Shown here in pieces: positions 1 to 64,000 of a stretch of 64,000 nt of DNA; within the stretch, counting starts at the first letter, position 1; every line of letters begins with the position of its first letter. The stretch covers positions 2,120,501 to 2,184,500 of the forward strand of contig NC_015496.1 in NCBI RefSeq assembly GCF_000212355.1, given 5' to 3'. The position numbers were made by a program, and so were the translations under genes. The notes below the pieces were generated by a model. The model saw only the letters and a program-made list of their open reading frames with translations, made no database searches and was not told the origin of the DNA. This stretch comes from Dokdonia sp. 4H-3-7-5. GTDB lineage: Bacteria; Bacteroidota; Bacteroidia; Flavobacteriales; Flavobacteriaceae.

Positions 1-482
1 AATAAGTTTAATACTTCTATCTCTCTACTAGAGAGTTTTTTGTACTTAAATGCTAGTCCTTGTGTTGCGTTACCATCACTTACGAGTCTCTGGCTAAGGG
101 CTTCATTAAGATAGATTCCTCCTCGCTGTACTTGGTTTATGGCATTAAGCACGCGCTGTATAGAAGCGGTCTTTGCTACATAACCAGAAGCTCCATATTT
201 TATAGCACTTAAAGCGTACATCTCTTCTGGATGACAACTTAATACTAGTATCTTGATGTGAGGAAATTCTCTTTTTATAGCCTTTAGTGCAGTAATACTA
301 TTGAGGTTGGGGATGTCTATCTCGAGAATGAGGATGTCAATCTCTGTTGTAGTCAGGGTGTTAAGTAGGTCATTACCATCGTTAACATGTCCTATAACTT
401 CATAGTTCCCTTCCGCGAGAAGTATGGAAGTAATTCCTTTACGCGTTATTGGGTGGTGGTCTGCTATTAAAACTTTGTTCAT
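1..482 (-). CDS. NarL/FixJ-family response regulator (partial, atypical receiver)
   Basis: The gene starts at the ATG complementary to 480-482 and runs off the left edge; about 160 residues are visible. It begins MNKVLIADHHPITRKGI, a receiver-domain start, and the last visible stretch, KLSSREIEVL, is the opening of a LuxR-type HTH domain. The family is phosphorylated on an Asp by a sensor kinase and then binds DNA. Here the phospho-acceptor position reads LILEIDIP, so Glu replaces Asp, and the acidic pocket reads ADHHP instead of ADDHP. The switch Ser (VLSCHP) and the Lys (YVAKTA) are kept. It lies 124 bp downstream of nadE on the same strand. I infer a phosphorylation-independent regulator; the target is unknown. 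Confidence 0.85.
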   Translation of the reverse strand, partial: MNKVLIADHHPITRKGITSILLAEGNYEVIGHVNDGNDLLNTLTTTEIDILILEIDIPNLNSITALKAIKREFPHIKILVLSCHPEEMYALSAIKYGASGYVAKTASIQRVLNAINQVQRGGIYLNEALSQRLVSDGNATQGLAFKYKKLSSREIEVLNL

Positions 483-606
483 TAGTTATTTTGTTTAACA
501 AGTAATGAAACAAGTGATTGAGGGGTAGTACTTGTTTGTTTGCACTGCAAAGTACGCTCAATTGTTTATAGTTTTAACCTTTTTGATGATTTATTCGTTC
601 AAATAC

Positions 607-1416
607 CTACTTTTTTAGGTTAACGGGGATATTGCAGACCGGTATAGGGTTCATTTTGTGCAAATTGGCAGTGTTTAATTTCTTATAAAGATCAAAAACT
701 CGTCGTTGTTCTGTAGTGAAAGCTTCAACAGTTTTGTTATTATCACCACTCTTAAGTAACTCATCTTGATGCATTGCCCATTCAAGTTGGTCATAAGTTG
801 CGCCTATTTGATCTTCATCCGTACGATCATCTCCCCATAAGCCATCGGTTGGAGCTGCGTTCTGTATGCTTTCTGGAACGCCAACTGCTGCTGCAAGTTC
901 AAAAACTTCAGATTTCATAAGGTCTGCAATAGGGCTGAGGTCAACACCGCCATCACCATACTTTGTGTAAAATCCTACGCCGAAGTCTTCTACTTTATTA
1001 CCTGTACCAGCAACGAGGTATTTATGAAGACCCGCAAAGTAATATAAGGTACTCATGCGAAGTCTAGCTCTTGTGTTTGCTAGGCTTAGGTTGAGCTGCT
1101 CGCTGTCTTCTGCAGTTGGGACTGCGCTTTTTAATTGTTCAAAGGTTTCTGTAAGATTCACCTCTAAGCTCGAGACATTTGCAAAACGCTTTTTGAGCTG
1201 GTTGATATGCTCCTTAGCACGAGTCACCTGGCGTTCATCTTGATGTATTGGCATTTCTACACAGAGAACACGTAGTCCAGTTTTTGCACAAAGTGTTGAG
1301 GTAAGTGCACTATCAATACCGCCACTTATACCTATTACAAAGCCAGTCATTCGGGCGTTTGTTGCATATTCTTTAAGCCAGTTTACAATGTGGTCTACTA
1401 CTTTATCGGTTTGCAT
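607..1416 (-). CDS. nadE: NH3-dependent NAD+ synthetase
   Basis: It makes NAD+ from nicotinic acid adenine dinucleotide, ATP and ammonia, the last step of NAD synthesis, in the cytoplasm. The 269-residue protein has the ATP pyrophosphatase loop SGGIDS at residues 31-36 and the family stretch GTGNKVEDFGVGFYTKYGDG followed by DLSPIADL. There is no glutaminase domain, so this is the short ammonia-dependent form. The ATG start is at 1416. It is divergent from gldB, with a 112-bp gap to the gldB start chosen here. Confidence 0.95.
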   Translation of the reverse strand: MQTDKVVDHIVNWLKEYATNARMTGFVIGISGGIDSALTSTLCAKTGLRVLCVEMPIHQDERQVTRAKEHINQLKKRFANVSSLEVNLTETFEQLKSAVPTAEDSEQLNLSLANTRARLRMSTLYYFAGLHKYLVAGTGNKVEDFGVGFYTKYGDGGVDLSPIADLMKSEVFELAAAVGVPESIQNAAPTDGLWGDDRTDEDQIGATYDQLEWAMHQDELLKSGDNNKTVEAFTTEQRRVFDLYKKLNTANLHKMNPIPVCNIPVNLKK

Positions 1417-1448
1417 AGGTTGCTCTGTTTTGAAGTGCTTTAAATTGG

Positions 1449-1456
1449 TACTTTTG
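1449..1456 (+). promoter_or_regulatory. Candidate -7 promoter element for gldBC
   Basis: TACTTTTG matches the Bacteroidota -7 consensus TAnnTTTG. A TTTTG run about 16 bases upstream could serve as the -33 element. It predicts a transcript starting near 1460, which would give gldB a leader of about 70 bases. Confidence 0.5.
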
Positions 1457-1528
1457 TATCCTTAAATGTATAAAATATACACTTTAAGAAAAGGACTCGT
1501 TTTTCTTGAATATAAAGATACAAACTCT

Positions 1529-2482
1529 ATGAATAAAATACTTATAATTCTGTCATTGCTGGTATGCCTTACTAGTTGTAAAGAAGACACAAAGACTCCA
1601 CCAGAAATCAAAGCAATGTCTGTAGATATGAAGGTGAGAAGATTTGATCAACTGTTTGCAGCTGCTTCAAAGGAAGATCTAGCGTCACTAAAAGCAGAGT
1701 TTCCGTATTTGTTTTCAAAAAAAATTCCTGATGAGTACTGGGCACAACGTTTTACAGATACTATACAGCTAGAAATTAACGAGGAGATTGCAAAAGTCTT
1801 TCCGGATTTTAAGAGTGAAAAAGCTTCCATAGAAGATCTTTTTCGTCATATTAAGTATTACTTCCCAGAAACTACAGTTCCTAAGATTGTAACCTTAACG
1901 ACAGAGGTAGATTATAGAAATAAAGTGGTACTTGCAGACAGCCTCTTGTTAATAGGATTAGATACGTACTTAGGTGCAGACCATCATTTTTATGTAGGTA
2001 TTCCAAAATTTCAAAGCAAGAATTTTAGAAAAGAGCAGATGCCAGTTGATATAGCAGCTGCATTTGCAAAAACTAAAGCTAATAGATTACGTCAAAAGGA
2101 TTTCCTTTCTGAGATCATACATGAAGGTAAAAAACTATACCTCATGCAGCTATTGCTTAGTGAGACACCTGCACATGAAATATTAGGTTATACACCTGAG
2201 GAGTTATTGTTTGCACAAGAGAATGAAAAAAATATGTGGGAGTTCTTTGTAAAAAACGAACTGTTATATAGTACAGATAGAAAGCTTTTAAGTCGTTTTA
2301 TTAATCCAGCGCCTTTCTCAAAATTCTATCTTTCCTTTGACAATGAGACACCTGGTCGAGTGGGGAGATATATAGGTCATGAGATTGTAAAATCATATAT
2401 GGATAACAACGATGTGTCGCTTAAAGTCTTATTGAATCAAGATGCAACTATTATCTTTGCAAACGCAAAATACAAACCCTAA
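1529..2482 (+). CDS. gldB: Gliding motility lipoprotein GldB
   Basis: GldB is a lipoprotein needed for gliding and the linked type IX secretion machinery in Flavobacterium. I place the start at the internal ATG 1529 and not at 1466, because the protein then opens with a clean lipoprotein signal, MNKILIILSLLVCLTSC, with lipidation at Cys17. The upstream 21 residues do not look like part of a signal peptide. The mature part has no catalytic motif I recognise; I identify it from general resemblance to GldB and from the immediately following gldC. The 317-residue length fits the family. The gap to gldC is 3 bases, so the two are surely co-transcribed. Confidence 0.88.
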   Translation: MNKILIILSLLVCLTSCKEDTKTPPEIKAMSVDMKVRRFDQLFAAASKEDLASLKAEFPYLFSKKIPDEYWAQRFTDTIQLEINEEIAKVFPDFKSEKASIEDLFRHIKYYFPETTVPKIVTLTTEVDYRNKVVLADSLLLIGLDTYLGADHHFYVGIPKFQSKNFRKEQMPVDIAAAFAKTKANRLRQKDFLSEIIHEGKKLYLMQLLLSETPAHEILGYTPEELLFAQENEKNMWEFFVKNELLYSTDRKLLSRFINPAPFSKFYLSFDNETPGRVGRYIGHEIVKSYMDNNDVSLKVLLNQDATIIFANAKYKP

Positions 2483-2485
2483 GGA

Positions 2486-2827
2486 ATGGCTAAGAAAGAA
2501 AAATCTGAAATTAAAATAGCAATCGAACTTGATGAGAATCGTGTTCCAGAAAGTATGGCTTGGACTGCACGTGATGGTGGAGTAGCAAACGAGGAAGCAA
2601 AAGCAATGCTTCTTTCTTTATGGGATCCTAACCAAAAGGAAACTGTACGTATTGATTTATGGACAAAAGATATGCCTGTAGATGAGATGCAGCAATTTTT
2701 TCACCAAGTACTTGTGGGTATGACAGAGTCTTTTCGTCGTGCTACAAATGATGAGAAAATGGCAGATACTATGAAAGATTTTGCAGATTATTTTGCAGAA
2801 CACCTTGACCTTGAAGATAAAAAGTAA
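2486..2827 (+). CDS. gldC: Gliding motility protein GldC
   Basis: A 113-residue soluble protein beginning MAKKEKSEIKIAIELDENR, with VPESMAWTA, LSLWDPNQKETVRIDLWT and an acidic C-terminal helix, as in GldC of gliding flavobacteria. GldC has no known enzyme activity; in Flavobacterium its loss impairs gliding. No signal peptide is seen, so it is cytoplasmic. It follows gldB by 3 bases and probably shares its promoter. Confidence 0.9.
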   Translation: MAKKEKSEIKIAIELDENRVPESMAWTARDGGVANEEAKAMLLSLWDPNQKETVRIDLWTKDMPVDEMQQFFHQVLVGMTESFRRATNDEKMADTMKDFADYFAEHLDLEDKK

Positions 2828-3197
2828 GCTTCACAAACTATTGTTTGTGTACAACGCAAACTCTGGCGCAATAAACGCCCTTTTAGACGCAGCTCATAAA
2901 GTGGTGCGTCCACAAACCTATCAATGTGCACTCTGTGAGATTACTCATGGAGTGTTTAAGGAAAAGGAGGAATGGTTACGCTTTCGCGAAAGCGTACATA
3001 CTCCATTAGAATTTCTTCACAAGGATGAGTTTTTAAAAGCTTATAAATCTAAGTGGTTGCCTAAGTATGAATTTCCTTTGGTGCTAGCAGTTACAGAAGC
3101 TGGTCTGGAGGTTGTAATAAGTGCAGATATATTTGCTGGTATTGCATCTTCTCAAGAACTTATTGAGCAAGTCAATAAAATTATAGAATCCTATTAA
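2781..3197 (+). CDS. Conserved-looking hypothetical protein downstream of gldC
   Basis: I do not recognise this protein. The open frame starts at ATG 2781 inside gldC, a 47-base overlap, but the first ~20 residues (rich in I, L and K) may be untranslated; TTG 2841 or GTG 2847 would give a product starting LFVYNANSG. It has two Cys in CALCEITHG (CxxC spacing), a central KEKEEWLRFRESVH segment and a C-terminal helix. The RFRES stretch is encoded by a copy of the TTTCGCGAAA palindrome. There is no signal peptide or clear membrane helix. Position suggests co-transcription with gldBC, but no function can be given. Confidence 0.7.
   Translation: MQIILQNTLTLKIKSKLHKLLFVYNANSGAINALLDAAHKVVRPQTYQCALCEITHGVFKEKEEWLRFRESVHTPLEFLHKDEFLKAYKSKWLPKYEFPLVLAVTEAGLEVVISADIFAGIASSQELIEQVNKIIESY
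2977..2996. repeat. TTTCGCGAAA palindrome, copy 1 (coding)
   Basis: A perfect 20-bp palindrome, TACGCTTTCGCGAAAGCGTA, lies inside the gene downstream of gldC. It is read there as L-R-F-R-E-S-V. Confidence 0.95.
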
Positions 3198-3209
3198 TCG
3201 ACCTAGTTA

Positions 3210-3821
3210 TTAGTAACCCGGCTTTAGGTTTTCATTGAGGTCTTCTATGTAGCCTAAAATTTCATCTTGACCATCACCATGAGAAGCGCTGCTCACAAAG
3301 TATTTAGGAAATTCCCACCATACACCATCAAGCATAATCTTTTTGTAGACTTCTATATTACGTTCTAGTGCTTGAGGACGTAGCTTATCTGCTTTGGTGA
3401 AAATGATAGAAAATGGAATCTCTTTTTCTCCGAGATATTCCATAAATTCCATATCTATTTTTTGAGGCTCGTGACGACAATCTACAAGCACAAAGGCAGA
3501 GATCATTTGCTCGCGTTGCTCAAAATAATCTGTAATGAATTTTTGGAAGTATTTTTTATCTTTCTTAGATACACGAGCATATCCGTAGCCAGGTAAATCT
3601 ACGAGGTGCCAGTTTTCGTTAATCAAGAAGTGATTAATAAGCTGCGTCTTACCAGGTCTTCCAGATGTTTTGGCCAGACTCTTACGGTTAGTAAGCATAT
3701 TAATAAGCGAAGACTTTCCTACATTAGAACGGCCTATAAAGGCGTATTCCGGGATGCGAGTATTAGGGCACTTTGTGACTTCGGAGTTACTTACTACAAA
3801 AGAGGCAGACTTGATTTTCAT
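3210..3821 (-). CDS. engB: Ribosome biogenesis GTPase EngB/YsxC
   Basis: An essential circularly conserved small GTPase that helps assemble the large ribosomal subunit. All GTPase motifs are visible: G1 GRSNVGKSS (residues ~30-38), G3 DLPGYG, G4 TKAD and G5 SSAS. I use the ATG at 3821 (203 residues, MKIKSASFVV) and not the longer frame from 3869, because the family starts with this strand and a TAnnTTTG promoter element lies only 4 bases upstream of 3821, inside the longer frame. The stop is 12 bases from the convergent gene before it. Confidence 0.93.
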   Translation of the reverse strand: MKIKSASFVVSNSEVTKCPNTRIPEYAFIGRSNVGKSSLINMLTNRKSLAKTSGRPGKTQLINHFLINENWHLVDLPGYGYARVSKKDKKYFQKFITDYFEQREQMISAFVLVDCRHEPQKIDMEFMEYLGEKEIPFSIIFTKADKLRPQALERNIEVYKKIMLDGVWWEFPKYFVSSASHGDGQDEILGYIEDLNENLKPGY

Positions 3822-3825
3822 ATCG

Positions 3826-3833
3826 CAAAAATA
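3826..3833 (-). promoter_or_regulatory. Candidate -7 element abutting the engB start
   Basis: On the - strand TATTTTTG fits TAnnTTTG exactly and ends 4 bases before the engB ATG. Transcription would begin at or next to the start codon, so the mRNA would be leaderless. Confidence 0.5.
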
Positions 3834-3933
3834 GTAATGTAATCGTTTAATAAAGAATATGGAGCACATTATATGCTCAAAGTCTCAAGAATGAGTATGA
3901 GTTGCTATGTATGCTTGTTGTAGGTGAAGATTC

Positions 3934-4698
3934 TTAAAATGCTCTCTCCTTAAGCCACTTTAATAAAACGTCGTTGAATTCTGTAGGCTTTTCCATCATA
4001 GCTGCATGACCACATTCCTCTATCCAAAACAGATCTGAGTCTGGAAGTAGTTTATTAAAATCTTCTGCAACCTCAGGTGGAGTAACACCATCTTGACGTC
4101 CCCAAATAATACAAGTCGGTGTATTCATGTCTGGAAGGTCTTGTGCCATGTTATGACGTATTGCGCTTTTTGCTATAGCAAGCGTCTTAAGTAATTTATT
4201 GCGATCGTTTACTGTGTCGTACACCTCGTCTACAATTTCTTTGGTAGCACACTCAGGATTATAAAATACCCCTTGTGCTTTCTTTTTGATGTACTCATAA
4301 TCACCACGCTTAGGGTAGCTTTCTCCCATCGCACTTTCATAAAGTCCAGAGCTGCCTGTAATTACAAGAGCCTTTACTTTTTCCGGAGACATTTTAGTGT
4401 GATACAGTCCCACATGACCACCCATAGAATTACCTAGAAGAATTACTTCTTCATAGCCTTTCATTTCAATGAATTCGTCAAGATACTTAGCAAACGATTT
4501 TACCCCAGTTTTGATAAGAGGCATCGTGTATACTGGAAGTTCCGGGATTACCACTTTATACCCATTTTCCGAGAAATGAGAAGTCACTGCATCAAAATTA
4601 CTCAAGCCTCCCATTAAACCATGTAGAATGATAATTGGTGTCCCTTCGCCTTTTTCTAGATAAGTAAATTTCCCTTCGGTAATTAAGTCGTGTTTCAT
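3934..4698 (-). CDS. Alpha/beta-fold hydrolase
   Basis: A 254-residue alpha/beta hydrolase. It shows the oxyanion motif HGLMGG (residues ~26-31), the nucleophile elbow GNSMGG with Ser91, an acidic residue in WGRQDGVTP and the catalytic His in ECGHAAMMEKP. The substrate cannot be read from the sequence; the family includes esterases, C-C hydrolases and haloperoxidases. There is no signal peptide. A candidate -7 element, TATATTTG on the - strand at 4731-4724, lies about 25 bases upstream. Its - strand neighbour engB is downstream by 112 bases from the first frame stop region. Confidence 0.88.
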   Translation of the reverse strand: MKHDLITEGKFTYLEKGEGTPIIILHGLMGGLSNFDAVTSHFSENGYKVVIPELPVYTMPLIKTGVKSFAKYLDEFIEMKGYEEVILLGNSMGGHVGLYHTKMSPEKVKALVITGSSGLYESAMGESYPKRGDYEYIKKKAQGVFYNPECATKEIVDEVYDTVNDRNKLLKTLAIAKSAIRHNMAQDLPDMNTPTCIIWGRQDGVTPPEVAEDFNKLLPDSDLFWIEECGHAAMMEKPTEFNDVLLKWLKERAF

Positions 4699-4723
4699 AA
4701 AAGTGGTTAGTAATCGGTATAAG

Positions 4724-4731
4724 CAAATATA
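4724..4731 (-). promoter_or_regulatory. Candidate -7 element for the alpha/beta hydrolase gene
   Basis: On the - strand TATATTTG matches TAnnTTTG, 25 bases before the ATG at 4698. Confidence 0.45.
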
Positions 4732-4823
4732 GTTATTTCGGTTTTGATTAGTTGCGCTTTTTTTACAATGGTCTTAATGCATGATACTGAGCATTTTTAA
4801 GGTTATAGCAAGTTGTTTTACTA

Positions 4824-4839
4824 TGCTTTCGCGAAAGCA
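4824..4839. repeat. TTTCGCGAAA palindrome, copy 2 (intergenic)
   Basis: A perfect palindrome, TGCTTTCGCGAAAGCA, lies in the 315-bp gap between the hydrolase gene and mraZ, upstream of the MraZ boxes. Confidence 0.95.
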
Positions 4840-4939
4840 AAAAAAGAAAATTAAGCTCAGAAGAGAAAGAAAATTATAAAATTCTACTCATCAACATATT
4901 GTTAACAAGTGGAGGAAGGTGGTACAACTTATCAACAAA

Positions 4940-4969
4940 GTGGTAGAATGTGGTAAAAAGTGGTAATAT
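4940..4969 (+). promoter_or_regulatory. MraZ-box repeats upstream of mraZ
   Basis: GTGGTA occurs three times at exactly 10-base spacing (4940, 4950, 4960), the layout of the MraZ-binding repeats that autoregulate dcw clusters in other bacteria. A further GTGG lies at 4911. The boxes sit just upstream of the -7 element at 4976, so bound MraZ would cover the promoter. Binding is inferred from the family. Confidence 0.75.
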
Positions 4970-4975
4970 TTGCGC

Positions 4976-4983
4976 TATATTTG
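4976..4983 (+). promoter_or_regulatory. -7 promoter element of the dcw cluster
   Basis: TATATTTG matches TAnnTTTG, 30 bases upstream of the mraZ GTG start and 7 bases after the last MraZ box. Confidence 0.6.
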
Positions 4984-5013
4984 AGTTAATACATAAAAAC
5001 TAATCTATCTCGA

Positions 5014-5484
5014 GTGATTAACCTCATTGGAACATACGAATGTAAAATAGACGCTAAGGGCCGACTCATGTTGCCTCAAGCGTTTAAAAAGCAGCTGGCT
5101 CCTATCCTTCAGGATGGTTTTGTGCTTAAGCGTGCTGTGTTTCAAAAGTGCCTCGAGTTATATCCTATTGCAGAGTGGAACACGCTAAGTGCAAAGGTGA
5201 ATAAGCTTAATCGTTTTAATAAGAAGAATGATGAGTTTATACGTCGTTTCAATGCAGGTGTTAAGCCAGTAGAAGTTGACGGAACAGGAAGAGTTTTAGT
5301 GTCGAAAGATTTAGGAAATTTTGCAAAACTTGAGAAGTCGATTGTGGTAAATGCTGCTTTCAATATTCTCGAGATTTGGGATAAGGATTTATACGAAAAA
5401 GCCATTGATGAGGCAGCAGTAGATTTTGCAGATCTTGCTGAGGAAGTGATGGGAGATAGCGATGTACCAGATGGATTATCATAA
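5014..5484 (+). CDS. mraZ: Transcriptional regulator MraZ
   Basis: First gene of the dcw cluster. The 156-residue protein carries two AbrB-like swapped-hairpin DNA-binding units, marked by DAKGRLMLP near residues 12-20 and DGTGRVLVSK near 90-99. Family members form ring-shaped oligomers that bind the GTGG-type repeats in front of their own operon; three such repeats lie at 4940-4969. The start is GTG 5014 (MINLIGTYECKID). Its 3' end overlaps rsmH by 14 to 23 bases, depending on the rsmH start. Confidence 0.95.
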   Translation: MINLIGTYECKIDAKGRLMLPQAFKKQLAPILQDGFVLKRAVFQKCLELYPIAEWNTLSAKVNKLNRFNKKNDEFIRRFNAGVKPVEVDGTGRVLVSKDLGNFAKLEKSIVVNAAFNILEIWDKDLYEKAIDEAAVDFADLAEEVMGDSDVPDGLS

Positions 5485-6367
5485 CCCAGTATTATTAAAA
5501 GAGACCGTAGATGGTCTCAATATCAAGCCAGATGGCGTCTATGTAGATGTCACCTTTGGTGGTGGTGGTCATTCTCGTGAGATTTTGAGTAGGCTAGGTC
5601 CTGAGGGGAAACTTTATGGTTTTGATCAAGATGTAGATGCTCAAGAGAATATTATTGAGGATGAGCGATTCACGCTTATTCCAGAAAACTTTAGATACAT
5701 CAAGCGATTTATGCGTTTTCATGGTGTGAAAAAAGTAGATGGAATTCTTGGTGATTTTGGGGTGAGTTCGCATCAATTTGACGTAGCAGAGCGTGGTTTT
5801 TCTACTCGTTTTGAGAGTGATCTCGATATGAGAATGAATCAAAAAGATACTTTATCTGCTTATAACGTGATCAATGATTATGAGGAGGAGGATTTAAGGC
5901 AGGTGTTCTGGCAGTACGGAGAACTTCGTAATGCGCCTAAGCTTGCTAGCACTATCGTGCAAGAGCGCAATAGTCAGTTTATAAAAACAAGTGAGCATCT
6001 CAAAAAAGTGTTAGCTCCGTTTTTGCCTAAGCATAGAGAGCATAAAATACTTGCTCAGATTTACCAGGCAATTCGCATTGAAGTAAATCAAGAGATTGAA
6101 GTGCTTAAGGAGTTTTTAATGCAAACAGAGCAATTACTTGATACAGGTGGGAGAATAAGCTTGATAAGCTATCACTCGCTTGAAGATCGTTTAGTGAAGA
6201 GGTATATAAGAAGTGGGATGTTTGAAGGTGAGCCGGAGAAAGATATGTATGGGAATTTTGAAGTTCCTTTTAAGAAAGTAGGGAAGCTCATTATTCCAGA
6301 TAGTAAAGAGATAAAATTAAACAACAGAGCGCGCAGTGCAAAGTTGAGAATCGCTGAAAAACTTTAA
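5471..6367 (+). CDS. rsmH: 16S rRNA m4C1402 methyltransferase RsmH
   Basis: Methylates N4 of C1402 in 16S rRNA using S-adenosylmethionine. The start YHNPVLLKE and the SAM-binding stretch VDVTFGGGGHSREIL are family hallmarks, as are GDFGVSSHQFD and the C-terminal SYHSLEDRLVKR. I prefer ATG 5471 (MDYHNPVLL); ATG 5462 is also in frame and adds three residues. It overlaps mraZ, the usual order in dcw clusters, and ends 8 bases before the ftsL-like gene. Confidence 0.95.
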   Translation: MDYHNPVLLKETVDGLNIKPDGVYVDVTFGGGGHSREILSRLGPEGKLYGFDQDVDAQENIIEDERFTLIPENFRYIKRFMRFHGVKKVDGILGDFGVSSHQFDVAERGFSTRFESDLDMRMNQKDTLSAYNVINDYEEEDLRQVFWQYGELRNAPKLASTIVQERNSQFIKTSEHLKKVLAPFLPKHREHKILAQIYQAIRIEVNQEIEVLKEFLMQTEQLLDTGGRISLISYHSLEDRLVKRYIRSGMFEGEPEKDMYGNFEVPFKKVGKLIIPDSKEIKLNNRARSAKLRIAEKL

Positions 6368-6375
6368 GGAACACA

Positions 6376-6696
6376 GTGAGCAAGTTTAATAATATACTCA
6401 AGGGTAAATTTCTAGTAGATGAGGATGCCTTTAAAAACTGGAGGATGATCATCTTTATTTCTGTACTAGCATTAATCATGATTGCTAGTTCGCACAGAGC
6501 AGATGAGAAGGTCTATGAGATTGCAAGGTTAAAAGAAGAAGTAGCCGAGCTGAGAAGCGAAGCGGTAGACAGCCGAGTAAATCTCTGGAAGTTAAAAACA
6601 AATAGTAGTGTGGCAAGAGCGCTAGAAGCAAGAGGAATTAAACCTTCTAATGTGCCGCCAAAAAAGATAAAAGTAACAACAAAAGAAACAGATTAA
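6376..6696 (+). CDS. ftsL: FtsL-like division protein
   Basis: A 106-residue single-pass membrane protein with a GTG start. Residues ~24-42 form one hydrophobic segment (MIIFISVLALIMIASS), followed by a heptad-rich coiled coil (residues ~47-85) and a basic tail. Size, topology and position between rsmH and ftsI are those of FtsL, which forms the FtsQLB-type complex at the septum. Sequence identity in this family is low, so the name rests on context and architecture. Confidence 0.82.
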   Translation: MSKFNNILKGKFLVDEDAFKNWRMIIFISVLALIMIASSHRADEKVYEIARLKEEVAELRSEAVDSRVNLWKLKTNSSVARALEARGIKPSNVPPKKIKVTTKETD

Positions 6697-6700
6697 TAAC

Positions 6701-8692
6701 GTGGCAACCACAGAGAAGCACATATTAAACCGCCTTTATTTCGTCGCTGGATGTATGTTCCTCCTAGCGATCATAATCGCATACAAGCTTATCGCGATTC
6801 AGGTGTTTCAGGGTGCTAAGTATCGAGAGCTTGCAACTACCAGCACAGAGAAGATGGTTACTATCCCAGCTACTCGTGGTAATCTTTATGCAGAAGATGG
6901 GAGTCTTCTTGCTACTTCACAAATCAAATACGATATACGATGGGACGCAGTAGCGCCATCTAAGGAGAATTTCAACGAGAATATAGTTGGTCTTTCTAAG
7001 GGCCTTTCTAAAGTTTTAGGGAAGCCTCAATCTTATTATGAGAATAGATTACGTAAAGCACGTAATACCAAAAACCGTTACTTGTTTATTGCTAGAAAAC
7101 TAGGCTACGCAGAGTATGTGAAGATTAAGTCTTTACCATTATTTAATAAAGGCCAATTTAGAGGTGGGATTATTATCGAGGAGCATACAGAGCGCGAGCA
7201 TCCACTTGAGAAAATGGCAGAGCGTACCGTAGGGTATGAGCGTCAAGATGATAGTGGTTACTACACACGCGTAGGTCTTGAGGGGGCATATGGATATTAC
7301 TTGCGTGGGAAAGAAGGACGTCGTCTTAAGCAGAAGATTGCAAAAGGAGAATGGAAGCCTCTTGGTGTAGGTAATGTGATCGAGCCACGAGATGGTTATG
7401 ATGTAATCTCAACCATAGATGTAAACATTCAAGATGTAGCGCACAATGCTTTATTAGCGAGTTTGCAAAAATATCAAGCAGACCACGGATGCGTGGTCGT
7501 TATGGAGACAAAAACTGGAGAGATTAAAGCAATCTCAAATCTAGGTAGAACTCCTGAAGGTAAATACTATGAGCGTCTTAACTATGCAGTGGGCGAGGCG
7601 CATGAGCCGGGTTCTACATTTAAGTTGATGTCTATGGTAGCGGCACTTGAGGATAAAGTAATAGACTCAAGTACAGTTTTTGACACAGAAAATGGACGTG
7701 TAAAATTTTATGATCGCACTGCGATAGATTCTAAGCGTGGAGGTTATGGTAAGATAACAGCAGCAAAGGCTTTTGAGCTGAGTAGTAATACGGCTTTCGC
7801 CAAAATGATAAACGATAACTACGCGTCAGAACCAGAAAAGTTTGTAAAACGACTTTTTAATATGGGGCTTAACGATCAATTAGGACTTGAAATTAAAGGA
7901 GAAGGAAAGCCGAACTTTCCTTACCCAGGCGATAAAAACTGGTACGGAACAACCCTTCCATGGATGGCTTTTGGTTACGGAATAGAGTTAACGCCATTGC
8001 AAACACTCACATTTTACAATGCGATTGCAAATGATGGAGAGATGGTAAAGCCTCGTTTTATTAAAGAGGTGAAGGAATGGGATCAAACCATTGAGACTTT
8101 TGATAAAGAGGTAATCAATTCTCGTATCGCTTCTCAGGCTACTATTAATGTAGTAAAGGAGATGATGAAAAAAACTGTTGAGCGTGGAACGGCTAGAAAT
8201 ATTTATAGCGAAGAGTTTTCAATGGCGGGTAAGACGGGTACTTGCCAGACAGAATATTGGATAGAAGCAGGGAGATATATCTCTTCATTTGCGGGTTATT
8301 TTCCAGCAGATGAGCCTAAGTATTCTTGTATTGTAGTGGTAAACAAACCTAAAAAGTCTCTCGGATTTTACGGAAATATTGTTGCTGCACCTGTATTTAA
8401 AGAGATTGCCCAAAAGATTTATACAGACACTCCAGTAATTGATGAGGTGAAGTTGCCTACAGGTAATTCAAAGGTTATAGAGGGAGATTATCAGAAGTAT
8501 TATGCAAATGTGAATAAAGCACATAGTAAGATACCTAATGTGAAGGGTATGCCAGGGATGGATGCAATTGCATTACTAGAAAATCTAGGTTTAAAAGTAA
8601 ATTTTCGCGGAAGCGGGAAAGTAAAAAGTCAGTCTATAAAAGCTGGTGATAAATTAGAGAAGAATAAAACGATCACGCTACAATTATCTTGA
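6701..8692 (+). CDS. ftsI: Septal transpeptidase FtsI (class B PBP) with PASTA domain
   Basis: Cross-links septal peptidoglycan. The 663-residue protein begins with a membrane anchor (residues ~15-32), then the dimerisation domain with RGNLYAEDG, then the transpeptidase domain with the active-site GSTFK (Ser near 304), SSN (near 361) and KTGT (near 510). A C-terminal PASTA-like domain (~605-663, IPNVKGMPGMDAIALLENLG) is present, unlike in E. coli FtsI. The start is GTG 6701, 4 bases after the ftsL stop. Its TGA stop overlaps the TTG start of murE. Confidence 0.95.
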   Translation: MATTEKHILNRLYFVAGCMFLLAIIIAYKLIAIQVFQGAKYRELATTSTEKMVTIPATRGNLYAEDGSLLATSQIKYDIRWDAVAPSKENFNENIVGLSKGLSKVLGKPQSYYENRLRKARNTKNRYLFIARKLGYAEYVKIKSLPLFNKGQFRGGIIIEEHTEREHPLEKMAERTVGYERQDDSGYYTRVGLEGAYGYYLRGKEGRRLKQKIAKGEWKPLGVGNVIEPRDGYDVISTIDVNIQDVAHNALLASLQKYQADHGCVVVMETKTGEIKAISNLGRTPEGKYYERLNYAVGEAHEPGSTFKLMSMVAALEDKVIDSSTVFDTENGRVKFYDRTAIDSKRGGYGKITAAKAFELSSNTAFAKMINDNYASEPEKFVKRLFNMGLNDQLGLEIKGEGKPNFPYPGDKNWYGTTLPWMAFGYGIELTPLQTLTFYNAIANDGEMVKPRFIKEVKEWDQTIETFDKEVINSRIASQATINVVKEMMKKTVERGTARNIYSEEFSMAGKTGTCQTEYWIEAGRYISSFAGYFPADEPKYSCIVVVNKPKKSLGFYGNIVAAPVFKEIAQKIYTDTPVIDEVKLPTGNSKVIEGDYQKYYANVNKAHSKIPNVKGMPGMDAIALLENLGLKVNFRGSGKVKSQSIKAGDKLEKNKTITLQLS

Positions 8693-10152
8693 TACTACTT
8701 AAAGACATATTATATAAAGTAACGCTAGAAACTGTGGTGGGTAACACTGCCGTGGCAATTACTAATATTTATTTTGACTCGCGCAAAGTGTCACTTAATG
8801 ACGTGTTTGTTGCAGTGCGTGGTACGCAAAGTGATGGTCATGATTACATAGCAAAAGCTGTAAATCAAGGTGCACTAGCGATTATTTGTGAGGAACTTCC
8901 AGAGCAAATTGTAAACGGAATAACATACGTTAAGGTTGCAGATACTTCTAGTGCGCTGGCTACAATAGCTTCTAATTTTTATGGAAATCCTTCGGCTAAC
9001 TTAAAGCTCATTGGTATTACGGGAACAAATGGTAAGACCACTATCGCTAGTTTGTTATACCAACTGTTTCAAAAAGCAGGTTATAAAACAGGATTGCTTT
9101 CTACGGTAAAGATTTTAGTAGATAAGACTGAGTATAAAGCGACGCATACTACTCCAGATAGTTTAACAATAAATAAATACCTGGCAGAGATGTCTGAGGC
9201 AGGTGTAGAGTATTGTTTTATGGAGGTGAGTTCACATGGGATTCATCAAAAGCGAACAGAAGGCTTGCGTTTTGAGGGAGGAATATTTACAAACCTATCT
9301 CACGATCATCTAGATTACCATGACACCTTTGCAGAATATAGGGACGTAAAAAAGAAATTTTTTGACGAGTTACCAAAAACTGCTTTTGCACTTGTAAACA
9401 CAGATGACAAGAATGGGGCGGTAATGGTGCAAAATACTAAGGCAAAGAAAGTAACCTACGCCTTAAAGTCATATGCAGATTATAAAGCGCAGATTTTAGA
9501 GAACCAATTGTCTGGATTATTACTTAAAATTCAAGATCAAGAAGTTTGGGTAAAGCTTATAGGGTCATTTAATGCTTATAATTTACTAGCCATTTTTGCA
9601 ACTGCAGAGCTTTTGGGGCTTGATCAAATAGAGGCGCTTAAGCTCCTAAGTGAGTTAGAAAGCGTGTCAGGTCGATTTCAGTATTTTATTTCTGAAGGGA
9701 ATGTGACGGCAATTGTAGATTATGCACACACCCCAGATGCACTTAAAAATGTGCTAGAGACTATAAATGATATCCGCACTAAAAATGAGGAGCTCATTAC
9801 GGTGGTAGGAGCTGGTGGAGATAGAGATACTACAAAGCGTCCTAAAATGGGGCATATTGCAAGTGCTCTGAGTACAAAGACAATTATCACAAGTGATAAT
9901 CCGCGCTCAGAAAAGCCAGAAGCAATTATCGAGCAAGTAGAAGCAGGTGTTGAGCCTATTAACTACAAAAAGATTTTATCTATCACAGATAGAAAGCAAG
10001 CTATAAAAACAGCTTGCCAACTTGCAAATCCTGGAGATATAATTCTAATCGCGGGTAAAGGTCATGAGACTTACCAAGAGATAATGGGAGAGCGATTTGA
10101 TTTTGACGATTATAAAATAGTACAAGAAACCCTTAAACAACTTAATAAGTAA
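8689..10152 (+). CDS. murE: UDP-MurNAc-L-Ala-D-Glu:meso-DAP ligase MurE
   Basis: Adds the third residue of the murein stem peptide in the cytoplasm. The ATP loop GTNGKTT is near residues 111-117. The substrate-selecting motif DNPR (near 402) is the one typical of meso-diaminopimelate enzymes, not lysine enzymes, so the wall is DAP-type. AGKGHETYQ closes the C-terminal domain. The 487-residue length is normal. The TTG start overlaps the ftsI TGA (TTGA at 8689-8692), which implies translational coupling. Its TAA overlaps the mraY ATG by one base. Confidence 0.95.
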
Positions 10153-11390
10153 TGCTGTATCATCTTTTTCAATGGTTAGACGAAGCTTATAACTTGCCTG
10201 GAGCAGGGTTGTTTCAGTTCAGTACGTTTCGTGCTGCACTTGCGGTGTTATTATCATTAGGACTTTCTACTATTTATGGAGAGCGCATTATTAAGCTCTT
10301 GCAGCGCAAGCAGATGGGGGAGCAAATACGCGATTTAGGTCTAGAAGGTCAAGCAGAAAAAGCAGGAACTCCTACGATGGGAGGCCTTATTATCATAGGT
10401 GCTACGCTTATTCCTGTACTACTGTTAGGTGACTTACAAAACATATATATCCTTCTTCTTATCGTTACAACGGTATGGATGGGAATCATAGGCTTCTTAG
10501 ATGATTATAAGAAGAAAATGCAAAAAAATAAAGACGGACTTGCTGGTAAGTATAAAGTAATAGGTCAAGTAGGATTAGGAATTATAGTAGGTGCAACGAT
10601 GTTTTTTCATAGTGATATCACTATCCGTGAAGAGATCAAACAAACTGCTGGTACAGAAAAAGTAGAAATTACAACTGTAAGAGGGGATGCAAAATTTGAT
10701 GAAGCGCATAAGAGTTTAAAAACTACCATACCATTTGTCAAGGATAACGAACTCAATTATGAAACAATCCTTACAAGCATTAACGAAGATTGGAAAGGAT
10801 ATGCGTGGATCATATTTATACCTATTGTAATATTTATAATCACTGCGGTTTCTAATGGTGCAAACCTCACTGATGGTATTGACGGCCTGGCAGCAGGAAC
10901 AAGTGCGATTATTGTACTCACCCTCGGGATTTTTGCATTTATATCTGGTAACATCATTTTTAGTGATTACCTCAATGTGATGTACATACCTGGTACTGGT
11001 GAGATGCTCATATTTATTGCTGCATTTGTAGGAGCGCTTATAGGGTTCTTATGGTACAATGCGTATCCAGCGCAAGTTTTTATGGGTGACACAGGTAGTC
11101 TTACCATAGGAGGAATTATTGCTGTGCTTGCTATTGCAACTCGAAAAGAATGGCTTATCCCAATACTATGCGGAATTTTCTTAATGGAGAATCTTTCGGT
11201 GGTGTTGCAGGTGGGATATTTTAAATACACAAAAAAGAAATTTGGTGAAGGTAGACGCATCTTTTTGATGTCACCACTACACCACCATTATCAAAAGAAA
11301 GGTATCCACGAGAGTAAAATTGTTTCCAGATTTTGGATTGTAGGGATTTTACTGGCTGTACTTTCAATTATAACATTGAAAATTAGATAA
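10152..11390 (+). CDS. mraY: Phospho-MurNAc-pentapeptide transferase MraY
   Basis: Makes lipid I by moving phospho-MurNAc-pentapeptide to undecaprenyl phosphate in the inner membrane. Catalytic motifs are present: [27 protein letters not shown] and [11 protein letters not shown]. There are about ten membrane segments. At 412 residues it is some 50 longer than the E. coli enzyme; the extra length is a charged stretch around residues 155-212, between two membrane segments, probably periplasmic. murF, usually between murE and mraY, is missing. Confidence 0.96.
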
Positions 11391-11392
11391 TC

Positions 11393-11410
11393 ACGCTTTC
11401 GCGAAAGCAT
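11393..11410. repeat. TTTCGCGAAA palindrome, copy 3 (intergenic)
   Basis: GCTTTCGCGAAAGC (11395-11408) fills most of the 25-base gap between the mraY stop and the murD start. Confidence 0.95.
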
Positions 11411-11415
11411 AAAAA

Positions 11416-12753
11416 ATGAAGAAACGATTAGTCATATTAGGAGCCGGAGAATCTGGCGTAGGAACTGCCATTTTAGGTAAGGCCAAAGGGTATGATGTAT
11501 TCTTATCTGATTTTGGAAAAATTAAGGATCACTACAAAGAGATACTTGCTACCGAAGATTTTGCTTGGGAAGAAGAAGGGCATACAGAAGCGCTTATTCT
11601 CAATGCAGATGTAGTGATGAAAAGTCCTGGGATACCGGACAAAGCGCCTATTGTGCAGAGGTTACTCGAAAAGGGAGTGGCTGTAATCTCTGAGATAGAA
11701 TTTGCTTCTCAATATACTGACGCCACTATTGTGGGTATTACTGGAAGTAACGGAAAAACCACTACGACGATGCTTACTGGATTTATTCTAGAGCAAGCGG
11801 GAATCAATCTAGGTGTTGCTGGGAACATAGGTGACAGCTATGCAAAGATGGTGGCACAGAAAGAGATTGATACGTATGTGCTAGAAATAAGCAGTTTTCA
11901 GTTAGATGGAATCGCAGATTTTGCACCACATATCGCGGTGGTATTAAATGTGACGCCAGATCATTTAGACCGATACGATTATAAGTTTGAAAATTACATT
12001 GCTTCAAAATTTAGAATAGCAATGAACCAAAAAGAAACAGATTATCTCATCTACGATGCAGATGACCCTGTGAGTGTGGACTGGCTCAAAAAACATCCAG
12101 TCAAATCAAAATTATTGCCTTTTTCACTTGATAAAGAATTTGAAAATGGCGCATTTATAAAAGACAATAACCTAACAGTGCAACTCAATAATAACACCTT
12201 TACCATGGCTACAAATAACCTCGCTTTAAAAGGGCAACACAATAAGAAAAATGCAATGGCTGCCTCTACTGTAGCAAATCTATTAAATATCCGTAAAGCT
12301 ACTATTCGTGAGAGTTTAGAAGGTTTTCAGGGTGTTGAGCATAGATTAGAGCAAGTGCTTAAAATCAATAATGTACAATACATAAATGACAGTAAAGCGA
12401 CTAATGTAAACGCAACTTTTTATGCTTTAGATAGTATGAGTGAGCCTACAGTGTGGATTGTAGGTGGTGTAGATAAAGGTAATAATTACCGTGATTTATA
12501 TCCACTTGTTAACGAGAAGGTAAAAGCTATTATCTGTTTAGGTGTTGATAATGCAAAATTGATGAGTCATTTTGGAAACATGGTTGATATTATTGTAGAA
12601 ACACCTTCTATGTCTGAGGCTGTAAAAATAGCTTATAAAGTGTCTGAGCGCGGAGATAACGTATTACTTTCTCCTGCTTGTGCAAGTTTTGACTTGTTTG
12701 AAAATTATGAAGATCGCGGCCGCCAGTTTAAGGAGGCTGTACGTAACCTTTAA
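11416..12753 (+). CDS. murD: UDP-MurNAc-L-alanine:D-glutamate ligase MurD
   Basis: Adds D-glutamate to UDP-MurNAc-L-Ala using ATP. The protein opens with a nucleotide-binding fold (LVILGAGESGVG), has the ATP loop GSNGKTTTT (near residues 110-118), the central NVTPDHLDRYD and the C-terminal LLSPACASFD typical of MurD. Its 445 residues match the family. The ATG follows a TTTCGCGAAA palindrome. After its TAA there is a long inverted repeat before ftsW. Confidence 0.96.
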   Translation: MKKRLVILGAGESGVGTAILGKAKGYDVFLSDFGKIKDHYKEILATEDFAWEEEGHTEALILNADVVMKSPGIPDKAPIVQRLLEKGVAVISEIEFASQYTDATIVGITGSNGKTTTTMLTGFILEQAGINLGVAGNIGDSYAKMVAQKEIDTYVLEISSFQLDGIADFAPHIAVVLNVTPDHLDRYDYKFENYIASKFRIAMNQKETDYLIYDADDPVSVDWLKKHPVKSKLLPFSLDKEFENGAFIKDNNLTVQLNNNTFTMATNNLALKGQHNKKNAMAASTVANLLNIRKATIRESLEGFQGVEHRLEQVLKINNVQYINDSKATNVNATFYALDSMSEPTVWIVGGVDKGNNYRDLYPLVNEKVKAIICLGVDNAKLMSHFGNMVDIIVETPSMSEAVKIAYKVSERGDNVLLSPACASFDLFENYEDRGRQFKEAVRNL

Positions 12754-12815
12754 TTCTGATTTGAAAGCTGATTGTACTTCATTCCCCCGTGTAAGGCAAT
12801 CAGCTTGTCAGAATT
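12752..12815. repeat. Long imperfect inverted repeat between murD and ftsW
   Basis: AATTCTGA (12752-12759) pairs with TCAGAATT (12808-12815), and AAGCTGATTG (12765-12774) pairs with CAATCAGCTT (12797-12806), leaving a 22-base loop. No T-run follows, so it is not a standard terminator. It may be an RNA processing or stability element. Confidence 0.7.
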
Positions 12816-12855
12816 TATTAGTTAAAGAAACCGAATAACAAATAATTACTAAGCG

Positions 12856-14064
12856 TTGAGTACCACATTTAAAAACATATTTGCAGGATTACAAGGTGAC
12901 AAGACTATATGGGCTATTGTTGCCCTTCTTGCATTGTTTTCCTTTTTACCTGTATATAGCGCGGCAAGTAACCTCGCATATATTAAAGGTGATGGGAATA
13001 CGGTGAGGTTTCTTATCAAACATGGCATGCATTTAGTGTTAGGGTTTGCAATGTTGTATGGGGTTCATAAAATACCACATCATTACTTTAAAGGGCTTTC
13101 CTTTATTGCGCTTCCAGTTGTGATTATACTGCTCATAGTGACACTGGCTCAAGGAACTACCATGGGTGGAGCAAATGCAAGTAGATGGATTAAAATCCCG
13201 ATTCTGGGAGTTGGTTTTCAGACTTCCACATTTGCAGGTGTTGTGTTGATGGTATACGTGGCTAGGTATCTTGCAAAAATTAAGGATACCGCAGTAACAT
13301 TTAAGGAAACTATTGTGCCTCTATGGTTGCCAGTGGCTGCTGTTCTTGCATTGATACTTCCGGCTAACTTTTCTACTACTGCGATTATTGCAGCAATGGT
13401 AGTAGCTTTAGTATTCTTGGGAGGTTATCCATTAAAATATTTAGGTATTGTTATTGCAACTGGTGTTGTTGCTCTTCTGTTCTTCGTGTTGTTAGCAAAA
13501 GCTTTTCCAGGCGTATTTCCTAACCGTGTTGATACTTGGATAAGTCGTGTAGAAAATTTTGCAAATAACGAAGTAGACGCAGATGCAGATTACCAAATAG
13601 AAAAAGCAAAAATTGCCATAGCCTCAGGCGGAGTAATTGGTCTAGGTCCAGGTAAAAGTGTTCAGAAAAACTTTTTGCCACAATCATCCTCAGATTTTAT
13701 ATATGCAATAATTGTAGAGGAGTTTGGTCTTGCGGGAGCAGGATTTTTACTGTTTTTATATATGTTGCTATTGTTTAGAATAACCGTAGTTGCTCACAAA
13801 GCAGATACAGTCTTTGCAAAACTAGTTGTGGTAGGTGTAGGATTGCCTATTGTCTTTCAGGCTTTAATTAATATGGCAGTTGCCGTAGAGTTATTTCCTG
13901 TTACGGGGCAAACATTACCACTAGTGAGTAGTGGAGGTACTTCTATATGGATGACCTGTCTTGCCGTAGGGATTGTACTTAGTGTAAGTGCAAAACGAGC
14001 ACCAGTTGTGCCAAAAGAAGAAAGTGAGTTAAACCCTTTAGACATACTTAGTGAAGCCATATAG
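12856..14064 (+). CDS. ftsW: Septal glycosyltransferase FtsW (SEDS family)
   Basis: SEDS family polymerase that works with FtsI to make septal glycan from lipid II. The 402-residue protein has about ten membrane segments, a large outside loop with [15 protein letters not shown], the RVENF-type segment before it ends, and the family-typical [10 protein letters not shown] near the C-terminus. The start is TTG 12856 (MSTTFKNIF). There is a 102-bp gap after murD, the largest in the early part of the cluster. It overlaps murG by 14 bases. Confidence 0.94.
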
Positions 14065-15139
14065 AGTCATATTATCTGGAGGAGGAACAGGAGGTCATAT
14101 CTATCCTGCTATTGCTATTGCAAAGGAAATCCAGCGCCGTCATCCTGACGCGCAATTTCTATTTGTAGGAGCTAGTGATCGTATGGAGATGGAAAAAGTA
14201 CCCCAAGCAGGCTTTGAGATAGAAGGGTTGTGGATTGCTGGAATACAGCGCAAGCTCACGGTAGATAATCTTATGTTTCCATTTAAGCTCATTAGTAGCT
14301 TGATGAAATCTCGTAAAATCATTAAGAAATTTAAGCCAGATGTTGTGATAGGTACTGGCGGATTTGCAAGTGGGCCATTGCTTAAGATGGCTACCATTGC
14401 AGGGATACCAGCAGTGATTCAAGAGCAAAATAGCTATGCAGGTATTACAAATAAACTGTTAGGTAAGTCTGTGAAGAAAGTATGTGTGGCATATGATGAT
14501 ATGCAGCGCTTTTTCCCATCAGTGCATATTGTGAAGACAGGAAATCCTGTTCGTGCAGATTTATTAGATATAGAAAGTAAACGTAGTACCGCTTTCGCGA
14601 AATATGATTTGTCTCACAGTTCAAAAGTGGTATTAATTATAGGAGGAAGTCTAGGTGCAAAGGCTATAAATGAATTGATAGAGAAGCAACTCCCATTTTT
14701 TAAACGAAAAGGAGTCCAGGTTTTATGGCAAACAGGTAAGCTATATTACGATAAATACAAGCATCATCAGGCAGATGGTGTTCAGGTGATGGCATATATC
14801 GATCAGATGGATATGGCTTATGCAGCTGCAGATATTATTATATCTAGAGCTGGAGCAGGGTCTGTATCTGAGTTATGCATTGTAGGAAAGGCGACTATTT
14901 TTATTCCCTCTCCAAACGTTGCCGAAGATCACCAGACTAAAAATGCGCAAGCTATCGAGAAGACGGGTGCTGCAATTTTAATAGCAGAAAAAGACCTCGA
15001 TAAAAAATTTGAGCTTGTTTTTAAGGGACTCCTCAACGATGAAAAAGTTTGCTTTGAGCTAGGAAGAAAGATAAAAACACTTGCATTACCAAATGCCACA
15101 GCAGATATTGTGGATGAGGTAGAGCAATTATTGAAATAA
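14051..15139 (+). CDS. murG: Lipid II synthase MurG
   Basis: Adds GlcNAc to lipid I on the inner face of the cytoplasmic membrane. The N-terminal loop [15 protein letters not shown] (residues ~10-24) and the C-terminal UDP-GlcNAc motif [11 protein letters not shown] are diagnostic. Its 362 residues match the family. The start is GTG 14051, overlapping ftsW by 14 bases. A copy of the TTTCGCGAAA palindrome sits in the reading frame and is read as TAFAKYD. Confidence 0.95.
14591..14602. repeat. TTTCGCGAAA palindrome, copy 4 (coding, in murG)
   Basis: The core is intact but one arm is shorter (GCTTTCGCGAAAT). It is read in murG as A-F-A-K. Confidence 0.85.
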
Positions 15140-15158
15140 TAATTTAAAAACATAACAA

Positions 15159-15177
15159 CCGTAGTTTTAAACTATGG
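15159..15177. other. Short inverted repeat between murG and murC
   Basis: CCGTAGTTT and AAACTATGG form a 9-bp arm pair (one G-T) with a one-base centre in the 54-bp gap. No T-run follows; the function is unclear. Confidence 0.45.
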
Positions 15178-15193
15178 TGTGTAGCATAGATAA

Positions 15194-16546
15194 ATGAAAC
15201 CTTTAAAAGACATACAGAACATTTACTTCATCGGTATCGGTGGGATAGGTATGAGCGCACTAGCTTTGTACTTCCATAGGGAGGGGAAGAATGTGGCGGG
15301 TTATGATAAAACGCCTTCAGATGTTACTGCAGCTTTGCAAGACTCTGGTATTAAGGTTCATTTTGAAGATAAAAAAGAGGGGATTAATAGTTCGTTTACT
15401 AGTAAGGAAGATACCCTAGTGGTGTTTACTCCTGCCGTTCCTAAAATGATGGGAGAGCTAGTATATTTTCACGAAAGCGGATTTATGCTTAAAAAACGTG
15501 CAGAAGTGCTTGGTATGATTGCAAATCAAACCTTCTCGCTTGCTGTTGCGGGAACGCATGGTAAAACGACTACTTCTAGTATTTTGGGTCATCTACTTGC
15601 GGCATCCGGAGCCCCGGTAACTGCATTTATAGGTGGTATTACAAATAATTATAATGGTAATTTAATCCAAAAAGGAAGTGACGTTGTTGTGGTGGAGGCA
15701 GATGAGTTTGATCGCTCATTCCTACAGCTTAGACCAGATATTCTCTGTGTGACTTCGATGGATGCAGATCATCTTGATATTTATGAAGATGAGGCAGACC
15801 TTATCGCTACGTTTCAAGAATTTGGGGCACTAGCTCCAGAGAATAAGCGTTTTGTAAAAAACGGACTTCCACTTGCTGGAAATACGGTTGGTATTGAAGA
15901 GGATGCAGATTATACTGCGCAGCGAGTACGCATAGAGAATGGCGCTTATGTCTTTGACTTGCATTACCCAGGCGGTGTTTTAGAGAATTTACAATTTAGC
16001 CTGCCAGGAAGACATAATCTTTTTAATGCTGTAGCTGCATTAGGGATGGCGCTATCGTATGGCAGTCCTAAAGAAGAATTGGTAGAAGCACTAGCGAGTT
16101 ATTCAGGTGTTAATCGCCGATTTACATACCGTATCCAGAAAGAAGATATGGTGATAATAGATGATTATGCGCATCACCCTACAGAAATTGCTGCGGTACA
16201 TCAAAGTGTAAGAGAGATGTATCCAGAGGAGAGTGTGCTAGCTATTTTTCAGCCACACTTATTTAGTAGAACAAAAGATTTTATGAACGATTTTGCAGTA
16301 GCGCTTTCTCATTTTGATGAAGTAGCACTGCTGGATATTTACCCAGCAAGAGAAGAGCCTATTGCTGGTATTACTAGCGAGGTATTGCTTAGTGAAATGA
16401 CGCTTTCGCGAAAGCAAATCATACAGAAAAATGAGCTTACTGATTTAGTGAAAGATACAAATCACAAAATTGTTGTGATGATGGGGGCTGGAGATATAGG
16501 TGTAGAGATTTTAAAAGTAACGAAAGAATTGCGTGGTGAAGGTTAA
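15194..16546 (+). CDS. murC: UDP-MurNAc:L-alanine ligase MurC
   Basis: First amino-acid ligase of murein precursor synthesis. It has the start FIGIGGIGMSALAL, the ATP loop GTHGKTTTS (near residues 119-127), the central DADHLDIYED and the C-terminal DDYAHHPTEI and FQPHLFSRT, all family marks. Its length of 450 is usual. The palindrome TTTCGCGAAA is read within it as TLSRKQ near residue 405. It overlaps ftsQ by 14 bases. Confidence 0.95.
   Translation: MKPLKDIQNIYFIGIGGIGMSALALYFHREGKNVAGYDKTPSDVTAALQDSGIKVHFEDKKEGINSSFTSKEDTLVVFTPAVPKMMGELVYFHESGFMLKKRAEVLGMIANQTFSLAVAGTHGKTTTSSILGHLLAASGAPVTAFIGGITNNYNGNLIQKGSDVVVVEADEFDRSFLQLRPDILCVTSMDADHLDIYEDEADLIATFQEFGALAPENKRFVKNGLPLAGNTVGIEEDADYTAQRVRIENGAYVFDLHYPGGVLENLQFSLPGRHNLFNAVAALGMALSYGSPKEELVEALASYSGVNRRFTYRIQKEDMVIIDDYAHHPTEIAAVHQSVREMYPEESVLAIFQPHLFSRTKDFMNDFAVALSHFDEVALLDIYPAREEPIAGITSEVLLSEMTLSRKQIIQKNELTDLVKDTNHKIVVMMGAGDIGVEILKVTKELRGEG
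16402..16415. repeat. TTTCGCGAAA palindrome, copy 5 (coding, in murC)
   Basis: GCTTTCGCGAAAGC read in murC as L-S-R-K. Confidence 0.95.
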
Positions 16547-17252
16547 CTGGTTTTACATAAAGATGTCGGTTTTACTGCTGTTGATGGTGTTTTTGTTTGC
16601 GTTTGCCATTCAAAGAAATGAGGCGCGCACAGTTGCTGAAGTTAGTGTTTCATTTAAGGATGAAAGTGCTCCTTTTGTGACGCGTGAGACCGTTAATAAA
16701 TTGTTGATAGTAAGTAACGAAAAGCTTGCAGGAAAGGTAAAAGAAAATATAGCTTTGAGTGAGATGGAAAAGCGCGTGAAGGCGCATCCAATTATCAAGA
16801 ATGCAGATGTTTACGTAACGATGGGTGGTGATATAGGTGTTGCAATAGAGCAACGTAAGCCTATAGCACGACTTAGCGGTGCTATTTCTTTTTATATAGA
16901 TGAGAGTGGTGAGGTGATGCCATTGTCACAAAATCACTCCGCGCACGTTCCCCTTGTAACCGGAGCAACCGAGAAAGAAATAAGCGAAGTTTATAAGCTT
17001 GTAAATTTTATAAGGAAAGATGAGTTTCTTGCAAAGCACATTATAGGTATATCTCGAAGTAAGAACGCAGAGTATACGTTAAAGGCTAGAAAACTAGGTT
17101 ATACTATATCACTAGGTAAGGTAGAAGCGTTAGAAAAGAGATTTAGTAATTATAAGGCTTTTTATCAAAAGGCACTTAAAGATAAAAGTTTAGATAAGTA
17201 TAAAACTATAGAGCTCAAGTATGACGGGCAAGTAGTTTGTGAGAAAAAATAA
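16533..17252 (+). CDS. ftsQ: Division protein FtsQ
   Basis: A 239-residue bitopic protein: short cytoplasmic tail, one membrane helix (residues ~8-26) and a periplasmic part with a POTRA-like segment (VSFKDESAPFVTRETV ... EMEKRVKAHPIIKNADVYV). This layout and the position between murC and ftsA identify FtsQ, a scaffold of the divisome. The start is a GTG pair (16533 or 16536), overlapping murC by 14 or 11 bases. Sequence similarity within the family is weak, so context carries much of the call. Confidence 0.87.
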   Translation: MVKVNWFYIKMSVLLLLMVFLFAFAIQRNEARTVAEVSVSFKDESAPFVTRETVNKLLIVSNEKLAGKVKENIALSEMEKRVKAHPIIKNADVYVTMGGDIGVAIEQRKPIARLSGAISFYIDESGEVMPLSQNHSAHVPLVTGATEKEISEVYKLVNFIRKDEFLAKHIIGISRSKNAEYTLKARKLGYTISLGKVEALEKRFSNYKAFYQKALKDKSLDKYKTIELKYDGQVVCEKK

Positions 17253-17281
17253 AACGGTGATTGAGTAAGCTTTCGCTTATT

Positions 17282-17295
17282 CCGATAGCTATCGG
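17282..17295. repeat. Perfect palindrome between ftsQ and ftsA
   Basis: CCGATAGCTATCGG is a 14-bp perfect palindrome in the 71-bp gap. It follows a small GTAAGC/GCTTAT stem (17266-17280) and lies 28 bases before the ftsA ATG. I see only this one copy in the window. Confidence 0.8.
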
Positions 17296-17323
17296 GAGGT
17301 AGTAAACTATCAAAATTAAAGGT

Positions 17324-18673
17324 ATGGAAAATCAAAATATCGCAGTAGGGCTGGACATAGGGACCACGAAGATCGTGGCAATGATAGGGCGGTACAATGA
17401 GTATAACAAGGTGGAGATTCTCGGTATAGGGAAGTCTAAAAGTCTTGGTGTACACCGCGGTGTGGTAAATAATATCACCCAGACCATACAGTCTGTGCAG
17501 CAAGCTGTACAGGAAGCAGAAGATGTATCAGGAATCAAAATTCAAGATGTAGTCGTAGGTATTGCTGGGCAACACATACGTTCATTGCAACATAGTGATT
17601 ACATAACCCGTAACAACTCTGAGGAGGTAATTGATGCAGCAGATATTGATGCATTATGTAACCAAGTACATAAACTGGTAATGCTTCCAGGTGAGGAAAT
17701 TATTCATGTATTACCACAAGAGTATAAAGTAGACGGGCAAAGCGAGATTAAAGAGCCTATTGGGATGTATGGTGGTCGCGTAGAAGCAAATTTTCACGTG
17801 GTCGTAGGTCAAGTAGCATCCATAAGAAATATAGGTCGTTGTGTGAAAAGTGCAGGGTTAAACCTTGACCGTATCACACTAGAGCCACTAGCATCTGCAA
17901 ATGCAGTGTTGAGCCAAGAGGAAAAGGAAGCTGGAGTAGCACTTATCGATATAGGTGGTGGTACAACAGACCTTGCTATTTTTAAAGATGGTATTATTAG
18001 ACATACAGCTGTAATACCTTTTGGAGGTAATATCATTACAGAAGATATAAAAGAAGGATGTTCAATTATTGAGAAGCAAGCAGAGCTTCTTAAAATTAAA
18101 TTTGGTTCTGCGTGGCCAGGAGAAAATAAAGACAACGAGATTGTTTCTATCCCTGGGTTACGAGGGCGTGAACCTAAAGAGATAACACTAAAGAATTTAT
18201 CAAAAATCATTCACGCGAGAGTTGTGGAGATTGTTGAGCAAGTGTATCTAGAAATTAAAAATTACGGACACGAGGAGCAGAAGAAAAAGCTCATTGCAGG
18301 TATTGTACTAACTGGAGGAGGTAGCCAACTCAAGCACCTAAAACAGCTAGTAGAATATATTACAGGTATGGATACTCGTATAGGATATCCTAATGAGCAT
18401 CTTGCTGGAGATAGTGATGCAGAGACTACGAGTCCGCTGTATGCTACTGCTGTGGGATTAGTAATGAATAGCCTTGAGCACGGTTTATATAACAGTCAGT
18501 TAGAACCAGAAGAGGAAATTATTGCAAAAGAAGAAGAGGTCTTTACAGACACCATTAATGAAATACCAGAAACAGATATCGAGGCAAGGCCTAAAAAACC
18601 ACAGGCGCCTAAGAGAAGCATATTTGATAGATGGGCAGATAAGTTTAAAGATTTTCTAGACAACGCAGAGTAG
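17324..18673 (+). CDS. ftsA: Division actin homologue FtsA
   Basis: Tethers FtsZ to the membrane. It starts AVGLDIGTTKIVAMIGR (phosphate loop 1), has the second phosphate loop IDIGGGTTDLAIF (near residues 207-219) and the adenosine motif GIVLTGGGSQLKHL. The C-terminal RSIFDRWADKFKDFLDNAE is an amphipathic helix for membrane binding. At 449 residues it is slightly longer than the E. coli protein because of an acidic linker before that helix. It is preceded by a palindrome and followed by a 93-bp gap to ftsZ. Confidence 0.96.
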   Translation: MENQNIAVGLDIGTTKIVAMIGRYNEYNKVEILGIGKSKSLGVHRGVVNNITQTIQSVQQAVQEAEDVSGIKIQDVVVGIAGQHIRSLQHSDYITRNNSEEVIDAADIDALCNQVHKLVMLPGEEIIHVLPQEYKVDGQSEIKEPIGMYGGRVEANFHVVVGQVASIRNIGRCVKSAGLNLDRITLEPLASANAVLSQEEKEAGVALIDIGGGTTDLAIFKDGIIRHTAVIPFGGNIITEDIKEGCSIIEKQAELLKIKFGSAWPGENKDNEIVSIPGLRGREPKEITLKNLSKIIHARVVEIVEQVYLEIKNYGHEEQKKKLIAGIVLTGGGSQLKHLKQLVEYITGMDTRIGYPNEHLAGDSDAETTSPLYATAVGLVMNSLEHGLYNSQLEPEEEIIAKEEEVFTDTINEIPETDIEARPKKPQAPKRSIFDRWADKFKDFLDNAE

Positions 18674-18766
18674 TCTATAAGATCAGTAAAGAGTAAATAG
18701 AGAATAATAAGACGGCTACGCAAGTAGTAATTGATTGTATAAGAATAAGGGGCAAAAACAAATCAT

Positions 18767-20782
18767 ATGAGTACGACACAATTTGATAACATCACATTTG
18801 ATCTACCTAAAAACCAAAGTCACGTAATTAAAGTGATAGGTGTAGGTGGGGGAGGTAGTAACGCTATTAACCATATGTTCCAGCAGGGAATAAATGGGGT
18901 AGATTTTGTAATCTGTAACACAGATGCACAAGCACTAGAAAATAGTACAGTACCTAATAAGATACAACTGGGAGTAGGTCTTACAGAAGGTCTTGGTGCT
19001 GGAGCAAATCCAGATGTGGGAGAGCAAGCGGCTATAGAGAGTGAGATGGATATCAAGCAAATGCTTGGTACTAACACAAAGATGATATTTATTACTGCCG
19101 GAATGGGCGGTGGTACAGGAACGGGTGCTGCGCCAGTTATTGCCAAAATGGCTCGTGAGCTTGATATCCTAGTCGTAGGGATTGTCACGATACCATTCCA
19201 GTTTGAAGGTAAAATGCGTAATGAGCAAGCTCAAAAAGGAGTAGATAGACTTCGTGCCCAGGTAGATTCACTTATTGTTATTAATAATAACAAGCTCCGT
19301 GAGGTTTACGGTAATCTTGGTTTTAAAGCAGGATTTAGTAAAGCAGATGAAGTTCTTGCAACCGCTTCACGTGGTATTGCAGAGGTAATTACACATCACT
19401 ATACACAAAACATCGATTTACGTGATGCAAAAACAGTTTTAAGTAAATCAGGAACAGCTATTATGGGTAGCGCTACTGCTAGTGGTACAAGTCGTGCAAA
19501 CGAGGCGATATCAAAAGCGCTTGACTCTCCATTGCTTAACGATAATAAAATTACTGGAGCTAAGAATGTATTATTACTCATAGTTTCTGGTGGTGATGAG
19601 ATTACAATAGACGAGATAGGAGAAATTAACGATCACATTCAAGCAGAGGCAGGTCACAGCGCAAACATCATCATGGGTGTAGGTGAAGATGACTCTCTAG
19701 GCGATGCAATTTCAGTAACGATTATCGCTACAGGATTTAATGCAGAGCAGCAGAATGAGATTGTAAACGTAGAGACTAAGAAGATTATACATACACTAGA
19801 AGAGGAGCAGAGAGCACAGCAAGATTTGATGCCAGATGCTACTGTAGAGATTCCTCCTTCGGCTCCTGTTGCTCCACAGGCACCGGCACCACCTAAGAAA
19901 ATAGTGCATACACTTGATCTTGATGAAATAGAGGAAAAGAAGCCTACCGCTTTCGCGAAAGCGCCCGTAAAAGAAATTACAAGGCAACAAGCTGTTCCAG
20001 AGCAGGCTCCTAAAGTTGAGCCAGTACAGCCTCCTGCACAGCAATATAGCATGGATATAGTTCCTACTACAGATGTAATTAAGAATATTACAGTTGTGTA
20101 TGATGAGATACTTCTAGAGAATGAAGCAGATTTTGAAATCATAGATACTACAGTGCGTCATGAAGCGACTAGAGTGGAGCATAAAGAGCCAGAAAATAAT
20201 GGAATGTTATTTTTTGATATGCCATTAACGACAGAAGCTCCAATGGAGGAAGATGAGAAGCCTATCATGTTTGATCTTGATGACACTACAGCATCTATTG
20301 AGGTGAAGGAGCCTATAGAAATTGTACCTGTAACTGAGCATACTAATGACGGAGAGACTAGATATAGTCTTGAGGATTACATGGAGCTTGAAGAGACACT
20401 TTCTAATGCATCTAGTGATGATGATGAAAACGACATTGAAGAAGAAACTATTGTTTTTGAAACAAAAACTGTTGCTCCTCAACAAAAACGTGAAGATGAA
20501 AATGCAGAGATAGACCCTATGAATAGTCCTATCTCACAGATTCTTATAGACAGAGCTTCTGAGCGTAAGCGCAAGATGAAAGAATTCAATTATAAATTTC
20601 GCACAAACCAGTCTCGTATTGAGGAGATAGAAAAGCAACCTGCGTACAAGCGTATGGGGATTGATCTAGAAGAAACACCAGCAAAGGATGGAAGTTTATC
20701 TAGAACATCACTTTCTACAGATGATAATGATGAAATTCAATTGAGAAGTAATAACTCATTTTTACATGATAATGTAGATTAA
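18767..20782 (+). CDS. ftsZ: Division tubulin FtsZ with long C-terminal extension
   Basis: Forms the Z-ring. The GTPase domain (residues ~15-330) shows GGGGSNAINHM, the tubulin signature GGGTGTGAAP (near 114-123) and the T7-loop region DEIGEINDHI. After it comes a ~270-residue Pro-, Glu- and Thr-rich linker, an arginine/lysine-rich helix (ERKRKMKEFNYKFR) and QPAYKRMGIDLEE, which resembles the Bacteroidota C-terminal peptide. Another ~30 residues follow. At 671 residues it is far longer than the E. coli protein (383). A TTTCGCGAAA palindrome in the linker is read as PTAFAKAP. Confidence 0.97.
   Translation: MSTTQFDNITFDLPKNQSHVIKVIGVGGGGSNAINHMFQQGINGVDFVICNTDAQALENSTVPNKIQLGVGLTEGLGAGANPDVGEQAAIESEMDIKQMLGTNTKMIFITAGMGGGTGTGAAPVIAKMARELDILVVGIVTIPFQFEGKMRNEQAQKGVDRLRAQVDSLIVINNNKLREVYGNLGFKAGFSKADEVLATASRGIAEVITHHYTQNIDLRDAKTVLSKSGTAIMGSATASGTSRANEAISKALDSPLLNDNKITGAKNVLLLIVSGGDEITIDEIGEINDHIQAEAGHSANIIMGVGEDDSLGDAISVTIIATGFNAEQQNEIVNVETKKIIHTLEEEQRAQQDLMPDATVEIPPSAPVAPQAPAPPKKIVHTLDLDEIEEKKPTAFAKAPVKEITRQQAVPEQAPKVEPVQPPAQQYSMDIVPTTDVIKNITVVYDEILLENEADFEIIDTTVRHEATRVEHKEPENNGMLFFDMPLTTEAPMEEDEKPIMFDLDDTTASIEVKEPIEIVPVTEHTNDGETRYSLEDYMELEETLSNASSDDDENDIEEETIVFETKTVAPQQKREDENAEIDPMNSPISQILIDRASERKRKMKEFNYKFRTNQSRIEEIEKQPAYKRMGIDLEETPAKDGSLSRTSLSTDDNDEIQLRSNNSFLHDNVD
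19948..19963. repeat. TTTCGCGAAA palindrome, copy 6 (coding, ftsZ linker)
   Basis: CGCTTTCGCGAAAGCG, perfect over 16 bp, read as T-A-F-A-K-A in the disordered linker of FtsZ. Confidence 0.95.
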
Positions 20783-20810
20783 GCAGGTACTGCTTAGAGT
20801 TTTTAGCGAT

Positions 20811-20848
20811 CCGGCTATCTTCCCCAAGATAGTCGGGTTTCTTTTTTA
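20811..20848 (+). terminator. Terminator of the dcw cluster
   Basis: CCGGCTATCTT and AAGATAGTCGGG pair around a CCCC loop and are followed by TTTCTTTTTTAT. It lies 29 bases after the ftsZ stop and closes the cluster. Confidence 0.9.
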
Positions 20849-20983
20849 TATGCTACTTGGGTGTGTATTTAATTTCACCATTTCTTGTATCTTCGTGACT
20901 TTAATAAGATATTTATAATCAATAAAATTATCTCTTAAACTCCATAACTTAATTAGGAGTGTTGAGTAAAAATATATACTACT

Positions 20984-21433
20984 ATGAGCCTATCTACACA
21001 AGTGATGACTGCAATGAAAGAAGCTATGAAAGCTAAAGATCAAAATGCATTAACATCCCTACGTGCCATAAAATCTGCAATTTTACTTGCGCAGACAGAG
21101 ACGGGTTCAAAAGAGGAGATTACCGAAGAGCAAGAGCTTAAGTTGTTACAGAAACTTGTAAAGCAGCGTAAGGATAGTGCAGCTATTTTTGCAGAGCAAG
21201 GACGTAATGATCTTGCAGATCCAGAAATAGCACAGGCAGAAGTAATCTCTCAATTCTTACCAGAACAAATGAGTGAGGCAGATGTAACTAAAGTAGTAGA
21301 TGAGGTAATTGCTGCAACTGGTGCCCAAGGAATGAAAGATATGGGTAAAGTGATGGGACAAGTTAATGCTAGACTTACTGGAAAAGCAGATGGTAAAACC
21401 ATTAGTACAATTGTGAAGGCTCGTCTTTCATAA
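20984..21433 (+). CDS. GatB/YqeY domain protein
   Basis: A 149-residue YqeY-family protein, related to the tail domain of the GatB amidotransferase subunit that contacts tRNA. It has the N-terminal MTAMKEAMKAKDQNALTSLR, central ITEEQELKLLQKLVKQRKDS, EIAQAEVISQFLPEQMSE and C-terminal MGKVMGQVNARLTGKADGK, all typical. Its exact role is unknown; stand-alone members may bind tRNA. It is monocistronic, with a 200-bp gap before it and another after it. Confidence 0.92.
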   Translation: MSLSTQVMTAMKEAMKAKDQNALTSLRAIKSAILLAQTETGSKEEITEEQELKLLQKLVKQRKDSAAIFAEQGRNDLADPEIAQAEVISQFLPEQMSEADVTKVVDEVIAATGAQGMKDMGKVMGQVNARLTGKADGKTISTIVKARLS

Positions 21434-21637
21434 TAGTCTTGTAGTCAGTTAATTTACTTTAAAATTCTCAAATAAGAGCCTTTAATGCGTGAAAGCAGTC
21501 TTTTCATCGAATTGACAACATAGTTGTGTCATTTAATTAAAAGGTTTACTAATATTGTGTTCCCCAGCGAGACTCAAGCAGTCTTTAAATAAACCCCCTA
21601 AATAGTTTTTAACGTTTAACTTTTATACCAAGAGGTT

Positions 21638-23596
21638 ATGAAGGGATTTATGAGGTGCGCCTTTGTTTTAGTGATTATTTTTAGTGCAGCTACTAGTGCT
21701 AATGCTCAGCAAGGAAAGCTTGCTAGAGCAAGTAAAAAGTTTAATCAGTTAGCTTATATAGATGCGATTGAAATCTATAAAGACCTCGTAGCAGAAGGTT
21801 TTAAATCTTATCAAGTTTTTAATAAAATAGCGGAAGCCTACTATTACAATGGTAAGTACTCCCAAGCTCAAGAATGGTATGGAAAACTTACAGAAAGCTA
21901 TGCAGACTCTGTAAGTGATGAGCACTATTTTAGATATGCGCAAACACTACGCGCTATTAAAGAATATGATAAGTCTGATGAGATGATGCAAATCTTTGCA
22001 GATCGAAGCGGAAATGACTTTAGGGCCAAATTATTCAAAGAAAATCCAGATTATACAAAGGTAGAAGGCTACAGAGAAAGCTATTATACGGTTAATATGA
22101 TACGAGAGATGAACTCTCGATATTCAGATTTTGGCCCGTCATATTATAATGGTCAGGTGATTTTTGCTTCGGCTAGAGATACGGGTTCCATTACAAGACG
22201 TATACATAAGTGGAACAATCAGCCATTTCTAGATTTATACAAGTCTACTATGAAGGAAGATGGAAGCATGTCTCCGCCTTCACGTTTTCACCGCAAGGTA
22301 AATACCATCTTTCATGAGAGTACTCCTACGTTTACTAAGGATGGCAAGACAATGTATTTTACAAGAAATAATTTTACAGATGGAGATTTTGTAAAATCGT
22401 CAGATGGGATTAATAAATTGAAGATCTATAAATCTAGGCTATTAGATAAGGAAAAGGGAAGCTGGTCTGAAGCGGTTGAAGTTTCATTTAATGAAGAGGA
22501 ATATGCTACTGCGCATCCAGCGTTAAGTGCTGATGGAAAAACTTTATACTTCTCATCAGATAGACCTGGAAGTGTAGGGTTATCAGATATTTGGAAAGTG
22601 GCTATTAGCGGTGATGGAAGTTTTGGGGAGCCTGTAAATCTAGGGAAGCCTATAAATACAGAAGGAAGAGATGCCTTTCCATTTATGAGTAGTACAGGAA
22701 ATCTTTATTACGCCTCAGATGGATATCCAGGACTGGGAGGACTTGATATTTTTGTGACTAACCCATCATCAGAAGAGATTACGGTTGCAAGTTTGGGTGA
22801 GCCTATTAATAGCTCTGCAGATGATTTTGCCTACATAGTGAATGACACTTTAAAAACTGGTTTCTTCTCTTCAAGTCGTAATCAGGGAATGGGAAGTGAT
22901 GACATTTATAGATTCAAGCAAAAGGAAAAACCAGAACCACGATGTGATGTGGATGTCTTAGGATTTATTACAGATGCGGTGACAAAGCAACCTATAACGG
23001 ATGCAAAAGTACAGCTCATGAATGCTGATAATGAAGTGGTAAAAGAGGTAGACGTAAATGCACGCGGACTATATAGATTTAGTCTCGTATGCTCAGAAAA
23101 TTATGTGATACGTGCGACGTCAAAATTATATTATGCAAAAGAGGTGATTGTGATCACACCGGCTGAGCCAGAAACATTACAAAAGGATATAGAGCTTGAG
23201 TTGAGACTTACAGAAGTAGGAGTAGGTGACGATCTTGCAAAACTTCTTAATCTTAATCCTATTTATTTTGATTATAATAAATCTGACATAAGACCCGATG
23301 CTGCACTAGAGCTTACAAAAGTAATCTCTGCAATGAAGCAAGTGCCAGATATGGTGATAAGCGTAAGGTCGCATACAGATAGTAGAGGTAAGGATGATTA
23401 TAATCTCTCCCTTTCAGATAGAAGAGCAAAGTCTACAGTGGCATATATTATCTCTAGAGGTATCGATGCCAATAGAATTTCTGGTCAAGGTTATGGCGAG
23501 ACACAGCTCGTAAATAGCTGCAATAATAATGCAGACTGTACAGAGGAGCAACATCAATTAAATCGTCGTTCAGAATTTATTGTGATTACTCAGTAA
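21638..23596 (+). CDS. PorE-like OmpA-family protein (TPR, beta-propeller, CRD, OmpA)
   Basis: A 652-residue envelope protein with a signal peptide (residues 1-24, ending ATSANA). Then come TPR-like helices (~30-140), a PD40/WD40-type propeller (~165-430, repeats such as HPALSADGKTLYFSSDRPG), a carboxypeptidase-regulatory-like fold (~440-525) and a C-terminal OmpA peptidoglycan-binding domain (~540-652) with FDYNKSDIR and HTDSRG...DRRA. This four-part layout is that of PorE, a peptidoglycan-bound part of the type IX secretion system, but flavobacteria have several such paralogues, so the precise role is uncertain. No PorP/SprF partner is adjacent. Confidence 0.85.
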   Translation: MKGFMRCAFVLVIIFSAATSANAQQGKLARASKKFNQLAYIDAIEIYKDLVAEGFKSYQVFNKIAEAYYYNGKYSQAQEWYGKLTESYADSVSDEHYFRYAQTLRAIKEYDKSDEMMQIFADRSGNDFRAKLFKENPDYTKVEGYRESYYTVNMIREMNSRYSDFGPSYYNGQVIFASARDTGSITRRIHKWNNQPFLDLYKSTMKEDGSMSPPSRFHRKVNTIFHESTPTFTKDGKTMYFTRNNFTDGDFVKSSDGINKLKIYKSRLLDKEKGSWSEAVEVSFNEEEYATAHPALSADGKTLYFSSDRPGSVGLSDIWKVAISGDGSFGEPVNLGKPINTEGRDAFPFMSSTGNLYYASDGYPGLGGLDIFVTNPSSEEITVASLGEPINSSADDFAYIVNDTLKTGFFSSSRNQGMGSDDIYRFKQKEKPEPRCDVDVLGFITDAVTKQPITDAKVQLMNADNEVVKEVDVNARGLYRFSLVCSENYVIRATSKLYYAKEVIVITPAEPETLQKDIELELRLTEVGVGDDLAKLLNLNPIYFDYNKSDIRPDAALELTKVISAMKQVPDMVISVRSHTDSRGKDDYNLSLSDRRAKSTVAYIISRGIDANRISGQGYGETQLVNSCNNNADCTEEQHQLNRRSEFIVITQ

Positions 23597-23610
23597 AGAT
23601 TTACATTTGC

Positions 23611-23624
23611 GCTTTCGCGAAAGC
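23611..23624. repeat. TTTCGCGAAA palindrome, copy 7 (intergenic)
   Basis: GCTTTCGCGAAAGC between the OmpA-family gene stop and tRNA-Arg. Confidence 0.95.
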
Positions 23625-23634
23625 AAAAAAAGTA

Positions 23635-23708
23635 GGCTCAGTAGTTCAACTGGATAGAATATCAGATTTCGGCTCTGACGGTTGGAGGTTCGAATCCTCT
23701 CTGGGTCA
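23635..23708 (+). tRNA. tRNA-Arg (anticodon TCG)
   Basis: A full cloverleaf can be folded by eye. Acceptor GGCTCAG pairs with CTGGGTC, the D stem is GTTC/GAAT, the anticodon stem TCAGA/TCTGA encloses the loop TTTCGGC, which gives anticodon TCG, and the T arm is GGAGG-TTCGAAT-CCTCT. The discriminator is A at 23708. CCA is not encoded. It reads CGA codons. Confidence 0.93.
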
Positions 23709-23722
23709 CGAATAAATAGAAT

Positions 23723-23767
23723 AGGAGAAAATAATTTGAGCTTGCTCAGAAATTATTTTTCTCCTTT
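23723..23767 (+). terminator. Hairpin downstream of tRNA-Arg
   Basis: AGGAGAAAATAATTT pairs with AAATTATTTTTCTCCT (one bulge) around GAGCTTGCTCAG, followed by TTTCT. It is a probable terminator of the tRNA transcript. Confidence 0.7.
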
Positions 23768-23771
23768 TCTA

Positions 23772-24307
23772 TTTTCAAAGCGGAGCTTTGCGGATCACCG
23801 AAGCGTAGCGGAGGTAATCCTTTAGTGAAAGTTTCAATTACAGTTATGTCTTCCTTCAAAAAGTTTGAGATCTGTCTCTTTGAAGTCACTAATGAGTACA
23901 AAATTCCCATAGCAAATCAAGTGTATTTGAATTTATGATTGGGACTTTTTTTATTTTCAAAGCGGAGCTTTGTGGGATCACCGAAGCGCAGGTAATCCTC
24001 TAGTGAAAGTCTCAATTACAGATATATCTTCCTTCAAAAAGTTTGAACTCTGACCTTTTGAAGTCACTAATGAGTGCAAAATTCGCATAGCAAATTAAAA
24101 GAACTTGAATTAGTAATTGAGCTTGTTCATTTTTAAGGCGGAGCTTTGAGGATCACCGCAGCGTAGGTAATCCTTTAGTGAAAGTTTCCATTACCGTTAT
24201 ATCGTCCTTCAAAAAGTCTGAACTCTGACCTTTTGGAAGTCGCTAATGAGTGCAAAATTCCCATAGCAAATCAGGTCTAATCGAATTTGAATTGGGGCTT
24301 TTTTTAT
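23772..24307 (+). repeat. Three tandem ~180-bp structured repeats
   Basis: Three divergent copies start at about 23772, 23954 and 24130 (periods 182 and 176). Each opens with CAAAGC-GGA-GCTTTG (degenerate in copy 3), then a second hairpin, GGATCACC...GGTAATCC, then TTTAGTGAAAGT, then a CTTCAAAAAGT and TGAAGTCACTAATGAGT pair, then AAATTC-CATAGCAAAT. Copies 1 and 3 end in GGGACTTTTTTT or GGGGCTTTTTTT. No reading frame spans them. They lie directly after tRNA-Arg and before an accessory gene cassette. Confidence 0.9.
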
Positions 24308-24630
24308 TGTAGAGTTTTGTAATAGTTATCTTGATAAACTCGTTTTCTTTATAAAAATATACTTAAACCATAATTTTCCCAGAGTTAATAATTGTCTTTT
24401 AGATTTATATGTTAGTAATAATTTATTTCTAAACCCTAGGTAGACTTTTAATAAGTTTCAGAAGGTCTAAATTCTTATATCCTCTCTTATAATAACATTA
24501 ATTTTAAAGTGTAATTTTTTATTTTCATAAAACACTACTTAGCAATAATTTAGCCTCTGTTATCTGTCAATAGTAATTTAAAAAAAGATATTTTACTAAG
24601 CTATTGTTATTTAGAATAAATAAAAATAGC
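24308..24630. other. AT-rich gap, no gene seen
   Basis: About 320 bases of very AT-rich DNA between the tandem repeats and the ankyrin gene. I see no reading frame, tRNA or strong hairpin. A promoter element for the ankyrin gene lies at its right edge. Confidence 0.7.
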
Positions 24631-24638
24631 TATGTTTG
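24631..24638 (+). promoter_or_regulatory. Candidate -7 element for the ankyrin/DUF2271/PepSY cassette
   Basis: TATGTTTG matches TAnnTTTG, 29 bases before the ATG at 24668. Because it overlaps the in-frame ATG at 24632, it supports the downstream start. Confidence 0.5.
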
Positions 24639-24667
24639 TATTTGAATTTAAACAAGGTAATCACGAG

Positions 24668-26158
24668 ATGAAACTACATTTTACAATCTTATTTATAGTT
24701 CTTGGTGCACTAACAACCACAGCACAAGAAAACATTTTTTTAAATCCAACTTTTTGGAAGGGTAAGCCTAGTCTAGATATAGTAAAACAAAAGATAGCTG
24801 ATGGAAATGATGCTACAGAGCTTAATGAAAGAGCATTTGATGCGGTAGTGTATGCTTTACTGCAAAAAGCTGATAACGATGTGGTAAAATATCTTTTATC
24901 TCTTAAGGGAAACCCAGTTGATAAGAAAACTCATGACAGCCGTATTTATTTACATTGGGCTGCTTTTACTGGTCAAGTAGGACTGGTGAACCATTTGTTA
25001 GAAAAAGGTTCGTCGGTAACACAGCTAGATAGCCATGGTTATACACCACTCACATTTGCGGCAAATGCTGGTCAAATCAATAAGGAATTATATGAGGCTT
25101 TTGAAAACTATGGAGTAGATCTACTTAATGAAAAAAATGAAAATGGAGCAAACTTACTATTGCTTGTAGCGCCATCTTTATCTAATGAGACAGAGCTAAA
25201 TTCATTTTTAAAAATGGGGTTTGACTTAAATGATAAAGATGAATCATATAATGGCATTTTTAACTATGCTGCAAAAAAAGGGAATTTAGATTTATTGAAA
25301 TTACTAGTAAACAAAGGAGTAGATTATAAAACCTTGAATTCAAATGGAGGTAATGCCATATTATATGCCGCAATGGGTACACGTGGTGGAACTATTGACT
25401 TAGCTGTTTTTAAGTATTTAGAAGGACTAGATATTACAGTAAATGCCGTGGGTGATTACGGACGTAATCCATTGCATTATATTGTTAATAGAACTAATGA
25501 TATAGCACTTCTTAAATTCTTTATTGATAAAGGTGTAGCTGTCGATTTGCAAGATAATAGCGGCAATTCTCCTTTTATGAATGCAGCAAATAGTAATGAT
25601 TTGAGCGTTATTGACTTTTTGTCTCAGCACGTAAATAGTATGAATACAAAGGATGAAAACGGAAATACTGCGCTTACAAAGGCTGTAAATAAAAATTCAC
25701 CAGAGGTGGTTGAATTTCTTTTAAGGAAAAACGCCGATGTAGAAGTCGTAGATGCTGAAGGCAATACACTTGAATATTATTTACTCAATACCTTTAAGGC
25801 TCATAATAATATCGATTTTGAAGCAAAGCTAAGATTATTGAAAGATGAAGGCTTAGTTATGGGGCAAACACAACATGGAGGCAATACACCATTGCATATA
25901 GCAGCTCAAGAAAATAACCTAGAACTTTTAAAACGTTGGGAAGAGTTTAATATAGATATTAATGCAAAAAACAACAGTGGTTATTCTGTTTTACAAATTG
26001 CTGCTATGAAAGCACATTCTAGTGATATTTTGCAATATTTAATATCCAAAGGGGCAGACAAGACTGTAAAAACTGATTTTGATGAGACAGTTTTAGACCT
26101 CGCAACGGAAAACGAAATACTAAAAAAACAAAATACTAAATTAAACTTCCTCAAATAA
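24668..26158 (+). CDS. Exported ankyrin-repeat protein
   Basis: A 496-residue protein with a signal peptide (MKLHFTILFIVLGALTTTAQ) when started at ATG 24668; the longer frame from 24632 would bury it. The rest is built of ankyrin repeats, such as LDSHGYTPLTFAANAG, GRNPLHYIVNRTND, DENGNTALTKAVNKN and HGGNTPLHIAAQENN, about a dozen in all. It probably binds partner proteins in the periplasm. It is followed after one base by the DUF2271 gene and then by the PepSY-reductase gene, so the three form an operon. No enzyme domain is seen. Confidence 0.88.
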   Translation: MKLHFTILFIVLGALTTTAQENIFLNPTFWKGKPSLDIVKQKIADGNDATELNERAFDAVVYALLQKADNDVVKYLLSLKGNPVDKKTHDSRIYLHWAAFTGQVGLVNHLLEKGSSVTQLDSHGYTPLTFAANAGQINKELYEAFENYGVDLLNEKNENGANLLLLVAPSLSNETELNSFLKMGFDLNDKDESYNGIFNYAAKKGNLDLLKLLVNKGVDYKTLNSNGGNAILYAAMGTRGGTIDLAVFKYLEGLDITVNAVGDYGRNPLHYIVNRTNDIALLKFFIDKGVAVDLQDNSGNSPFMNAANSNDLSVIDFLSQHVNSMNTKDENGNTALTKAVNKNSPEVVEFLLRKNADVEVVDAEGNTLEYYLLNTFKAHNNIDFEAKLRLLKDEGLVMGQTQHGGNTPLHIAAQENNLELLKRWEEFNIDINAKNNSGYSVLQIAAMKAHSSDILQYLISKGADKTVKTDFDETVLDLATENEILKKQNTKLNFLK

Positions 26159-26159
26159 T

Positions 26160-26675
26160 ATGAAACGATTATTTACAACACTTCCTCTACTGTTTATTTT
26201 GGCTTTTATACTAGTCACATTTACATCTGCAAGCACGGTGAGTGCGATTGCAGAAGAAAATGAAACGACCGCTGTAAAATGTATGATACAGATGACTAAT
26301 TATAGTGGTGAAGGCGCTTACATAGTGATTTCTCTAATTAACCCAAAAGGTGAATATGAACAAACACTGCACGTTCAAGGAAAAGACACAGAGTGGTACA
26401 GTGAGATCAAAGAATGGTGGCAGTTTTATGGAAAACAAGATGATGGTATTGATGCCCTAGTTGGTGCTACAATTAGTGGTGGTGAGCGCGCGATAAATAT
26501 TATAAAAATTCCTAAAAACAACATCGATGCAGGTTATAGTATTCGTTTTGAAACCGCTGTTGAAGATCAAGATTATCACACTAGTGATGTGCAATTTGAA
26601 CTTACATCTACAAGTATAAAAAGTAAGGTAGAAGGAACCGGATTTATTCGTTATGTGCGTATGATGCCACAATAA
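26160..26675 (+). CDS. DUF2271-like periplasmic protein
   Basis: A 171-residue protein with an N-terminal hydrophobic export signal (residues ~4-29, ending ASTVSA). The mature part (MIQMTNYSGEGAYIVISLINPKGEY ... WYSEIKEWWQF ... DALVGATISGG ... AGYSIRFETAV) fits DUF2271, a small beta-sandwich protein often encoded beside PepSY membrane proteins of iron acquisition. Its biochemical role is unknown. It starts one base after the ankyrin stop and is 6 bases from the next gene. Confidence 0.75.
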   Translation: MKRLFTTLPLLFILAFILVTFTSASTVSAIAEENETTAVKCMIQMTNYSGEGAYIVISLINPKGEYEQTLHVQGKDTEWYSEIKEWWQFYGKQDDGIDALVGATISGGERAINIIKIPKNNIDAGYSIRFETAVEDQDYHTSDVQFELTSTSIKSKVEGTGFIRYVRMMPQ

Positions 26676-26681
26676 ATTTTA

Positions 26682-28880
26682 ATGATAAGTTCTATTTGGC
26701 GATATAGCCACTTTTTACTGACAGCAGTTTCGGCATTATTTTTATTGCTGGCTTCAATAACTGGTGCTATTTTAGCCCTTGAACCCGCTACTTTAATCAC
26801 GCAGCCTTATGCAGTAGTTGATCTCGATAATACCAGCCTTTCAAGTACTATAAAAGCCTTAGAAAATAAATATCAAGAGGTATTAGAGATAGAAAAAACA
26901 GCAGAAAACTTTGTAACTGCCAGTGTAGTTACACGCGATAATGAAAATAGACAGATTTATGTCCATCCAAAAACTGGAGTAGCGCTAGGAAATGTAGAGA
27001 AACAATCAGTCTACTTTAATTATGTAACCAATCTACACCGTTCTTTATTTTTAAAAACCATAGGACGTGTGTTTGTAGGAGTAGTTTCATTCTTGCTCTG
27101 TTTGATTGCGTTTACTGGTTTTTTCTTATTAGCACAACGTCAGGGTGGTTTTAAAAATTGGTTTAATAGAGTCCAAGAAACGAATATAGGACAACGCTAT
27201 CACGTGATATTGGGACGTTGGTTTTTACTCCCTATAATTATTATAGGAACTACTGGAGTGTATCTTTCGGTAGAGAAATTTTCTTTGACTCCAGAAACTC
27301 AAATTTCTCATAATTGGAATGCAACTCCTACAACAGGATTGCAAGAGTTTTCTACTTCAGAAATCCCCTTATTTAAGAATCTAAAATTAAGTGAGGTTAG
27401 AAAAGTTATCTTTCCTTTTTCAGAGGATGTAGCCGATTATTATGAGTTAGAACTCAGAGATAGAGAGTTGCTAGTCCATCAATATACTGGTGAGGTGGTA
27501 AGTGAGGTGCAATATCCATTTGCCTATTTTGTCTCGAAGTGGAGTATGTTACTGCATACAGGACAGGGAAATATATTTTGGTCAGTGATTTTGTTCATTG
27601 CAAGTTTAAGCATACTGTTTTTCATGTATTCAGGCTTAAGAATGAGTATAAAACGAATTCAGAAGACTAAGCCAATCTTCTCAACATTCCATAAAGATGA
27701 AGCCCAATATATCTTGCTTGTAGGGTCTGAAACTGGAAGTACATACGCTTTCGCGAAAGCGTATTATAAAGCACTAATTGCAGTAGGTGTTAAGGTACAC
27801 CTTGCTACATTAAACGATTACAATACTTATAAAAAAGCCACACATCTTATAGTGTTTACAGCAACATATGGTGATGGTGATGCGCCGAGTAACGCACGAA
27901 AGTTTAAGGATTTATTGCAGAAGATTGAGCCTAGTAGTAATATGAAGTTTGCTGTTGTTGGATTTGGTTCTTTACGTTATACACACTATTGTGAGTTTGC
28001 AATCCAAGTAAATGATGCATTGAGTGCACATCCATCTTTTAGTAAATTACAAAGCTTAGAAAAGATAAATGAGCAATCACCGGTGTCTTTTACTAATTGG
28101 ATAACGAGATGGAATCGATTAACGGGAATGAATCTTGAGGTAGTTTTACCAATTATAAGCGAAAAAGAGGCTAAATTTTTAAAATTTGAGGTTGTATCAC
28201 GTAGCAACCTAAATGTGGATGAAACCACAATCTTGAGATTAAAATCAAAGAATAAAGTGGATTTTCAGTCGGGTGACTTACTGAATGTAATACCTGGCAA
28301 GGGTATAAAGGCCCGACAATATTCTATAGCACGCATAGATGCTGATATTTATCTAAGTGTAAAACAACACACTAAGGGTGTTTGTTCCCATTATTTAAGT
28401 AACTTAGAAACTGGAGTAAATATTAAAGCTAGTATTGAAAGGAATCCATACTTTCATCTTCCTGAAAAAGCATCGTCAGTTTATATGATTGCAAATGGAA
28501 CTGGGATAGCACCCTTTTTAGGAATGATCATAAATGAGAGGGGAAATATACCCATACGACTACTTTGGGGTGGTAGAACCTTGGCTTCCTTTGATTGTTA
28601 TGAAGCTATTTTAAATGCGAAGTTACCAGAAAGAAACGACTTCAAATACAATCTTGCATTATCGCAAGAAGGTGAAAAAATTTACGTTCAAGATGTTATA
28701 AAGCATCGAGAAAAGGAAGTTGGACAAGCCTTAAAAGATGGATGCGTTTTTATGCTATGCGGCTCTATGGCTATGCAGCATTCAGTATTAGATACACTAG
28801 AAGAAATAGCACAAAAGGAACTGAAACAGCCGTTAAGTGATTTTGAAAATAATGGTCAACTCCTAACAGACTGTTATTAA
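26682..28880 (+). CDS. PepSY membrane protein fused to flavodoxin and FNR-type reductase
   Basis: A 732-residue chimera. The N-terminal half (~1-330) is a PepSY-associated membrane domain with about four membrane helices. A flavodoxin domain follows (~342-480) with the FMN loop GSETGSTYAFAKAYY and TATYGDGDAP. The C-terminal ferredoxin-NADP reductase part (~500-732) has the FAD motif ARQYSIA, GVCSHYLS and the NADPH motif ANGTGIAPFLGM. The layout is like the alpha subunit of sulfite reductase on a membrane anchor, so I infer it passes NADPH electrons across the membrane, perhaps to ferric iron. The palindrome TTTCGCGAAA encodes AFAKA right after the FMN loop. Confidence 0.87.
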   Translation: MISSIWRYSHFLLTAVSALFLLLASITGAILALEPATLITQPYAVVDLDNTSLSSTIKALENKYQEVLEIEKTAENFVTASVVTRDNENRQIYVHPKTGVALGNVEKQSVYFNYVTNLHRSLFLKTIGRVFVGVVSFLLCLIAFTGFFLLAQRQGGFKNWFNRVQETNIGQRYHVILGRWFLLPIIIIGTTGVYLSVEKFSLTPETQISHNWNATPTTGLQEFSTSEIPLFKNLKLSEVRKVIFPFSEDVADYYELELRDRELLVHQYTGEVVSEVQYPFAYFVSKWSMLLHTGQGNIFWSVILFIASLSILFFMYSGLRMSIKRIQKTKPIFSTFHKDEAQYILLVGSETGSTYAFAKAYYKALIAVGVKVHLATLNDYNTYKKATHLIVFTATYGDGDAPSNARKFKDLLQKIEPSSNMKFAVVGFGSLRYTHYCEFAIQVNDALSAHPSFSKLQSLEKINEQSPVSFTNWITRWNRLTGMNLEVVLPIISEKEAKFLKFEVVSRSNLNVDETTILRLKSKNKVDFQSGDLLNVIPGKGIKARQYSIARIDADIYLSVKQHTKGVCSHYLSNLETGVNIKASIERNPYFHLPEKASSVYMIANGTGIAPFLGMIINERGNIPIRLLWGGRTLASFDCYEAILNAKLPERNDFKYNLALSQEGEKIYVQDVIKHREKEVGQALKDGCVFMLCGSMAMQHSVLDTLEEIAQKELKQPLSDFENNGQLLTDCY
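27744..27763. repeat. TTTCGCGAAA palindrome, copy 8 (coding, flavodoxin domain)
   Basis: A 20-bp perfect palindrome, TACGCTTTCGCGAAAGCGTA, identical to copy 1. It is read as Y-A-F-A-K-A-Y directly after the FMN-binding loop. Confidence 0.95.
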
Positions 28881-28920
28881 AATACTAGTTGTTTAAAGCA
28901 GGCCAAAATATCTTTAATTA

Positions 28921-28943
28921 CTTACTAGGTAAAAACTAGTAAG
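28921..28943. other. Inverted repeat upstream of the ECF sigma gene
   Basis: CTTACTAG (28921-28928) and CTAGTAAG (28936-28943) are perfect arms around GTAAAAA. No T-run follows. It may be a weak terminator for the PepSY cassette or an operator; the rest of the 196-bp gap shows nothing clear. Confidence 0.45.
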
Positions 28944-29076
28944 TAGCAGGAATTCGTATTACTTTGTCGGAGTGAGTAAGTCTTGCTTGTTTAGTCGTAC
29001 AAGTAAATATTTACTGGCTTTAACAGCAAAATAGTTGCATATGGTAAATCATAATATTAAATTGGTAGTCTAATCT

Positions 29077-29616
29077 ATGATGACACAACCAGACGCATTA
29101 ATCAACAAGTTTCTCCAGAAAGATCCTGCATCTTTTGAGAAAATTTATGAACTCTATAGCGAGAGCTTATTTGGGGTTATAAATAGTGTAGTACATAACC
29201 AAGAAGTGGCAGAAGAATTATTGCAAGATACATTTGTGAAAATTTGGAATAATTCAGATAAGTACAACCCTGCTAAAGGAAGATTTTTTACGTGGATGCT
29301 TAATATAGCGCGCAATGGGGCTATTGATAAGATACGTTCAAAAGATTTTAAAAACCAAAAGAAAAACCATACTGCCGAATATTTCGTAGATATTCTCGAG
29401 GCGAAAGGAAGCTTTAATACTTCGGTAGATGCCATTGGTATCAAGAAGTATGTAGAGGTTCTAGAACCGCTTTGTAAAAAGATAATTCACTTTTTGTTTT
29501 TTCAAGGATACACACAAAAGGAAACAGCCGAAGAGCTAGACATTCCTCTGGGTACCGTAAAAACACGAAATAGAATTTGTATTAAAAAACTAAGAGATAT
29601 AGTAGGCGTAGTATGA
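29077..29616 (+). CDS. ECF-type RNA polymerase sigma factor
   Basis: A 179-residue group 4 sigma factor. Region 2 (FEKIYELYSESLFGVI ... ELLQDTFVKIWNNS ... GRFFTWMLNIARNGAIDKIR) recognises the -10 element and region 4 (LEPLCKKIIHFLFFQGYT ... LDIPLGTVKTRNRI) the -35. It overlaps by 4 bases an anti-sigma factor gene, the classic pair. Start at ATG 29077 or the next ATG, 29080. Its target promoters cannot be deduced; the nearby DUF4331 genes are candidates. Confidence 0.93.
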   Translation: MMTQPDALINKFLQKDPASFEKIYELYSESLFGVINSVVHNQEVAEELLQDTFVKIWNNSDKYNPAKGRFFTWMLNIARNGAIDKIRSKDFKNQKKNHTAEYFVDILEAKGSFNTSVDAIGIKKYVEVLEPLCKKIIHFLFFQGYTQKETAEELDIPLGTVKTRNRICIKKLRDIVGVV

Positions 29617-30410
29617 AAAACTCACAAACATATATAGATTCAGGGGTTCTCGAGCTCTTCGTATATGGAACACTTCCTGAGGAGGAAATGATGGAGATTG
29701 CTCGTGATGTATCTCAAGATACAGCATTGCTAGAAGAGGTAATAGAGATCGAAAACCATTTAATGCATCTAGCTAAGGCAGCCGCTCCTGGTGAGCCTAA
29801 GCATGTAAGTGTTCTAAGAAAGTATTTAAACGATAATGAAACTAAAGTAATCCCGCTTTCGCGAAAGCAAACTCCTATCGTTGCATTCATGGGATGGGCC
29901 GCTGCAGTATTATTGCTTGTGGGTATAGGTTACTTATATACTGAAAATAACAAGCTTGAAGAGCGTATCGTTGATACGGAGAGAGAATTGTTGCTTCAAG
30001 AAGGTAAAACACAAGTTGCAGAAACGAACCTCGATCAAACCAGAGGATTACTTAATGTAATACGTAAACAAGATTTAATAGCAGTGCCGCTAGGAGCTCA
30101 AGCTATTGCACCAGAAGCTTACGCATCTGTGTATTGGGATAAGAAAAGTGGTAAAGCGTATATAGATGTAAAAGGATTACCAGAACCTCCTGAAGGGAAG
30201 GTTTATCAAGTGTGGTCTCTTACCTTAGAACCTCTTACGCCTACGAGCATAGGAGTTCTTGATCAATATGATGCTAGCGGAAATCAAATCTTTGAGCTAA
30301 GTAATCCTAATGAGTCTGAAGCCTTTGGTATTACCTTAGAGCCAGAAGGAGGAAGTGCTTCTCCTACACTTGAGCAACTATATACATTAGGAGTGGTTGC
30401 ATCATCTTAA
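29613..30410 (+). CDS. RskA-family anti-sigma factor
   Basis: A 265-residue membrane anti-sigma factor. The N-terminal domain (1-80, LELFVYGTLPEEEMMEIARDV) should bind the sigma factor, one membrane helix lies at ~87-107, then a coiled coil (VDTERELLLQEGKTQ), then the RskA C-terminal domain outside the membrane (VYWDKKSGKAYIDVKGLP ... YQVWSLTLEP ... PTLEQLYTLG). Family members release their sigma factor on regulated proteolysis. A TTTCGCGAAA palindrome just before the membrane helix reads PLSRKQ. A strong terminator follows the gene. Confidence 0.92.
   Translation: MKNSQTYIDSGVLELFVYGTLPEEEMMEIARDVSQDTALLEEVIEIENHLMHLAKAAAPGEPKHVSVLRKYLNDNETKVIPLSRKQTPIVAFMGWAAAVLLLVGIGYLYTENNKLEERIVDTERELLLQEGKTQVAETNLDQTRGLLNVIRKQDLIAVPLGAQAIAPEAYASVYWDKKSGKAYIDVKGLPEPPEGKVYQVWSLTLEPLTPTSIGVLDQYDASGNQIFELSNPNESEAFGITLEPEGGSASPTLEQLYTLGVVASS
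29855..29868. repeat. TTTCGCGAAA palindrome, copy 9 (coding, anti-sigma gene)
   Basis: GCTTTCGCGAAAGC read as L-S-R-K just before the membrane helix. Confidence 0.95.
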
Positions 30411-30464
30411 GATGTATGAGAGCTTTCTAATTCCATGTAACATATATAAGTATAGTATCAATCT

Positions 30465-30501
30465 AAAAACTCCTTGCTAGTTCTATAGTAAGGAGTTTTT
30501 T
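30465..30501 (+). terminator. Terminator of the sigma/anti-sigma operon
   Basis: AAAAACTCCTTGCTA pairs with TAGTAAGGAGTTTTTT, giving a stem ending in a T-run 55 bases after the anti-sigma stop. Confidence 0.9.
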
Positions 30502-30751
30502 ATGCGCTATCAATTCGTTTACTAATCAATAAGCTCGCTAGTCAAATAACTACTCATATAATCTGTTCATGTTCTCTTTAGATTATATGAATTGTCTAGT
30601 TGTTATGCTTACTCAATTGTCATCTAAAAGACACTACAAGCGTTTGATGTAAGCAGGCAGGATGATGAATACTTGCGTCTGTAAGTTATTTATATAATCT
30701 ATATAAACTGTACTTAAGAAAAGGTTATAAAGCTAACTCGAATTATAGGTC
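30502..30751. other. Gap between convergent units, one inverted repeat
   Basis: No gene is seen. It contains a perfect 10-bp inverted repeat, CATATAATCT (30555-30564) and AGATTATATG (30580-30589), with a 15-base loop and no T-run. Confidence 0.6.
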
Positions 30752-30787
30752 ATAAAAAAGCGTCTTACTCAAAAGAGTAAGACGCTC
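30752..30787 (-). terminator. Terminator downstream of the TPR lipoprotein gene
   Basis: On the - strand, GCGTCTTACTC-TTTT-GAGTAAGACGC is followed by TTTTTT. The 11-bp stem is perfect. Confidence 0.92.
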
Positions 30788-30887
30788 ATACAAACAAAAT
30801 CAAAAACTATCCAACCATTAATAGTTTTCTAATAACCTTACTATATCTACGTAAAACATTGTGAAGCGGTTTCATAGATTAGGAAAA
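30788..30887 (-). ncRNA. Candidate small RNA or leader-peptide region before the terminator
   Basis: Between the TPR lipoprotein stop and the terminator there are 100 bases. The - strand forms AAAACTAT-N10-ATAGTTTT, then a T-run and GATT, then the terminator, the same order as in the units at 38.4 kb. An ATG at 30875 opens a 22-codon frame ending at 30807 (starts MKPLHNVLRR, rich in Arg/Lys). No promoter of its own is evident, so it may just be a long 3' end. Confidence 0.35.
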
Positions 30888-32177
30888 TTATAAGTTTTGT
30901 ATTTCTTTATAGGTAACAGGGCCTAGTTCAAAGCTTGTTTCTAGTAGCTCTTCTTTGATAGGAGCTAGTTCGTTTTTCATATCAAGAGCTTTATAAATTT
31001 GTGCTGTGTGAAACTGCGCCATAGGCTCATGAGTTTTACCAATTACATGTTCTTGAGTTATGCTTAAGGCTTTTTTATAATCTCCATTTCCATAGTAAGC
31101 ATGTGCTAGAAGATCGTAAGACATCGGAGTAGGTCTATTGTTTACTTCCTTCTGAGCTATCGTAATGGCCTGCTGTGATGTCTCAGGGTTGCCTGCATAT
31201 ATTTCGACAAGATATGCTCCATACATATCTCCATAACTTGGATTTGAAACTCGGGATAAAAAATTGTTTAACGCTTCTTTTGCGCTATCTTCATCGCCAG
31301 TACTTTCATAAATCTCTGACTTGAGAAGTTCGTAATCTGGGCTTTTACTATCTTTTTCTATAGCTTCAATTATGCGTAAAGCTTCAGTAGGATTGTTTTC
31401 ATAAGAATATGCAATCCAGGCAATTCCTTTTTTTGCGTAAGAATTGCTAGGATCGATTGCTAGTGCCTTGAGATAGTGGTTGTAAGCATCATTAATTCTT
31501 CCAGCATGTCCATAATAGTCTGCGAGATTTGTGTAGACCCACACTTGTAATCCCTTTTGCTTACTACTTTCTGCAATAGCTTTTGCAGCTTCCATGTGCT
31601 GGATTGTTTTGTCAAGATTACCTTTGTAATCTTCCAGTTTTCCAAGTCGAATCAAGTAGTTGTAGTCTGAGAAGTCTGTTTCTTTTGTTAAGATCTTTTC
31701 TGCATTTTCATAATCACCTAGTTCCATTGCTACATCAAAGGCAACTAGATTAATAGCTTTAATTTCTCCTCCAGCTACTATGCGAGCACTATCAACGAGT
31801 GCCTTTGCTTCTTTAAAGCGATGCTGAGTGATGTAGTTTTGTGCTAATGCCAGTAATTTTCCGTCTTTGCCTATGTTTGTTACTAGCGCAGATCTTGTGA
31901 GGTTTTTTTCTGCATTTTTGAGTTGCTCTATAGATGCATTAAGTTGAAAGATCTTTGTCTGCATTCCAGCACTTTTTGATAATTCAATGAGCTGTATGCT
32001 ATCTTTTTTTATTCGTTCATTCCAGAAGCTTAATTCTTTTTCTGCTTTTGCAATCTCTTTAGAATTGTTGGTTTTTAGGTAGTTCTTATAATCTGCTTCA
32101 TTGAGGATTTTTTCATCTTCATTTGAACAAGAGATTATTAAGGCGGTTGTGAGTAATAATAAGGTTATATATTTCAT
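30888..32177 (-). CDS. TPR-repeat lipoprotein
   Basis: A 429-residue lipoprotein (signal ending LIISC, Cys17, followed by SNEDE). The mature protein starts with a coiled-coil segment (~30-95) and continues with tetratricopeptide repeats (~100-400; for example AEKILTKETDFSDYNYLIRL, YNHYLKALAIDPSNSYAKKG, YDLLAHAYYGNGDYKKALSI). It most likely scaffolds a protein complex on an envelope membrane. It lies downstream of the two DUF4331 genes on the same strand but behind a terminator, so it may have its own transcript too. Confidence 0.88.
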   Translation of the reverse strand: MKYITLLLLTTALIISCSNEDEKILNEADYKNYLKTNNSKEIAKAEKELSFWNERIKKDSIQLIELSKSAGMQTKIFQLNASIEQLKNAEKNLTRSALVTNIGKDGKLLALAQNYITQHRFKEAKALVDSARIVAGGEIKAINLVAFDVAMELGDYENAEKILTKETDFSDYNYLIRLGKLEDYKGNLDKTIQHMEAAKAIAESSKQKGLQVWVYTNLADYYGHAGRINDAYNHYLKALAIDPSNSYAKKGIAWIAYSYENNPTEALRIIEAIEKDSKSPDYELLKSEIYESTGDEDSAKEALNNFLSRVSNPSYGDMYGAYLVEIYAGNPETSQQAITIAQKEVNNRPTPMSYDLLAHAYYGNGDYKKALSITQEHVIGKTHEPMAQFHTAQIYKALDMKNELAPIKEELLETSFELGPVTYKEIQNL

Positions 32178-32202
32178 AAGATCAATTGATTTTAAACAAA
32201 AA

Positions 32203-32223
32203 GGGTCTGAAAAATTCAGACCC
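32203..32223 (-). terminator. Terminator after the DUF4331 lipoprotein gene
   Basis: On the - strand, GGGTCTGAATTTTTCAGACCC is followed by TTTTTGTTT. It lies 31 bases after the stop of the DUF4331-type lipoprotein gene and before the TPR lipoprotein start. Confidence 0.85.
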
Positions 32224-32253
32224 CCATTTAGCTAATTAAAAATAATTAAATTT

Positions 32254-32877
32254 TTATTGTGGTCCTACTAGGTAAGGAAATGTTGTAGTTCCCATAGCAC
32301 CTGTACCTGCACTTACATTATCTGTAACTAAAATTGGTAAATCAGGTGTTCCATCATTATCAAGGTCTTGCCCGTTGTATTTATCTCCATTATTTCCTCC
32401 GAAGAGTAAAATTAAAGATACATCTACAACATCATCACTAAGAGTACGACCTGTTAGAACGTTAGTTCCATCAAAATACGTAGTAGGTACATCTGGTGCA
32501 ACCTGTAAAACATCTTGAGCTAATATCGTTGTAAGCGTTGGAGCGTCTAGACCTAAAATGTTTGTTTCATATTCAACTCCGAATGCATCGTGTAATGCTA
32601 CAGCTTTGTTAAGAAAGGCTTGTTGAAATCCTGCAACCATTTCAGAAGGGATTGTTGTGTTGAAGCTATTTTTAGCTGCGCTATCTCCTCCTAATACAGT
32701 GTTAATTGCTGCACGTCCCATTTGATCTTGTTGAGCAAACGTTCCAGAAAAGTCAACTTCTGTAGGCGTTGGCAATGGATCAATTGTGATAGGTGTGTTA
32801 TCGTCGTCGTCGCTACATGATACAACTCCTGCTAGAAGAACTGCTGCAAATAGATATTTTATATTTTGTAATTTCAT
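32254..32877 (-). CDS. DUF4331-type lipoprotein (C-terminal half)
   Basis: A 207-residue lipoprotein with signal MKLQNIKYLFAAVLLAGVVSC followed by SDDDD. Acidic residues right after the lipid Cys resemble the surface-export signal of Bacteroidota lipoproteins, so it may face outward. Segments such as GRTLSDDVVDVSLILLFGG and DGTNVLTGR look like the C-terminal part of DUF4331 proteins; the N-terminal part is in the next gene upstream. It lies 19 bases after that gene. It has its own signal peptide, so this is not a frameshift. The function of DUF4331 is unknown. Confidence 0.72.
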   Translation of the reverse strand: MKLQNIKYLFAAVLLAGVVSCSDDDDNTPITIDPLPTPTEVDFSGTFAQQDQMGRAAINTVLGGDSAAKNSFNTTIPSEMVAGFQQAFLNKAVALHDAFGVEYETNILGLDAPTLTTILAQDVLQVAPDVPTTYFDGTNVLTGRTLSDDVVDVSLILLFGGNNGDKYNGQDLDNDGTPDLPILVTDNVSAGTGAMGTTTFPYLVGPQ

Positions 32878-32896
32878 GATATATGTCTTTTAACTA

Positions 32897-33601
32897 TTAT
32901 TGTTTTGTTTTTGCTTCAACCCAAGTATTCCAAATTTGAACGCCTGTTCCAGCTGGATGCGCAGAAGTACCACCTAATAAAGTGTTTGGAACTTCAACTA
33001 CTACAGAAAGTACATTTGTACCTTCAAAAGGGTCAGAAGCATTTTCAGCAGTTTGAAAACCACCGTTTGGTCCTGTTGTTCCTGTAAAAGGTCCTGCAGG
33101 GTTTCCTACAACAGCATTAAAAGTTGTAAAATCAAAGAAAAAAGGATCTGCTCTTAAACCAGCAAATATTTTAATTCCATTAGTAGTAGTCATTGTGTTT
33201 TCATCAGCTCCAGTAGAGATATCTACAGATCCAATAAGTGCACTCTCGTCAATAGTACTGTTAAGTCCAGTTGAAGAAATTTCATAAGGTCCAAAGAAAT
33301 ACATTTTTCCATCTCTTGGAATTGCTTGTATAACTCTATCCTCTACAAGATCACCATCATTATCAATGTTGAATTCAACAAGAACATTCTCGTCAAACTC
33401 AGCATCTCCAGCAAGCGAACTTTGAACGTTTGCTACAAATACGGTGTTGTTAGAATTTTCAGCACTTTCAAATGCGAAGTAATCAGTAATGTCTGCGGTT
33501 GTTCCGCCTACTGCAGGAGCATCTAAGTGATCGGCTGCGATAAGTGCACCTACTCCAAGTAAGACAGCACCTGCGATTAGAATTTTTGGTAATTTTTTCA
33601 T
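32897..33601 (-). CDS. DUF4331-type exported protein (N-terminal half)
   Basis: A 234-residue protein. I place the start at ATG 33601 (MKKLPKILIAGAVLLGVG, signal peptide) and not 33628. The mature protein begins with DHLDAPAVGGTTADITDYFAF, trimmed here to the motif DHLDAP, which is the DUF4331 opening, and continues with beta-rich sequence, FDFTTFN and a C-terminal VQIWNTWVEAK. DUF4331 proteins are usually about twice this long; the rest seems to be carried by the following gene. The pair faces a sigma/anti-sigma operon across a 480-bp gap plus the TPR gene. Confidence 0.78.
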   Translation of the reverse strand: MKKLPKILIAGAVLLGVGALIAADHLDAPAVGGTTADITDYFAFESAENSNNTVFVANVQSSLAGDAEFDENVLVEFNIDNDGDLVEDRVIQAIPRDGKMYFFGPYEISSTGLNSTIDESALIGSVDISTGADENTMTTTNGIKIFAGLRADPFFFDFTTFNAVVGNPAGPFTGTTGPNGGFQTAENASDPFEGTNVLSVVVEVPNTLLGGTSAHPAGTGVQIWNTWVEAKTKQ

Positions 33602-33774
33602 TGTTGTATATTGTTTATTTGAGAACACTTACGCAGTAAAGAATCGCAAGGTTTCTATTAAGACGTTAAATTCTTGTTAAGAGAAAAATATCTAAAACCG
33701 AAACACAAGGTTGTTATTACATATATTAGCGTATGTAAATAAGTAATAATACAAAAGAAACTATATATAAGATT

Positions 33775-34308
33775 ATGAATACCATATTAGGAATAGGAAG
33801 TAGGATAGACCATAACAAGCTAGGTAAAGGCGTAATCACAAATGTCACCTCAGAGCTGTACTGGGTTACTTTTATTGACGGAGGACTCGAGACTATAACA
33901 CTAGATGATAATTTTGAAGTTATAGAAGCACTAGAAGGTGAAGTGGATAGTGTGAGTATGTACGAGGTAGAAAAGACTTTTGAAGATTTACTTAAGAGAT
34001 ATAGCGACATCTCTGAGGTGGTGCCTATAGCAGATAAGTGGAGAGGAGGAACAATGACGTTATCTCCAGAGGATAGTAACTTGTCATCAAAGGATATTTT
34101 GATAGAAAGCTTTTTCCATAAAATTGTGATGGTGCGCGACCGTGTGCGCGTGATGGAGCAAAAGATTAATGCTAGTAAAACACTTGATGATCAAGATAAA
34201 GTTGATCTCCAGCAGTACATTACTCGTATTTATGGTAGCCTTACTACCTTTAATGTATTGTTCAAGAATTCGTCTCAAAACTTTAAAGGTGCGTCTTCTA
34301 AGAAGTAA
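33775..34308 (+). CDS. Hypothetical protein with N-terminal SH3/Tudor-like fold
   Basis: I do not recognise a named family. The 177-residue product starts with GIGSRIDHNKLGKGVITNVTSELYWVTF, here shortened to its key part GSRIDHNKLGKGVI, a pattern typical of small beta-barrels such as CarD-like or Tudor domains that read as a rim for protein or nucleic-acid contacts. The remaining helices (EVEKTFEDLLKRYSD, VRVMEQKINASKTL) may form a bundle. There is no signal peptide. It is monocistronic; a palindrome follows it at 34354. Confidence 0.7.
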   Translation: MNTILGIGSRIDHNKLGKGVITNVTSELYWVTFIDGGLETITLDDNFEVIEALEGEVDSVSMYEVEKTFEDLLKRYSDISEVVPIADKWRGGTMTLSPEDSNLSSKDILIESFFHKIVMVRDRVRVMEQKINASKTLDDQDKVDLQQYITRIYGSLTTFNVLFKNSSQNFKGASSKK

Positions 34309-34353
34309 CCGTTGAGGTAATTTGATACAATGGACTATTTATAATATAATTAC

Positions 34354-34367
34354 GCTTTCGCGAAAGC
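34354..34367. repeat. TTTCGCGAAA palindrome, copy 10 (intergenic)
   Basis: GCTTTCGCGAAAGC in the 192-bp gap before the BI-1 gene. The rest of that gap is AT-rich with no other clear feature. Confidence 0.95.
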
Positions 34368-34500
34368 TAAAAATAAATACATCTCGTCAATTATATAAGA
34401 TACATCTCTAATATGTTTACAATATTTAATTTTTAGGAACAGCGTATTTCTAGTTTGTTTACATTTATATATCACTTTCAAAACTAAAATAATAACATCA

Positions 34501-35202
34501 ATGGAATCATATCAACCACAAATAGTACCGGTAAGTGCATTATCTGATGAGCGCCGAGTGGCATTTTATCGCAAGACATACACCTATGTAGCACTTGCAG
34601 TATTATTATTCATCATCACCGAATACTTGTTTTTTCAATCACCAGTTATTGTAAACTTTGCATATTCACTTACAGGTGGCTGGAGCTGGTTATTACTACT
34701 TGGGGCATTTATGTTTATTACAAACTATGCAGAAGGGCTAGCGCTCAAGTCTAGAGATAAAAACCAGCACTATTTAGCTTTAGGGATTTATGTAGTTGCA
34801 GAGGCTTTTATTTTTATTCCTCTACTTCTCATGGCATTCTCTATGATAGATGGAGTAGAGATTTTACAAAAGGCTGCCGTGATGACCATAGCATTATTTG
34901 CAGGATTATCTGCAGTTGTGATTCTTACTAAAAAAGACTTTTCATTTTTACGATCTATACTTGCTATAGGATTTTTTCTAGCAATAGGACTTATGGTAGC
35001 AGGCCTCCTTTTTGGATTTGACCTCGGCTTATGGTTTAGTGTTGCTATGGTGGCACTTGCAGCAGGGTCTATATTATATACGACTTCAAATATGGTGCAT
35101 AAATATGATGAAGAGCAATACGTTGCTGCGGCTCTAGGTTTATTTGCCTCACTAATGTTATTATTCTGGTATATTTTGAGAATTTTTATGTCAAGAGATT
35201 AA
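34501..35202 (+). CDS. Bax inhibitor-1/YccA family membrane protein
   Basis: A 233-residue protein with about seven membrane helices and few loops, in the BI-1/TMBIM family (TYVALAVLLFIITEYLFF, VVAEAFIFIPLLLMAF, AALGLFASLMLLFWYILRIF, each cited in part). Bacterial members are pH-sensitive calcium leak channels or interact with the FtsH protease; which applies here cannot be told. It is followed by a terminator. Confidence 0.85.
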   Translation: MESYQPQIVPVSALSDERRVAFYRKTYTYVALAVLLFIITEYLFFQSPVIVNFAYSLTGGWSWLLLLGAFMFITNYAEGLALKSRDKNQHYLALGIYVVAEAFIFIPLLLMAFSMIDGVEILQKAAVMTIALFAGLSAVVILTKKDFSFLRSILAIGFFLAIGLMVAGLLFGFDLGLWFSVAMVALAAGSILYTTSNMVHKYDEEQYVAAALGLFASLMLLFWYILRIFMSRD

Positions 35203-35224
35203 GGGCTCTCAATAAATAAATTTT

Positions 35225-35267
35225 AATGCGTACTTTCCTTGATTATAGGAGGTGCGCATTTTTTTGT
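35225..35267 (+). terminator. Terminator after the BI-1 gene
   Basis: AATGCGTAC pairs with GTGCGCATT and inner TTTCC with GGAGG, followed by TTTTTTT. Confidence 0.8.
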
Positions 35268-35315
35268 GTGTGCTACATCAAGTAATCATAGTTACATCTA
35301 GTAATCCAACGGCAA

Positions 35316-37634
35316 TTGTATAATTATAAAGATAAGTTTAAGGCAATTTGGGCGAGAATAAAGGCTAAGCCTTTTAAGGCGATAAGATATGCGGTGCTCA
35401 CTATGGTCGGATTGTTTGCAATATTCTTATTGAGTATTTACATAGGTGTATTTGGAAAAATACCAACAGCCGACTATCTCAAGAAGCTTAAAAACCCAGT
35501 TACTTCTACATTATACGATGCTAGAGGTGAGTCTAACGGTCTTTACTTTTTGCAAAATAGGTCAAATGTAGATTTAGTACAACTTCCAGAAGCGCTTAAA
35601 AATGCCCTAGTTGCCACCGAAGATGCTCGTTTTTATGAGCATGGAGGTATAGATTATAAAAGCTATGGTCGTGTATTTATAAAATCTATTATTTTAGGTC
35701 AGAATGCAGGCGGAGGTAGTACGGTAACACAGCAGGTCGCAAAGAACATATTTGGACGAAAAAAGCAGTTTTTTCTCAGTACTCCTATAAATAAGTTTAG
35801 AGAACTCTTTATTGCTAGAAGGCTAGAGTCTGTGTATAGTAAAGATGAAATATTGTTGCTGTACTTTAATACAGTGTCTTTTGGGGAAAATATATATGGG
35901 ATAGAAAAAGCATCTTTACGTTTTTTTAATAAACCTCCAGAGCAATTAACCATTGCAGAGAGTGCTACGCTCGTAGGATTACTCAAAGCACCTAGCTATT
36001 ATAGTCCGCGCAATCATCCAGAACGTGCAGAACGCAGACGCAATACGGTTTTAAATCAAATGGTAAAGTATGGTTTCCTTAGCGACGAGGAGAAAATAGA
36101 AGCTCAAGTACCTCTAGCAATCAATTATCAAGCAAGTAAAAAGCAGTCCTCATTTTCCACCTATTATAAAAACTTTGTAGAAGCTGAGTTTAATACGTGG
36201 GCGCAACAGCACCCAGCTCCAGATGGTCATATTTATAATCTACGCACGGATGGATTAAAGATTACTACGACGCTCAATAGTTCGATACAGAAAAGCTCAG
36301 AAAAGGCGCTACAAAAACAAGTAGAACGATTACAAGTATTAATGGATAAATACTGGGCAGCTACCACTACAGAAGGAGGTAAGGAAGCTCTTTTAGATAA
36401 AATAGTCCAGGAGCAAACAGCTGTAAAAAGAATGAAAGCAAAGAATGCTACAGCAGGCTCTATCACTGAGTTTTCTATGAAAGTTAAGGAGCGTGACTTC
36501 TGGAATATTGGAAAAGGATACGAACCAAGATTTCAGTCTTTACGAGATTCTATAGCTACAAGTCTTAATAGATTACACGCAGCAGTGTTTACTATAAATA
36601 GTAGATCTGGTGCTATTTTAGGATATGTGGGAGGGATAGATTATGGTTTTAGTCAGACAGATAACGTGGTGACTAAAAAACAAGTGGGTTCGACTTTTAA
36701 ACCTATCACGTATCTAGCTGCTTTAGAGAGAGGACAAGATCCATGTAATTATTACAATAACACCTTAATGACTTATAAGCAATATGAAGACTGGAAGCCT
36801 AGAAATGCTAGTGGTCGTTATGGAGGAAGTTATAGTATGCACGGAGCGCTTGCAAATTCTGTAAATACAGTATCTGTACAATTACAGCTTAATGTAGGTG
36901 TAGAGAAAGTGATAGAACAGGCAAAGAAGATGGGTATTACTACCACTCTTCCAGAAGTACCAAGTATCGTACTAGGTACTGCAGAGCTTACTTTATTTGA
37001 AATGGTTACTGCTTATGCAAGTATTGCAAATGGTGGGACTAGCATACAGCCTTATGCTATACAAAGCATAGAAGATGAGGACGGTAATGAATTATACAAA
37101 CATACTTCTACTGCTGGAAAGCGTGTAGCCAGTGTACAGCATGTAAAGGAATTACAGAAAATGATGGAAGAGGTAATAACTGAAGGAAGCGCCTCAGGAA
37201 TGAAAAATTATGAAATAGGATATAACCTCATAGGTAAAACCGGCACTACTCAAAATAATGGTGATGGATGGTTTATAGCTGCTTCACCAGAAATTGTAGT
37301 AGGAGCGTGGGTAGGAACAAGAGATAAGAGAGTGCACTTTGAAAAAACCTATCACGGCTCTGGTGCAAATACGGCAATGCCTATGGTAGCATCTGTATTT
37401 AAAGGACTGAGCTCTTGGAAATCACCCATGCTCACAAATTTTGAATACGATTTTGACTATTTTCCATGTCCTTCGTTTTTAGAAATGGATGCGACAGAAG
37501 CAAAAACATTTGCACAATCAGATACGACGTACTTATATAATCTTAGAAGAAAGGATACGCTTATTATTGATGAGGTGCTTCCTTTCATTCAAGATACAGC
37601 AAAGGTTCAAGTAGTTGATCCTATTGTTAATTAG
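35316..37634 (+). CDS. Class A penicillin-binding protein (PBP1A type)
   Basis: A 772-residue bifunctional peptidoglycan synthase. It has a cytoplasmic tail, one membrane anchor (residues ~25-47), a GT51 glycosyltransferase domain (EDARFYEHGGID with catalytic Glu, GGSTVTQQVAKNIF) and a transpeptidase domain with active-site GSTFKP (Ser near 459), SVN in ANSVNTVS and KTGTTQ. The start chosen is TTG 35316 (MYNYKDKFKAIWAR), which gives the expected short tail; the choice is uncertain. It meets rpe tail to tail with a 4-base overlap. Confidence 0.93.
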   Translation: MYNYKDKFKAIWARIKAKPFKAIRYAVLTMVGLFAIFLLSIYIGVFGKIPTADYLKKLKNPVTSTLYDARGESNGLYFLQNRSNVDLVQLPEALKNALVATEDARFYEHGGIDYKSYGRVFIKSIILGQNAGGGSTVTQQVAKNIFGRKKQFFLSTPINKFRELFIARRLESVYSKDEILLLYFNTVSFGENIYGIEKASLRFFNKPPEQLTIAESATLVGLLKAPSYYSPRNHPERAERRRNTVLNQMVKYGFLSDEEKIEAQVPLAINYQASKKQSSFSTYYKNFVEAEFNTWAQQHPAPDGHIYNLRTDGLKITTTLNSSIQKSSEKALQKQVERLQVLMDKYWAATTTEGGKEALLDKIVQEQTAVKRMKAKNATAGSITEFSMKVKERDFWNIGKGYEPRFQSLRDSIATSLNRLHAAVFTINSRSGAILGYVGGIDYGFSQTDNVVTKKQVGSTFKPITYLAALERGQDPCNYYNNTLMTYKQYEDWKPRNASGRYGGSYSMHGALANSVNTVSVQLQLNVGVEKVIEQAKKMGITTTLPEVPSIVLGTAELTLFEMVTAYASIANGGTSIQPYAIQSIEDEDGNELYKHTSTAGKRVASVQHVKELQKMMEEVITEGSASGMKNYEIGYNLIGKTGTTQNNGDGWFIAASPEIVVGAWVGTRDKRVHFEKTYHGSGANTAMPMVASVFKGLSSWKSPMLTNFEYDFDYFPCPSFLEMDATEAKTFAQSDTTYLYNLRRKDTLIIDEVLPFIQDTAKVQVVDPIVN

Positions 37635-38293
37635 CGAGCTGCAATATTTTTAAGTTCTTTGATCGTTTCCGTAGGATTGGATGATTTAAAAATAAAGCTT
37701 CCAGCTACAAGTACATCTGCTCCAGCTTGAACCAACTGCGCAGCATTTTTATCACTTACACCGCCATCAATTTCTATGAGCGTAGGAGCATTTTTCTTTG
37801 TAATTAGAGCTTTGAGAGCAGCAACCTTATCATAAGTGTTTTCTATAAACTGTTGTCCTCCAAATCCTGGATTTACACTCATCATACAAACTAAGTCTAT
37901 GTCTTGTATAACATCTTCAAGATGGCTTACAGGCGTGTGTGGATTAAGAGCTACACCAGCTTTCATCCCAGCAGCTTTAATTACTTGTAGTGTTCTATGC
38001 AGGTGAGTACATGCTTCGTAGTGCACGGTGAGTATATTTGCTCCTAGATCTGCAAACGTTTGTACGTAACGATCTGGATCTACAATCATCAAGTGTACAT
38101 CGATTGTTTTTTTGGCATGTTTTGCAATATCACGTAGTACGGGCATTCCAAAAGAAATGTTAGGTACAAAAACACCATCCATAATATCAATATGAAACCA
38201 GTCTGCTTCACTAGCATTTATCATCTCAATATCACGTTGAAGGTTTGCAAAATCTGCAGCAAGTATGGATGGGGCAATGAGCGTAGTTGACAT
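37631..38293 (-). CDS. rpe: Ribulose-phosphate 3-epimerase
   Basis: Interconverts ribulose 5-phosphate and xylulose 5-phosphate in the pentose phosphate pathway. The 220-residue TIM barrel has the opening APSILAADFANL, the metal-binding HIDIMDGVFVPNISFG and DVHLMI, the loop MSVNPGFGGQQF, and the phosphate-binding DGGVSDKNA and AGSFIFKS. Its length is standard. It converges with the PBP gene, overlapping by 4 bases. Confidence 0.95.
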   Translation of the reverse strand: MSTTLIAPSILAADFANLQRDIEMINASEADWFHIDIMDGVFVPNISFGMPVLRDIAKHAKKTIDVHLMIVDPDRYVQTFADLGANILTVHYEACTHLHRTLQVIKAAGMKAGVALNPHTPVSHLEDVIQDIDLVCMMSVNPGFGGQQFIENTYDKVAALKALITKKNAPTLIEIDGGVSDKNAAQLVQAGADVLVAGSFIFKSSNPTETIKELKNIAAR

Positions 38294-38383
38294 ATAATAG
38301 ATGTTTTATGTAAAGATATGATTCTCTTCTAAGGTATGAAGATGGAGTATTAAGTTTTGTGACCCAGAATATATAAAATGAAA

Positions 38384-38408
38384 AATCCCCGGTAATCAGC
38401 CGGGGATT
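38384..38408 (-). terminator. Terminator between rpoD and rpe
   Basis: On the - strand, AATCCCCGG-CTGATTA-CCGGGGATT is followed by TTTTCATTTT. The stem is perfect. It closes a short orphan transcript, or the rpoD mRNA. Confidence 0.9.
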
Positions 38409-38492
38409 CATTCATCAATCAAAAAACGAACAGTTATGATAAACTGTTGTTGTCATTATTAAGTCGCCAGTGGCGTTAATTACATTTTTGTA
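38384..38492 (-). ncRNA. Candidate small RNA downstream of rpoD
   Basis: A - strand -7 element, TATCTTTG (38503-38496), sits 77 bases after the rpoD stop. From there about 110 bases run to the terminator at 38384, with a hairpin (AACAGTT-TATCAT-AACTGTT) followed by CGTTTTTTGATT before it. The only frame is a 13-codon one (starts MTTTVYHN). Structure and isolated promoter suggest a non-coding RNA; no known family is recognised. Confidence 0.45.
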
Positions 38493-38495
38493 TTA

Positions 38496-38503
38496 CAAAG
38501 ATA
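38496..38503 (-). promoter_or_regulatory. Candidate -7 element of the small transcript after rpoD
   Basis: TATCTTTG on the - strand is a perfect TAnnTTTG match located after, not before, the nearest gene in that direction. Confidence 0.5.
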
Positions 38504-38579
38504 CCAAATCTTTTCACTGTAAAAAAAACCAAGAGCATTGGCTATTGGTTTTAACACATTATCGGTAAAAATGATAAGC

Positions 38580-39443
38580 TTATCCTAAATAAGTCTTAAG
38601 AATCTTGCTACGTGATGTATGTTTTAATCTACGGATCGCTTTTTCCTTAATCTGTCTCACTCGCTCACGAGTAAGATCAAAAGTTTCTCCTATTTCCTCA
38701 AGCGTCATAGGCTGTTGATCTCCTAAGCCAAAATAAAGTCTAACCACATCTGCCTCACGTGGAGTAAGTGTTTCAAGAGCACGTTCTATTTCTGTCTTAA
38801 GTGATTCATGTAATAGTTCGCGATCAGGATTTGGTGATTCACCAGAGTTTAAGACATCATACAAGTTTGAGTCTTCTCCTTCTACTAGAGGCGCATCCAT
38901 ACTTATGTGACGTCCAGAGTTCTTTAGAGATTCCTTTACATCATTGATAGACATGTCTAGCTCTTTGGCAATTTCCTCAGGGCTAGGTGGGCGTTCGTTT
39001 GCTTGTTCTAGAAAAGCAAAGGTTTTATTAATTTTATTAATAGACCCAATCTTATTGAGAGGTAAACGTACAATACGAGATTGCTCTGCTAGTGCTTGTA
39101 AGATAGACTGGCGTATCCACCATACTGCATATGATATAAATTTAAAACCACGAGTTTCATCAAAGCGCTGTGCAGCTTTTATAAGCCCTAGGTTACCTTC
39201 ATTAATAAGATCTGGAAGGGTAAGTCCTTGGTTTTGGTATTGTTTTGACACAGAAACTACAAAACGTAAATTTGCTTTAGTAAGTTTCTCTAGAGCACGA
39301 TGATCACCAGCTTTTATACGCTGTGCTAGTTCCACCTCTTCATCTGCCGTGATAAGGTCAACTTTACCGATTTCTTGTAAGTACTTGTCTAAGGATGCGG
39401 TCTCACGATTGGTGACCTGCTTAGTAATTTTAAGCTGTCTCAT
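38580..39443 (-). CDS. rpoD: Primary sigma factor RpoD (short Bacteroidota type)
   Basis: Directs RNA polymerase to housekeeping promoters. The 287-residue protein begins with region 1.2 ([20 protein letters not shown]), then region 2 ([31 protein letters not shown]), region 3 ([19 protein letters not shown]) and region 4 ([31 protein letters not shown]). Region 1.1 and the non-conserved insert of E. coli are absent, as in all Bacteroidota primary sigmas, which recognise TAnnTTTG. It is divergent from tatA with a 359-bp gap. Confidence 0.95.
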
Positions 39444-39788
39444 AGGGTTGTAATGAACTAGGGTTTGTCTATTATAACTGTTATACGCAGCAAAGTTGCA
39501 AAATGTTACAAAAAACTTAAAGTTTTTTTTAAATGATTTTTAAGTTATAGCTTATGCAACTTGTTAAATTGGCATAATTATCTATTAATTAATCATTTGC
39601 GATTTTTTAATAATCCTTACATAGCGTGATTTATGAGGTGCTAGCTATTATTTCTGAGAATGTGTTATTATTAAGCGTTACGTGTGAATAGTTACGCTTT
39701 CGCGAAAGCGTAATTTATACCCTTAAAACAATCGTATATAGTTTGTGATTATTCCATTTGAAAGTTTTTAAACTACTGCGCTATTAAA
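39444..39788. other. rpoD-tatA divergent gap
   Basis: Contains a short A/T-rich hairpin at about 39509-39529 (AAAAACTT/AAGTTTTT) and the palindrome at 39692-39713. Otherwise I see no gene. Confidence 0.6.
39692..39713. repeat. TTTCGCGAAA palindrome, copy 11 (intergenic, longest)
   Basis: A 22-bp perfect palindrome: the core GCTTTCGCGAAAGC flanked by TTAC and GTAA. It is the longest copy in the window. Confidence 0.96.
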
Positions 39789-39796
39789 TACCTTTG
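39789..39796 (+). promoter_or_regulatory. Candidate -7 element abutting the tatA start
   Basis: TACCTTTG matches TAnnTTTG and ends 6 bases before the tatA ATG, so the mRNA would have almost no leader. Confidence 0.55.
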
Positions 39797-39802
39797 TTAT
39801 CT

Positions 39803-40084
39803 ATGATAAGCTTACCTCTATTTATTTCTGGTGCCGAAATTGCCTTCATTATTTTTATAGTGATTATGGTTTTTGGTGCAGACAAAGTTCCAGAAATCGC
39901 TCGCGGTTTAGGGAAGGGCATGCGCCAACTTAAAGACGCTACAAATGATATCAAGTCAGAAATCACAAAAACTGCCGAAAGAAATGATATCGACTTAGAC
40001 CTTACTAAGGATATTAAAAAGGAGATTGATAAGGCTAAGGAAGATATTAATGATATTACTGGTCCTATCAAGAGATCTCTATAA
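39803..40084 (+). CDS. tatA: Twin-arginine translocase subunit TatA/TatE
   Basis: A 93-residue protein with one membrane helix (residues ~8-25, FISGAEIAFIIFIVIMVFG), the short hinge, an amphipathic helix with the invariant ADKVPEIARGLGKGM and a charged tail. It forms the pore of the Tat export system for folded proteins. The ATG at 39803 is chosen over an in-frame upstream TTG because a promoter element ends just before it. TatC is not in the window. Confidence 0.9.
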   Translation: MISLPLFISGAEIAFIIFIVIMVFGADKVPEIARGLGKGMRQLKDATNDIKSEITKTAERNDIDLDLTKDIKKEIDKAKEDINDITGPIKRSL

Positions 40085-40146
40085 TACTAGACCAATCTCA
40101 GCATCGAGATCATAATGTATATTCCTTAATAGCTTAAGAATAAAAT

Positions 40147-40788
40147 TTATAAAACACGGCTTACCGTAAGACCATCTCTTATAGGTAGTAATACCGTTTC
40201 TACTCGAGGGTCTTCATTGAGAAGTATGTTATAATCTAATAACACCTTTGTATCCACATCTTTTTTCTTAAGTGTTTCAACTACTTTACCACTCCATAGT
40301 ACATTATCAGAAAGGATAATTCCGCCAGGATTCATCTTATCTATTATTGTGTGAAAATAATTAATGTAGTTGCGCTTATCTGCATCTATAAACACTAGGT
40401 CAAAAGTAGTGTCAATGGTTGGTATGATATCTAGTGCTTGACCTAGATGCTGTATAATCTGTGATCCGTAAGGCGAAGCGTCAAAATGCTTACGCTGGAA
40501 ATCTTGCATCTCTTCCTTAATATCAATGGTGTGAAGTGTTCCGTTATCTTGAAGACCTTCTGCCAGACATAGCGCACTATAACCTGCAAAAGTCCCTATC
40601 TCTAAGATGCTCTTAGGGTTTACTAATTTTGAAATCATGCTAAGCACACGACCTTGGTAAGCTCCAGAAAGCATACGTGGTTGTAGTATTTTTTGATACG
40701 TTTCCTTTGATAGTGCTTTGAGATGTGCTGGCTCTTGAGCCGAGTGTGCTACGACGTAGTCGTCTAGATTTTCTGGTAAAAAGTGCAT
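40147..40788 (-). CDS. SAM-dependent O-methyltransferase (class I, COMT-like)
   Basis: A 213-residue enzyme with the SAM-binding motif ILEIGTFAGYSALCLAEGL (in part EIGTFAGYS), LHTIDIKEE, the metal-binding DLVFIDADKRNYI and ILSDNVLWSGKV. This is the bacterial catechol O-methyltransferase-like family, which methylates catechols or related phenols with divalent metal. It follows the kynurenine operon by 131 bases on the same strand; a role on 3-hydroxyanthranilate or another catechol-like intermediate is possible but not shown. Confidence 0.87.
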   Translation of the reverse strand: MHFLPENLDDYVVAHSAQEPAHLKALSKETYQKILQPRMLSGAYQGRVLSMISKLVNPKSILEIGTFAGYSALCLAEGLQDNGTLHTIDIKEEMQDFQRKHFDASPYGSQIIQHLGQALDIIPTIDTTFDLVFIDADKRNYINYFHTIIDKMNPGGIILSDNVLWSGKVVETLKKKDVDTKVLLDYNILLNEDPRVETVLLPIRDGLTVSRVL

Positions 40789-40919
40789 AGAATATTTACT
40801 TCTGTAATAGAGGTGTGTAGTGAGTATGTGATAACGGCTGTAAATGTAATAATCTTATCGATCACGGTCGTACTCACTCTGTAATGGATTATAAACATAG
40901 CGTACAAAACGCTGCTCCT

Positions 40920-42008
40920 TTATTCTTTTAAAATTCGTTTTCTAAAGGCTTCCTTGCGTTTCTCGTCATCACCATAAAGCCATCTCACAACATTATCATC
41001 CCAGATAGCATCATATTCTGCAGAGTTGACGATCTTACGTTCGAGAGCAAGGTCAAGTATTTTACCAGGATAACTACTTTGGTTGTCACTTTCCATCTCA
41101 CCTAGCGGGTACGGATCATCAAGTCCCATAACCACCTGCTTGCTTCCTTGATTTTCTATAATCATCTTAAGGGAGTTTGTATCGTGTACTAGTGTGTCAA
41201 AAAAGATATTAGGATGTCCTACAGATTTACGTGGATGTGTTTTTCCTTCAAAAAGATCTGGCCTTCCGTCAAAACCTTGTATGCGTCTACCTAGGTTAAT
41301 TTGCGCTAGTTGTCCTCCGTGAGCAAAACAAACACGCATACCTGGATATTTATCTGCATATCCATTAAGCGTAAGGAAGTGGTAGGCATCTGCACATTGT
41401 GCAAGCATCCATATAAGGTGAAAACGCCAGTTTGTATTCTGCAGTTTTATAAACTTCTCACCATCATACGGGTGAATCTCCACTGCTAGATTATACTTGC
41501 TTGCAAGCTCAAAAATAGGTTCATTTTCTTCGTCAAAAATACATCGCCACGTCCCAATAGTGTCCATATAGTGCGTAGGCAAGCATAGTAAATCCATACC
41601 TAACACCTCTACACAGCGCTCTATCTCCCATAAAGCGCCACGCACAAACCCAGGATGTACTACAAAACCAGTTGTAAATTTATCTGGATGTTCTTGTTGT
41701 ACTCTCGCATTAAAGTCATTTTGAAACTTTAGTGCTTGCTTCATTTCTTCTAGACGTAGTCCATTTCCATAAAGCTGCGAGAGGTTAAGTACCACAGCGT
41801 GGTCTACCTTGTTGCGCTCCATCCACTCCAGTTTTTCGTGCAAGAAAAAACTTGAGTCTGTCACTGGTCTACTCCAGTCTTTCTGGAGCATAAACTTTCG
41901 GTCTTTGTCTACCCAAAATATACCCTTGTCTTTCATAAACTGAGGAATCTCCTCTGGATAGGGAAGTAGGTGAGAATGGCCGTTTATGCGAAGTTTTCTA
42001 TGTGACAT
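40920..42008 (-). CDS. Probable 2-amino-3-carboxymuconate-6-semialdehyde decarboxylase
   Basis: A 362-residue amidohydrolase-fold decarboxylase. Metal ligands are visible in GHSHLLP (H-x-H), EIHPYD, FAHGG and an Asp in LDDPYPLGE, matching the ACMSD family, and FFDTLVHDTN is another family stretch. It would remove CO2 from the ring-cleaved product of 3-hydroxyanthranilate in the kynurenine pathway. It is separated by 79 bases, including a palindrome, from the upstream DUF1648 gene. Related amidohydrolases exist, but the operon context supports this activity. Confidence 0.85.
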   Translation of the reverse strand: MSHRKLRINGHSHLLPYPEEIPQFMKDKGIFWVDKDRKFMLQKDWSRPVTDSSFFLHEKLEWMERNKVDHAVVLNLSQLYGNGLRLEEMKQALKFQNDFNARVQQEHPDKFTTGFVVHPGFVRGALWEIERCVEVLGMDLLCLPTHYMDTIGTWRCIFDEENEPIFELASKYNLAVEIHPYDGEKFIKLQNTNWRFHLIWMLAQCADAYHFLTLNGYADKYPGMRVCFAHGGQLAQINLGRRIQGFDGRPDLFEGKTHPRKSVGHPNIFFDTLVHDTNSLKMIIENQGSKQVVMGLDDPYPLGEMESDNQSSYPGKILDLALERKIVNSAEYDAIWDDNVVRWLYGDDEKRKEAFRKRILKE

Positions 42009-42017
42009 ATTGAGTAT

Positions 42018-42031
42018 GCTTTCGCGAAAGC
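42018..42031. repeat. TTTCGCGAAA palindrome, copy 12 (intergenic)
   Basis: GCTTTCGCGAAAGC, 9 bases upstream of the ACMSD-like start codon. Confidence 0.95.
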
Positions 42032-42087
42032 GTACTACGCAATCGCTGTTGTGTTTTTAAAAATACAATTATTATATGAGTACCGCC

Positions 42088-42549
42088 TTACTCTTTTACC
42101 TTCTTGAGTTGTATATAATAAAAGGCGAGTAGTATAATAAAACCGCCAAAGGTTGCAACCAAAAAATAACTGCTTAATCCAGTCTGTTTACCCACGGCAA
42201 CTGCCATAGATTGATATACCAGCCACCCAAAAAGTAGTGTGCAATACAGCGCCATTTGTGACATAAAGGTTTTTGTAACGGTAACCTGTGCCTCATTTTT
42301 AACCCCTTGTTTATGCTTGTTAATCTTTATAGACTTGCCTGTCATAAACTGGAATAGTAAGATAAGTAAGACGCTAAGTACGGGTAAGATAAAAAGTTCA
42401 TTTTTTGAACCATATCTATCTACCACCCCAGTCGCATCAAAGTGCATAGGTACCTCGTCTGGAATGTCTCCATAATGTATCAAAATCATCGCAAAGGTAA
42501 CTCCCGCCACGAGCCAACTTAGTATCCAGAAAATCTTTTTAATATCCAT
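42088..42549 (-). CDS. DUF1648 membrane protein
   Basis: A 153-residue protein with about four membrane helices and the DUF1648 motif between the first two (YGDIPDEVPMHFDATGVVDRYGSK, in part VPMHFDATGVVDRYGSK). The domain recurs in membrane proteins of unknown function. It abuts the SDR gene start with no gap, so it lies inside the kynurenine operon; why is unclear. A transport or regulatory role is only a guess. Confidence 0.82.
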   Translation of the reverse strand: MDIKKIFWILSWLVAGVTFAMILIHYGDIPDEVPMHFDATGVVDRYGSKNELFILPVLSVLLILLFQFMTGKSIKINKHKQGVKNEAQVTVTKTFMSQMALYCTLLFGWLVYQSMAVAVGKQTGLSSYFLVATFGGFIILLAFYYIQLKKVKE

Positions 42550-43329
42550 CTACAAGCTTTTTGTGCGTCCTCCATCTACAGGTACATTAATTCCATTAAT
42601 AAAAGAAGCTGCTTCACTAGCGAGAAAAACAATTGCATTTGCTACCTCCTCAGGTTTGGCAAAACGTTTTGCTGGTGATGCATTTGCCATTGTCTGTGAA
42701 ACTTCTTCTATAGATTTTCCAGTCTTTTTTGCTTTATTTTCTATGATCTCAGAGAGTCTGCCAGTAGCGGTTGCGCCAGGAAGTACGTTGTTTACGGTGA
42801 TGCCGTATTGCCCTAGCTCATTTGCCATTGTTTTACTCCAGTTTGCCACGGCACCGCGTATCGTGTTACTCACGCCTAGACCATCTAGTGGTTGTTTTAC
42901 AGAAGTAGAAATCACGTTAATGATACGTCCATATCCTTCGGCTTTCATCCCTGGGAGTACGGTTTGTGTTAATAGGTGATTGGTTTGTAGGTGTTGTGTA
43001 AACGCTTTCGCGAAAGCGGTAACATCTGCATCCACAATAGGTCCACCTGGAGGGCCACCAGTGTTATTGATTAATATGTGATACACATTGCCCGTTGCCG
43101 AAACAGCAGCTGCCACCGCCTGCGGATTTGTAAAATCTGCAACCACGTAGCTGTGCTTTTGTGAACCGTTATTAGGTAACTGTGCGATAACGTTTTTGAG
43201 CTTCTCTTCTGTACGAGCAGCAAGGGTTACGTTTGCACCTTCTTCTGCTAGACCCATTGCGGTTGCTAGTCCGATCCCTGCTGTAGAGCCACAGACGAGT
43301 GCATTTTTATTAGTTAGGTTTAGTTTCAT
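42550..43329 (-). CDS. SDR-family oxidoreductase lacking the usual catalytic Tyr-Lys
   Basis: A 259-residue short-chain dehydrogenase with the cofactor loop GSTAGIGLATA (residues ~14-24), VADFTN, the NNTGGPPGG stretch and INVISTSV with Ser. Where YxxxK is expected there is GVSNTIRGAV, so Tyr becomes Ser and Lys becomes Arg. This variant occurs in a known SDR subgroup whose chemistry is unclear. It is in the middle of the kynurenine operon, abutting DUF1648 and 57 bases after the aldehyde dehydrogenase. The palindrome is read as TAFAKAFT. Confidence 0.88.
   Translation of the reverse strand: MKLNLTNKNALVCGSTAGIGLATAMGLAEEGANVTLAARTEEKLKNVIAQLPNNGSQKHSYVVADFTNPQAVAAAVSATGNVYHILINNTGGPPGGPIVDADVTAFAKAFTQHLQTNHLLTQTVLPGMKAEGYGRIINVISTSVKQPLDGLGVSNTIRGAVANWSKTMANELGQYGITVNNVLPGATATGRLSEIIENKAKKTGKSIEEVSQTMANASPAKRFAKPEEVANAIVFLASEAASFINGINVPVDGGRTKSL
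43003..43018. repeat. TTTCGCGAAA palindrome, copy 13 (coding, SDR gene)
   Basis: CGCTTTCGCGAAAGCG, perfect over 16 bp, read on the - strand as T-A-F-A-K-A. Confidence 0.95.
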
Positions 43330-43386
43330 AGTATGTGATTGCGAGCGTAGCGAACTAATCTTAGTTGCTCCCGCTCTTATTATTTT

Positions 43387-44829
43387 TTAATTATATTTTA
43401 TGCAAACATTCTTTGCTTCGGTAAAAAACCGGAGCGCTTCAAAGCCGCCTTCACGACCTACGCCGCTAGCTTTCACTCCGCCAAAGGGTGTGCGCAAATC
43501 TCGATTCATCCACGTATTCACCCAGACAATGCCAGCTTCAAGTGCATTGCTTAAACGCATTGTTCTGTCAAGTTGCTGAGTCCAAACTGTTGCAGAGAGT
43601 CCGTATTTTGTGCCGTTTGCTAATGTAAGTGCTTCTTCCTCGGTGTCAAAAGGCATTATAGTCACCACAGGTCCAAAAATCTCTTCTTGATTGAGTTTAC
43701 AGTCATTACTGTCCACCTCAATAACCGTAGGTTCTAGATAATAGCCATTCTCATATCCTGGAACGGTAACTCGCTTACCTCCGCAAAGTACGGTACCGCC
43801 GTAAGCTTGTGCATTGTGAATATAGTCTTCTACTTTCTCAAGATGCGATTTTGAAACGAGTGCTCCTAGATCTGTGTTTTCTTGTGGTGGATGCCCTACG
43901 ACTAACTCCTTAACTTTTGAAATGAAATCACTTTTAAATCGGTCATAGATAGATCGCTCTACAAAAATGCGACTCCCACAGAGACAGATTTGCCCTTGAT
44001 TTGCAAAGGAGCTTCTCACGGTTGTGGCAAGCATATCTTCATAATTACAATCGGCAAAAATGAGGTTCGGGTTTTTACCACCTAGTTCTAGTGATAATTT
44101 TTTAAACATAGGTGCACACGTTTTTGCAAGATGAGCTCCCGTTTTTGTACCTCCCGTAAAACTTATCGCTTTAATATCTTTATGTTCTAAAATAGCTTGT
44201 CCCGTTGTGTGTCCCAGTCCGTGTACAATATTGAGAACACCAGGAGGAAGTCCAGCCTCTGTACAAATCTCACCAAGAAGGTAAGCCGTCATAGGAGTGA
44301 CTTCACTAGGTTTTGCAATCACGCAATTGCCAGCGGCTATTGCGGGAGCGATTTTCCAGGTAAAGAGATACAGTGGTAAATTCCACGGACTTATGCATCC
44401 CACAACACCTATGGGTTTACGCAGGGTAAAATTCATTGCGTTCATTCCCACACTCTCGTGACTCTCTGCCGAAAACTGAGTGATCGCATTTGCAAAAAAC
44501 CGAAAGTTACTCGCCGCCCTCGGGATATCTACAGTCATTGCTAGTGATACCGGTTTCCCATTATCCCGACTTTCGGCTTGAGCAAGTTCTTCAAGTCTAG
44601 CTTCAATGCCACTTGCAATGTTCATCAAGATGCGACTGCGCTCATCAAGTGTGGTGCTGGACCACTGCGGGAATGCCGCTTTCGCGAAAGCGGTAGCTTC
44701 CTCAATATCTTGCGCGCTACTATTAGGAATCTGCCCATATATCTCCCCAGAAGCTGGCTCATAATTATCTAGCCAGTCATTTGATGCTGGGTTTTTATAG
44801 TCGCCGTTTATGTAGTTTTTGATGTTCAT
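43387..44829 (-). CDS. Aldehyde dehydrogenase, probable 2-aminomuconate-6-semialdehyde dehydrogenase
   Basis: A 480-residue NAD(P)-dependent aldehyde dehydrogenase with catalytic Glu in LELGGKNP, catalytic Cys in QGQICLCGSRIF, the cofactor loop FTGGTKTGAHLA and the C-terminal PFGGVKASGVGREGG. It is closest in feel to the 2-hydroxymuconic/2-aminomuconic semialdehyde group, and the operon with ACMSD and a RidA-type deaminase supports 2-aminomuconate semialdehyde as substrate. It abuts the RidA-like gene. A palindrome near the N-terminus is read as ATAFAKAAF. Confidence 0.88.
   Translation of the reverse strand: MNIKNYINGDYKNPASNDWLDNYEPASGEIYGQIPNSSAQDIEEATAFAKAAFPQWSSTTLDERSRILMNIASGIEARLEELAQAESRDNGKPVSLAMTVDIPRAASNFRFFANAITQFSAESHESVGMNAMNFTLRKPIGVVGCISPWNLPLYLFTWKIAPAIAAGNCVIAKPSEVTPMTAYLLGEICTEAGLPPGVLNIVHGLGHTTGQAILEHKDIKAISFTGGTKTGAHLAKTCAPMFKKLSLELGGKNPNLIFADCNYEDMLATTVRSSFANQGQICLCGSRIFVERSIYDRFKSDFISKVKELVVGHPPQENTDLGALVSKSHLEKVEDYIHNAQAYGGTVLCGGKRVTVPGYENGYYLEPTVIEVDSNDCKLNQEEIFGPVVTIMPFDTEEEALTLANGTKYGLSATVWTQQLDRTMRLSNALEAGIVWVNTWMNRDLRTPFGGVKASGVGREGGFEALRFFTEAKNVCIKYN
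44676..44693. repeat. TTTCGCGAAA palindrome, copy 14 (coding, aldehyde dehydrogenase gene)
   Basis: An 18-bp perfect palindrome (core flanked by CC and GG) read on the - strand as A-T-A-F-A-K-A. Confidence 0.95.
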
Positions 44830-45276
44830 CTATTCCGGCTTATAAGCCATCACCTTAATCTCAACTACTAGATGCGGGTGTGGTAACTGGTGTACGGCTA
44901 CGGTGGTTCTTGCAGGGCCGGTTTCTTTGTTAAAGAATTCTCCGTAGGCTTCGTTGTAACCGCCAAAATCATTCATATTTACAAGGAATGAGGTGACATC
45001 TACCACATCTTCCATCGTTGCATCTGCGGTTGCGAGGGTTTTCTTGATGTTTTCTAGTACGGCTCTGGTTTGCTCTTTGATATCTAGGTGCATCGTTCCC
45101 ATTGCATCTATCACGTGCACGCCAGCAAAAGTATTATCTGCCTTGCGGCTGCTGGTGCCCGAGACAAATAGAAAGTCTCCTGCTCTTTTAATATGAGGAT
45201 AAGCTCCTCTAGGTGTCACTTTCTTTTCATTAAAAGGATCGCCTTGTAAACGTAGGTCTAAATCTTTATCACTCAT
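44830..45276 (-). CDS. RidA-family enamine/imine deaminase, probable 2-aminomuconate deaminase
   Basis: A 148-residue RidA/YjgF-type protein with [19 protein letters not shown] and the catalytic Arg in [15 protein letters not shown]. Its N-terminal extension is longer than in housekeeping RidA (~130). Family members hydrolyse enamines or imines. Between the kmo and semialdehyde dehydrogenase genes, a 2-aminomuconate deaminase (AmnD-like) role is the best fit. It is 15 bases from kmo and abuts the next gene. Confidence 0.85.
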
Positions 45277-45291
45277 AAGTATATGATTTTG

Positions 45292-46692
45292 TTATATGTT
45301 TCCGGCTATGGCATCGTCGTGCAAGATGTCTTGTGTAGCCTGTTGTACTTTTTTTAATTTCGCTTTAAGCGAAAGAGAATCAGGTAGCAATCCGTCATCC
45401 AGTAGGTTTAAAATAGCTTTGTTTTGTGCTCTACCGCGCGTCATTGCCTCTTTGTACCCTATCGCCTCGTTAAAAGTTACTAAACTATATTTTGAGTAAT
45501 ACTCTGTAGGGAATTCTTTCTCAAATTGTGTCTCGAGTTTTCTCTTCTCTTGAAACATAGGGTGAGCCGTGTGTTCTTTCATCTCGTGAAAGTTATCTAC
45601 GGCAAGGTCTGCAATGGCATCTGTATCTGGTTTTCTAGTTTTTTCAAATTCTTTGAAAACCTTCTCCCATCCTTGATCTCCAAATGCATCTAGCGTCTCG
45701 TCAAAAACTACCACATCTTCAAAACTAGCATTCATCCCTTGTCCATAAAATGGAACAATGGCGTGTGCCGCATCTCCTAGAATACACGTTTTTCCAAAGG
45801 CGCTCCACGGGTGGCATTTTATAGTGCCTAGCGGCCCTACAGGATTTTCTTCATATTCTTTTAACAGTTCTGGCATCATAGGGATAGCGTCTGGAAACTG
45901 TCTTGTAAAGTATTCTGTAATTGCAGCTGGGCTATCTAGCGATGCAAAACTATCTGGTGCATCTTCATAATCTATAAATAGCGTTACAGTAAAACTCCCA
46001 TCTAGGTTAGGCAAAGCAATAATCATATCACGACCACGTGGCCAGATGTGTAAGGCATTTTTTTCGGTGCGGTATCCGCCATTTTCGGCAGGAGGGAAGG
46101 TGAGTTCCTTATAGCCGTGACCTAAGTAATCTTGCGAGAAGCTGAATAAAAAGTCGCGACTCATATACATACTCTTACGCACTGCAGATCCTGCACCATC
46201 TGCACCTAGAATAATATCTGCAGTGATGGTTTGCTCTTCTTTTGTGTGATAATCTGTAAAGGTTGCCGTAGCATTTTTAAGATCTACGTTTGTACACGCC
46301 TGGTTAAAGTGAACCTGCAAGGTATCATACTCATCTGCCGCATTGAGTAGCATAATGTTGAGGTCTGTACGTGAGATAGAATTTATGTATTCATCTGTAC
46401 GTCCAGAATACGGACTAAAAAGCGTGTTACTTTCTTTGTCGTGCAACATCCTTCCATTCATAGGGATACACAAATCTTTTACTCGATCTTCAAGGCCTAC
46501 GAGGCGTATTCCTTTTAAACCTCTGTCTGATAAAGCGAGATTTATACTTCTACCAGCATCTTGATGTACGGCTCTTAGGTCTGGGCGCTTTTCCATCAAG
46601 GTGATTTTATAACCGCGCTGCGCCATACGTAACGCTAGAAGCGAACCGCAAAGGCCTGCGCCTATAATGAGTATGTGTTCTTGTTTTGCCAT
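45292..46692 (-). CDS. kmo: Kynurenine 3-monooxygenase
   Basis: A flavoprotein hydroxylase that turns L-kynurenine into 3-hydroxykynurenine with NADPH and O2. The 466-residue protein has the FAD loop IIGAGLCGSLLALRMA (residues ~7-22), the central IILGADGAGSAVR and the second FAD motif LGDAAHAIVPFYGQGMNASF, as in eukaryotic and bacterial KMO. No C-terminal membrane helix is seen. It lies 50 bases after the paiB-like gene and 15 before the deaminase. Confidence 0.92.
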   Translation of the reverse strand: MAKQEHILIIGAGLCGSLLALRMAQRGYKITLMEKRPDLRAVHQDAGRSINLALSDRGLKGIRLVGLEDRVKDLCIPMNGRMLHDKESNTLFSPYSGRTDEYINSISRTDLNIMLLNAADEYDTLQVHFNQACTNVDLKNATATFTDYHTKEEQTITADIILGADGAGSAVRKSMYMSRDFLFSFSQDYLGHGYKELTFPPAENGGYRTEKNALHIWPRGRDMIIALPNLDGSFTVTLFIDYEDAPDSFASLDSPAAITEYFTRQFPDAIPMMPELLKEYEENPVGPLGTIKCHPWSAFGKTCILGDAAHAIVPFYGQGMNASFEDVVVFDETLDAFGDQGWEKVFKEFEKTRKPDTDAIADLAVDNFHEMKEHTAHPMFQEKRKLETQFEKEFPTEYYSKYSLVTFNEAIGYKEAMTRGRAQNKAILNLLDDGLLPDSLSLKAKLKKVQQATQDILHDDAIAGNI

Positions 46693-46742
46693 ATTATATT
46701 GTGAGTACTAGCGTGATTTCTCCGTTAGTACTGTTTGAATTT

Positions 46743-47360
46743 TTATTTATTTCTCAAGCACTCCATTTCGTCTGCGACGGCTTTGTCGTTTGGAGTTCCA
46801 TTTTCGCGTAAGCTAGATACTACAGCATCGTGATTTTTATCGTTTCTGTTTTGTGACATCTTTTTTACAGCTTCAATGCTCGTAATTTCAATATCAAATG
46901 CCACCACGCCGTTTATTTGTCGCAATGTCTTTTCAGAAAGCGCATCCATATCTATTGGATTTTTTTGTGGTGCTTCATACTTATCCATCAATGCTTTGAT
47001 GGATTTATAAGTGCCTTCCTTATCTAGTAAACGCACATTACCTCTCACTTGTACGGCCGTATAGTTCCAAGTGGATACTTCTTCAAAGTCGTACCAACTA
47101 GCCGAAATATAACTGTGAGGTCCATTAAAAATACAGAGCGCCTCTGCGCCATTTTTGAGGTGAGCAACTTGCTCATTCATTTTTGAGATGTGTGCGTGTA
47201 TGATTTCGGTGCCGTCTGGGCGTTTTGATAATTCAAGGGGAATGTGTGTCGCACACGATTTTCCATCAAGATTTGTGACAAGAATCCCAAAAGCATTTTC
47301 TTTTAAGAAACTACGTGTCTCCTCTGGATTTTCATTTTTATAAATCTCAGGGATATACAT
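46743..47360 (-). CDS. PaiB-family FMN-binding protein
   Basis: A 205-residue FMN-binding split-barrel protein of the PaiB family (MYIPEIYKNENPEETRSFLKEN, GILVTN, SYISASWYDFEEVSTWNYTAVQVRG, in part). Named after a Bacillus regulator of protease genes, most members are thought to bind flavin and their true role is unclear. It overlaps kynU by one base, so it is translated together with it. It may be a detox or regulatory partner of the pathway. Confidence 0.88.
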   Translation of the reverse strand: MYIPEIYKNENPEETRSFLKENAFGILVTNLDGKSCATHIPLELSKRPDGTEIIHAHISKMNEQVAHLKNGAEALCIFNGPHSYISASWYDFEEVSTWNYTAVQVRGNVRLLDKEGTYKSIKALMDKYEAPQKNPIDMDALSEKTLRQINGVVAFDIEITSIEAVKKMSQNRNDKNHDAVVSSLRENGTPNDKAVADEMECLRNK

Positions 47361-48622
47361 TACAGTATCTTTTTGAGTCGTTCTACCATTTCAAATACGT
47401 CTTGATAACTATTGTAAAGCGGTGCTGGAGCGACGCGTATTACATCTGGCTCACGCCAGTCTGAGATGACTCCTGCTTCGATTAGTTTTTTGTGTAAACT
47501 CTTGTCGGCATTTTTTACTTGAATACTTAGTTGGCACCCACGTTCAGACGGATTACTAGGTGTGATAATAGCGATGTGCTCATTGTTGAGTTCGTTTACT
47601 AAGAACTCCAGATAGCCAGTGAGTTTTTTAGATTTTGCACGTATGTTACTCATACCAGCTTCCTCAAAAATATCTAAGCTCGCTTTTACCGCTGCCATAC
47701 TGAGGATAGGAGGATTTGATAATTGCCAGCCTTCGGCAGTTGGTATTGGGTCAAAGCCTTTGCGCATATTAAAACGTGTGTCTTTGTTTTGTCCCCACCA
47801 GCCCGTAAAGCGCTGTATGTTTTTATCTGTATGATGGCGCTCGTGTACAAAGCAACCACCCAGACTTCCTGGGCCGCTGTTGAGGTATTTATAAGTACAC
47901 CACACGGCAAAATCTGCACCGCTCTCGTGTAAGTCTGGCATAATATTACCCACTCCGTGTGCAAGGTCAAAGCCTACTTTGCTGCCGTTGTTGTGACCTA
48001 AGTCAGTGATTTTTTTAATAGGGTAGCACTGTCCAGAATAATAGTTTGTGTTACCAATTAAAAGAAGCGCAACGCTGTCGCCGTGTTCTTTTACAAGTGC
48101 TTCTAGGTCTTCATAACGGCATAATTCTTCTCCTTCTCGAGGTTGCCAAAGTATAAGGCTCGTCTCTGGATCGTATCCACGCTGGCGTATCTGACTTTCT
48201 ACCGCATACTTATCTGACGGGAAAGCATCACTTTCTATAATTATTTTATGACGTGATGGCGTAGGATTGTAAAACGAGACCATCATCAAGTGAAGGTTTG
48301 TCGTGAGGGTGTTCATTATCACTACCTCACCAGGTTTTGCACCTACGATGTGTGCCATAGGTTTTGCGAGTTCTTCGTGATAAGACATCCACGGAGTTTC
48401 TTCTTTAAAATGCCCTTCAACACCCAGATCTGCCCAGTCATTGAGTTCTTGCTCGATGTATTGTGCGACAGATTTTGGCTGGCACCCTAGGCTGTTTCCG
48501 CAGAGGTAAATAAGTTCGTTATCCTCCTTATCTACGGGTATGTAGAAGTGATTACGGTACTCTTTAAGGGGATCTTTTTCGTCTTGCGTTTTCGCGAAAG
48601 CGAGATTATTTTCATACACCAT
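47360..48622 (-). CDS. kynU: Kynureninase
   Basis: A PLP enzyme that cleaves 3-hydroxykynurenine to 3-hydroxyanthranilate and alanine. The 420-residue protein has the PLP Lys in WCTYKYLNSGPGSLGG, GFDLAHGVGN with the cofactor Asp, and ESDAFPSDKYAVESQ. It is the first gene of the - strand operon. Near the N-terminus NLAFAKTQ is encoded by an altered copy of the palindrome. No 3-hydroxyanthranilate dioxygenase or tryptophan dioxygenase gene lies in the window. Confidence 0.94.
   Translation of the reverse strand: MVYENNLAFAKTQDEKDPLKEYRNHFYIPVDKEDNELIYLCGNSLGCQPKSVAQYIEQELNDWADLGVEGHFKEETPWMSYHEELAKPMAHIVGAKPGEVVIMNTLTTNLHLMMVSFYNPTPSRHKIIIESDAFPSDKYAVESQIRQRGYDPETSLILWQPREGEELCRYEDLEALVKEHGDSVALLLIGNTNYYSGQCYPIKKITDLGHNNGSKVGFDLAHGVGNIMPDLHESGADFAVWCTYKYLNSGPGSLGGCFVHERHHTDKNIQRFTGWWGQNKDTRFNMRKGFDPIPTAEGWQLSNPPILSMAAVKASLDIFEEAGMSNIRAKSKKLTGYLEFLVNELNNEHIAIITPSNPSERGCQLSIQVKNADKSLHKKLIEAGVISDWREPDVIRVAPAPLYNSYQDVFEMVERLKKIL
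48590..48599. repeat. TTTCGCGAAA palindrome, copy 15 (coding, kynU)
   Basis: The core is intact but one arm differs (CGTTTTCGCGAAAGCG). It is read as L-A-F-A-K. Confidence 0.85.
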
Positions 48623-48776
48623 ATATGCTGTTTTCTTGAAGAACTGTTGCTTGTCTAAAAATAATGATTTTAAGGGAGAAAATGCCTTTACGGGCTTATG
48701 AAGCAGCGTAAATGTTCAGCACATTTAAATTGTAATCTGTAACTGAGTTTTTCTTACGTTGAGAGCCGAGGTTATT

Positions 48777-48784
48777 TATATTTG
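48777..48784 (+). promoter_or_regulatory. Candidate -7 element for the outer-membrane barrel gene
   Basis: TATATTTG is a perfect TAnnTTTG match, 23 bases before the ATG at 48808. Confidence 0.55.
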
Positions 48785-48807
48785 TGGACCATTTAATAAT
48801 AAACTTT

Positions 48808-49431
48808 ATGAAAAAACTAGTTGTACTACTTTTACTAATTGCAGGTTGCTACACACAGGTTACTGCACAAGAAAAAGAAAAATTTAGATTTGATATACGC
48901 CTAGGTTATGCTGCGGGTAATGAATATGGAGATGGTGTGATGTTTAATCTAGAGCCTAAATGGTCAATAGATGAAAAGATAAATGTAGGTTTTAGAATAG
49001 GTGGTGCGGCACTTGCCGAGTTAACAAATCCTTCTAATGGCATCGATGCTTTTGAAACAGATATTGTCACAGTGTATGGTTCTTATTTAGGTACAATAGA
49101 TTATTATTTTTACCATAAAGATGGGTCACCTTTTGCAGTATTTGGTGGTGCTGGAATAGGATATGTTTCTAGTGCAAACGTAATCGCAGATTTTGATGAA
49201 TATGACGATGCAAATAATATTGAAACCGATAATGGTCTAGGTGGGATGTTGCGAGTAGGTTTTGACTACTTTAAGTTTAGACTTGCTGCAGAGTATAATT
49301 TTGCGCCAGAAGGTCAATTACGTGACCTTAATAATAATGAGTTTGGTACTGTTAAAAATGGATATTTTGGTATCTCTTTAGGATTTTATTTTGGTGGTGG
49401 AAAATGGAAAAATGTAACAGTTCAAGAGTAA
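48808..49431 (+). CDS. Outer-membrane beta-barrel protein
   Basis: A 207-residue protein with signal peptide MKKLVVLLLLIAGCYTQVTAQ; the start at 48808 is chosen because the frame upstream (from 48784) is interrupted by a promoter element and would precede the signal. The mature part has alternating beta strands (RFDIRLGYAAGN, GTIDYYFYHKDG, FRLAAEYNFAPEG, YFGISLGFYFGGG), as in porin-like barrels. No ligand or substrate is evident. It is followed by a bidirectional terminator. Confidence 0.8.
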   Translation: MKKLVVLLLLIAGCYTQVTAQEKEKFRFDIRLGYAAGNEYGDGVMFNLEPKWSIDEKINVGFRIGGAALAELTNPSNGIDAFETDIVTVYGSYLGTIDYYFYHKDGSPFAVFGGAGIGYVSSANVIADFDEYDDANNIETDNGLGGMLRVGFDYFKFRLAAEYNFAPEGQLRDLNNNEFGTVKNGYFGISLGFYFGGGKWKNVTVQE

Positions 49432-49452
49432 ATATTACTGACCTACTATAAT

Positions 49453-49485
49453 AAAAAGGTCTCTCAATATGGGAGACCTTTTTAT
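49453..49485. terminator. Bidirectional terminator after the barrel gene
   Basis: AAAAAGGTCTC and GAGACCTTTTT pair around a short loop, with A- and T-runs on either side. Confidence 0.9.
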
Positions 49486-49542
49486 TATAAAACGTTTGCG
49501 TACAAATTCTTGCGCTATTGTGGTTTGAGTTATAAGATGATT

Positions 49543-49550
49543 TACTTTTG
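49543..49550 (+). promoter_or_regulatory. Candidate -7 element abutting the MFS start
   Basis: TACTTTTG matches TAnnTTTG and ends 4 bases before the MFS gene ATG at 49555. Confidence 0.5.
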
Positions 49551-49554
49551 AGAG

Positions 49555-50712
49555 ATGAACTCTCTGTTTCTCATACTATCTAGAAAAAGATACTTTGCAC
49601 CCGCTTGGGTTTTTGCTTCACTCAATATTATGATAGGTACTTGGGTGCTTTACATCCCGAGAGTAAAAGAAAAGCTAGGGATAGATGATGGAGATTTGGG
49701 GGTAGCTTTATTTTGTATGGGATTAGGAAGTCTTGTGTCACTTACGATGGCTTCTCGCATTATAAAAAGTATGGGAGTAGGTAAGGCTACGGTGGTAGGT
49801 GTGATTATATTCTCACTACTATTTTTAATGCCCTTAATTGCTCCGTCGTATATTGTATTATGTGTTTCTTTATTTTGTGTGGGACTGTTTTCTTGCTTTA
49901 CAGATATAGCAATGAATGCCCTAGTCTCAGATATAGAAACCGAAGACGAGGTGCATATTATGAGTTCGTCACACGGTTTCTTTTCTATAGGAGGAGCAAT
50001 TGCCGCAGTGATAGGTTATTTTATAATAGACCTTGTTAAGGTGCCTGTTTATCACAGTATGGGAGCTGCAATTCTGGTCATTGTCACAAATTTGTGGCTT
50101 TGCAAAAGTTATATAGCTCATAGAACCCCTATAGATGACAGTCACGGGACACTTAATTTCAATTTACTCAAACCGCTGCTAGGTCTTACCATTATAGCTC
50201 TTATAATTATGGGCAGCGAAGGAGCCATTGAGCAGTGGAGTAAACTATATCTAGAAGATATTGTGCAAGTAACAACCGAAAAAACTGCAGGAATGGGGTT
50301 TTTACTGTTCTCATTGTTTATGGCGTTGGGAAGATTCTTTGGTGATGGAGTGAGCAAACGTTTTGGCTCCATTAAAATTATTATAGGCGGTGCACTTTTT
50401 GCGGTTGTAGGCTACCTAGCGGTACTCTCGGCTATTACATTTGTCACTCTTTTAGGATTTGCGATTATAGGTTTAGGTTTTTCTGTAATTATTCCTGAGT
50501 TGCTTAGACTGGCTGGTAAGGCAAAGGGAGTGAACAGTGCAGATGGCATTTCATTTGTTGCGGGAGCTGGTTTTGTAGGGTTTCTTGCGAGTCCGCCACT
50601 GGTGGGATTTTTAGCAGATTTTTCAAGCCTTAAACTGAGCTTTACAGTGCTAGGTGCTGGAGCATTTATAGCGATAATTATCGGGGTTGCGCTTTCGCGA
50701 AAGCGTAATTAA
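49555..50712 (+). CDS. Major facilitator superfamily transporter
   Basis: A 385-residue protein with about twelve membrane helices in two halves. The loop between helices 2 and 3 (MASRIIKSMGVGKAT) and the matching loop in the second half (GDGVSKRFGSIK) are MFS marks. The layout resembles sugar or small-molecule MFS permeases, but the substrate is unknown. Its last residues ALSRKRN are encoded by a TTTCGCGAAA palindrome. The promoter appears to lie directly in front of the ATG. Confidence 0.88.
   Translation: MNSLFLILSRKRYFAPAWVFASLNIMIGTWVLYIPRVKEKLGIDDGDLGVALFCMGLGSLVSLTMASRIIKSMGVGKATVVGVIIFSLLFLMPLIAPSYIVLCVSLFCVGLFSCFTDIAMNALVSDIETEDEVHIMSSSHGFFSIGGAIAAVIGYFIIDLVKVPVYHSMGAAILVIVTNLWLCKSYIAHRTPIDDSHGTLNFNLLKPLLGLTIIALIIMGSEGAIEQWSKLYLEDIVQVTTEKTAGMGFLLFSLFMALGRFFGDGVSKRFGSIKIIIGGALFAVVGYLAVLSAITFVTLLGFAIIGLGFSVIIPELLRLAGKAKGVNSADGISFVAGAGFVGFLASPPLVGFLADFSSLKLSFTVLGAGAFIAIIIGVALSRKRN
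50691..50704. repeat. TTTCGCGAAA palindrome, copy 16 (coding, end of MFS gene)
   Basis: GCTTTCGCGAAAGC forms the last codons of the MFS gene, read as A-L-S-R-K. Confidence 0.95.
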
Positions 50713-50788
50713 TCACATTCTAATCACAACATATGTTAACAGTAATGAGACTGTCGTGATGGATGGTTTTAAATCTAGTTGTATTCTA

Positions 50789-50796
50789 TATCTTTG
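50789..50796 (+). promoter_or_regulatory. Candidate -7 element abutting the queE start
   Basis: TATCTTTG matches TAnnTTTG and ends 6 bases before ATG 50803. Confidence 0.55.
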
Positions 50797-50802
50797 CACG
50801 CT

Positions 50803-51444
50803 ATGACAAAACAGGCCTTAGACTCTTTACAAGCACAAATAGACCTTGGGGAAATGCTTCCGCTTATGGAAGAATTTTATACTATACAAGGAGAAGGATT
50901 CCATAAAGGAACAGCAGCTTACTTTATACGAGTAGGTGGTTGTGATGTGGGGTGTCACTGGTGTGATGTGAAGGAAAGCTGGGATGCTGCGATACATCCT
51001 CCTACAAATGCAAATACCATAGCCGAAAATGCTGCAAAGTACTCAGATACAATTGTAGTGACAGGTGGGGAACCGCTTATGTGGGATATGAACCCGCTTA
51101 CACATAAATTAAAGTCCCTAGGACTTACAACTCATATTGAGACTTCTGGTGCTTACGAGCTTTCTGGTGAGTGGGACTGGATCTGTCTTTCTCCTAAAAA
51201 ACGTATGTTACCTAAAGCTTCTGTTTTAGAAAAAGCAAACGAACTGAAGGTGATTATTTTTAATAAGTCAGACTTTGACTTTGCAGAGAAGCACGCAGCA
51301 CAAGTGGGCGAAGATTGTATTTTATACTTACAACCAGAATGGTCTGTGCGTGATAAGATGGTGCCGCTCATTGTAGATTATGTGATGAAAAACCCAAAGT
51401 GGAAAGTGAGCTTACAGACACATAAGTATTTGAATATTCCATAG
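50803..51444 (+). CDS. queE: 7-carboxy-7-deazaguanine synthase QueE
   Basis: A radical SAM enzyme that makes 7-carboxy-7-deazaguanine for the tRNA base queuosine. The cluster motif is CDVGCHWCD (CxxxCxxC) near residues 48-56, with FYTIQGEGFHKG before it and VVTGGEPLMW after it. ATG 50803 gives 213 residues. An upstream in-frame TTG (50779) is unlikely because a promoter element lies between; a further ATG shortly before LPLMEEFY could be used instead. Other que genes are not in the window. Confidence 0.93.
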   Translation: MTKQALDSLQAQIDLGEMLPLMEEFYTIQGEGFHKGTAAYFIRVGGCDVGCHWCDVKESWDAAIHPPTNANTIAENAAKYSDTIVVTGGEPLMWDMNPLTHKLKSLGLTTHIETSGAYELSGEWDWICLSPKKRMLPKASVLEKANELKVIIFNKSDFDFAEKHAAQVGEDCILYLQPEWSVRDKMVPLIVDYVMKNPKWKVSLQTHKYLNIP

Positions 51445-51504
51445 ACTGAATATTTTATAGAGTATATAGTAAGAGGCGTTTTATTATCCATCTTTTTAAG
51501 AGTT

Positions 51505-51522
51505 ACGCTTTCGCGATAGCGC
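51505..51522. repeat. Degenerate TTTCGCGAAA-like palindrome
   Basis: CGCTTTCGCGATAGCGC, with one mismatch in the core, between queE and secDF. Confidence 0.7.
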
Positions 51523-51527
51523 ATAAA

Positions 51528-51557
51528 AAAATCCGCTACTTCTCAGTAGCGGATTTT
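51528..51557. terminator. Bidirectional terminator between queE and secDF
   Basis: AAAATCCGCTAC and GTAGCGGATTTT form a perfect stem with A- and T-runs outside. It serves the two convergent genes. Confidence 0.92.
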
Positions 51558-51581
51558 CTATTTATTGAGTTTCTTAGAAGC

Positions 51582-54563
51582 TTATGCTTCTACTTCTTCC
51601 TCTTCTTTTTCTTCCTTTAATCCTTTCTTCTGTACTGTGTCAAACATTACAGGAGTTGCGATAAATAGTGAAGAATATGTACCTACGATTACACCTACAA
51701 TAAGTGCAAACATTAATCCTCTAATAGATGGAGCTCCTAAGAAGAAGATCGCTAGAAGTACGATTAACGTAGTTACAGACGTATTAAGTGTACGACTCAA
51801 TGTACTGTTAAGTGCTTGGTTAATTAATTTACCAAATCCTCTAGTAGAACCGTGCTCTTTAATATACTCACGTATACGGTCAAAAACTACCACGGTATCA
51901 TTCAGAGAGTACCCAATTACGGTAAGAATAGCCGCAATAAAGTTTTGATCTACCTCCATATCAAATGGCATAATGTTTTTCAAGACTGCAAATACTCCTA
52001 GTACTAACAAAACATCATGGAAAACTGCAGCTACAGCTCCAAGAGAGAATTGCCATCTACGGAAACGTAATAAGATGTATAAGAATACCACGATTAGTGA
52101 TCCGATAACTGCAAAAAGTGCACCTTTCTTAATATCATCTGCAATGGTAGGTCCTACCATGTAGTACTCCATTTTTCCTACCTGCTTATCATCTGTAGAC
52201 TTTGCAAATGCTGCATACGTCATTCCAGTAGGTAAGTAAGGAGTAAGTGAAGTAAATAATTGTTGCTCAACCTGAGCGTCAATATCTGTACCTGTCTCAT
52301 CGATACGGTACTTTGTCGTAATCTTTAATTGATTATCTGCTCCAAATGTTTTTACATCTGCACTTCCAAAATCTGCAACTAGTGCATCTTCTACTTCTTG
52401 TGCATTCATAGGTTGATCAAAACGAACTGTATACGTACGACCTCCTACAAAGTCAATACCAGTATCAAGACCACCAGTAAGTAAAGCAGCAAGTCCACCT
52501 ACGATAAGTACACCAGAGATAGCATAAGCAATTTTACGTTTTCCTAAGAAATCGATACTGTTGTTTACAAAAAGACCTTTAGTCATAGATGTAGCAAACT
52601 CAAGTGATTTTCCATTCTTCCCGTATCCATCAATGAATAGACGAGTAATGAAAATTGCACAGAATAATGAAGTTGCAATACCTATCATAAGTGTAGTTGC
52701 AAATCCTTGTACTGGTCCTGTTCCAAATAAGAAAAGGATAAGTGCCGTTAAGAAGGTAGTGATGTTTGCATCAAGAATAGAAGAAAGTGCGTTGTTAAAA
52801 CCATCTTTAATCGCATCTTTTTGAGACTTCCCTTTACGTAGCTCTTCTTTAATACGTTCAAAGATAAGTACGTTTGCATCCACAGACATACCTATAGTAA
52901 GTACGATACCTGCAATACCAGGAAGTGTAAGTACAGCTCCCAGACCGGCAAGTACTCCAAAGATGAAAAGGATGTTTACTACAAGAGCAATATCTGCAAA
53001 TCCACCAGCTTTACCGTAGTAAAATACCATCCATACTAATACTAATGCTAGTGCGATAAGGAACGATAAAATTCCAGAATCAATCGCTTCTTTACCTAGT
53101 GATGGTCCAATTTCTTCTGCTTGAATAATCTTTGCAGATGCAGGAAGTCTACCAGCATTCAATACTGTTGCAAGATCTTGTGCCGCAGCTACTGTAAAGT
53201 TTCCAGAGATTTCTGTCGCACCACCTTTAATCTCTTGACGAGCTGATGCTGCAGAGTATACATTACCATCTAGTGCAATAGCAATAGCGTTTCCTTTTTG
53301 TGCAACTTCGCGAGTCATTTTTGCCCACTGATTTACACCTTGTCCTTCAAAATCAAGACCTACTGCTGGTTGTTGTGTTTGTGTAAATTGCTGGCGTGAG
53401 TCGTTGACAACGTCACCGTCCATGTATGGTGCTCCTTGTCTGTTAGATTCAAGTGCATAAAGTGCTACGATATCTGCTCCTTCTTCTGGTACACCCCATG
53501 CAAATTTTGCATAACGTAAAGATGCTGGACGCTGCTTTACAACAGACGGGTTTCTCAAGTACGAGTTAATAGTTGCTGTATCTTTTACAGCAGCAAATCC
53601 TACAGTTGGAATTGTGCTATTTTGAACCGCTTGTTGGTTAGGACTAAATATTTTGAAAAGTGGTCCAAAATCTTGTTCTGCCTCTTCCTCATCTGCATCT
53701 TTAAGTAAATCAGATACATTATCATCAAGGGTACTGTCTTGAGCTACTGCAGCTTCTTGCTTCTCCTCGTTGCTAGCAACAAGTCCGCGTAGTGTTTCAT
53801 TTGCTCCTATTAAGTAGTTAAGTGCGTCTCCAGCATAGTGAGTTTGGTAGAACTCTAATTGTGCTGTCTTTTCAAGAAGACCTCTTACACGATCAATATC
53901 TTTAGCTCCTGGAAGCTCAACAAGAATACGCCCATTATCTCCTAGAGACTGGATGTTAGGTTGTGTTACTCCAAACTTATCAATACGATTACGTAACGTT
54001 TCAAAAGCAGAACCTATTGTTTCTTTGATTTCCGCTTCAAGAACACTAGCAACCTCTGTGTTGCTCATTCCTGTATCTACTTTTTCGTTAAGAATTACGT
54101 TTGCAAAGATATCTGGAGACGCTAGTTGTCCTCCTTGCGCTTCAAATGCAGATACGAAATCTTCGAAGTATGTGTTCTGGCTATCTTTTTGTGCCTCATC
54201 TGTAGCATCTAATGCAGCTATGAAAGCTGGATCTGTACTATTGTTAGAAAGACCACCTAAGATATCACGAATAGAGATCTGAAGGATTACGTTAATACCT
54301 CCTTTAAGATCCAGTCCTTTGTTAAGTTCTTTTTCCTTAGCATCATTATAAGTGATACCAGCAAAAATAGGATTTGCTCCTATACTATCTAAGTATGCGC
54401 GCTCCACCACATCCTGCATATCTGCATCTTCTGGTGCTTGAGAGATCGCGTAAGCCTTAGCTTCGTCTTCTGTTTTGTTTGTGAAATACGTAAATGATAG
54501 TTGGTATAAACATACCAGACCAAAAATTATCGCAAAAAATCTAATGAGTCCTTTGTTTTGCAT
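51582..54563 (-). CDS. secDF: Fused protein-export subunit SecDF
   Basis: A 993-residue fusion of SecD and SecF, which use the proton gradient to pull exported proteins from the Sec channel. The SecD part (~1-640) has one N-terminal helix, GLDLKGGINV, a periplasmic P1 region with insert and five helices with LIFERIKEELRKGK; the SecF part (~660-993) has GIDFVGGRTY, the SVDANV-type motif in SecD and SLNDTVVVFDRIRE in SecF. Fusion is common in Bacteroidota. A low-complexity acidic insert (~260-290) lies within P1. Its promoter must be in the gap before 54563. Confidence 0.96.
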   Translation of the reverse strand: MQNKGLIRFFAIIFGLVCLYQLSFTYFTNKTEDEAKAYAISQAPEDADMQDVVERAYLDSIGANPIFAGITYNDAKEKELNKGLDLKGGINVILQISIRDILGGLSNNSTDPAFIAALDATDEAQKDSQNTYFEDFVSAFEAQGGQLASPDIFANVILNEKVDTGMSNTEVASVLEAEIKETIGSAFETLRNRIDKFGVTQPNIQSLGDNGRILVELPGAKDIDRVRGLLEKTAQLEFYQTHYAGDALNYLIGANETLRGLVASNEEKQEAAVAQDSTLDDNVSDLLKDADEEEAEQDFGPLFKIFSPNQQAVQNSTIPTVGFAAVKDTATINSYLRNPSVVKQRPASLRYAKFAWGVPEEGADIVALYALESNRQGAPYMDGDVVNDSRQQFTQTQQPAVGLDFEGQGVNQWAKMTREVAQKGNAIAIALDGNVYSAASARQEIKGGATEISGNFTVAAAQDLATVLNAGRLPASAKIIQAEEIGPSLGKEAIDSGILSFLIALALVLVWMVFYYGKAGGFADIALVVNILFIFGVLAGLGAVLTLPGIAGIVLTIGMSVDANVLIFERIKEELRKGKSQKDAIKDGFNNALSSILDANITTFLTALILFLFGTGPVQGFATTLMIGIATSLFCAIFITRLFIDGYGKNGKSLEFATSMTKGLFVNNSIDFLGKRKIAYAISGVLIVGGLAALLTGGLDTGIDFVGGRTYTVRFDQPMNAQEVEDALVADFGSADVKTFGADNQLKITTKYRIDETGTDIDAQVEQQLFTSLTPYLPTGMTYAAFAKSTDDKQVGKMEYYMVGPTIADDIKKGALFAVIGSLIVVFLYILLRFRRWQFSLGAVAAVFHDVLLVLGVFAVLKNIMPFDMEVDQNFIAAILTVIGYSLNDTVVVFDRIREYIKEHGSTRGFGKLINQALNSTLSRTLNTSVTTLIVLLAIFFLGAPSIRGLMFALIVGVIVGTYSSLFIATPVMFDTVQKKGLKEEKEEEEVEA

Positions 54564-54720
54564 TTTAGTGTGTTTGTATCAACATAATAAACAGCACATC
54601 AGTGTGTTATTATCACGTTGAAATTAATGTAAAGTGATTGTTATTATAATCTGTGGGATTGCTTTTGTGATAAAAGCAATTAGCTAGAGCAAGTCTTGCC
54701 TTAGCTAATGTTGTTATGCC
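54564..54720 (-). other. Gap upstream of secDF with small inverted repeats
   Basis: The - strand contains TTAGCTAAGGC...GCTCTAGCTAA and ATTGCTTTTATCACAAAAGCAAT, two small stem-loops without strong T-runs. They may mark a weak end of the upstream gene or a leader of secDF. Confidence 0.4.
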
Positions 54721-55320
54721 TTAAGCAAAGGGGCCGGCCCTTGTCTCAGGTATGTTGTAGAATGAGTTAATGAAAGCAACATCACTTCTCTTGTGAGTAT
54801 TGTAAGCAGTTTGTGTTTGAATGGTAGCTGCGCAATCACTTATTTTGTGGAGGCTAGCATATACTTTTACGGTAGAAGAACGTGTTGACTCAGATTTTGA
54901 CTCAATAATAACCCCAGCAGCACCTTCCATGTCTGTGCTGTCTTGTATTTTATAAATATCTAACTCATAATGAGCGATCTCGTTTTCTTCTGGTATACTT
55001 GAGTTATCATTCTCAAGATTGTACTTGCTATGCGCTGAGGTAGGTGATAATTTGTTCTTAATCTCCGTAATATCAATAGTACTGTAGTATGATACTTTTA
55101 AAGATCCATTATCAAGTTGCTCTACTCTAATATTATCTACTTCAAGGGAGCTTAGCTTATTTTTTACTAATGTGATGGCATGTTCAGATTGAGAAAGGTT
55201 TGCCTCAGTATCAGAAAATGTAATAATTATTTCCTGATTAGGCGCAGTGCGTTGCTCCATGCTTATACTTACGATAGCAAGGGCAATTATAAAAGCACTT
55301 ATGAACCACTTATTTCTCAC
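54721..55320 (-). CDS. Hypothetical anchored periplasmic protein upstream of secDF
   Basis: I do not recognise a family with certainty. The 199-residue product has an N-terminal hydrophobic anchor (residues ~6-20, WFISAFIIALAIVSIS). The stretch ITLVKNKLSSLEVDNIRV, followed by GSLKVSYYSTIDITEIKNKL, resembles in pattern the SecD periplasmic domain (a helix, then a beta strand ending in VXXP-type sequence). It lies directly upstream of secDF on the same strand, 157 bases apart. Relation to protein export is inference. Confidence 0.65.
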   Translation of the reverse strand: MRNKWFISAFIIALAIVSISMEQRTAPNQEIIITFSDTEANLSQSEHAITLVKNKLSSLEVDNIRVEQLDNGSLKVSYYSTIDITEIKNKLSPTSAHSKYNLENDNSSIPEENEIAHYELDIYKIQDSTDMEGAAGVIIESKSESTRSSTVKVYASLHKISDCAATIQTQTAYNTHKRSDVAFINSFYNIPETRAGPFA

Positions 55321-55494
55321 ACACTTAATTATAAAACATCATCTATTGCAGTTTTGCATCTAGATTTATGTTTTTATCAAACACGCAAATATAGGATTCT
55401 CAGTGGTAGTACCCAATAATTTTTGTGTCATTATAATGATATGTTAAGTTGCATGATAAACGTATAATGAGGAAGATTTGATGTGTGTATTTAT

Positions 55495-55508
55495 GCTTTC
55501 GCGAAAGC
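55495..55508. repeat. TTTCGCGAAA palindrome, copy 17 (intergenic)
   Basis: GCTTTCGCGAAAGC between the hypothetical gene and the mdh terminator. Confidence 0.95.
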
Positions 55509-55548
55509 GTAACTAAAAAAGAAAATGACTCCTTATTATATATAACAA

Positions 55549-55577
55549 AAAAGGCCACCTAAAAATAGGTAGCCTTT
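55549..55577 (-). terminator. Terminator of mdh
   Basis: On the - strand AAAGGCTACCT-ATTTTT-AGGTGGCCTTTT (one G-T/mismatch) is followed by a T-rich run, 24 bases after the mdh stop. Confidence 0.85.
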
Positions 55578-55600
55578 GATATGATAAACTTACTGACTTC

Positions 55601-56527
55601 TTAAGCGTCAAGTAAACTGTTTGTTGCTTTAACACCTTCAGCACTTTCTGCTAGATGCGCTTTTTCTGCATCACTAAGGTTGATTTCAACTATTTTTTCA
55701 ATTCCGTTTCTTCCTAATACTACAGGTACTCCGATACAAAGATCAGAAAGGCCGTATTCTCCATCAAGGAGTACAGAACAAGGGAAAATTTTCTTTTGAT
55801 CACAAGCAATTGCTTGTACAAGTCCAGATACTGCAGCTCCTGGTGCATACCAAGCAGAAGTTCCTAGAAGTTTAGTAAGCGTTGCTCCACCTACTTTAGT
55901 ATCTTCTTTTACTTGTGTAAGTCTTTCTTCAGAAATAAATTCTGATACAGGTACACTGTTGCGAGTTGCAAGACGTGTAAGAGGTACCATTCCTTTATCT
56001 GAGTGTCCACCTATTACCATTCCATCTACATCTGAGATAGGAGCTTCAAGAGCTTCGGCAAGACGGTACTTAAAACGAGCGCTGTCTAGTGCTCCACCCA
56101 TACCGATAATGCGGTTTTTAGGAAGTCCAGTTACTTTATGTGCTAGGTAAGTCATTGTATCCATAGGATTAGAAACAACGATAAGAATAACATTAGGTGA
56201 TTCTTTTACAAGGCTAGCGGCAACTGTTTTTACAATACCTGCATTAATCCCGATAAGTTCTTCACGAGTCATTCCTGGCTTACGAGGAATTCCAGAAGTA
56301 ATTACTGCGATATCACTACCAGCAGTTTTTGAATAATCACCAGTAGTACCTGTGATTTTTGTATCAAACCCGTTTAACGAAGCAGTTTGCATTAAGTCCA
56401 TTGCTTTACCTTCGGCAAAACCTTCTTTAATATCTACTAAGACAACTTCACTTGCAAAATCTTTGATTGCAATGTATTCTGCACAACTGGCTCCTACGGC
56501 TCCAGCACCGACTACAGTAACTTTCAT
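55601..56527 (-). CDS. mdh: Malate dehydrogenase
   Basis: Oxidises malate to oxaloacetate with NAD+ in the citric acid cycle. The 308-residue protein has the cofactor loop VVGAGAVGASCAEYIA, GIPRKPGMTREELIGIN with substrate-binding Arg, VVSNPMD, and the catalytic His in IGGHSDKGMVPL. The GMTRE arginine pattern marks malate rather than lactate specificity. It is monocistronic with a terminator behind it and a long gap in front. Confidence 0.94.
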   Translation of the reverse strand: MKVTVVGAGAVGASCAEYIAIKDFASEVVLVDIKEGFAEGKAMDLMQTASLNGFDTKITGTTGDYSKTAGSDIAVITSGIPRKPGMTREELIGINAGIVKTVAASLVKESPNVILIVVSNPMDTMTYLAHKVTGLPKNRIIGMGGALDSARFKYRLAEALEAPISDVDGMVIGGHSDKGMVPLTRLATRNSVPVSEFISEERLTQVKEDTKVGGATLTKLLGTSAWYAPGAAVSGLVQAIACDQKKIFPCSVLLDGEYGLSDLCIGVPVVLGRNGIEKIVEINLSDAEKAHLAESAEGVKATNSLLDA

Positions 56528-56572
56528 ATGGATGTAATTTTAAGGATTTATAGTATAATTTTAATAGCTTTT

Positions 56573-56587
56573 TACGCTTTTGCGAAA
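56573..56587. repeat. Degenerate TTTCGCGAAA-like palindrome upstream of mdh
   Basis: ACGCTTTTGCGAAAAT keeps only part of the palindrome (C to T in the core). Confidence 0.5.
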
Positions 56588-56644
56588 ATACAATAACTCT
56601 CTCGTTTATCGTACGCTCTGACGCTAAATGTATGTTAACCAACA

Positions 56645-56797
56645 AAAAAATCCCCGCTTCTCATTGAGAAACGGGGATGAACAAGCGGGGAAATTCACAA
56701 TCCAAATGAATCAAATAATAATCGCTCGTTTTTCACTCTTAAACTATTTTAAATACCCAACTTATAATAGTGTAAGTGTGACAGTTGTTATGCTGCA
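56645..56797 (-). ncRNA. Candidate small RNA upstream of mdh
   Basis: A - strand -7 element, TATTTTTG (56808-56801), starts a run of ~150 bases ending in the terminator at 56651. Its first bases, TTTGTAATGCA, match the start of the candidate near 38.5 kb (TTTGTAATACA), and GATT precedes the terminator in both. No convincing reading frame is seen (longest 19 codons). I infer a small RNA; the mdh promoter itself is not obvious. Confidence 0.4.
56651..56677 (-). terminator. Terminator of the candidate RNA upstream of mdh
   Basis: On the - strand, TCCCCG-T-TTCTCA pairs with TGAGAA-G-CGGGGA with one mismatch, followed by TTTTTTTG. Confidence 0.9.
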
Positions 56798-56800
56798 TTA

Positions 56801-56808
56801 CAAAAATA
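56801..56808 (-). promoter_or_regulatory. Candidate -7 element in the mdh-gyrB gap (first)
   Basis: On the - strand TATTTTTG matches TAnnTTTG with no gene start nearby downstream. Confidence 0.45.
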
Positions 56809-56979
56809 AGGAGCTGGATTGTATTGAATAAATGATCACTAGCATTGCCTGATAATTTTAAGTTTCAAGCAATTCATCGAAGATAAGTGCTTGTTAACGG
56901 CTTTTAAATAGGATTTTATGTTATCCAAGTAATAGATTTGAGGACTATGCTGTTAGGTAGAGTTCGTTTATGATAAGAC

Positions 56980-57108
56980 AAAAAAAATCCTTGCTATAAA
57001 ATAGCAAGGATTTATAGGTTGCTAATCTCTATCCAATTAAACCCCTACATCTAATCTTAAGAAATTAGCAGAAATATGTTATAAATAATCTGAAAATATC
57101 CCTTTCGA
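56980..57108 (-). ncRNA. Second candidate small RNA in the mdh-gyrB gap
   Basis: A near-consensus -7 box, TATATTTA (57119-57112), with a TTG 18 bases upstream, is followed by about 120 bases that end in the terminator at 56985. No reading frame longer than a few codons is evident. The body holds AATTGGATAGAGATTAGC before the terminator. It may be a small RNA; there is less support than for the other candidates because the -7 box has A in place of the final G. Confidence 0.3.
56985..57013 (-). terminator. Terminator in the mdh-gyrB gap
   Basis: On the - strand, AAATCCTTGCTA-TTTTA-TAGCAAGGATTT is a perfect stem followed by a T-run of eight. Confidence 0.9.
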
Positions 57109-57335
57109 GAGTAAATATAGACATAGCTTTTAATTCAATAGGAAACTCAAAAACGAATATAATGCGAATAGTAATATGTGCACTTTATCGATAATTAAGT
57201 GTTTTTTATCTATTTAATTGCTGAGTTTGAAAATCTTGAGTATTGTTGGGTACTAGGTTAGTTGGTTGTAAAAGCGAGTGTAATACGATGCACAGGTTTT
57301 TAGATTCAGAGGGGTATTAGTTACTTCAAAAAAAA

Positions 57336-57366
57336 ATGGTCCTGAGAAATTATCTCAGGACCATTG
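57336..57366 (-). terminator. Terminator of gyrB
   Basis: On the - strand, AATGGTCCTGAGA-TAATT-TCTCAGGACCATT is followed by TTTTTTT, 22 bases after the gyrB stop. Confidence 0.93.
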
Positions 57367-57387
57367 TAATAAAATATAAGAGTTTTA

Positions 57388-59334
<1,947 letters not shown>

Positions 59335-59357
59335 TTAATAGTTAAATTGTCTAAAAA

Positions 59358-59365
59358 CAAATATA
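59358..59365 (-). promoter_or_regulatory. Candidate -7 element for gyrB
   Basis: On the - strand TATATTTG matches TAnnTTTG, 27 bases before the ATG. Confidence 0.5.
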
Positions 59366-59478
59366 AAGAAAGGGACTCCAGAATAGGCTCTAAAACCTCT
59401 CTAAACCCTTGAAGTTATTAACATATTGTGGAAAAAAGAGATGCCCTTTTTCGATGCGTATTTTAAGATGTTTTTTAT

Positions 59479-59492
59479 GCTTTCGCGAAAGT
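59479..59492. repeat. TTTCGCGAAA palindrome, copy 18 (intergenic)
   Basis: Core intact, last base of the outer arm changed (GCTTTCGCGAAAGT), between gyrB and the DinB-fold gene. Confidence 0.85.
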
Positions 59493-59523
59493 GGAATAAT
59501 GATCTTTAGATATCTATAAAGCT

Positions 59524-60660
59524 TTAATTTTTCATCTCAGATGGCGCGTTGATCTCTGCCTCTGGCGGAATGCGTTTTGCAAGAAATAAAACCTGACCTA
59601 AGTGACTTGACTGGTGTTCCATTACGTGAAACCAGGCGTAGTAATTATTCATCCCATAGCTAGGTACTTCTTCGAGAAGCCACTCGTCACTTGCAGACTT
59701 AAAAAGAGCTTTAGTGCGCTCTCGAACTTTTGTAAACTCCTCTAGATAATAGCTCACGGGCTTTCCTTTAAATTCCTCTTGAGCCTTTTTGCCTAAGTCT
59801 AAGGCTAGTCCCCACTTTTTAGCTTCTTCTTCATTAAAGCCTCTGTTTTCAAATGTTCTTACTTGGTAAAATGCCTCTGCTGCTGCTAGGTGCATTACGA
59901 GTGCACCTATGCGATTTGCATTCTCATCGTGTAGATGGTCTATCTCGTGCTGAGACATTCCTTTTACTCTATACTCAACTCGCTCTTTCAAATCATCTAG
60001 CATTGAGATTAAAACACCTAGCTGGGGAGCATAACCATCTTCAGACTTAATTTCGGCTGGGCCAAAGTCCATAGTTTCTGTACCTTCTCCTGTTATCATC
60101 AGGGAGTGTGCTCCGGAAAAAGCATCGCTAGATGATTCTAGTGTGTACTCTAGTACAGAACTGCTGTTTGTGCCGCCTATACCTTCTGCCCAAGAATCTA
60201 TTTTCTCTCCTTTTGCTGTTTTTTCAAAGTCGGCATTTCCTAGTGGAAAATCTGTCATTATGCCGTTACTGTCTTCTATTTGTAAAGAGAAGTTGTCAAA
60301 ATAGAATGTTCCATCAGATAGCATCAAACCACCTATAAGTAATCGTTCTGCATTTTTACCTATGGTCCCTTCTATGGTATATTCTTTCCACTCTGGAACT
60401 CTGATAGGTCTATCACCCATATTATCAAAAAAGCCGTTCTCATTATTCTTCATATCTACTCTGGCCCATAGTCCTGCCCAAGCTGTGGAGTCTGCAATTT
60501 CTGCCTTTACAGCTGCTTTAAGAATAAATTTGCGCTCCTTGTCCATACTCATATCTATAGATTGAGAAAAGGCCGTCCAGCTGTTTGATACTTGAGATTG
60601 CTGAGCTTTTGCAATAAATGCGCAGCAGAGTAATACGATAAGAGTTGGAATAAATTTCAT
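59524..60660 (-). CDS. Exported two-domain protein with C-terminal DinB fold
   Basis: A 378-residue protein with a signal peptide (residues 1-19, ending FIAKA). The N-terminal half (~20-190) is beta-rich with GLWARVDMKNNENGFF and FYFDNFSLQIED, like carbohydrate-binding or sandwich domains. The C-terminal half (~210-365) is a DinB/YfiT four-helix fold with metal-type His residues in HLHDENANRIGALVMH and FHVMEHQSSHLGQV. Such folds bind divalent metal and can transfer thiols. The substrate is unknown. It is monocistronic, followed by a palindrome toward gyrB. Confidence 0.78.
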   Translation of the reverse strand: MKFIPTLIVLLCCAFIAKAQQSQVSNSWTAFSQSIDMSMDKERKFILKAAVKAEIADSTAWAGLWARVDMKNNENGFFDNMGDRPIRVPEWKEYTIEGTIGKNAERLLIGGLMLSDGTFYFDNFSLQIEDSNGIMTDFPLGNADFEKTAKGEKIDSWAEGIGGTNSSSVLEYTLESSSDAFSGAHSLMITGEGTETMDFGPAEIKSEDGYAPQLGVLISMLDDLKERVEYRVKGMSQHEIDHLHDENANRIGALVMHLAAAEAFYQVRTFENRGFNEEEAKKWGLALDLGKKAQEEFKGKPVSYYLEEFTKVRERTKALFKSASDEWLLEEVPSYGMNNYYAWFHVMEHQSSHLGQVLFLAKRIPPEAEINAPSEMKN

Positions 60661-60740
60661 TGAATTGACTTGTTTGAGTTCTTACTGGCTTTATTAGTAG
60701 CAAGATAGGGGTTTTGTTACAAAATGATATGTTTGAAAAA

Positions 60741-62087
60741 TCAATGATTAATCAGTACATCTTTGTAAATCATAGGATATTTGGATTTTGCAGAAGCATC
60801 ATCTCTTAGTTGAGGATGATTATTGTAATCAGTTCTCAACTTATAGATAGCTTTTTTGTAACCTATCATAAATTCTAAATATTCTTCTACTGAAATATCT
60901 TGGTTAATGTAAAATACAAACGCAGTATTACTTTGTGTGCCTTCATAGATATATGAGAATATCGAATCTTCGATGGATGTCTTAGTGTTTTTAAATGAAG
61001 CAATATTTAAAGTGTCTACGTTTTTATCTAGTATAAATTCTTCAAAAAATCGGGGTGGTGGTGGAGGGGGAGGATAGTCCTTTGAGTTAGACCATTTGTT
61101 ATAAAGTTCTTTAGATAATACAATATGACGTTTGTAATAAGTTTCTAATAGTGTCTCAGAGTTTGTAATTGTAATTAATATATTATTTGCATTGATAAAT
61201 AGAAGTTTGTCAAATAATGTGTCTAGTTTATTCCATTTGATAGTTTTATCAATATAGAAAACAGCATCATATCTATAATGAGATTGTTTAGACTCTAGGA
61301 TAGACATCTGGACGTCGTGATAAGTCAAGAAACGATCCCATCCAAAAAAATTGATACTATCATTCTTCTCTGTGACTTTAAATCTAATTTGATTCTGATG
61401 TGAATCCATAAATATGTCTTCACTATACTCGATCTCAAGTTTAAATTCTGGAATATTTGCAAATGATCCAGTTATAGCTTGGAGATTGCCTTGCTTATCA
61501 TAAGCATTTATGTTACTCAAAGCGATGATAAATTCTAGTAGACTCACTATAGCAAAGTGAATACTCATTTTTGCGATTGTATACCCTTTTAAAAATCTCC
61601 TTAGACTTTTTACTTGGTCAAAGAATAAAACTATGGGTAATAATGCCATTGCATAAGCAAACTCCTTAAATATTATGGAACTGTGGGATATTATGATGCT
61701 TCCTATTGTGAGGACTAAAATCTTAAAAATCCAGAATATTGCAGTTGGGGTAAGAGCACTTTGGTCATTTATAATTCTCCTTCCAGCTTTTCTTTTTTGA
61801 CTATTTCTGTCAGTTCCAGAAAAAATAAAAGCTATGCTAATTGTGTTTCCTAGCGCGACAGAAATTGAAGAAAAGAATAGCGCAATATAATTCCGTGTAT
61901 CTGTATCTAGAGTATTATCTGCGTTATATACAAATGCTAAGTGTACACCTCTCAGTAGTATAAAAAGATACTGCAAGAAGTAATAGAAGATAACAGCGGT
62001 TAAAATCCCTAAAACAATACCTAATAAGAATTTTCTTTTTGAGAATTCTTGTAGCGTTATTTTATGAAGAAATTTCTTTGAACCCAA
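60741..62087 (-). CDS. Unrecognised membrane protein with proline run and ExbD-like repeats
   Basis: I do not recognise a named family. The 448-residue product has four or five N-terminal membrane helices (~20-215), then a soluble part of about 230 residues. Two segments there, YDAVFYIDKTIKWNKLDTLF...NNILITIT and AFVFYINQDISVEEYLEFM, share the pattern V-x-x-x-D-x-x-x-x-x-x-L found in ExbD-type domains, so an internal duplication is possible. A run of seven prolines (PPPPPPPRFFEEF) lies between them. The neighbouring mpl gene is on the same strand, 51 bases away. Confidence 0.7.
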   Translation of the reverse strand: MGSKKFLHKITLQEFSKRKFLLGIVLGILTAVIFYYFLQYLFILLRGVHLAFVYNADNTLDTDTRNYIALFFSSISVALGNTISIAFIFSGTDRNSQKRKAGRRIINDQSALTPTAIFWIFKILVLTIGSIIISHSSIIFKEFAYAMALLPIVLFFDQVKSLRRFLKGYTIAKMSIHFAIVSLLEFIIALSNINAYDKQGNLQAITGSFANIPEFKLEIEYSEDIFMDSHQNQIRFKVTEKNDSINFFGWDRFLTYHDVQMSILESKQSHYRYDAVFYIDKTIKWNKLDTLFDKLLFINANNILITITNSETLLETYYKRHIVLSKELYNKWSNSKDYPPPPPPPRFFEEFILDKNVDTLNIASFKNTKTSIEDSIFSYIYEGTQSNTAFVFYINQDISVEEYLEFMIGYKKAIYKLRTDYNNHPQLRDDASAKSKYPMIYKDVLINH

Positions 62088-62138
62088 ATGTGTGTTGCTA
62101 GATTGTGTTCTAAGTTGGTAGTGATAAGCTTGTAATTG

Positions 62139-63491
62139 TTACACCAACCCCTTAACCTCATCAAAATCTAACCCACCATAATTGCCGCTACTCATAAGTA
62201 ATACCGCTTTGTTTTTTAGCCCTTGGTCAAAGAGAAACTTTTTAAAGTCGGCTGGATCTGTGTAGATGATGAGATCATCGCGTTCAAAGGCAGTTGCTAT
62301 TTGTTGCGCTGTGACAGATTCTAGTTTTTTGATTTCGACAGCGTGTGGAGAGTAGAATACCACAGCAATATCTGCGCTGTCCAAAGCACCTTTGTATTCG
62401 CTCAAAAATTCTGGATTAAGACTGCTGTAAGTGTGTAATTCTAGACACGCTATAAGCGTGCGGTCTGGATACTGCTCTTTTACAGCCGTAGTTGTAGCAC
62501 TTACTTTTGATGGGCTATGTGCAAAATCTTTGTAGATGACAGTGTCATTAGTTTCTGCTATTTTTTCTAGGCGTTTGCTAGCTCCTGAGAATGTAGCGAT
62601 GGCTTCATAAAAGTCTTCTTCTACCACACCCATGTGCTGGCAAATCCACTTGGCTCCTGCAAGGTTATTGAGGTTGTGTTTACCAAAAACTTCAATAGGC
62701 ATCGGTCCATCTGGAGTTTCTAGTAAAGTCTCTCCATCTTCAATGCTGTATGTTGGAGTTTCGTATGGATATTTTTTAATGTGTGCAGTGGCATTTTCTA
62801 CCACTTTCACGACATTTTCATCTTCTGTGTTGTAAATCATTGCACCACCATTGGTCATAGAATTTACAAAAATCTGAAACTGCTCCACATAGTTATCAAA
62901 CGTAGGGAATACGTTAATATGATCCCATGCAATACCGCTTAGTAGCGCAATGTTGGGCTTATATAGATGAAATTTAGGTCTGCGGTCTATTGGGCTACTT
63001 AAGTATTCATCACCTTCTAGTACCATAAAATCTGCATCATCTGTCATGCGCACCATGGTATCAAAGCCTTCTAGTTGCGCGCCTACCATATAGTCTACTT
63101 CTTTATCCCAATAATGCATGACATGCAAGATCATAGAAGTAATAGTAGTTTTACCATGAGAACCCCCTATAACGACACGAGTTTTGTTTTTGGCACGTTC
63201 ATATAAGTACTCGGGATATGAATATATGTTTAGTCCTAGCTCTTGTGCTTTTAAAAGCTCAGGGTTATCTTCCTTTGCATGCATTCCTAATATGACAGCG
63301 TCAAGATCTGCTGTTATTTTTTCTGGAAACCATCCAAATGCTTCAGGTAGCAATCCATACTTTTCAAGTCGGGATTTCGACGGGTCAAAGATAGTGTCAT
63401 CACTACCTGTAACCGTTTCTCCTTTATGATGTAATGCGAGTGCTAGATTGTGCATTGCTGCACCACCTATAGCGATAAAATGGATATTCAT
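62139..63491 (-). CDS. mpl: Murein peptide ligase Mpl
   Basis: Joins recycled L-Ala-D-Glu-meso-DAP tripeptide to UDP-MurNAc, saving murein peptide. It is a MurC relative: the opening HFIAIGGAAMHNLALAL, the ATP loop GGSHGKTTITS, a Mur central domain with ALLSGIAWDHINVFPTF and the C-terminal KDFAHSPSKV. GAAMHNLA instead of MurC's GIGMSALA, AWDHINVFPT and KDFAHSPSK are the Mpl-specific variants. The 450 residues match the family. It implies recycling of DAP-type peptides. Confidence 0.93.
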   Translation of the reverse strand: MNIHFIAIGGAAMHNLALALHHKGETVTGSDDTIFDPSKSRLEKYGLLPEAFGWFPEKITADLDAVILGMHAKEDNPELLKAQELGLNIYSYPEYLYERAKNKTRVVIGGSHGKTTITSMILHVMHYWDKEVDYMVGAQLEGFDTMVRMTDDADFMVLEGDEYLSSPIDRRPKFHLYKPNIALLSGIAWDHINVFPTFDNYVEQFQIFVNSMTNGGAMIYNTEDENVVKVVENATAHIKKYPYETPTYSIEDGETLLETPDGPMPIEVFGKHNLNNLAGAKWICQHMGVVEEDFYEAIATFSGASKRLEKIAETNDTVIYKDFAHSPSKVSATTTAVKEQYPDRTLIACLELHTYSSLNPEFLSEYKGALDSADIAVVFYSPHAVEIKKLESVTAQQIATAFERDDLIIYTDPADFKKFLFDQGLKNKAVLLMSSGNYGGLDFDEVKGLV

Positions 63492-63583
63492 ATTAACGTT
63501 GTCTTTAAAGTAAAAATAAGATTATACTATCAAACTACCATAAGAGAAGTCAGGTAATTAGTCATGGGTGTTTTGAGTTTTTC

Positions 63584-63601
63584 ACGCTTTCGCGAAAGCG
63601 T
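63584..63601. repeat. TTTCGCGAAA palindrome, copy 19 (intergenic)
   Basis: An 18-bp perfect palindrome (core flanked by AC and GT) between mpl and ftsY. Confidence 0.95.
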
Positions 63602-63740
63602 AACTGTAACCTTTGTAATCATTATTAATACTGTAGTTTTCGAGTGATTTTAAATGTTGATCTACATAATTTATTTAAAAAATTGACAATCAGCAGTGTA
63701 GTCTGTAAGGTGACATAACGGCATTCTCCCTAAAAGGCAC

Positions 63741-63748
63741 TATTTTTG
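63741..63748 (+). promoter_or_regulatory. Candidate -7 element for ftsY
   Basis: TATTTTTG matches TAnnTTTG, 39 bases before the ATG. Confidence 0.5.
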
Positions 63749-63786
63749 TCTAACCGACACTAGACTAGAAAACCGCCAATAGAATT

Positions 63787-64000
63787 ATGAGCTTCTTCAA
63801 AAAAATATTTAGTAAAGAAAAAAAAGAAACCCTTGATAAAGGTTTAGAGAAAACAAAGACGAGCTTCTTTGATAAGATGAGTAAGGCAGTTGCTGGAAAA
63901 TCTAAGGTAGATGATGATGTTCTAGATAATCTTGAAGAAGTACTTGTAACGAGTGATGTGGGTGTAAAAACTACGCTTAAAGTAATTACTCGTATCGAGG
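63787..64000 (+). CDS. ftsY: Signal recognition particle receptor FtsY (partial)
   Basis: Only the first 71 residues are in the window. They begin MSFFKKIFSKEKKETLDKGL and continue KTKTSFFDKMSKAV ... DDDVLDNLEEVLVTSDVGV, the N domain of FtsY that precedes the GTPase domain. FtsY brings ribosomes making membrane proteins to the Sec translocon. There is no long acidic A domain as in E. coli, which fits Bacteroidota. The GTPase part lies beyond the window. Confidence 0.9.
   Translation, partial: MSFFKKIFSKEKKETLDKGLEKTKTSFFDKMSKAVAGKSKVDDDVLDNLEEVLVTSDVGVKTTLKVITRIE

Follow-up and report, generated by a model that had tools for sequence, protein, structure and literature searches.

An iterated palindrome of Dokdonia and Nonlabens-type genomes as a possible self-recognition signal for DNA uptake or recombination

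Introduction

What keeps one perfect palindrome so abundant in the DNA of Dokdonia? The stretch of 64,000 nt analyzed here (the window) holds 19 exact copies of the 10-bp core TTTCGCGAAA, and an earlier note, made from the sequence alone, had listed a DNA-binding protein, a methylase, a chromosome-organizing system, DNA uptake and a mobile palindromic unit as possible reasons. In the sources available to us, Neisseriaceae and Pasteurellaceae are the groups documented to recognize self DNA sequence-specifically through a genomic word. Riemerella, a member of the wider group to which the genera considered here belong, is naturally transformable and R. columbina favors its own DNA; in the available parts of that study A/T-rich frequent words are listed, none is tested and no signal is identified (PMC7965970). 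No transformation of the genera considered here was reported, by title, among the matches listed for Dokdonia and transformation. Open-access matches to TTTCGCGAAA included no paper on these bacteria by title, and further open-access searches listed nothing on the word by title and abstract start.

Results

Recounting the window gave the same 19 exact cores, and dinucleotide shuffles of the window contained a mean of 0.02 (maximum 1). Sixteen of the 19 are the full 14-mer GCTTTCGCGAAAGC, as claimed earlier, and five (the note had said some) extend to perfect palindromes of 18–22 bp; 18 of the 19 listed core positions were exact, and the first core starts at 2982, not at 2981. Nine copies lie between predicted genes, again in agreement. 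These are the cores at 4827..4836 (palindrome of 16 bp), 11397..11406 (14 bp, with predicted genes 11 and 14 bp away from the dyad), 23613..23622 (14 bp, upstream of tRNA-Arg 23635-23709), 34356..34365 (14 bp), 39698..39707 (22 bp), 42020..42029 (14 bp), 55497..55506 (14 bp), 59481..59490 (12 bp, upstream of gyrB) and 63588..63597 (18 bp). The first core of the window (2982..2991) is centered in a palindrome of 20 bp.

Several of the other copies fall in recognizable genes. The core at 19951..19960 (16 bp) encodes AFAKA in FtsZ, beyond its conserved domains, and that at 29857..29866 (14 bp) encodes LSRK and is conserved in the relative G206. A 22-bp palindrome (core 27749..27758) lies within a PepSY_TM/flavodoxin gene. 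The core at 16404..16413 (14 bp), close to where a Mur ligase gene ends, is found in G206 and not in a third Dokdonia, L039. Only the 10-bp core is present at 14593..14602, within the gene 14051-15139; it is common to G206, and L039 has AMAK at the same place without the motif. The remaining copies are at 43006..43015 (16 bp, within ORF 42550-43329), 44680..44689 (18 bp, within ORF 43387-44829), 48590..48599 (core only, 10 bp, the left arm being GT and not GC; within ORF 47360-48622) and 50693..50702 (16 bp, at the end of ORF 49555-50712).

Across the whole Dokdonia genome GCTTTCGCGAAAGC occurs 757 times and its reversed control 0 times, so that the count is far from the chance level that the earlier note had named as a refuting result; over-representation of one exact word is also a trait of the DNA uptake sequences (DUS/USS) of Neisseria and Haemophilus. 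The cores, at a density of ∼0.3 per kb, are spread along the chromosome, and no origin or terminus trend was visible by eye in 20 stretches. A sparse zone was seen at 2.36–2.72 Mb, where three adjacent stretches have 3, 0 and 4 sites. The 14-mer was present at 288–905 copies each in 18/18 surveyed Dokdonia genomes and 23/23 of a Nonlabens-like genus, and at 408 copies in one genome of a third genus; the remaining surveyed genomes have 0–19. Two relatives without the motif gave 11 matches at ≤2 mismatches against 9 for the control (G087, most of them in one island) and 86 against 20 (G144), and no replacement iterated palindrome was seen in 105 kb of G087 or 65 kb of G144. Dialects with other core words were looked for and not seen in 40-kb samples of 16 other genomes, which would miss a word much sparser than TTTCGCGAAA, or in seven public non-bearer loci (19–21 kb); this idea was dropped because the three apparent cases (G040, G175 and G215) were tandem repeats inside single loci.

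Two related phages whose host is a Persicivirga (Nonlabens-type) have no copy of the motif, where 6.8 were expected in each. One stretch of 20 kb that carries two reverse transcriptases of group II introns also has no motif; metal-type islands of other genera do carry it. In a collection of 2.9 million viral contigs, the 16-mer form was found in 41 stretches.

The core is centered in a symmetric element of ∼56 bp. On both sides, in genes as well as between them, the outward strand is G-poor to ∼28 bp and the strand running toward the dyad is poor in C. The outward flank is A/C-rich, and the T run expected of an intrinsic terminator is absent. In-gene copies have the same flank bias on their two sides with respect to the gene, so the flank acts at the DNA level, and a function at the RNA level is disfavored. 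Strand-asymmetric flanks of ∼28 bp also narrow the choice of mechanism, pointing toward an enzyme that acts differently on each strand. Outside the motif TCGCGA occurs 31 times, vs. 158 inside it, and shows no flank bias there. The half-site CGCGAAAGCG is an inverted repeat in itself. A GNRA-like half-site was considered and rejected, as CGCGNAAGC variants exist but are scarce (20 in which N is a base other than A, vs. 275).

Copies are concentrated between genes, as the earlier note had suggested from the window. With a simple gene caller made for this analysis, applied to 521.5 kb of readable sampled sequence of the Dokdonia genome, 79 of 158 copies were intergenic, vs. 12.9% of bases (binomial P 3e-29). 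The note had seen no link to operon ends or starts; this view has to be given up, because of the 52 copies between tandem genes 39 lie closer to the upstream gene, on its 3′ side (P 2e-4). Copies are scarcest in the gaps that separate divergent genes. Sites avoid one another within ∼1 kb: gaps of <1 kb between listed 14-mer sites numbered 4/99, 4/99 and 5/93 in three genomes, vs. 20, 23 and 18 expected, and spacing more even than random is shared with DUS/USS. In G315 the spacing is regular at short range only (overall CV 0.92, P 0.25). The rare close pairs of sites might have flanked the gene of the reader, as in autoregulation; seven of these places, compared by ORF position and length, revealed no shared arrangement.

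Inside genes, the motif overrides protein sequence. AFAKA is encoded by the motif 38 times vs. 0.2 expected, and after synonymous shuffling within genes the mean number of coding copies was 2.2, vs. 79 in the actual sequence, a result that speaks against codon usage alone as their source.

The sites are conserved beyond their surroundings, as DUS/USS are. Of 15 aligned sites of one genome in a Nonlabens-type pair, 14 have an identical core in the other, vs. 0.40 of the 10-mers 20–120 bp away; in a Dokdonia pair 9/10 do, vs. 0.10 of the aligned 10-mers as a whole and 0.07 of those nearby. When a site in either genome is enough for a place to be counted, 14/17 places are shared in the Nonlabens-type pair and 10/19 in the Dokdonia pair, so turnover is real. 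All three unshared Nonlabens-type sites differ by 1–2 substitutions and not by insertions, and L039 has substituted, ungapped codons opposite two in-gene sites of the window. Some intergenic alignments of the Dokdonia pair are gapped and could represent either substitution or insertion.

Candidate proteins were searched for by domain. Among five bearers, G206 and G010 have the C5 methylase domain PF00145, whereas G000, G242 and G190 lack it; the N4/N6 domain PF01555 exceeds the cut-off in G010 and G190 and not in G000, G206, G299 or G242. The ParB HTH (PF17762) gave one strong match in each of 14 genomes, whether they bear the motif or not, and a second, weaker match over the cut-off only in G144 and G101, both without the genome-wide motif. 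ComEC was present in 14/14 genomes tested and does not discriminate, being equally present in motif-free relatives. No uptake receptor for the motif was found.

Discussion

We tentatively prefer the possibility that the motif is a genome-wide self-recognition signal that would work like the DUS/USS of Neisseria and Haemophilus. Its reader, a dimer or otherwise two-sided, would recognize CGCTTTCG|CGAAAGCG together with the G-poor outward flanks, and we infer that such a reader would be part of the natural-transformation or recombination machinery. Fragments with a site would be preferentially taken in or recombined, so that repeated exchange (molecular drive) and selection would keep and spread the sites, one per few kb, where the genome tolerates them.

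This reading is supported because the motif is over-represented, genus-wide, mutually exclusive within 1 kb, conserved and able to override protein sequence. It gains further support from the intergenic and 3′-side placement, the scarcity in divergent gaps, the position of the FtsZ site and the absence from the two Persicivirga phages. DUS/USS likewise have hundreds to thousands of exact copies across a genus, an intergenic excess plus genic copies, strong site conservation and spacing less clumped than random. Where described, they show stringent conservation, permissive placement in the core genome and absence from recently acquired genes (PMC2397512), and a significantly even spacing is reported for them with reference to Karlin (PMC1939737). 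Known DUS/USS are not palindromes in the same source (PMC1939737), whereas the dyad here is perfect; the trait describes the known cases and not the function. The motif also differs in its two-sided strand-asymmetric flanks and its Bacteroidota host. The reading is weakened by the non-palindromic nature of known DUS/USS, by the failure to find a receptor, by the equal presence of ComEC in motif-free relatives, by the lack of another core word in the neighboring genomes sampled, by site turnover, and by the short range of regular spacing in G315. On balance the motif resembles DUS/USS more than a methylation-linked HIP, a terminator or a mobile unit, and its distribution fits DNA uptake slightly better than chromosome organization.

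A serious rival to the uptake reading, if a somewhat unlikely one in our estimate, is a nucleoid or chromosome-organizing protein that would bind ∼1,000 palindromic sites, wrap or oligomerize over the ∼56 bp, and fold, segregate or protect the chromosome. The perfect dyad and symmetric flanks, biased to ∼28 bp on each side, would suit a dimer. Mutual avoidance within ∼1 kb, spread over the whole chromosome without a visible origin or terminus trend, and rarity in divergent promoter gaps all agree with such a protein, and the absence from phages would fit it too. The sites of ParB and Noc (parS and Noc-binding sites) are 14–16 bp palindromes with TTTC...GAAA arms and are thus similar in length and arms, but the motif has 10 to 100 times more copies and one base less between arm and dyad. 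Moreover, no ParB/Noc paralogue tracks the motif in bearers (PF17762, 14 genomes), which lack an extra ParB-family protein. An organizer alone would leave the G-poor outward flanks unexplained, and it would have to be dispensable, as G087 and G144 have neither the motif nor a replacement palindrome in the sequence sampled. The strand asymmetry would be accounted for by two Chi-like sites placed back to back, forming a bidirectional recombination signal. A helicase-nuclease arriving from the left or the right, or a break at the dyad, would be controlled at the palindrome, and the C-poor, G/T-richer strand ending there would become the RecA substrate. The strand toward the dyad is indeed poor in C to the left and to the right, inside genes and outside them, and the density is of the same order as that of Chi in E. 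coli. Known Chi sites, however, are oriented and non-palindromic, whereas the motif is a perfect dyad, and to our knowledge neither intergenic enrichment nor a 1-kb exclusion zone has been described for Chi; we regard this explanation as improbable. For comparison, E. coli has 1,008 Chi in ∼4.64 Mb (PMC1939737).

The earlier note had called the palindrome HIP-like, and the term fits what is seen, a palindrome iterated many times over. A HIP1-type site would be created and kept by an orphan methyltransferase and methyl-directed repair, and the occurrence in coding and non-coding DNA and the substitutional differences between relatives agree with this. The methylase link itself is weakened, each of the two methylase domains searched being present in part of the bearers only and neither being common to all. 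In the available text on cyanobacteria, HIP1 and alternative HIPs accompany matching methylases and those described are 5–8-mers (PMC4390886); the motif is longer (a core of 14–16 bp with biased flanks to 28 bp) and sparser, and TCGCGA outside it is neither frequent nor flank-biased. A HIP1-type origin is improbable, about as much so as the Chi-like one. The least credible of the alternatives, which we consider very improbable, is that the palindrome serves to terminate transcription or as an RNA hairpin, or that it is a mobile unit of the REP/BIME type. The palindrome can in principle fold as an RNA hairpin, and the tandem-gap copies do lie near 3′ ends, but half of all copies are within genes, the flank bias speaks for the DNA level, and the A/C-rich 3′ flank has no T run. 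A mobile unit, as suggested earlier, would be mainly intergenic and differ between relatives by insertions; the substitutional differences in the Nonlabens-type pair and the ungapped L039 codons argue against it, the gapped alignments of the Dokdonia pair leaving room for single cases.

A further possibility, if an unlikely one, is a palindromic, strand-polarized entry point for DNA. A two-sided reader would sit on the dyad, and strand-specific processing (uptake, unwinding or resection) would run outward in both directions, which would require the strand ending at the dyad to be C-poor and the outgoing strand to be G-poor for ∼28 nt. With a site every few kb, any conspecific DNA fragment would be usable. 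We know of no such palindromic, strand-polarized entry point elsewhere; if it is one, it would be, as far as we know, the first signal for sequence-specific recognition of self DNA to be defined in Bacteroidota. As a candidate signal of these marine genera the motif is a strong one, since its word is exact and its half-site can be tested. If it is a chromosome organizer instead, ∼1,000 sites would be shaping protein sequences, as AFAKA illustrates. Under either the uptake or the organizer reading, the word may mark DNA that was once resident in these genera, and it may in this way trace recent transfer of islands into other genera.

Abundance and Distribution of the Palindrome

The over-representation of the perfect palindrome with core TTTCGCGAAA is real and very strong. 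The 19 exact cores claimed for the window in the earlier note were all recovered (mean 0.02 in dinucleotide-keeping shuffles), as were the 16 said to be full 14-mers (GCTTTCGCGAAAGC); five of the 19 are perfect palindromes of 18-22 bp. The excess extends to the whole genome (G000, one contig of 3,389,993 bases), which has 757 14-mers vs. 0 for the pattern read backwards. The organism is a Dokdonia: the window is 95-97% identical over 8-10 kb to two stretches from an uncultured bin of that genus. No report of the word was found among the papers listed by searches of the open-access literature.

At least one 14-mer occurs in 61 of 299 family genomes (a set drawn from a larger group), and more than 19 copies in only five: 757 in G000, 857 in G206 of the same genus, 578 and 664 in G010 and G242 of a second genus, g11, and 408 in G190 from a third. 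Across 395 genomes of the phylum, G000 alone exceeded six copies. Copy numbers were 369-905 in 18/18 genomes of the window's genus and 288-857 in 23/23 of g11, which is called Nonlabens-like because its nearest named match is N. ulvanivorans (L047; 72% identity in this region, where L047 is 66% identical to G190 and 68% to the window). L047 has five sites in 21 kb. A GyrB tree (one gene, 30 hand-chosen genomes, moderate support) placed the bearers within one clade (support 91/94) together with G087 (5 copies) and G144 (9 copies), so that a single origin followed by losses would be the simplest reading. G144 has 86 matches to the 14-mer at two or fewer mismatches, only 9 of them exact, vs. 20 for a control; these are perhaps relics of a lost system.

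Placement and Spacing

We sampled 23 stretches of 20 kb from G000 together with the window (524 kb in all, 521.5 kb of it readable), which hold 158 cores, 113 of them full 14-mers. By our own simple gene caller (447 genes, 87.1% coding), 79 of the 158 are intergenic (P 3e-29). Copies per kb of gap were 2.0 and 1.2 for the two tandem kinds, 1.4 for convergent and 0.67 for divergent gaps, and 39 of 52 tandem-gap copies lay closer to the 3' end of the upstream gene. The scarcity in divergent gaps and the 3'-end proximity look like promoter avoidance rather than regulation.

The sites show mutual avoidance. Of the first 99 gaps between them, four were <1 kb in both G000 (20 expected) and G299, another bearer (23 expected); in the bearer G315 the count was 5/93 (18 expected). 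For all cores in the G000 stretches, three gaps were <500 bp vs. 21 expected. Long-range regularity was significant in G000 and G299, and not in G315. No origin-terminus trend was visible by eye over 20 even stretches of G000, in which three adjoining stretches at 2.36-2.72 Mb were site-poor (3, 0, and 4 sites). The 20-kb stretch L070 (G000:C1:2530001-2550000) has no sites and contains two equal-length group II intron reverse transcriptases. G299 has two ORFs, of 4431 and 5060 aa, each within a site-free stretch of ∼17 kb (L264, L265); judging by these two, the palindrome seems to be kept out of giant genes.

Anatomy of the Element

Read outward from the dyad, the half-site is CGAAAGCG(T)AA in Dokdonia and CGAAAGCG(A/G)(A/G)A in g11 (G010, G242); A occupies +10 in 0.83-0.93 of g11 half-sites and +16 in 0.79-0.85. 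The outward strand is G-poor from about +10 to +28 (G fraction at positions 12-28, 0.095 vs. 0.187 in the genome), whereas seven other palindromes taken as controls and TCGCGA outside the motif gave 0.17-0.21, with no comparable depletion. Depletion is present at intergenic and coding copies alike, on both sides relative to the gene for in-gene copies (n = 74), and in G206, G010, G242, and G315; it is weak in G190. With G-poor outward flanks on both sides, the element is thus symmetric, about 56 bp long, and its two strands are treated differently. Near-matches in the G000 sample numbered 16 with one mismatch and 43 with two, vs. the 113 exact 14-mers. Because 30 of the 43 have one outer GC replaced pairwise by AT or TT, a second form of one arm may be tolerated; the core hardly ever varies.

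The half-site CGCGAAAGCG forms a small inverted repeat of its own (CGC-GAAA-GCG; window 2982-63597), which gives two overlapping hairpin-forming words per strand. Once the palindrome was masked, CTGCCGAA/TTCGGCAG was the top 8-mer by z-score in the G000 sample (L056-L075, L092-L094, and the window), with 38 occurrences on both strands vs. 4.6 expected. G190 (L153-L160, L095) has a second palindrome, CCTGCCGGCAGG, found 5 times in 180 kb vs. 0.01 expected.

Selection and Conservation

In-gene copies (n = 79) encode, by frame, xFAKx (44), FRES (18), and LSRK (17). AFAKA occurs 38 times vs. 0.2 predicted from amino-acid composition, and 34 of the 38 are spelled with the core. The earlier note had named codon usage as a possible cause; a synonymous-codon shuffle within genes left a mean of 2.2 of the 79 coding copies, so codon usage does not explain them. 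We concluded from the AFAKA excess and this loss that the target of selection is the DNA word, with an effect that carries through into the protein. In two genomes of Dokdonia and two of Nonlabens type, FtsZ carries the word beyond its conserved domains; the word is missing from FtsZ of G206, G242, and G190.

Of 15 aligned sites in one member of the g11 pair (87% identical where aligned), 14 have an identical counterpart in the other, vs. 0.40 of nearby 10-mers (P 3e-5). The corresponding figures for the Dokdonia pair (76% identical) are 9/10 vs. 0.10 of all aligned 10-mers (P 8e-9). Counting sites of either genome, 14/17 and 10/19 places are shared, respectively (aligned sites only, comprising 15/20 and 12/34 of the first genome's sites). 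The three unshared places in g11 differ by one or two substitutions; several intergenic Dokdonia alignments are too gapped to judge the type of difference.

Islands, Phages, and Repeats

Local motif clusters occur in several genomes where the word is not spread genome-wide. A Pfam scan of ten proteins from two clusters (G078, G111) gave RND and outer-membrane efflux, multicopper oxidase, P-type ATPase, integrase, and RteC, and four other clusters have ORF lengths in common with these places; the clusters therefore look like related metal-type islands. In the cluster stretches, which were picked for holding copies, there are 38 in 271 kb, and 40-kb samples elsewhere in six cluster-bearing genomes contain none. 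We infer that the islands came from motif-bearing donors.

No copy was found in two related phages of a Persicivirga (Nonlabens-type) host, vs. 6.8 expected in each at g11 density. Even the hexamer TCGCGA is absent from these phages, P12024S and P12024L (L306, L307), which might be avoidance.

In L096, L099, L102, and L104 (from G101, G215, G078, and G087), two cores lie exactly 933 bp apart within the same 405-aa ORF (4/4). The ORF scanned was that of G078, which encodes an outer membrane efflux protein; going by coordinates, the spacing recurs in G160. G215 also has an array spaced at 696 bp, and long tandem repeats with units of ∼240 and 219 bp occur in the flavobacterial genomes G040 and G175 (among L169/L170, L161/L162, L135/L136).

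Possible Function

Taken together, the motif's traits are close to those described for DNA uptake sequences in PMC2397512 and PMC1939737, and an uptake function is suggested by this analogy. A single exact word is used; its copies exclude one another and sit in permissive places, and many sites are strictly conserved. The word is restricted by clade, occurs in exchangeable islands, and is absent from the phages tested. Natural transformation is reported in Riemerella; R. columbina shows a preference for its own DNA, for which the authors identified no signal (PMC7965970, PMC8459023). ComEC was found in 14/14 genomes tested, bearers and non-bearers alike, so the uptake machinery is plausible and ComEC does not discriminate. 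Unlike known uptake sequences, the motif has a dyad and symmetric strand-polar flanks, which suggest that a two-sided reader would sit at the dyad, with strand-specific processing outward.

A chromosome-organising protein with the palindrome as its site is the main rival; a search of bearers for a ParB-type paralogue found none. A highly iterated palindrome with a matching methylase is a weakened alternative, since neither of the two methylase domains searched was common to all bearers tested. Action of the motif as a transcription terminator or as a mobile unit is disfavoured. The word itself could serve as a tracer of transfer from Dokdonia- or Nonlabens-type donors.
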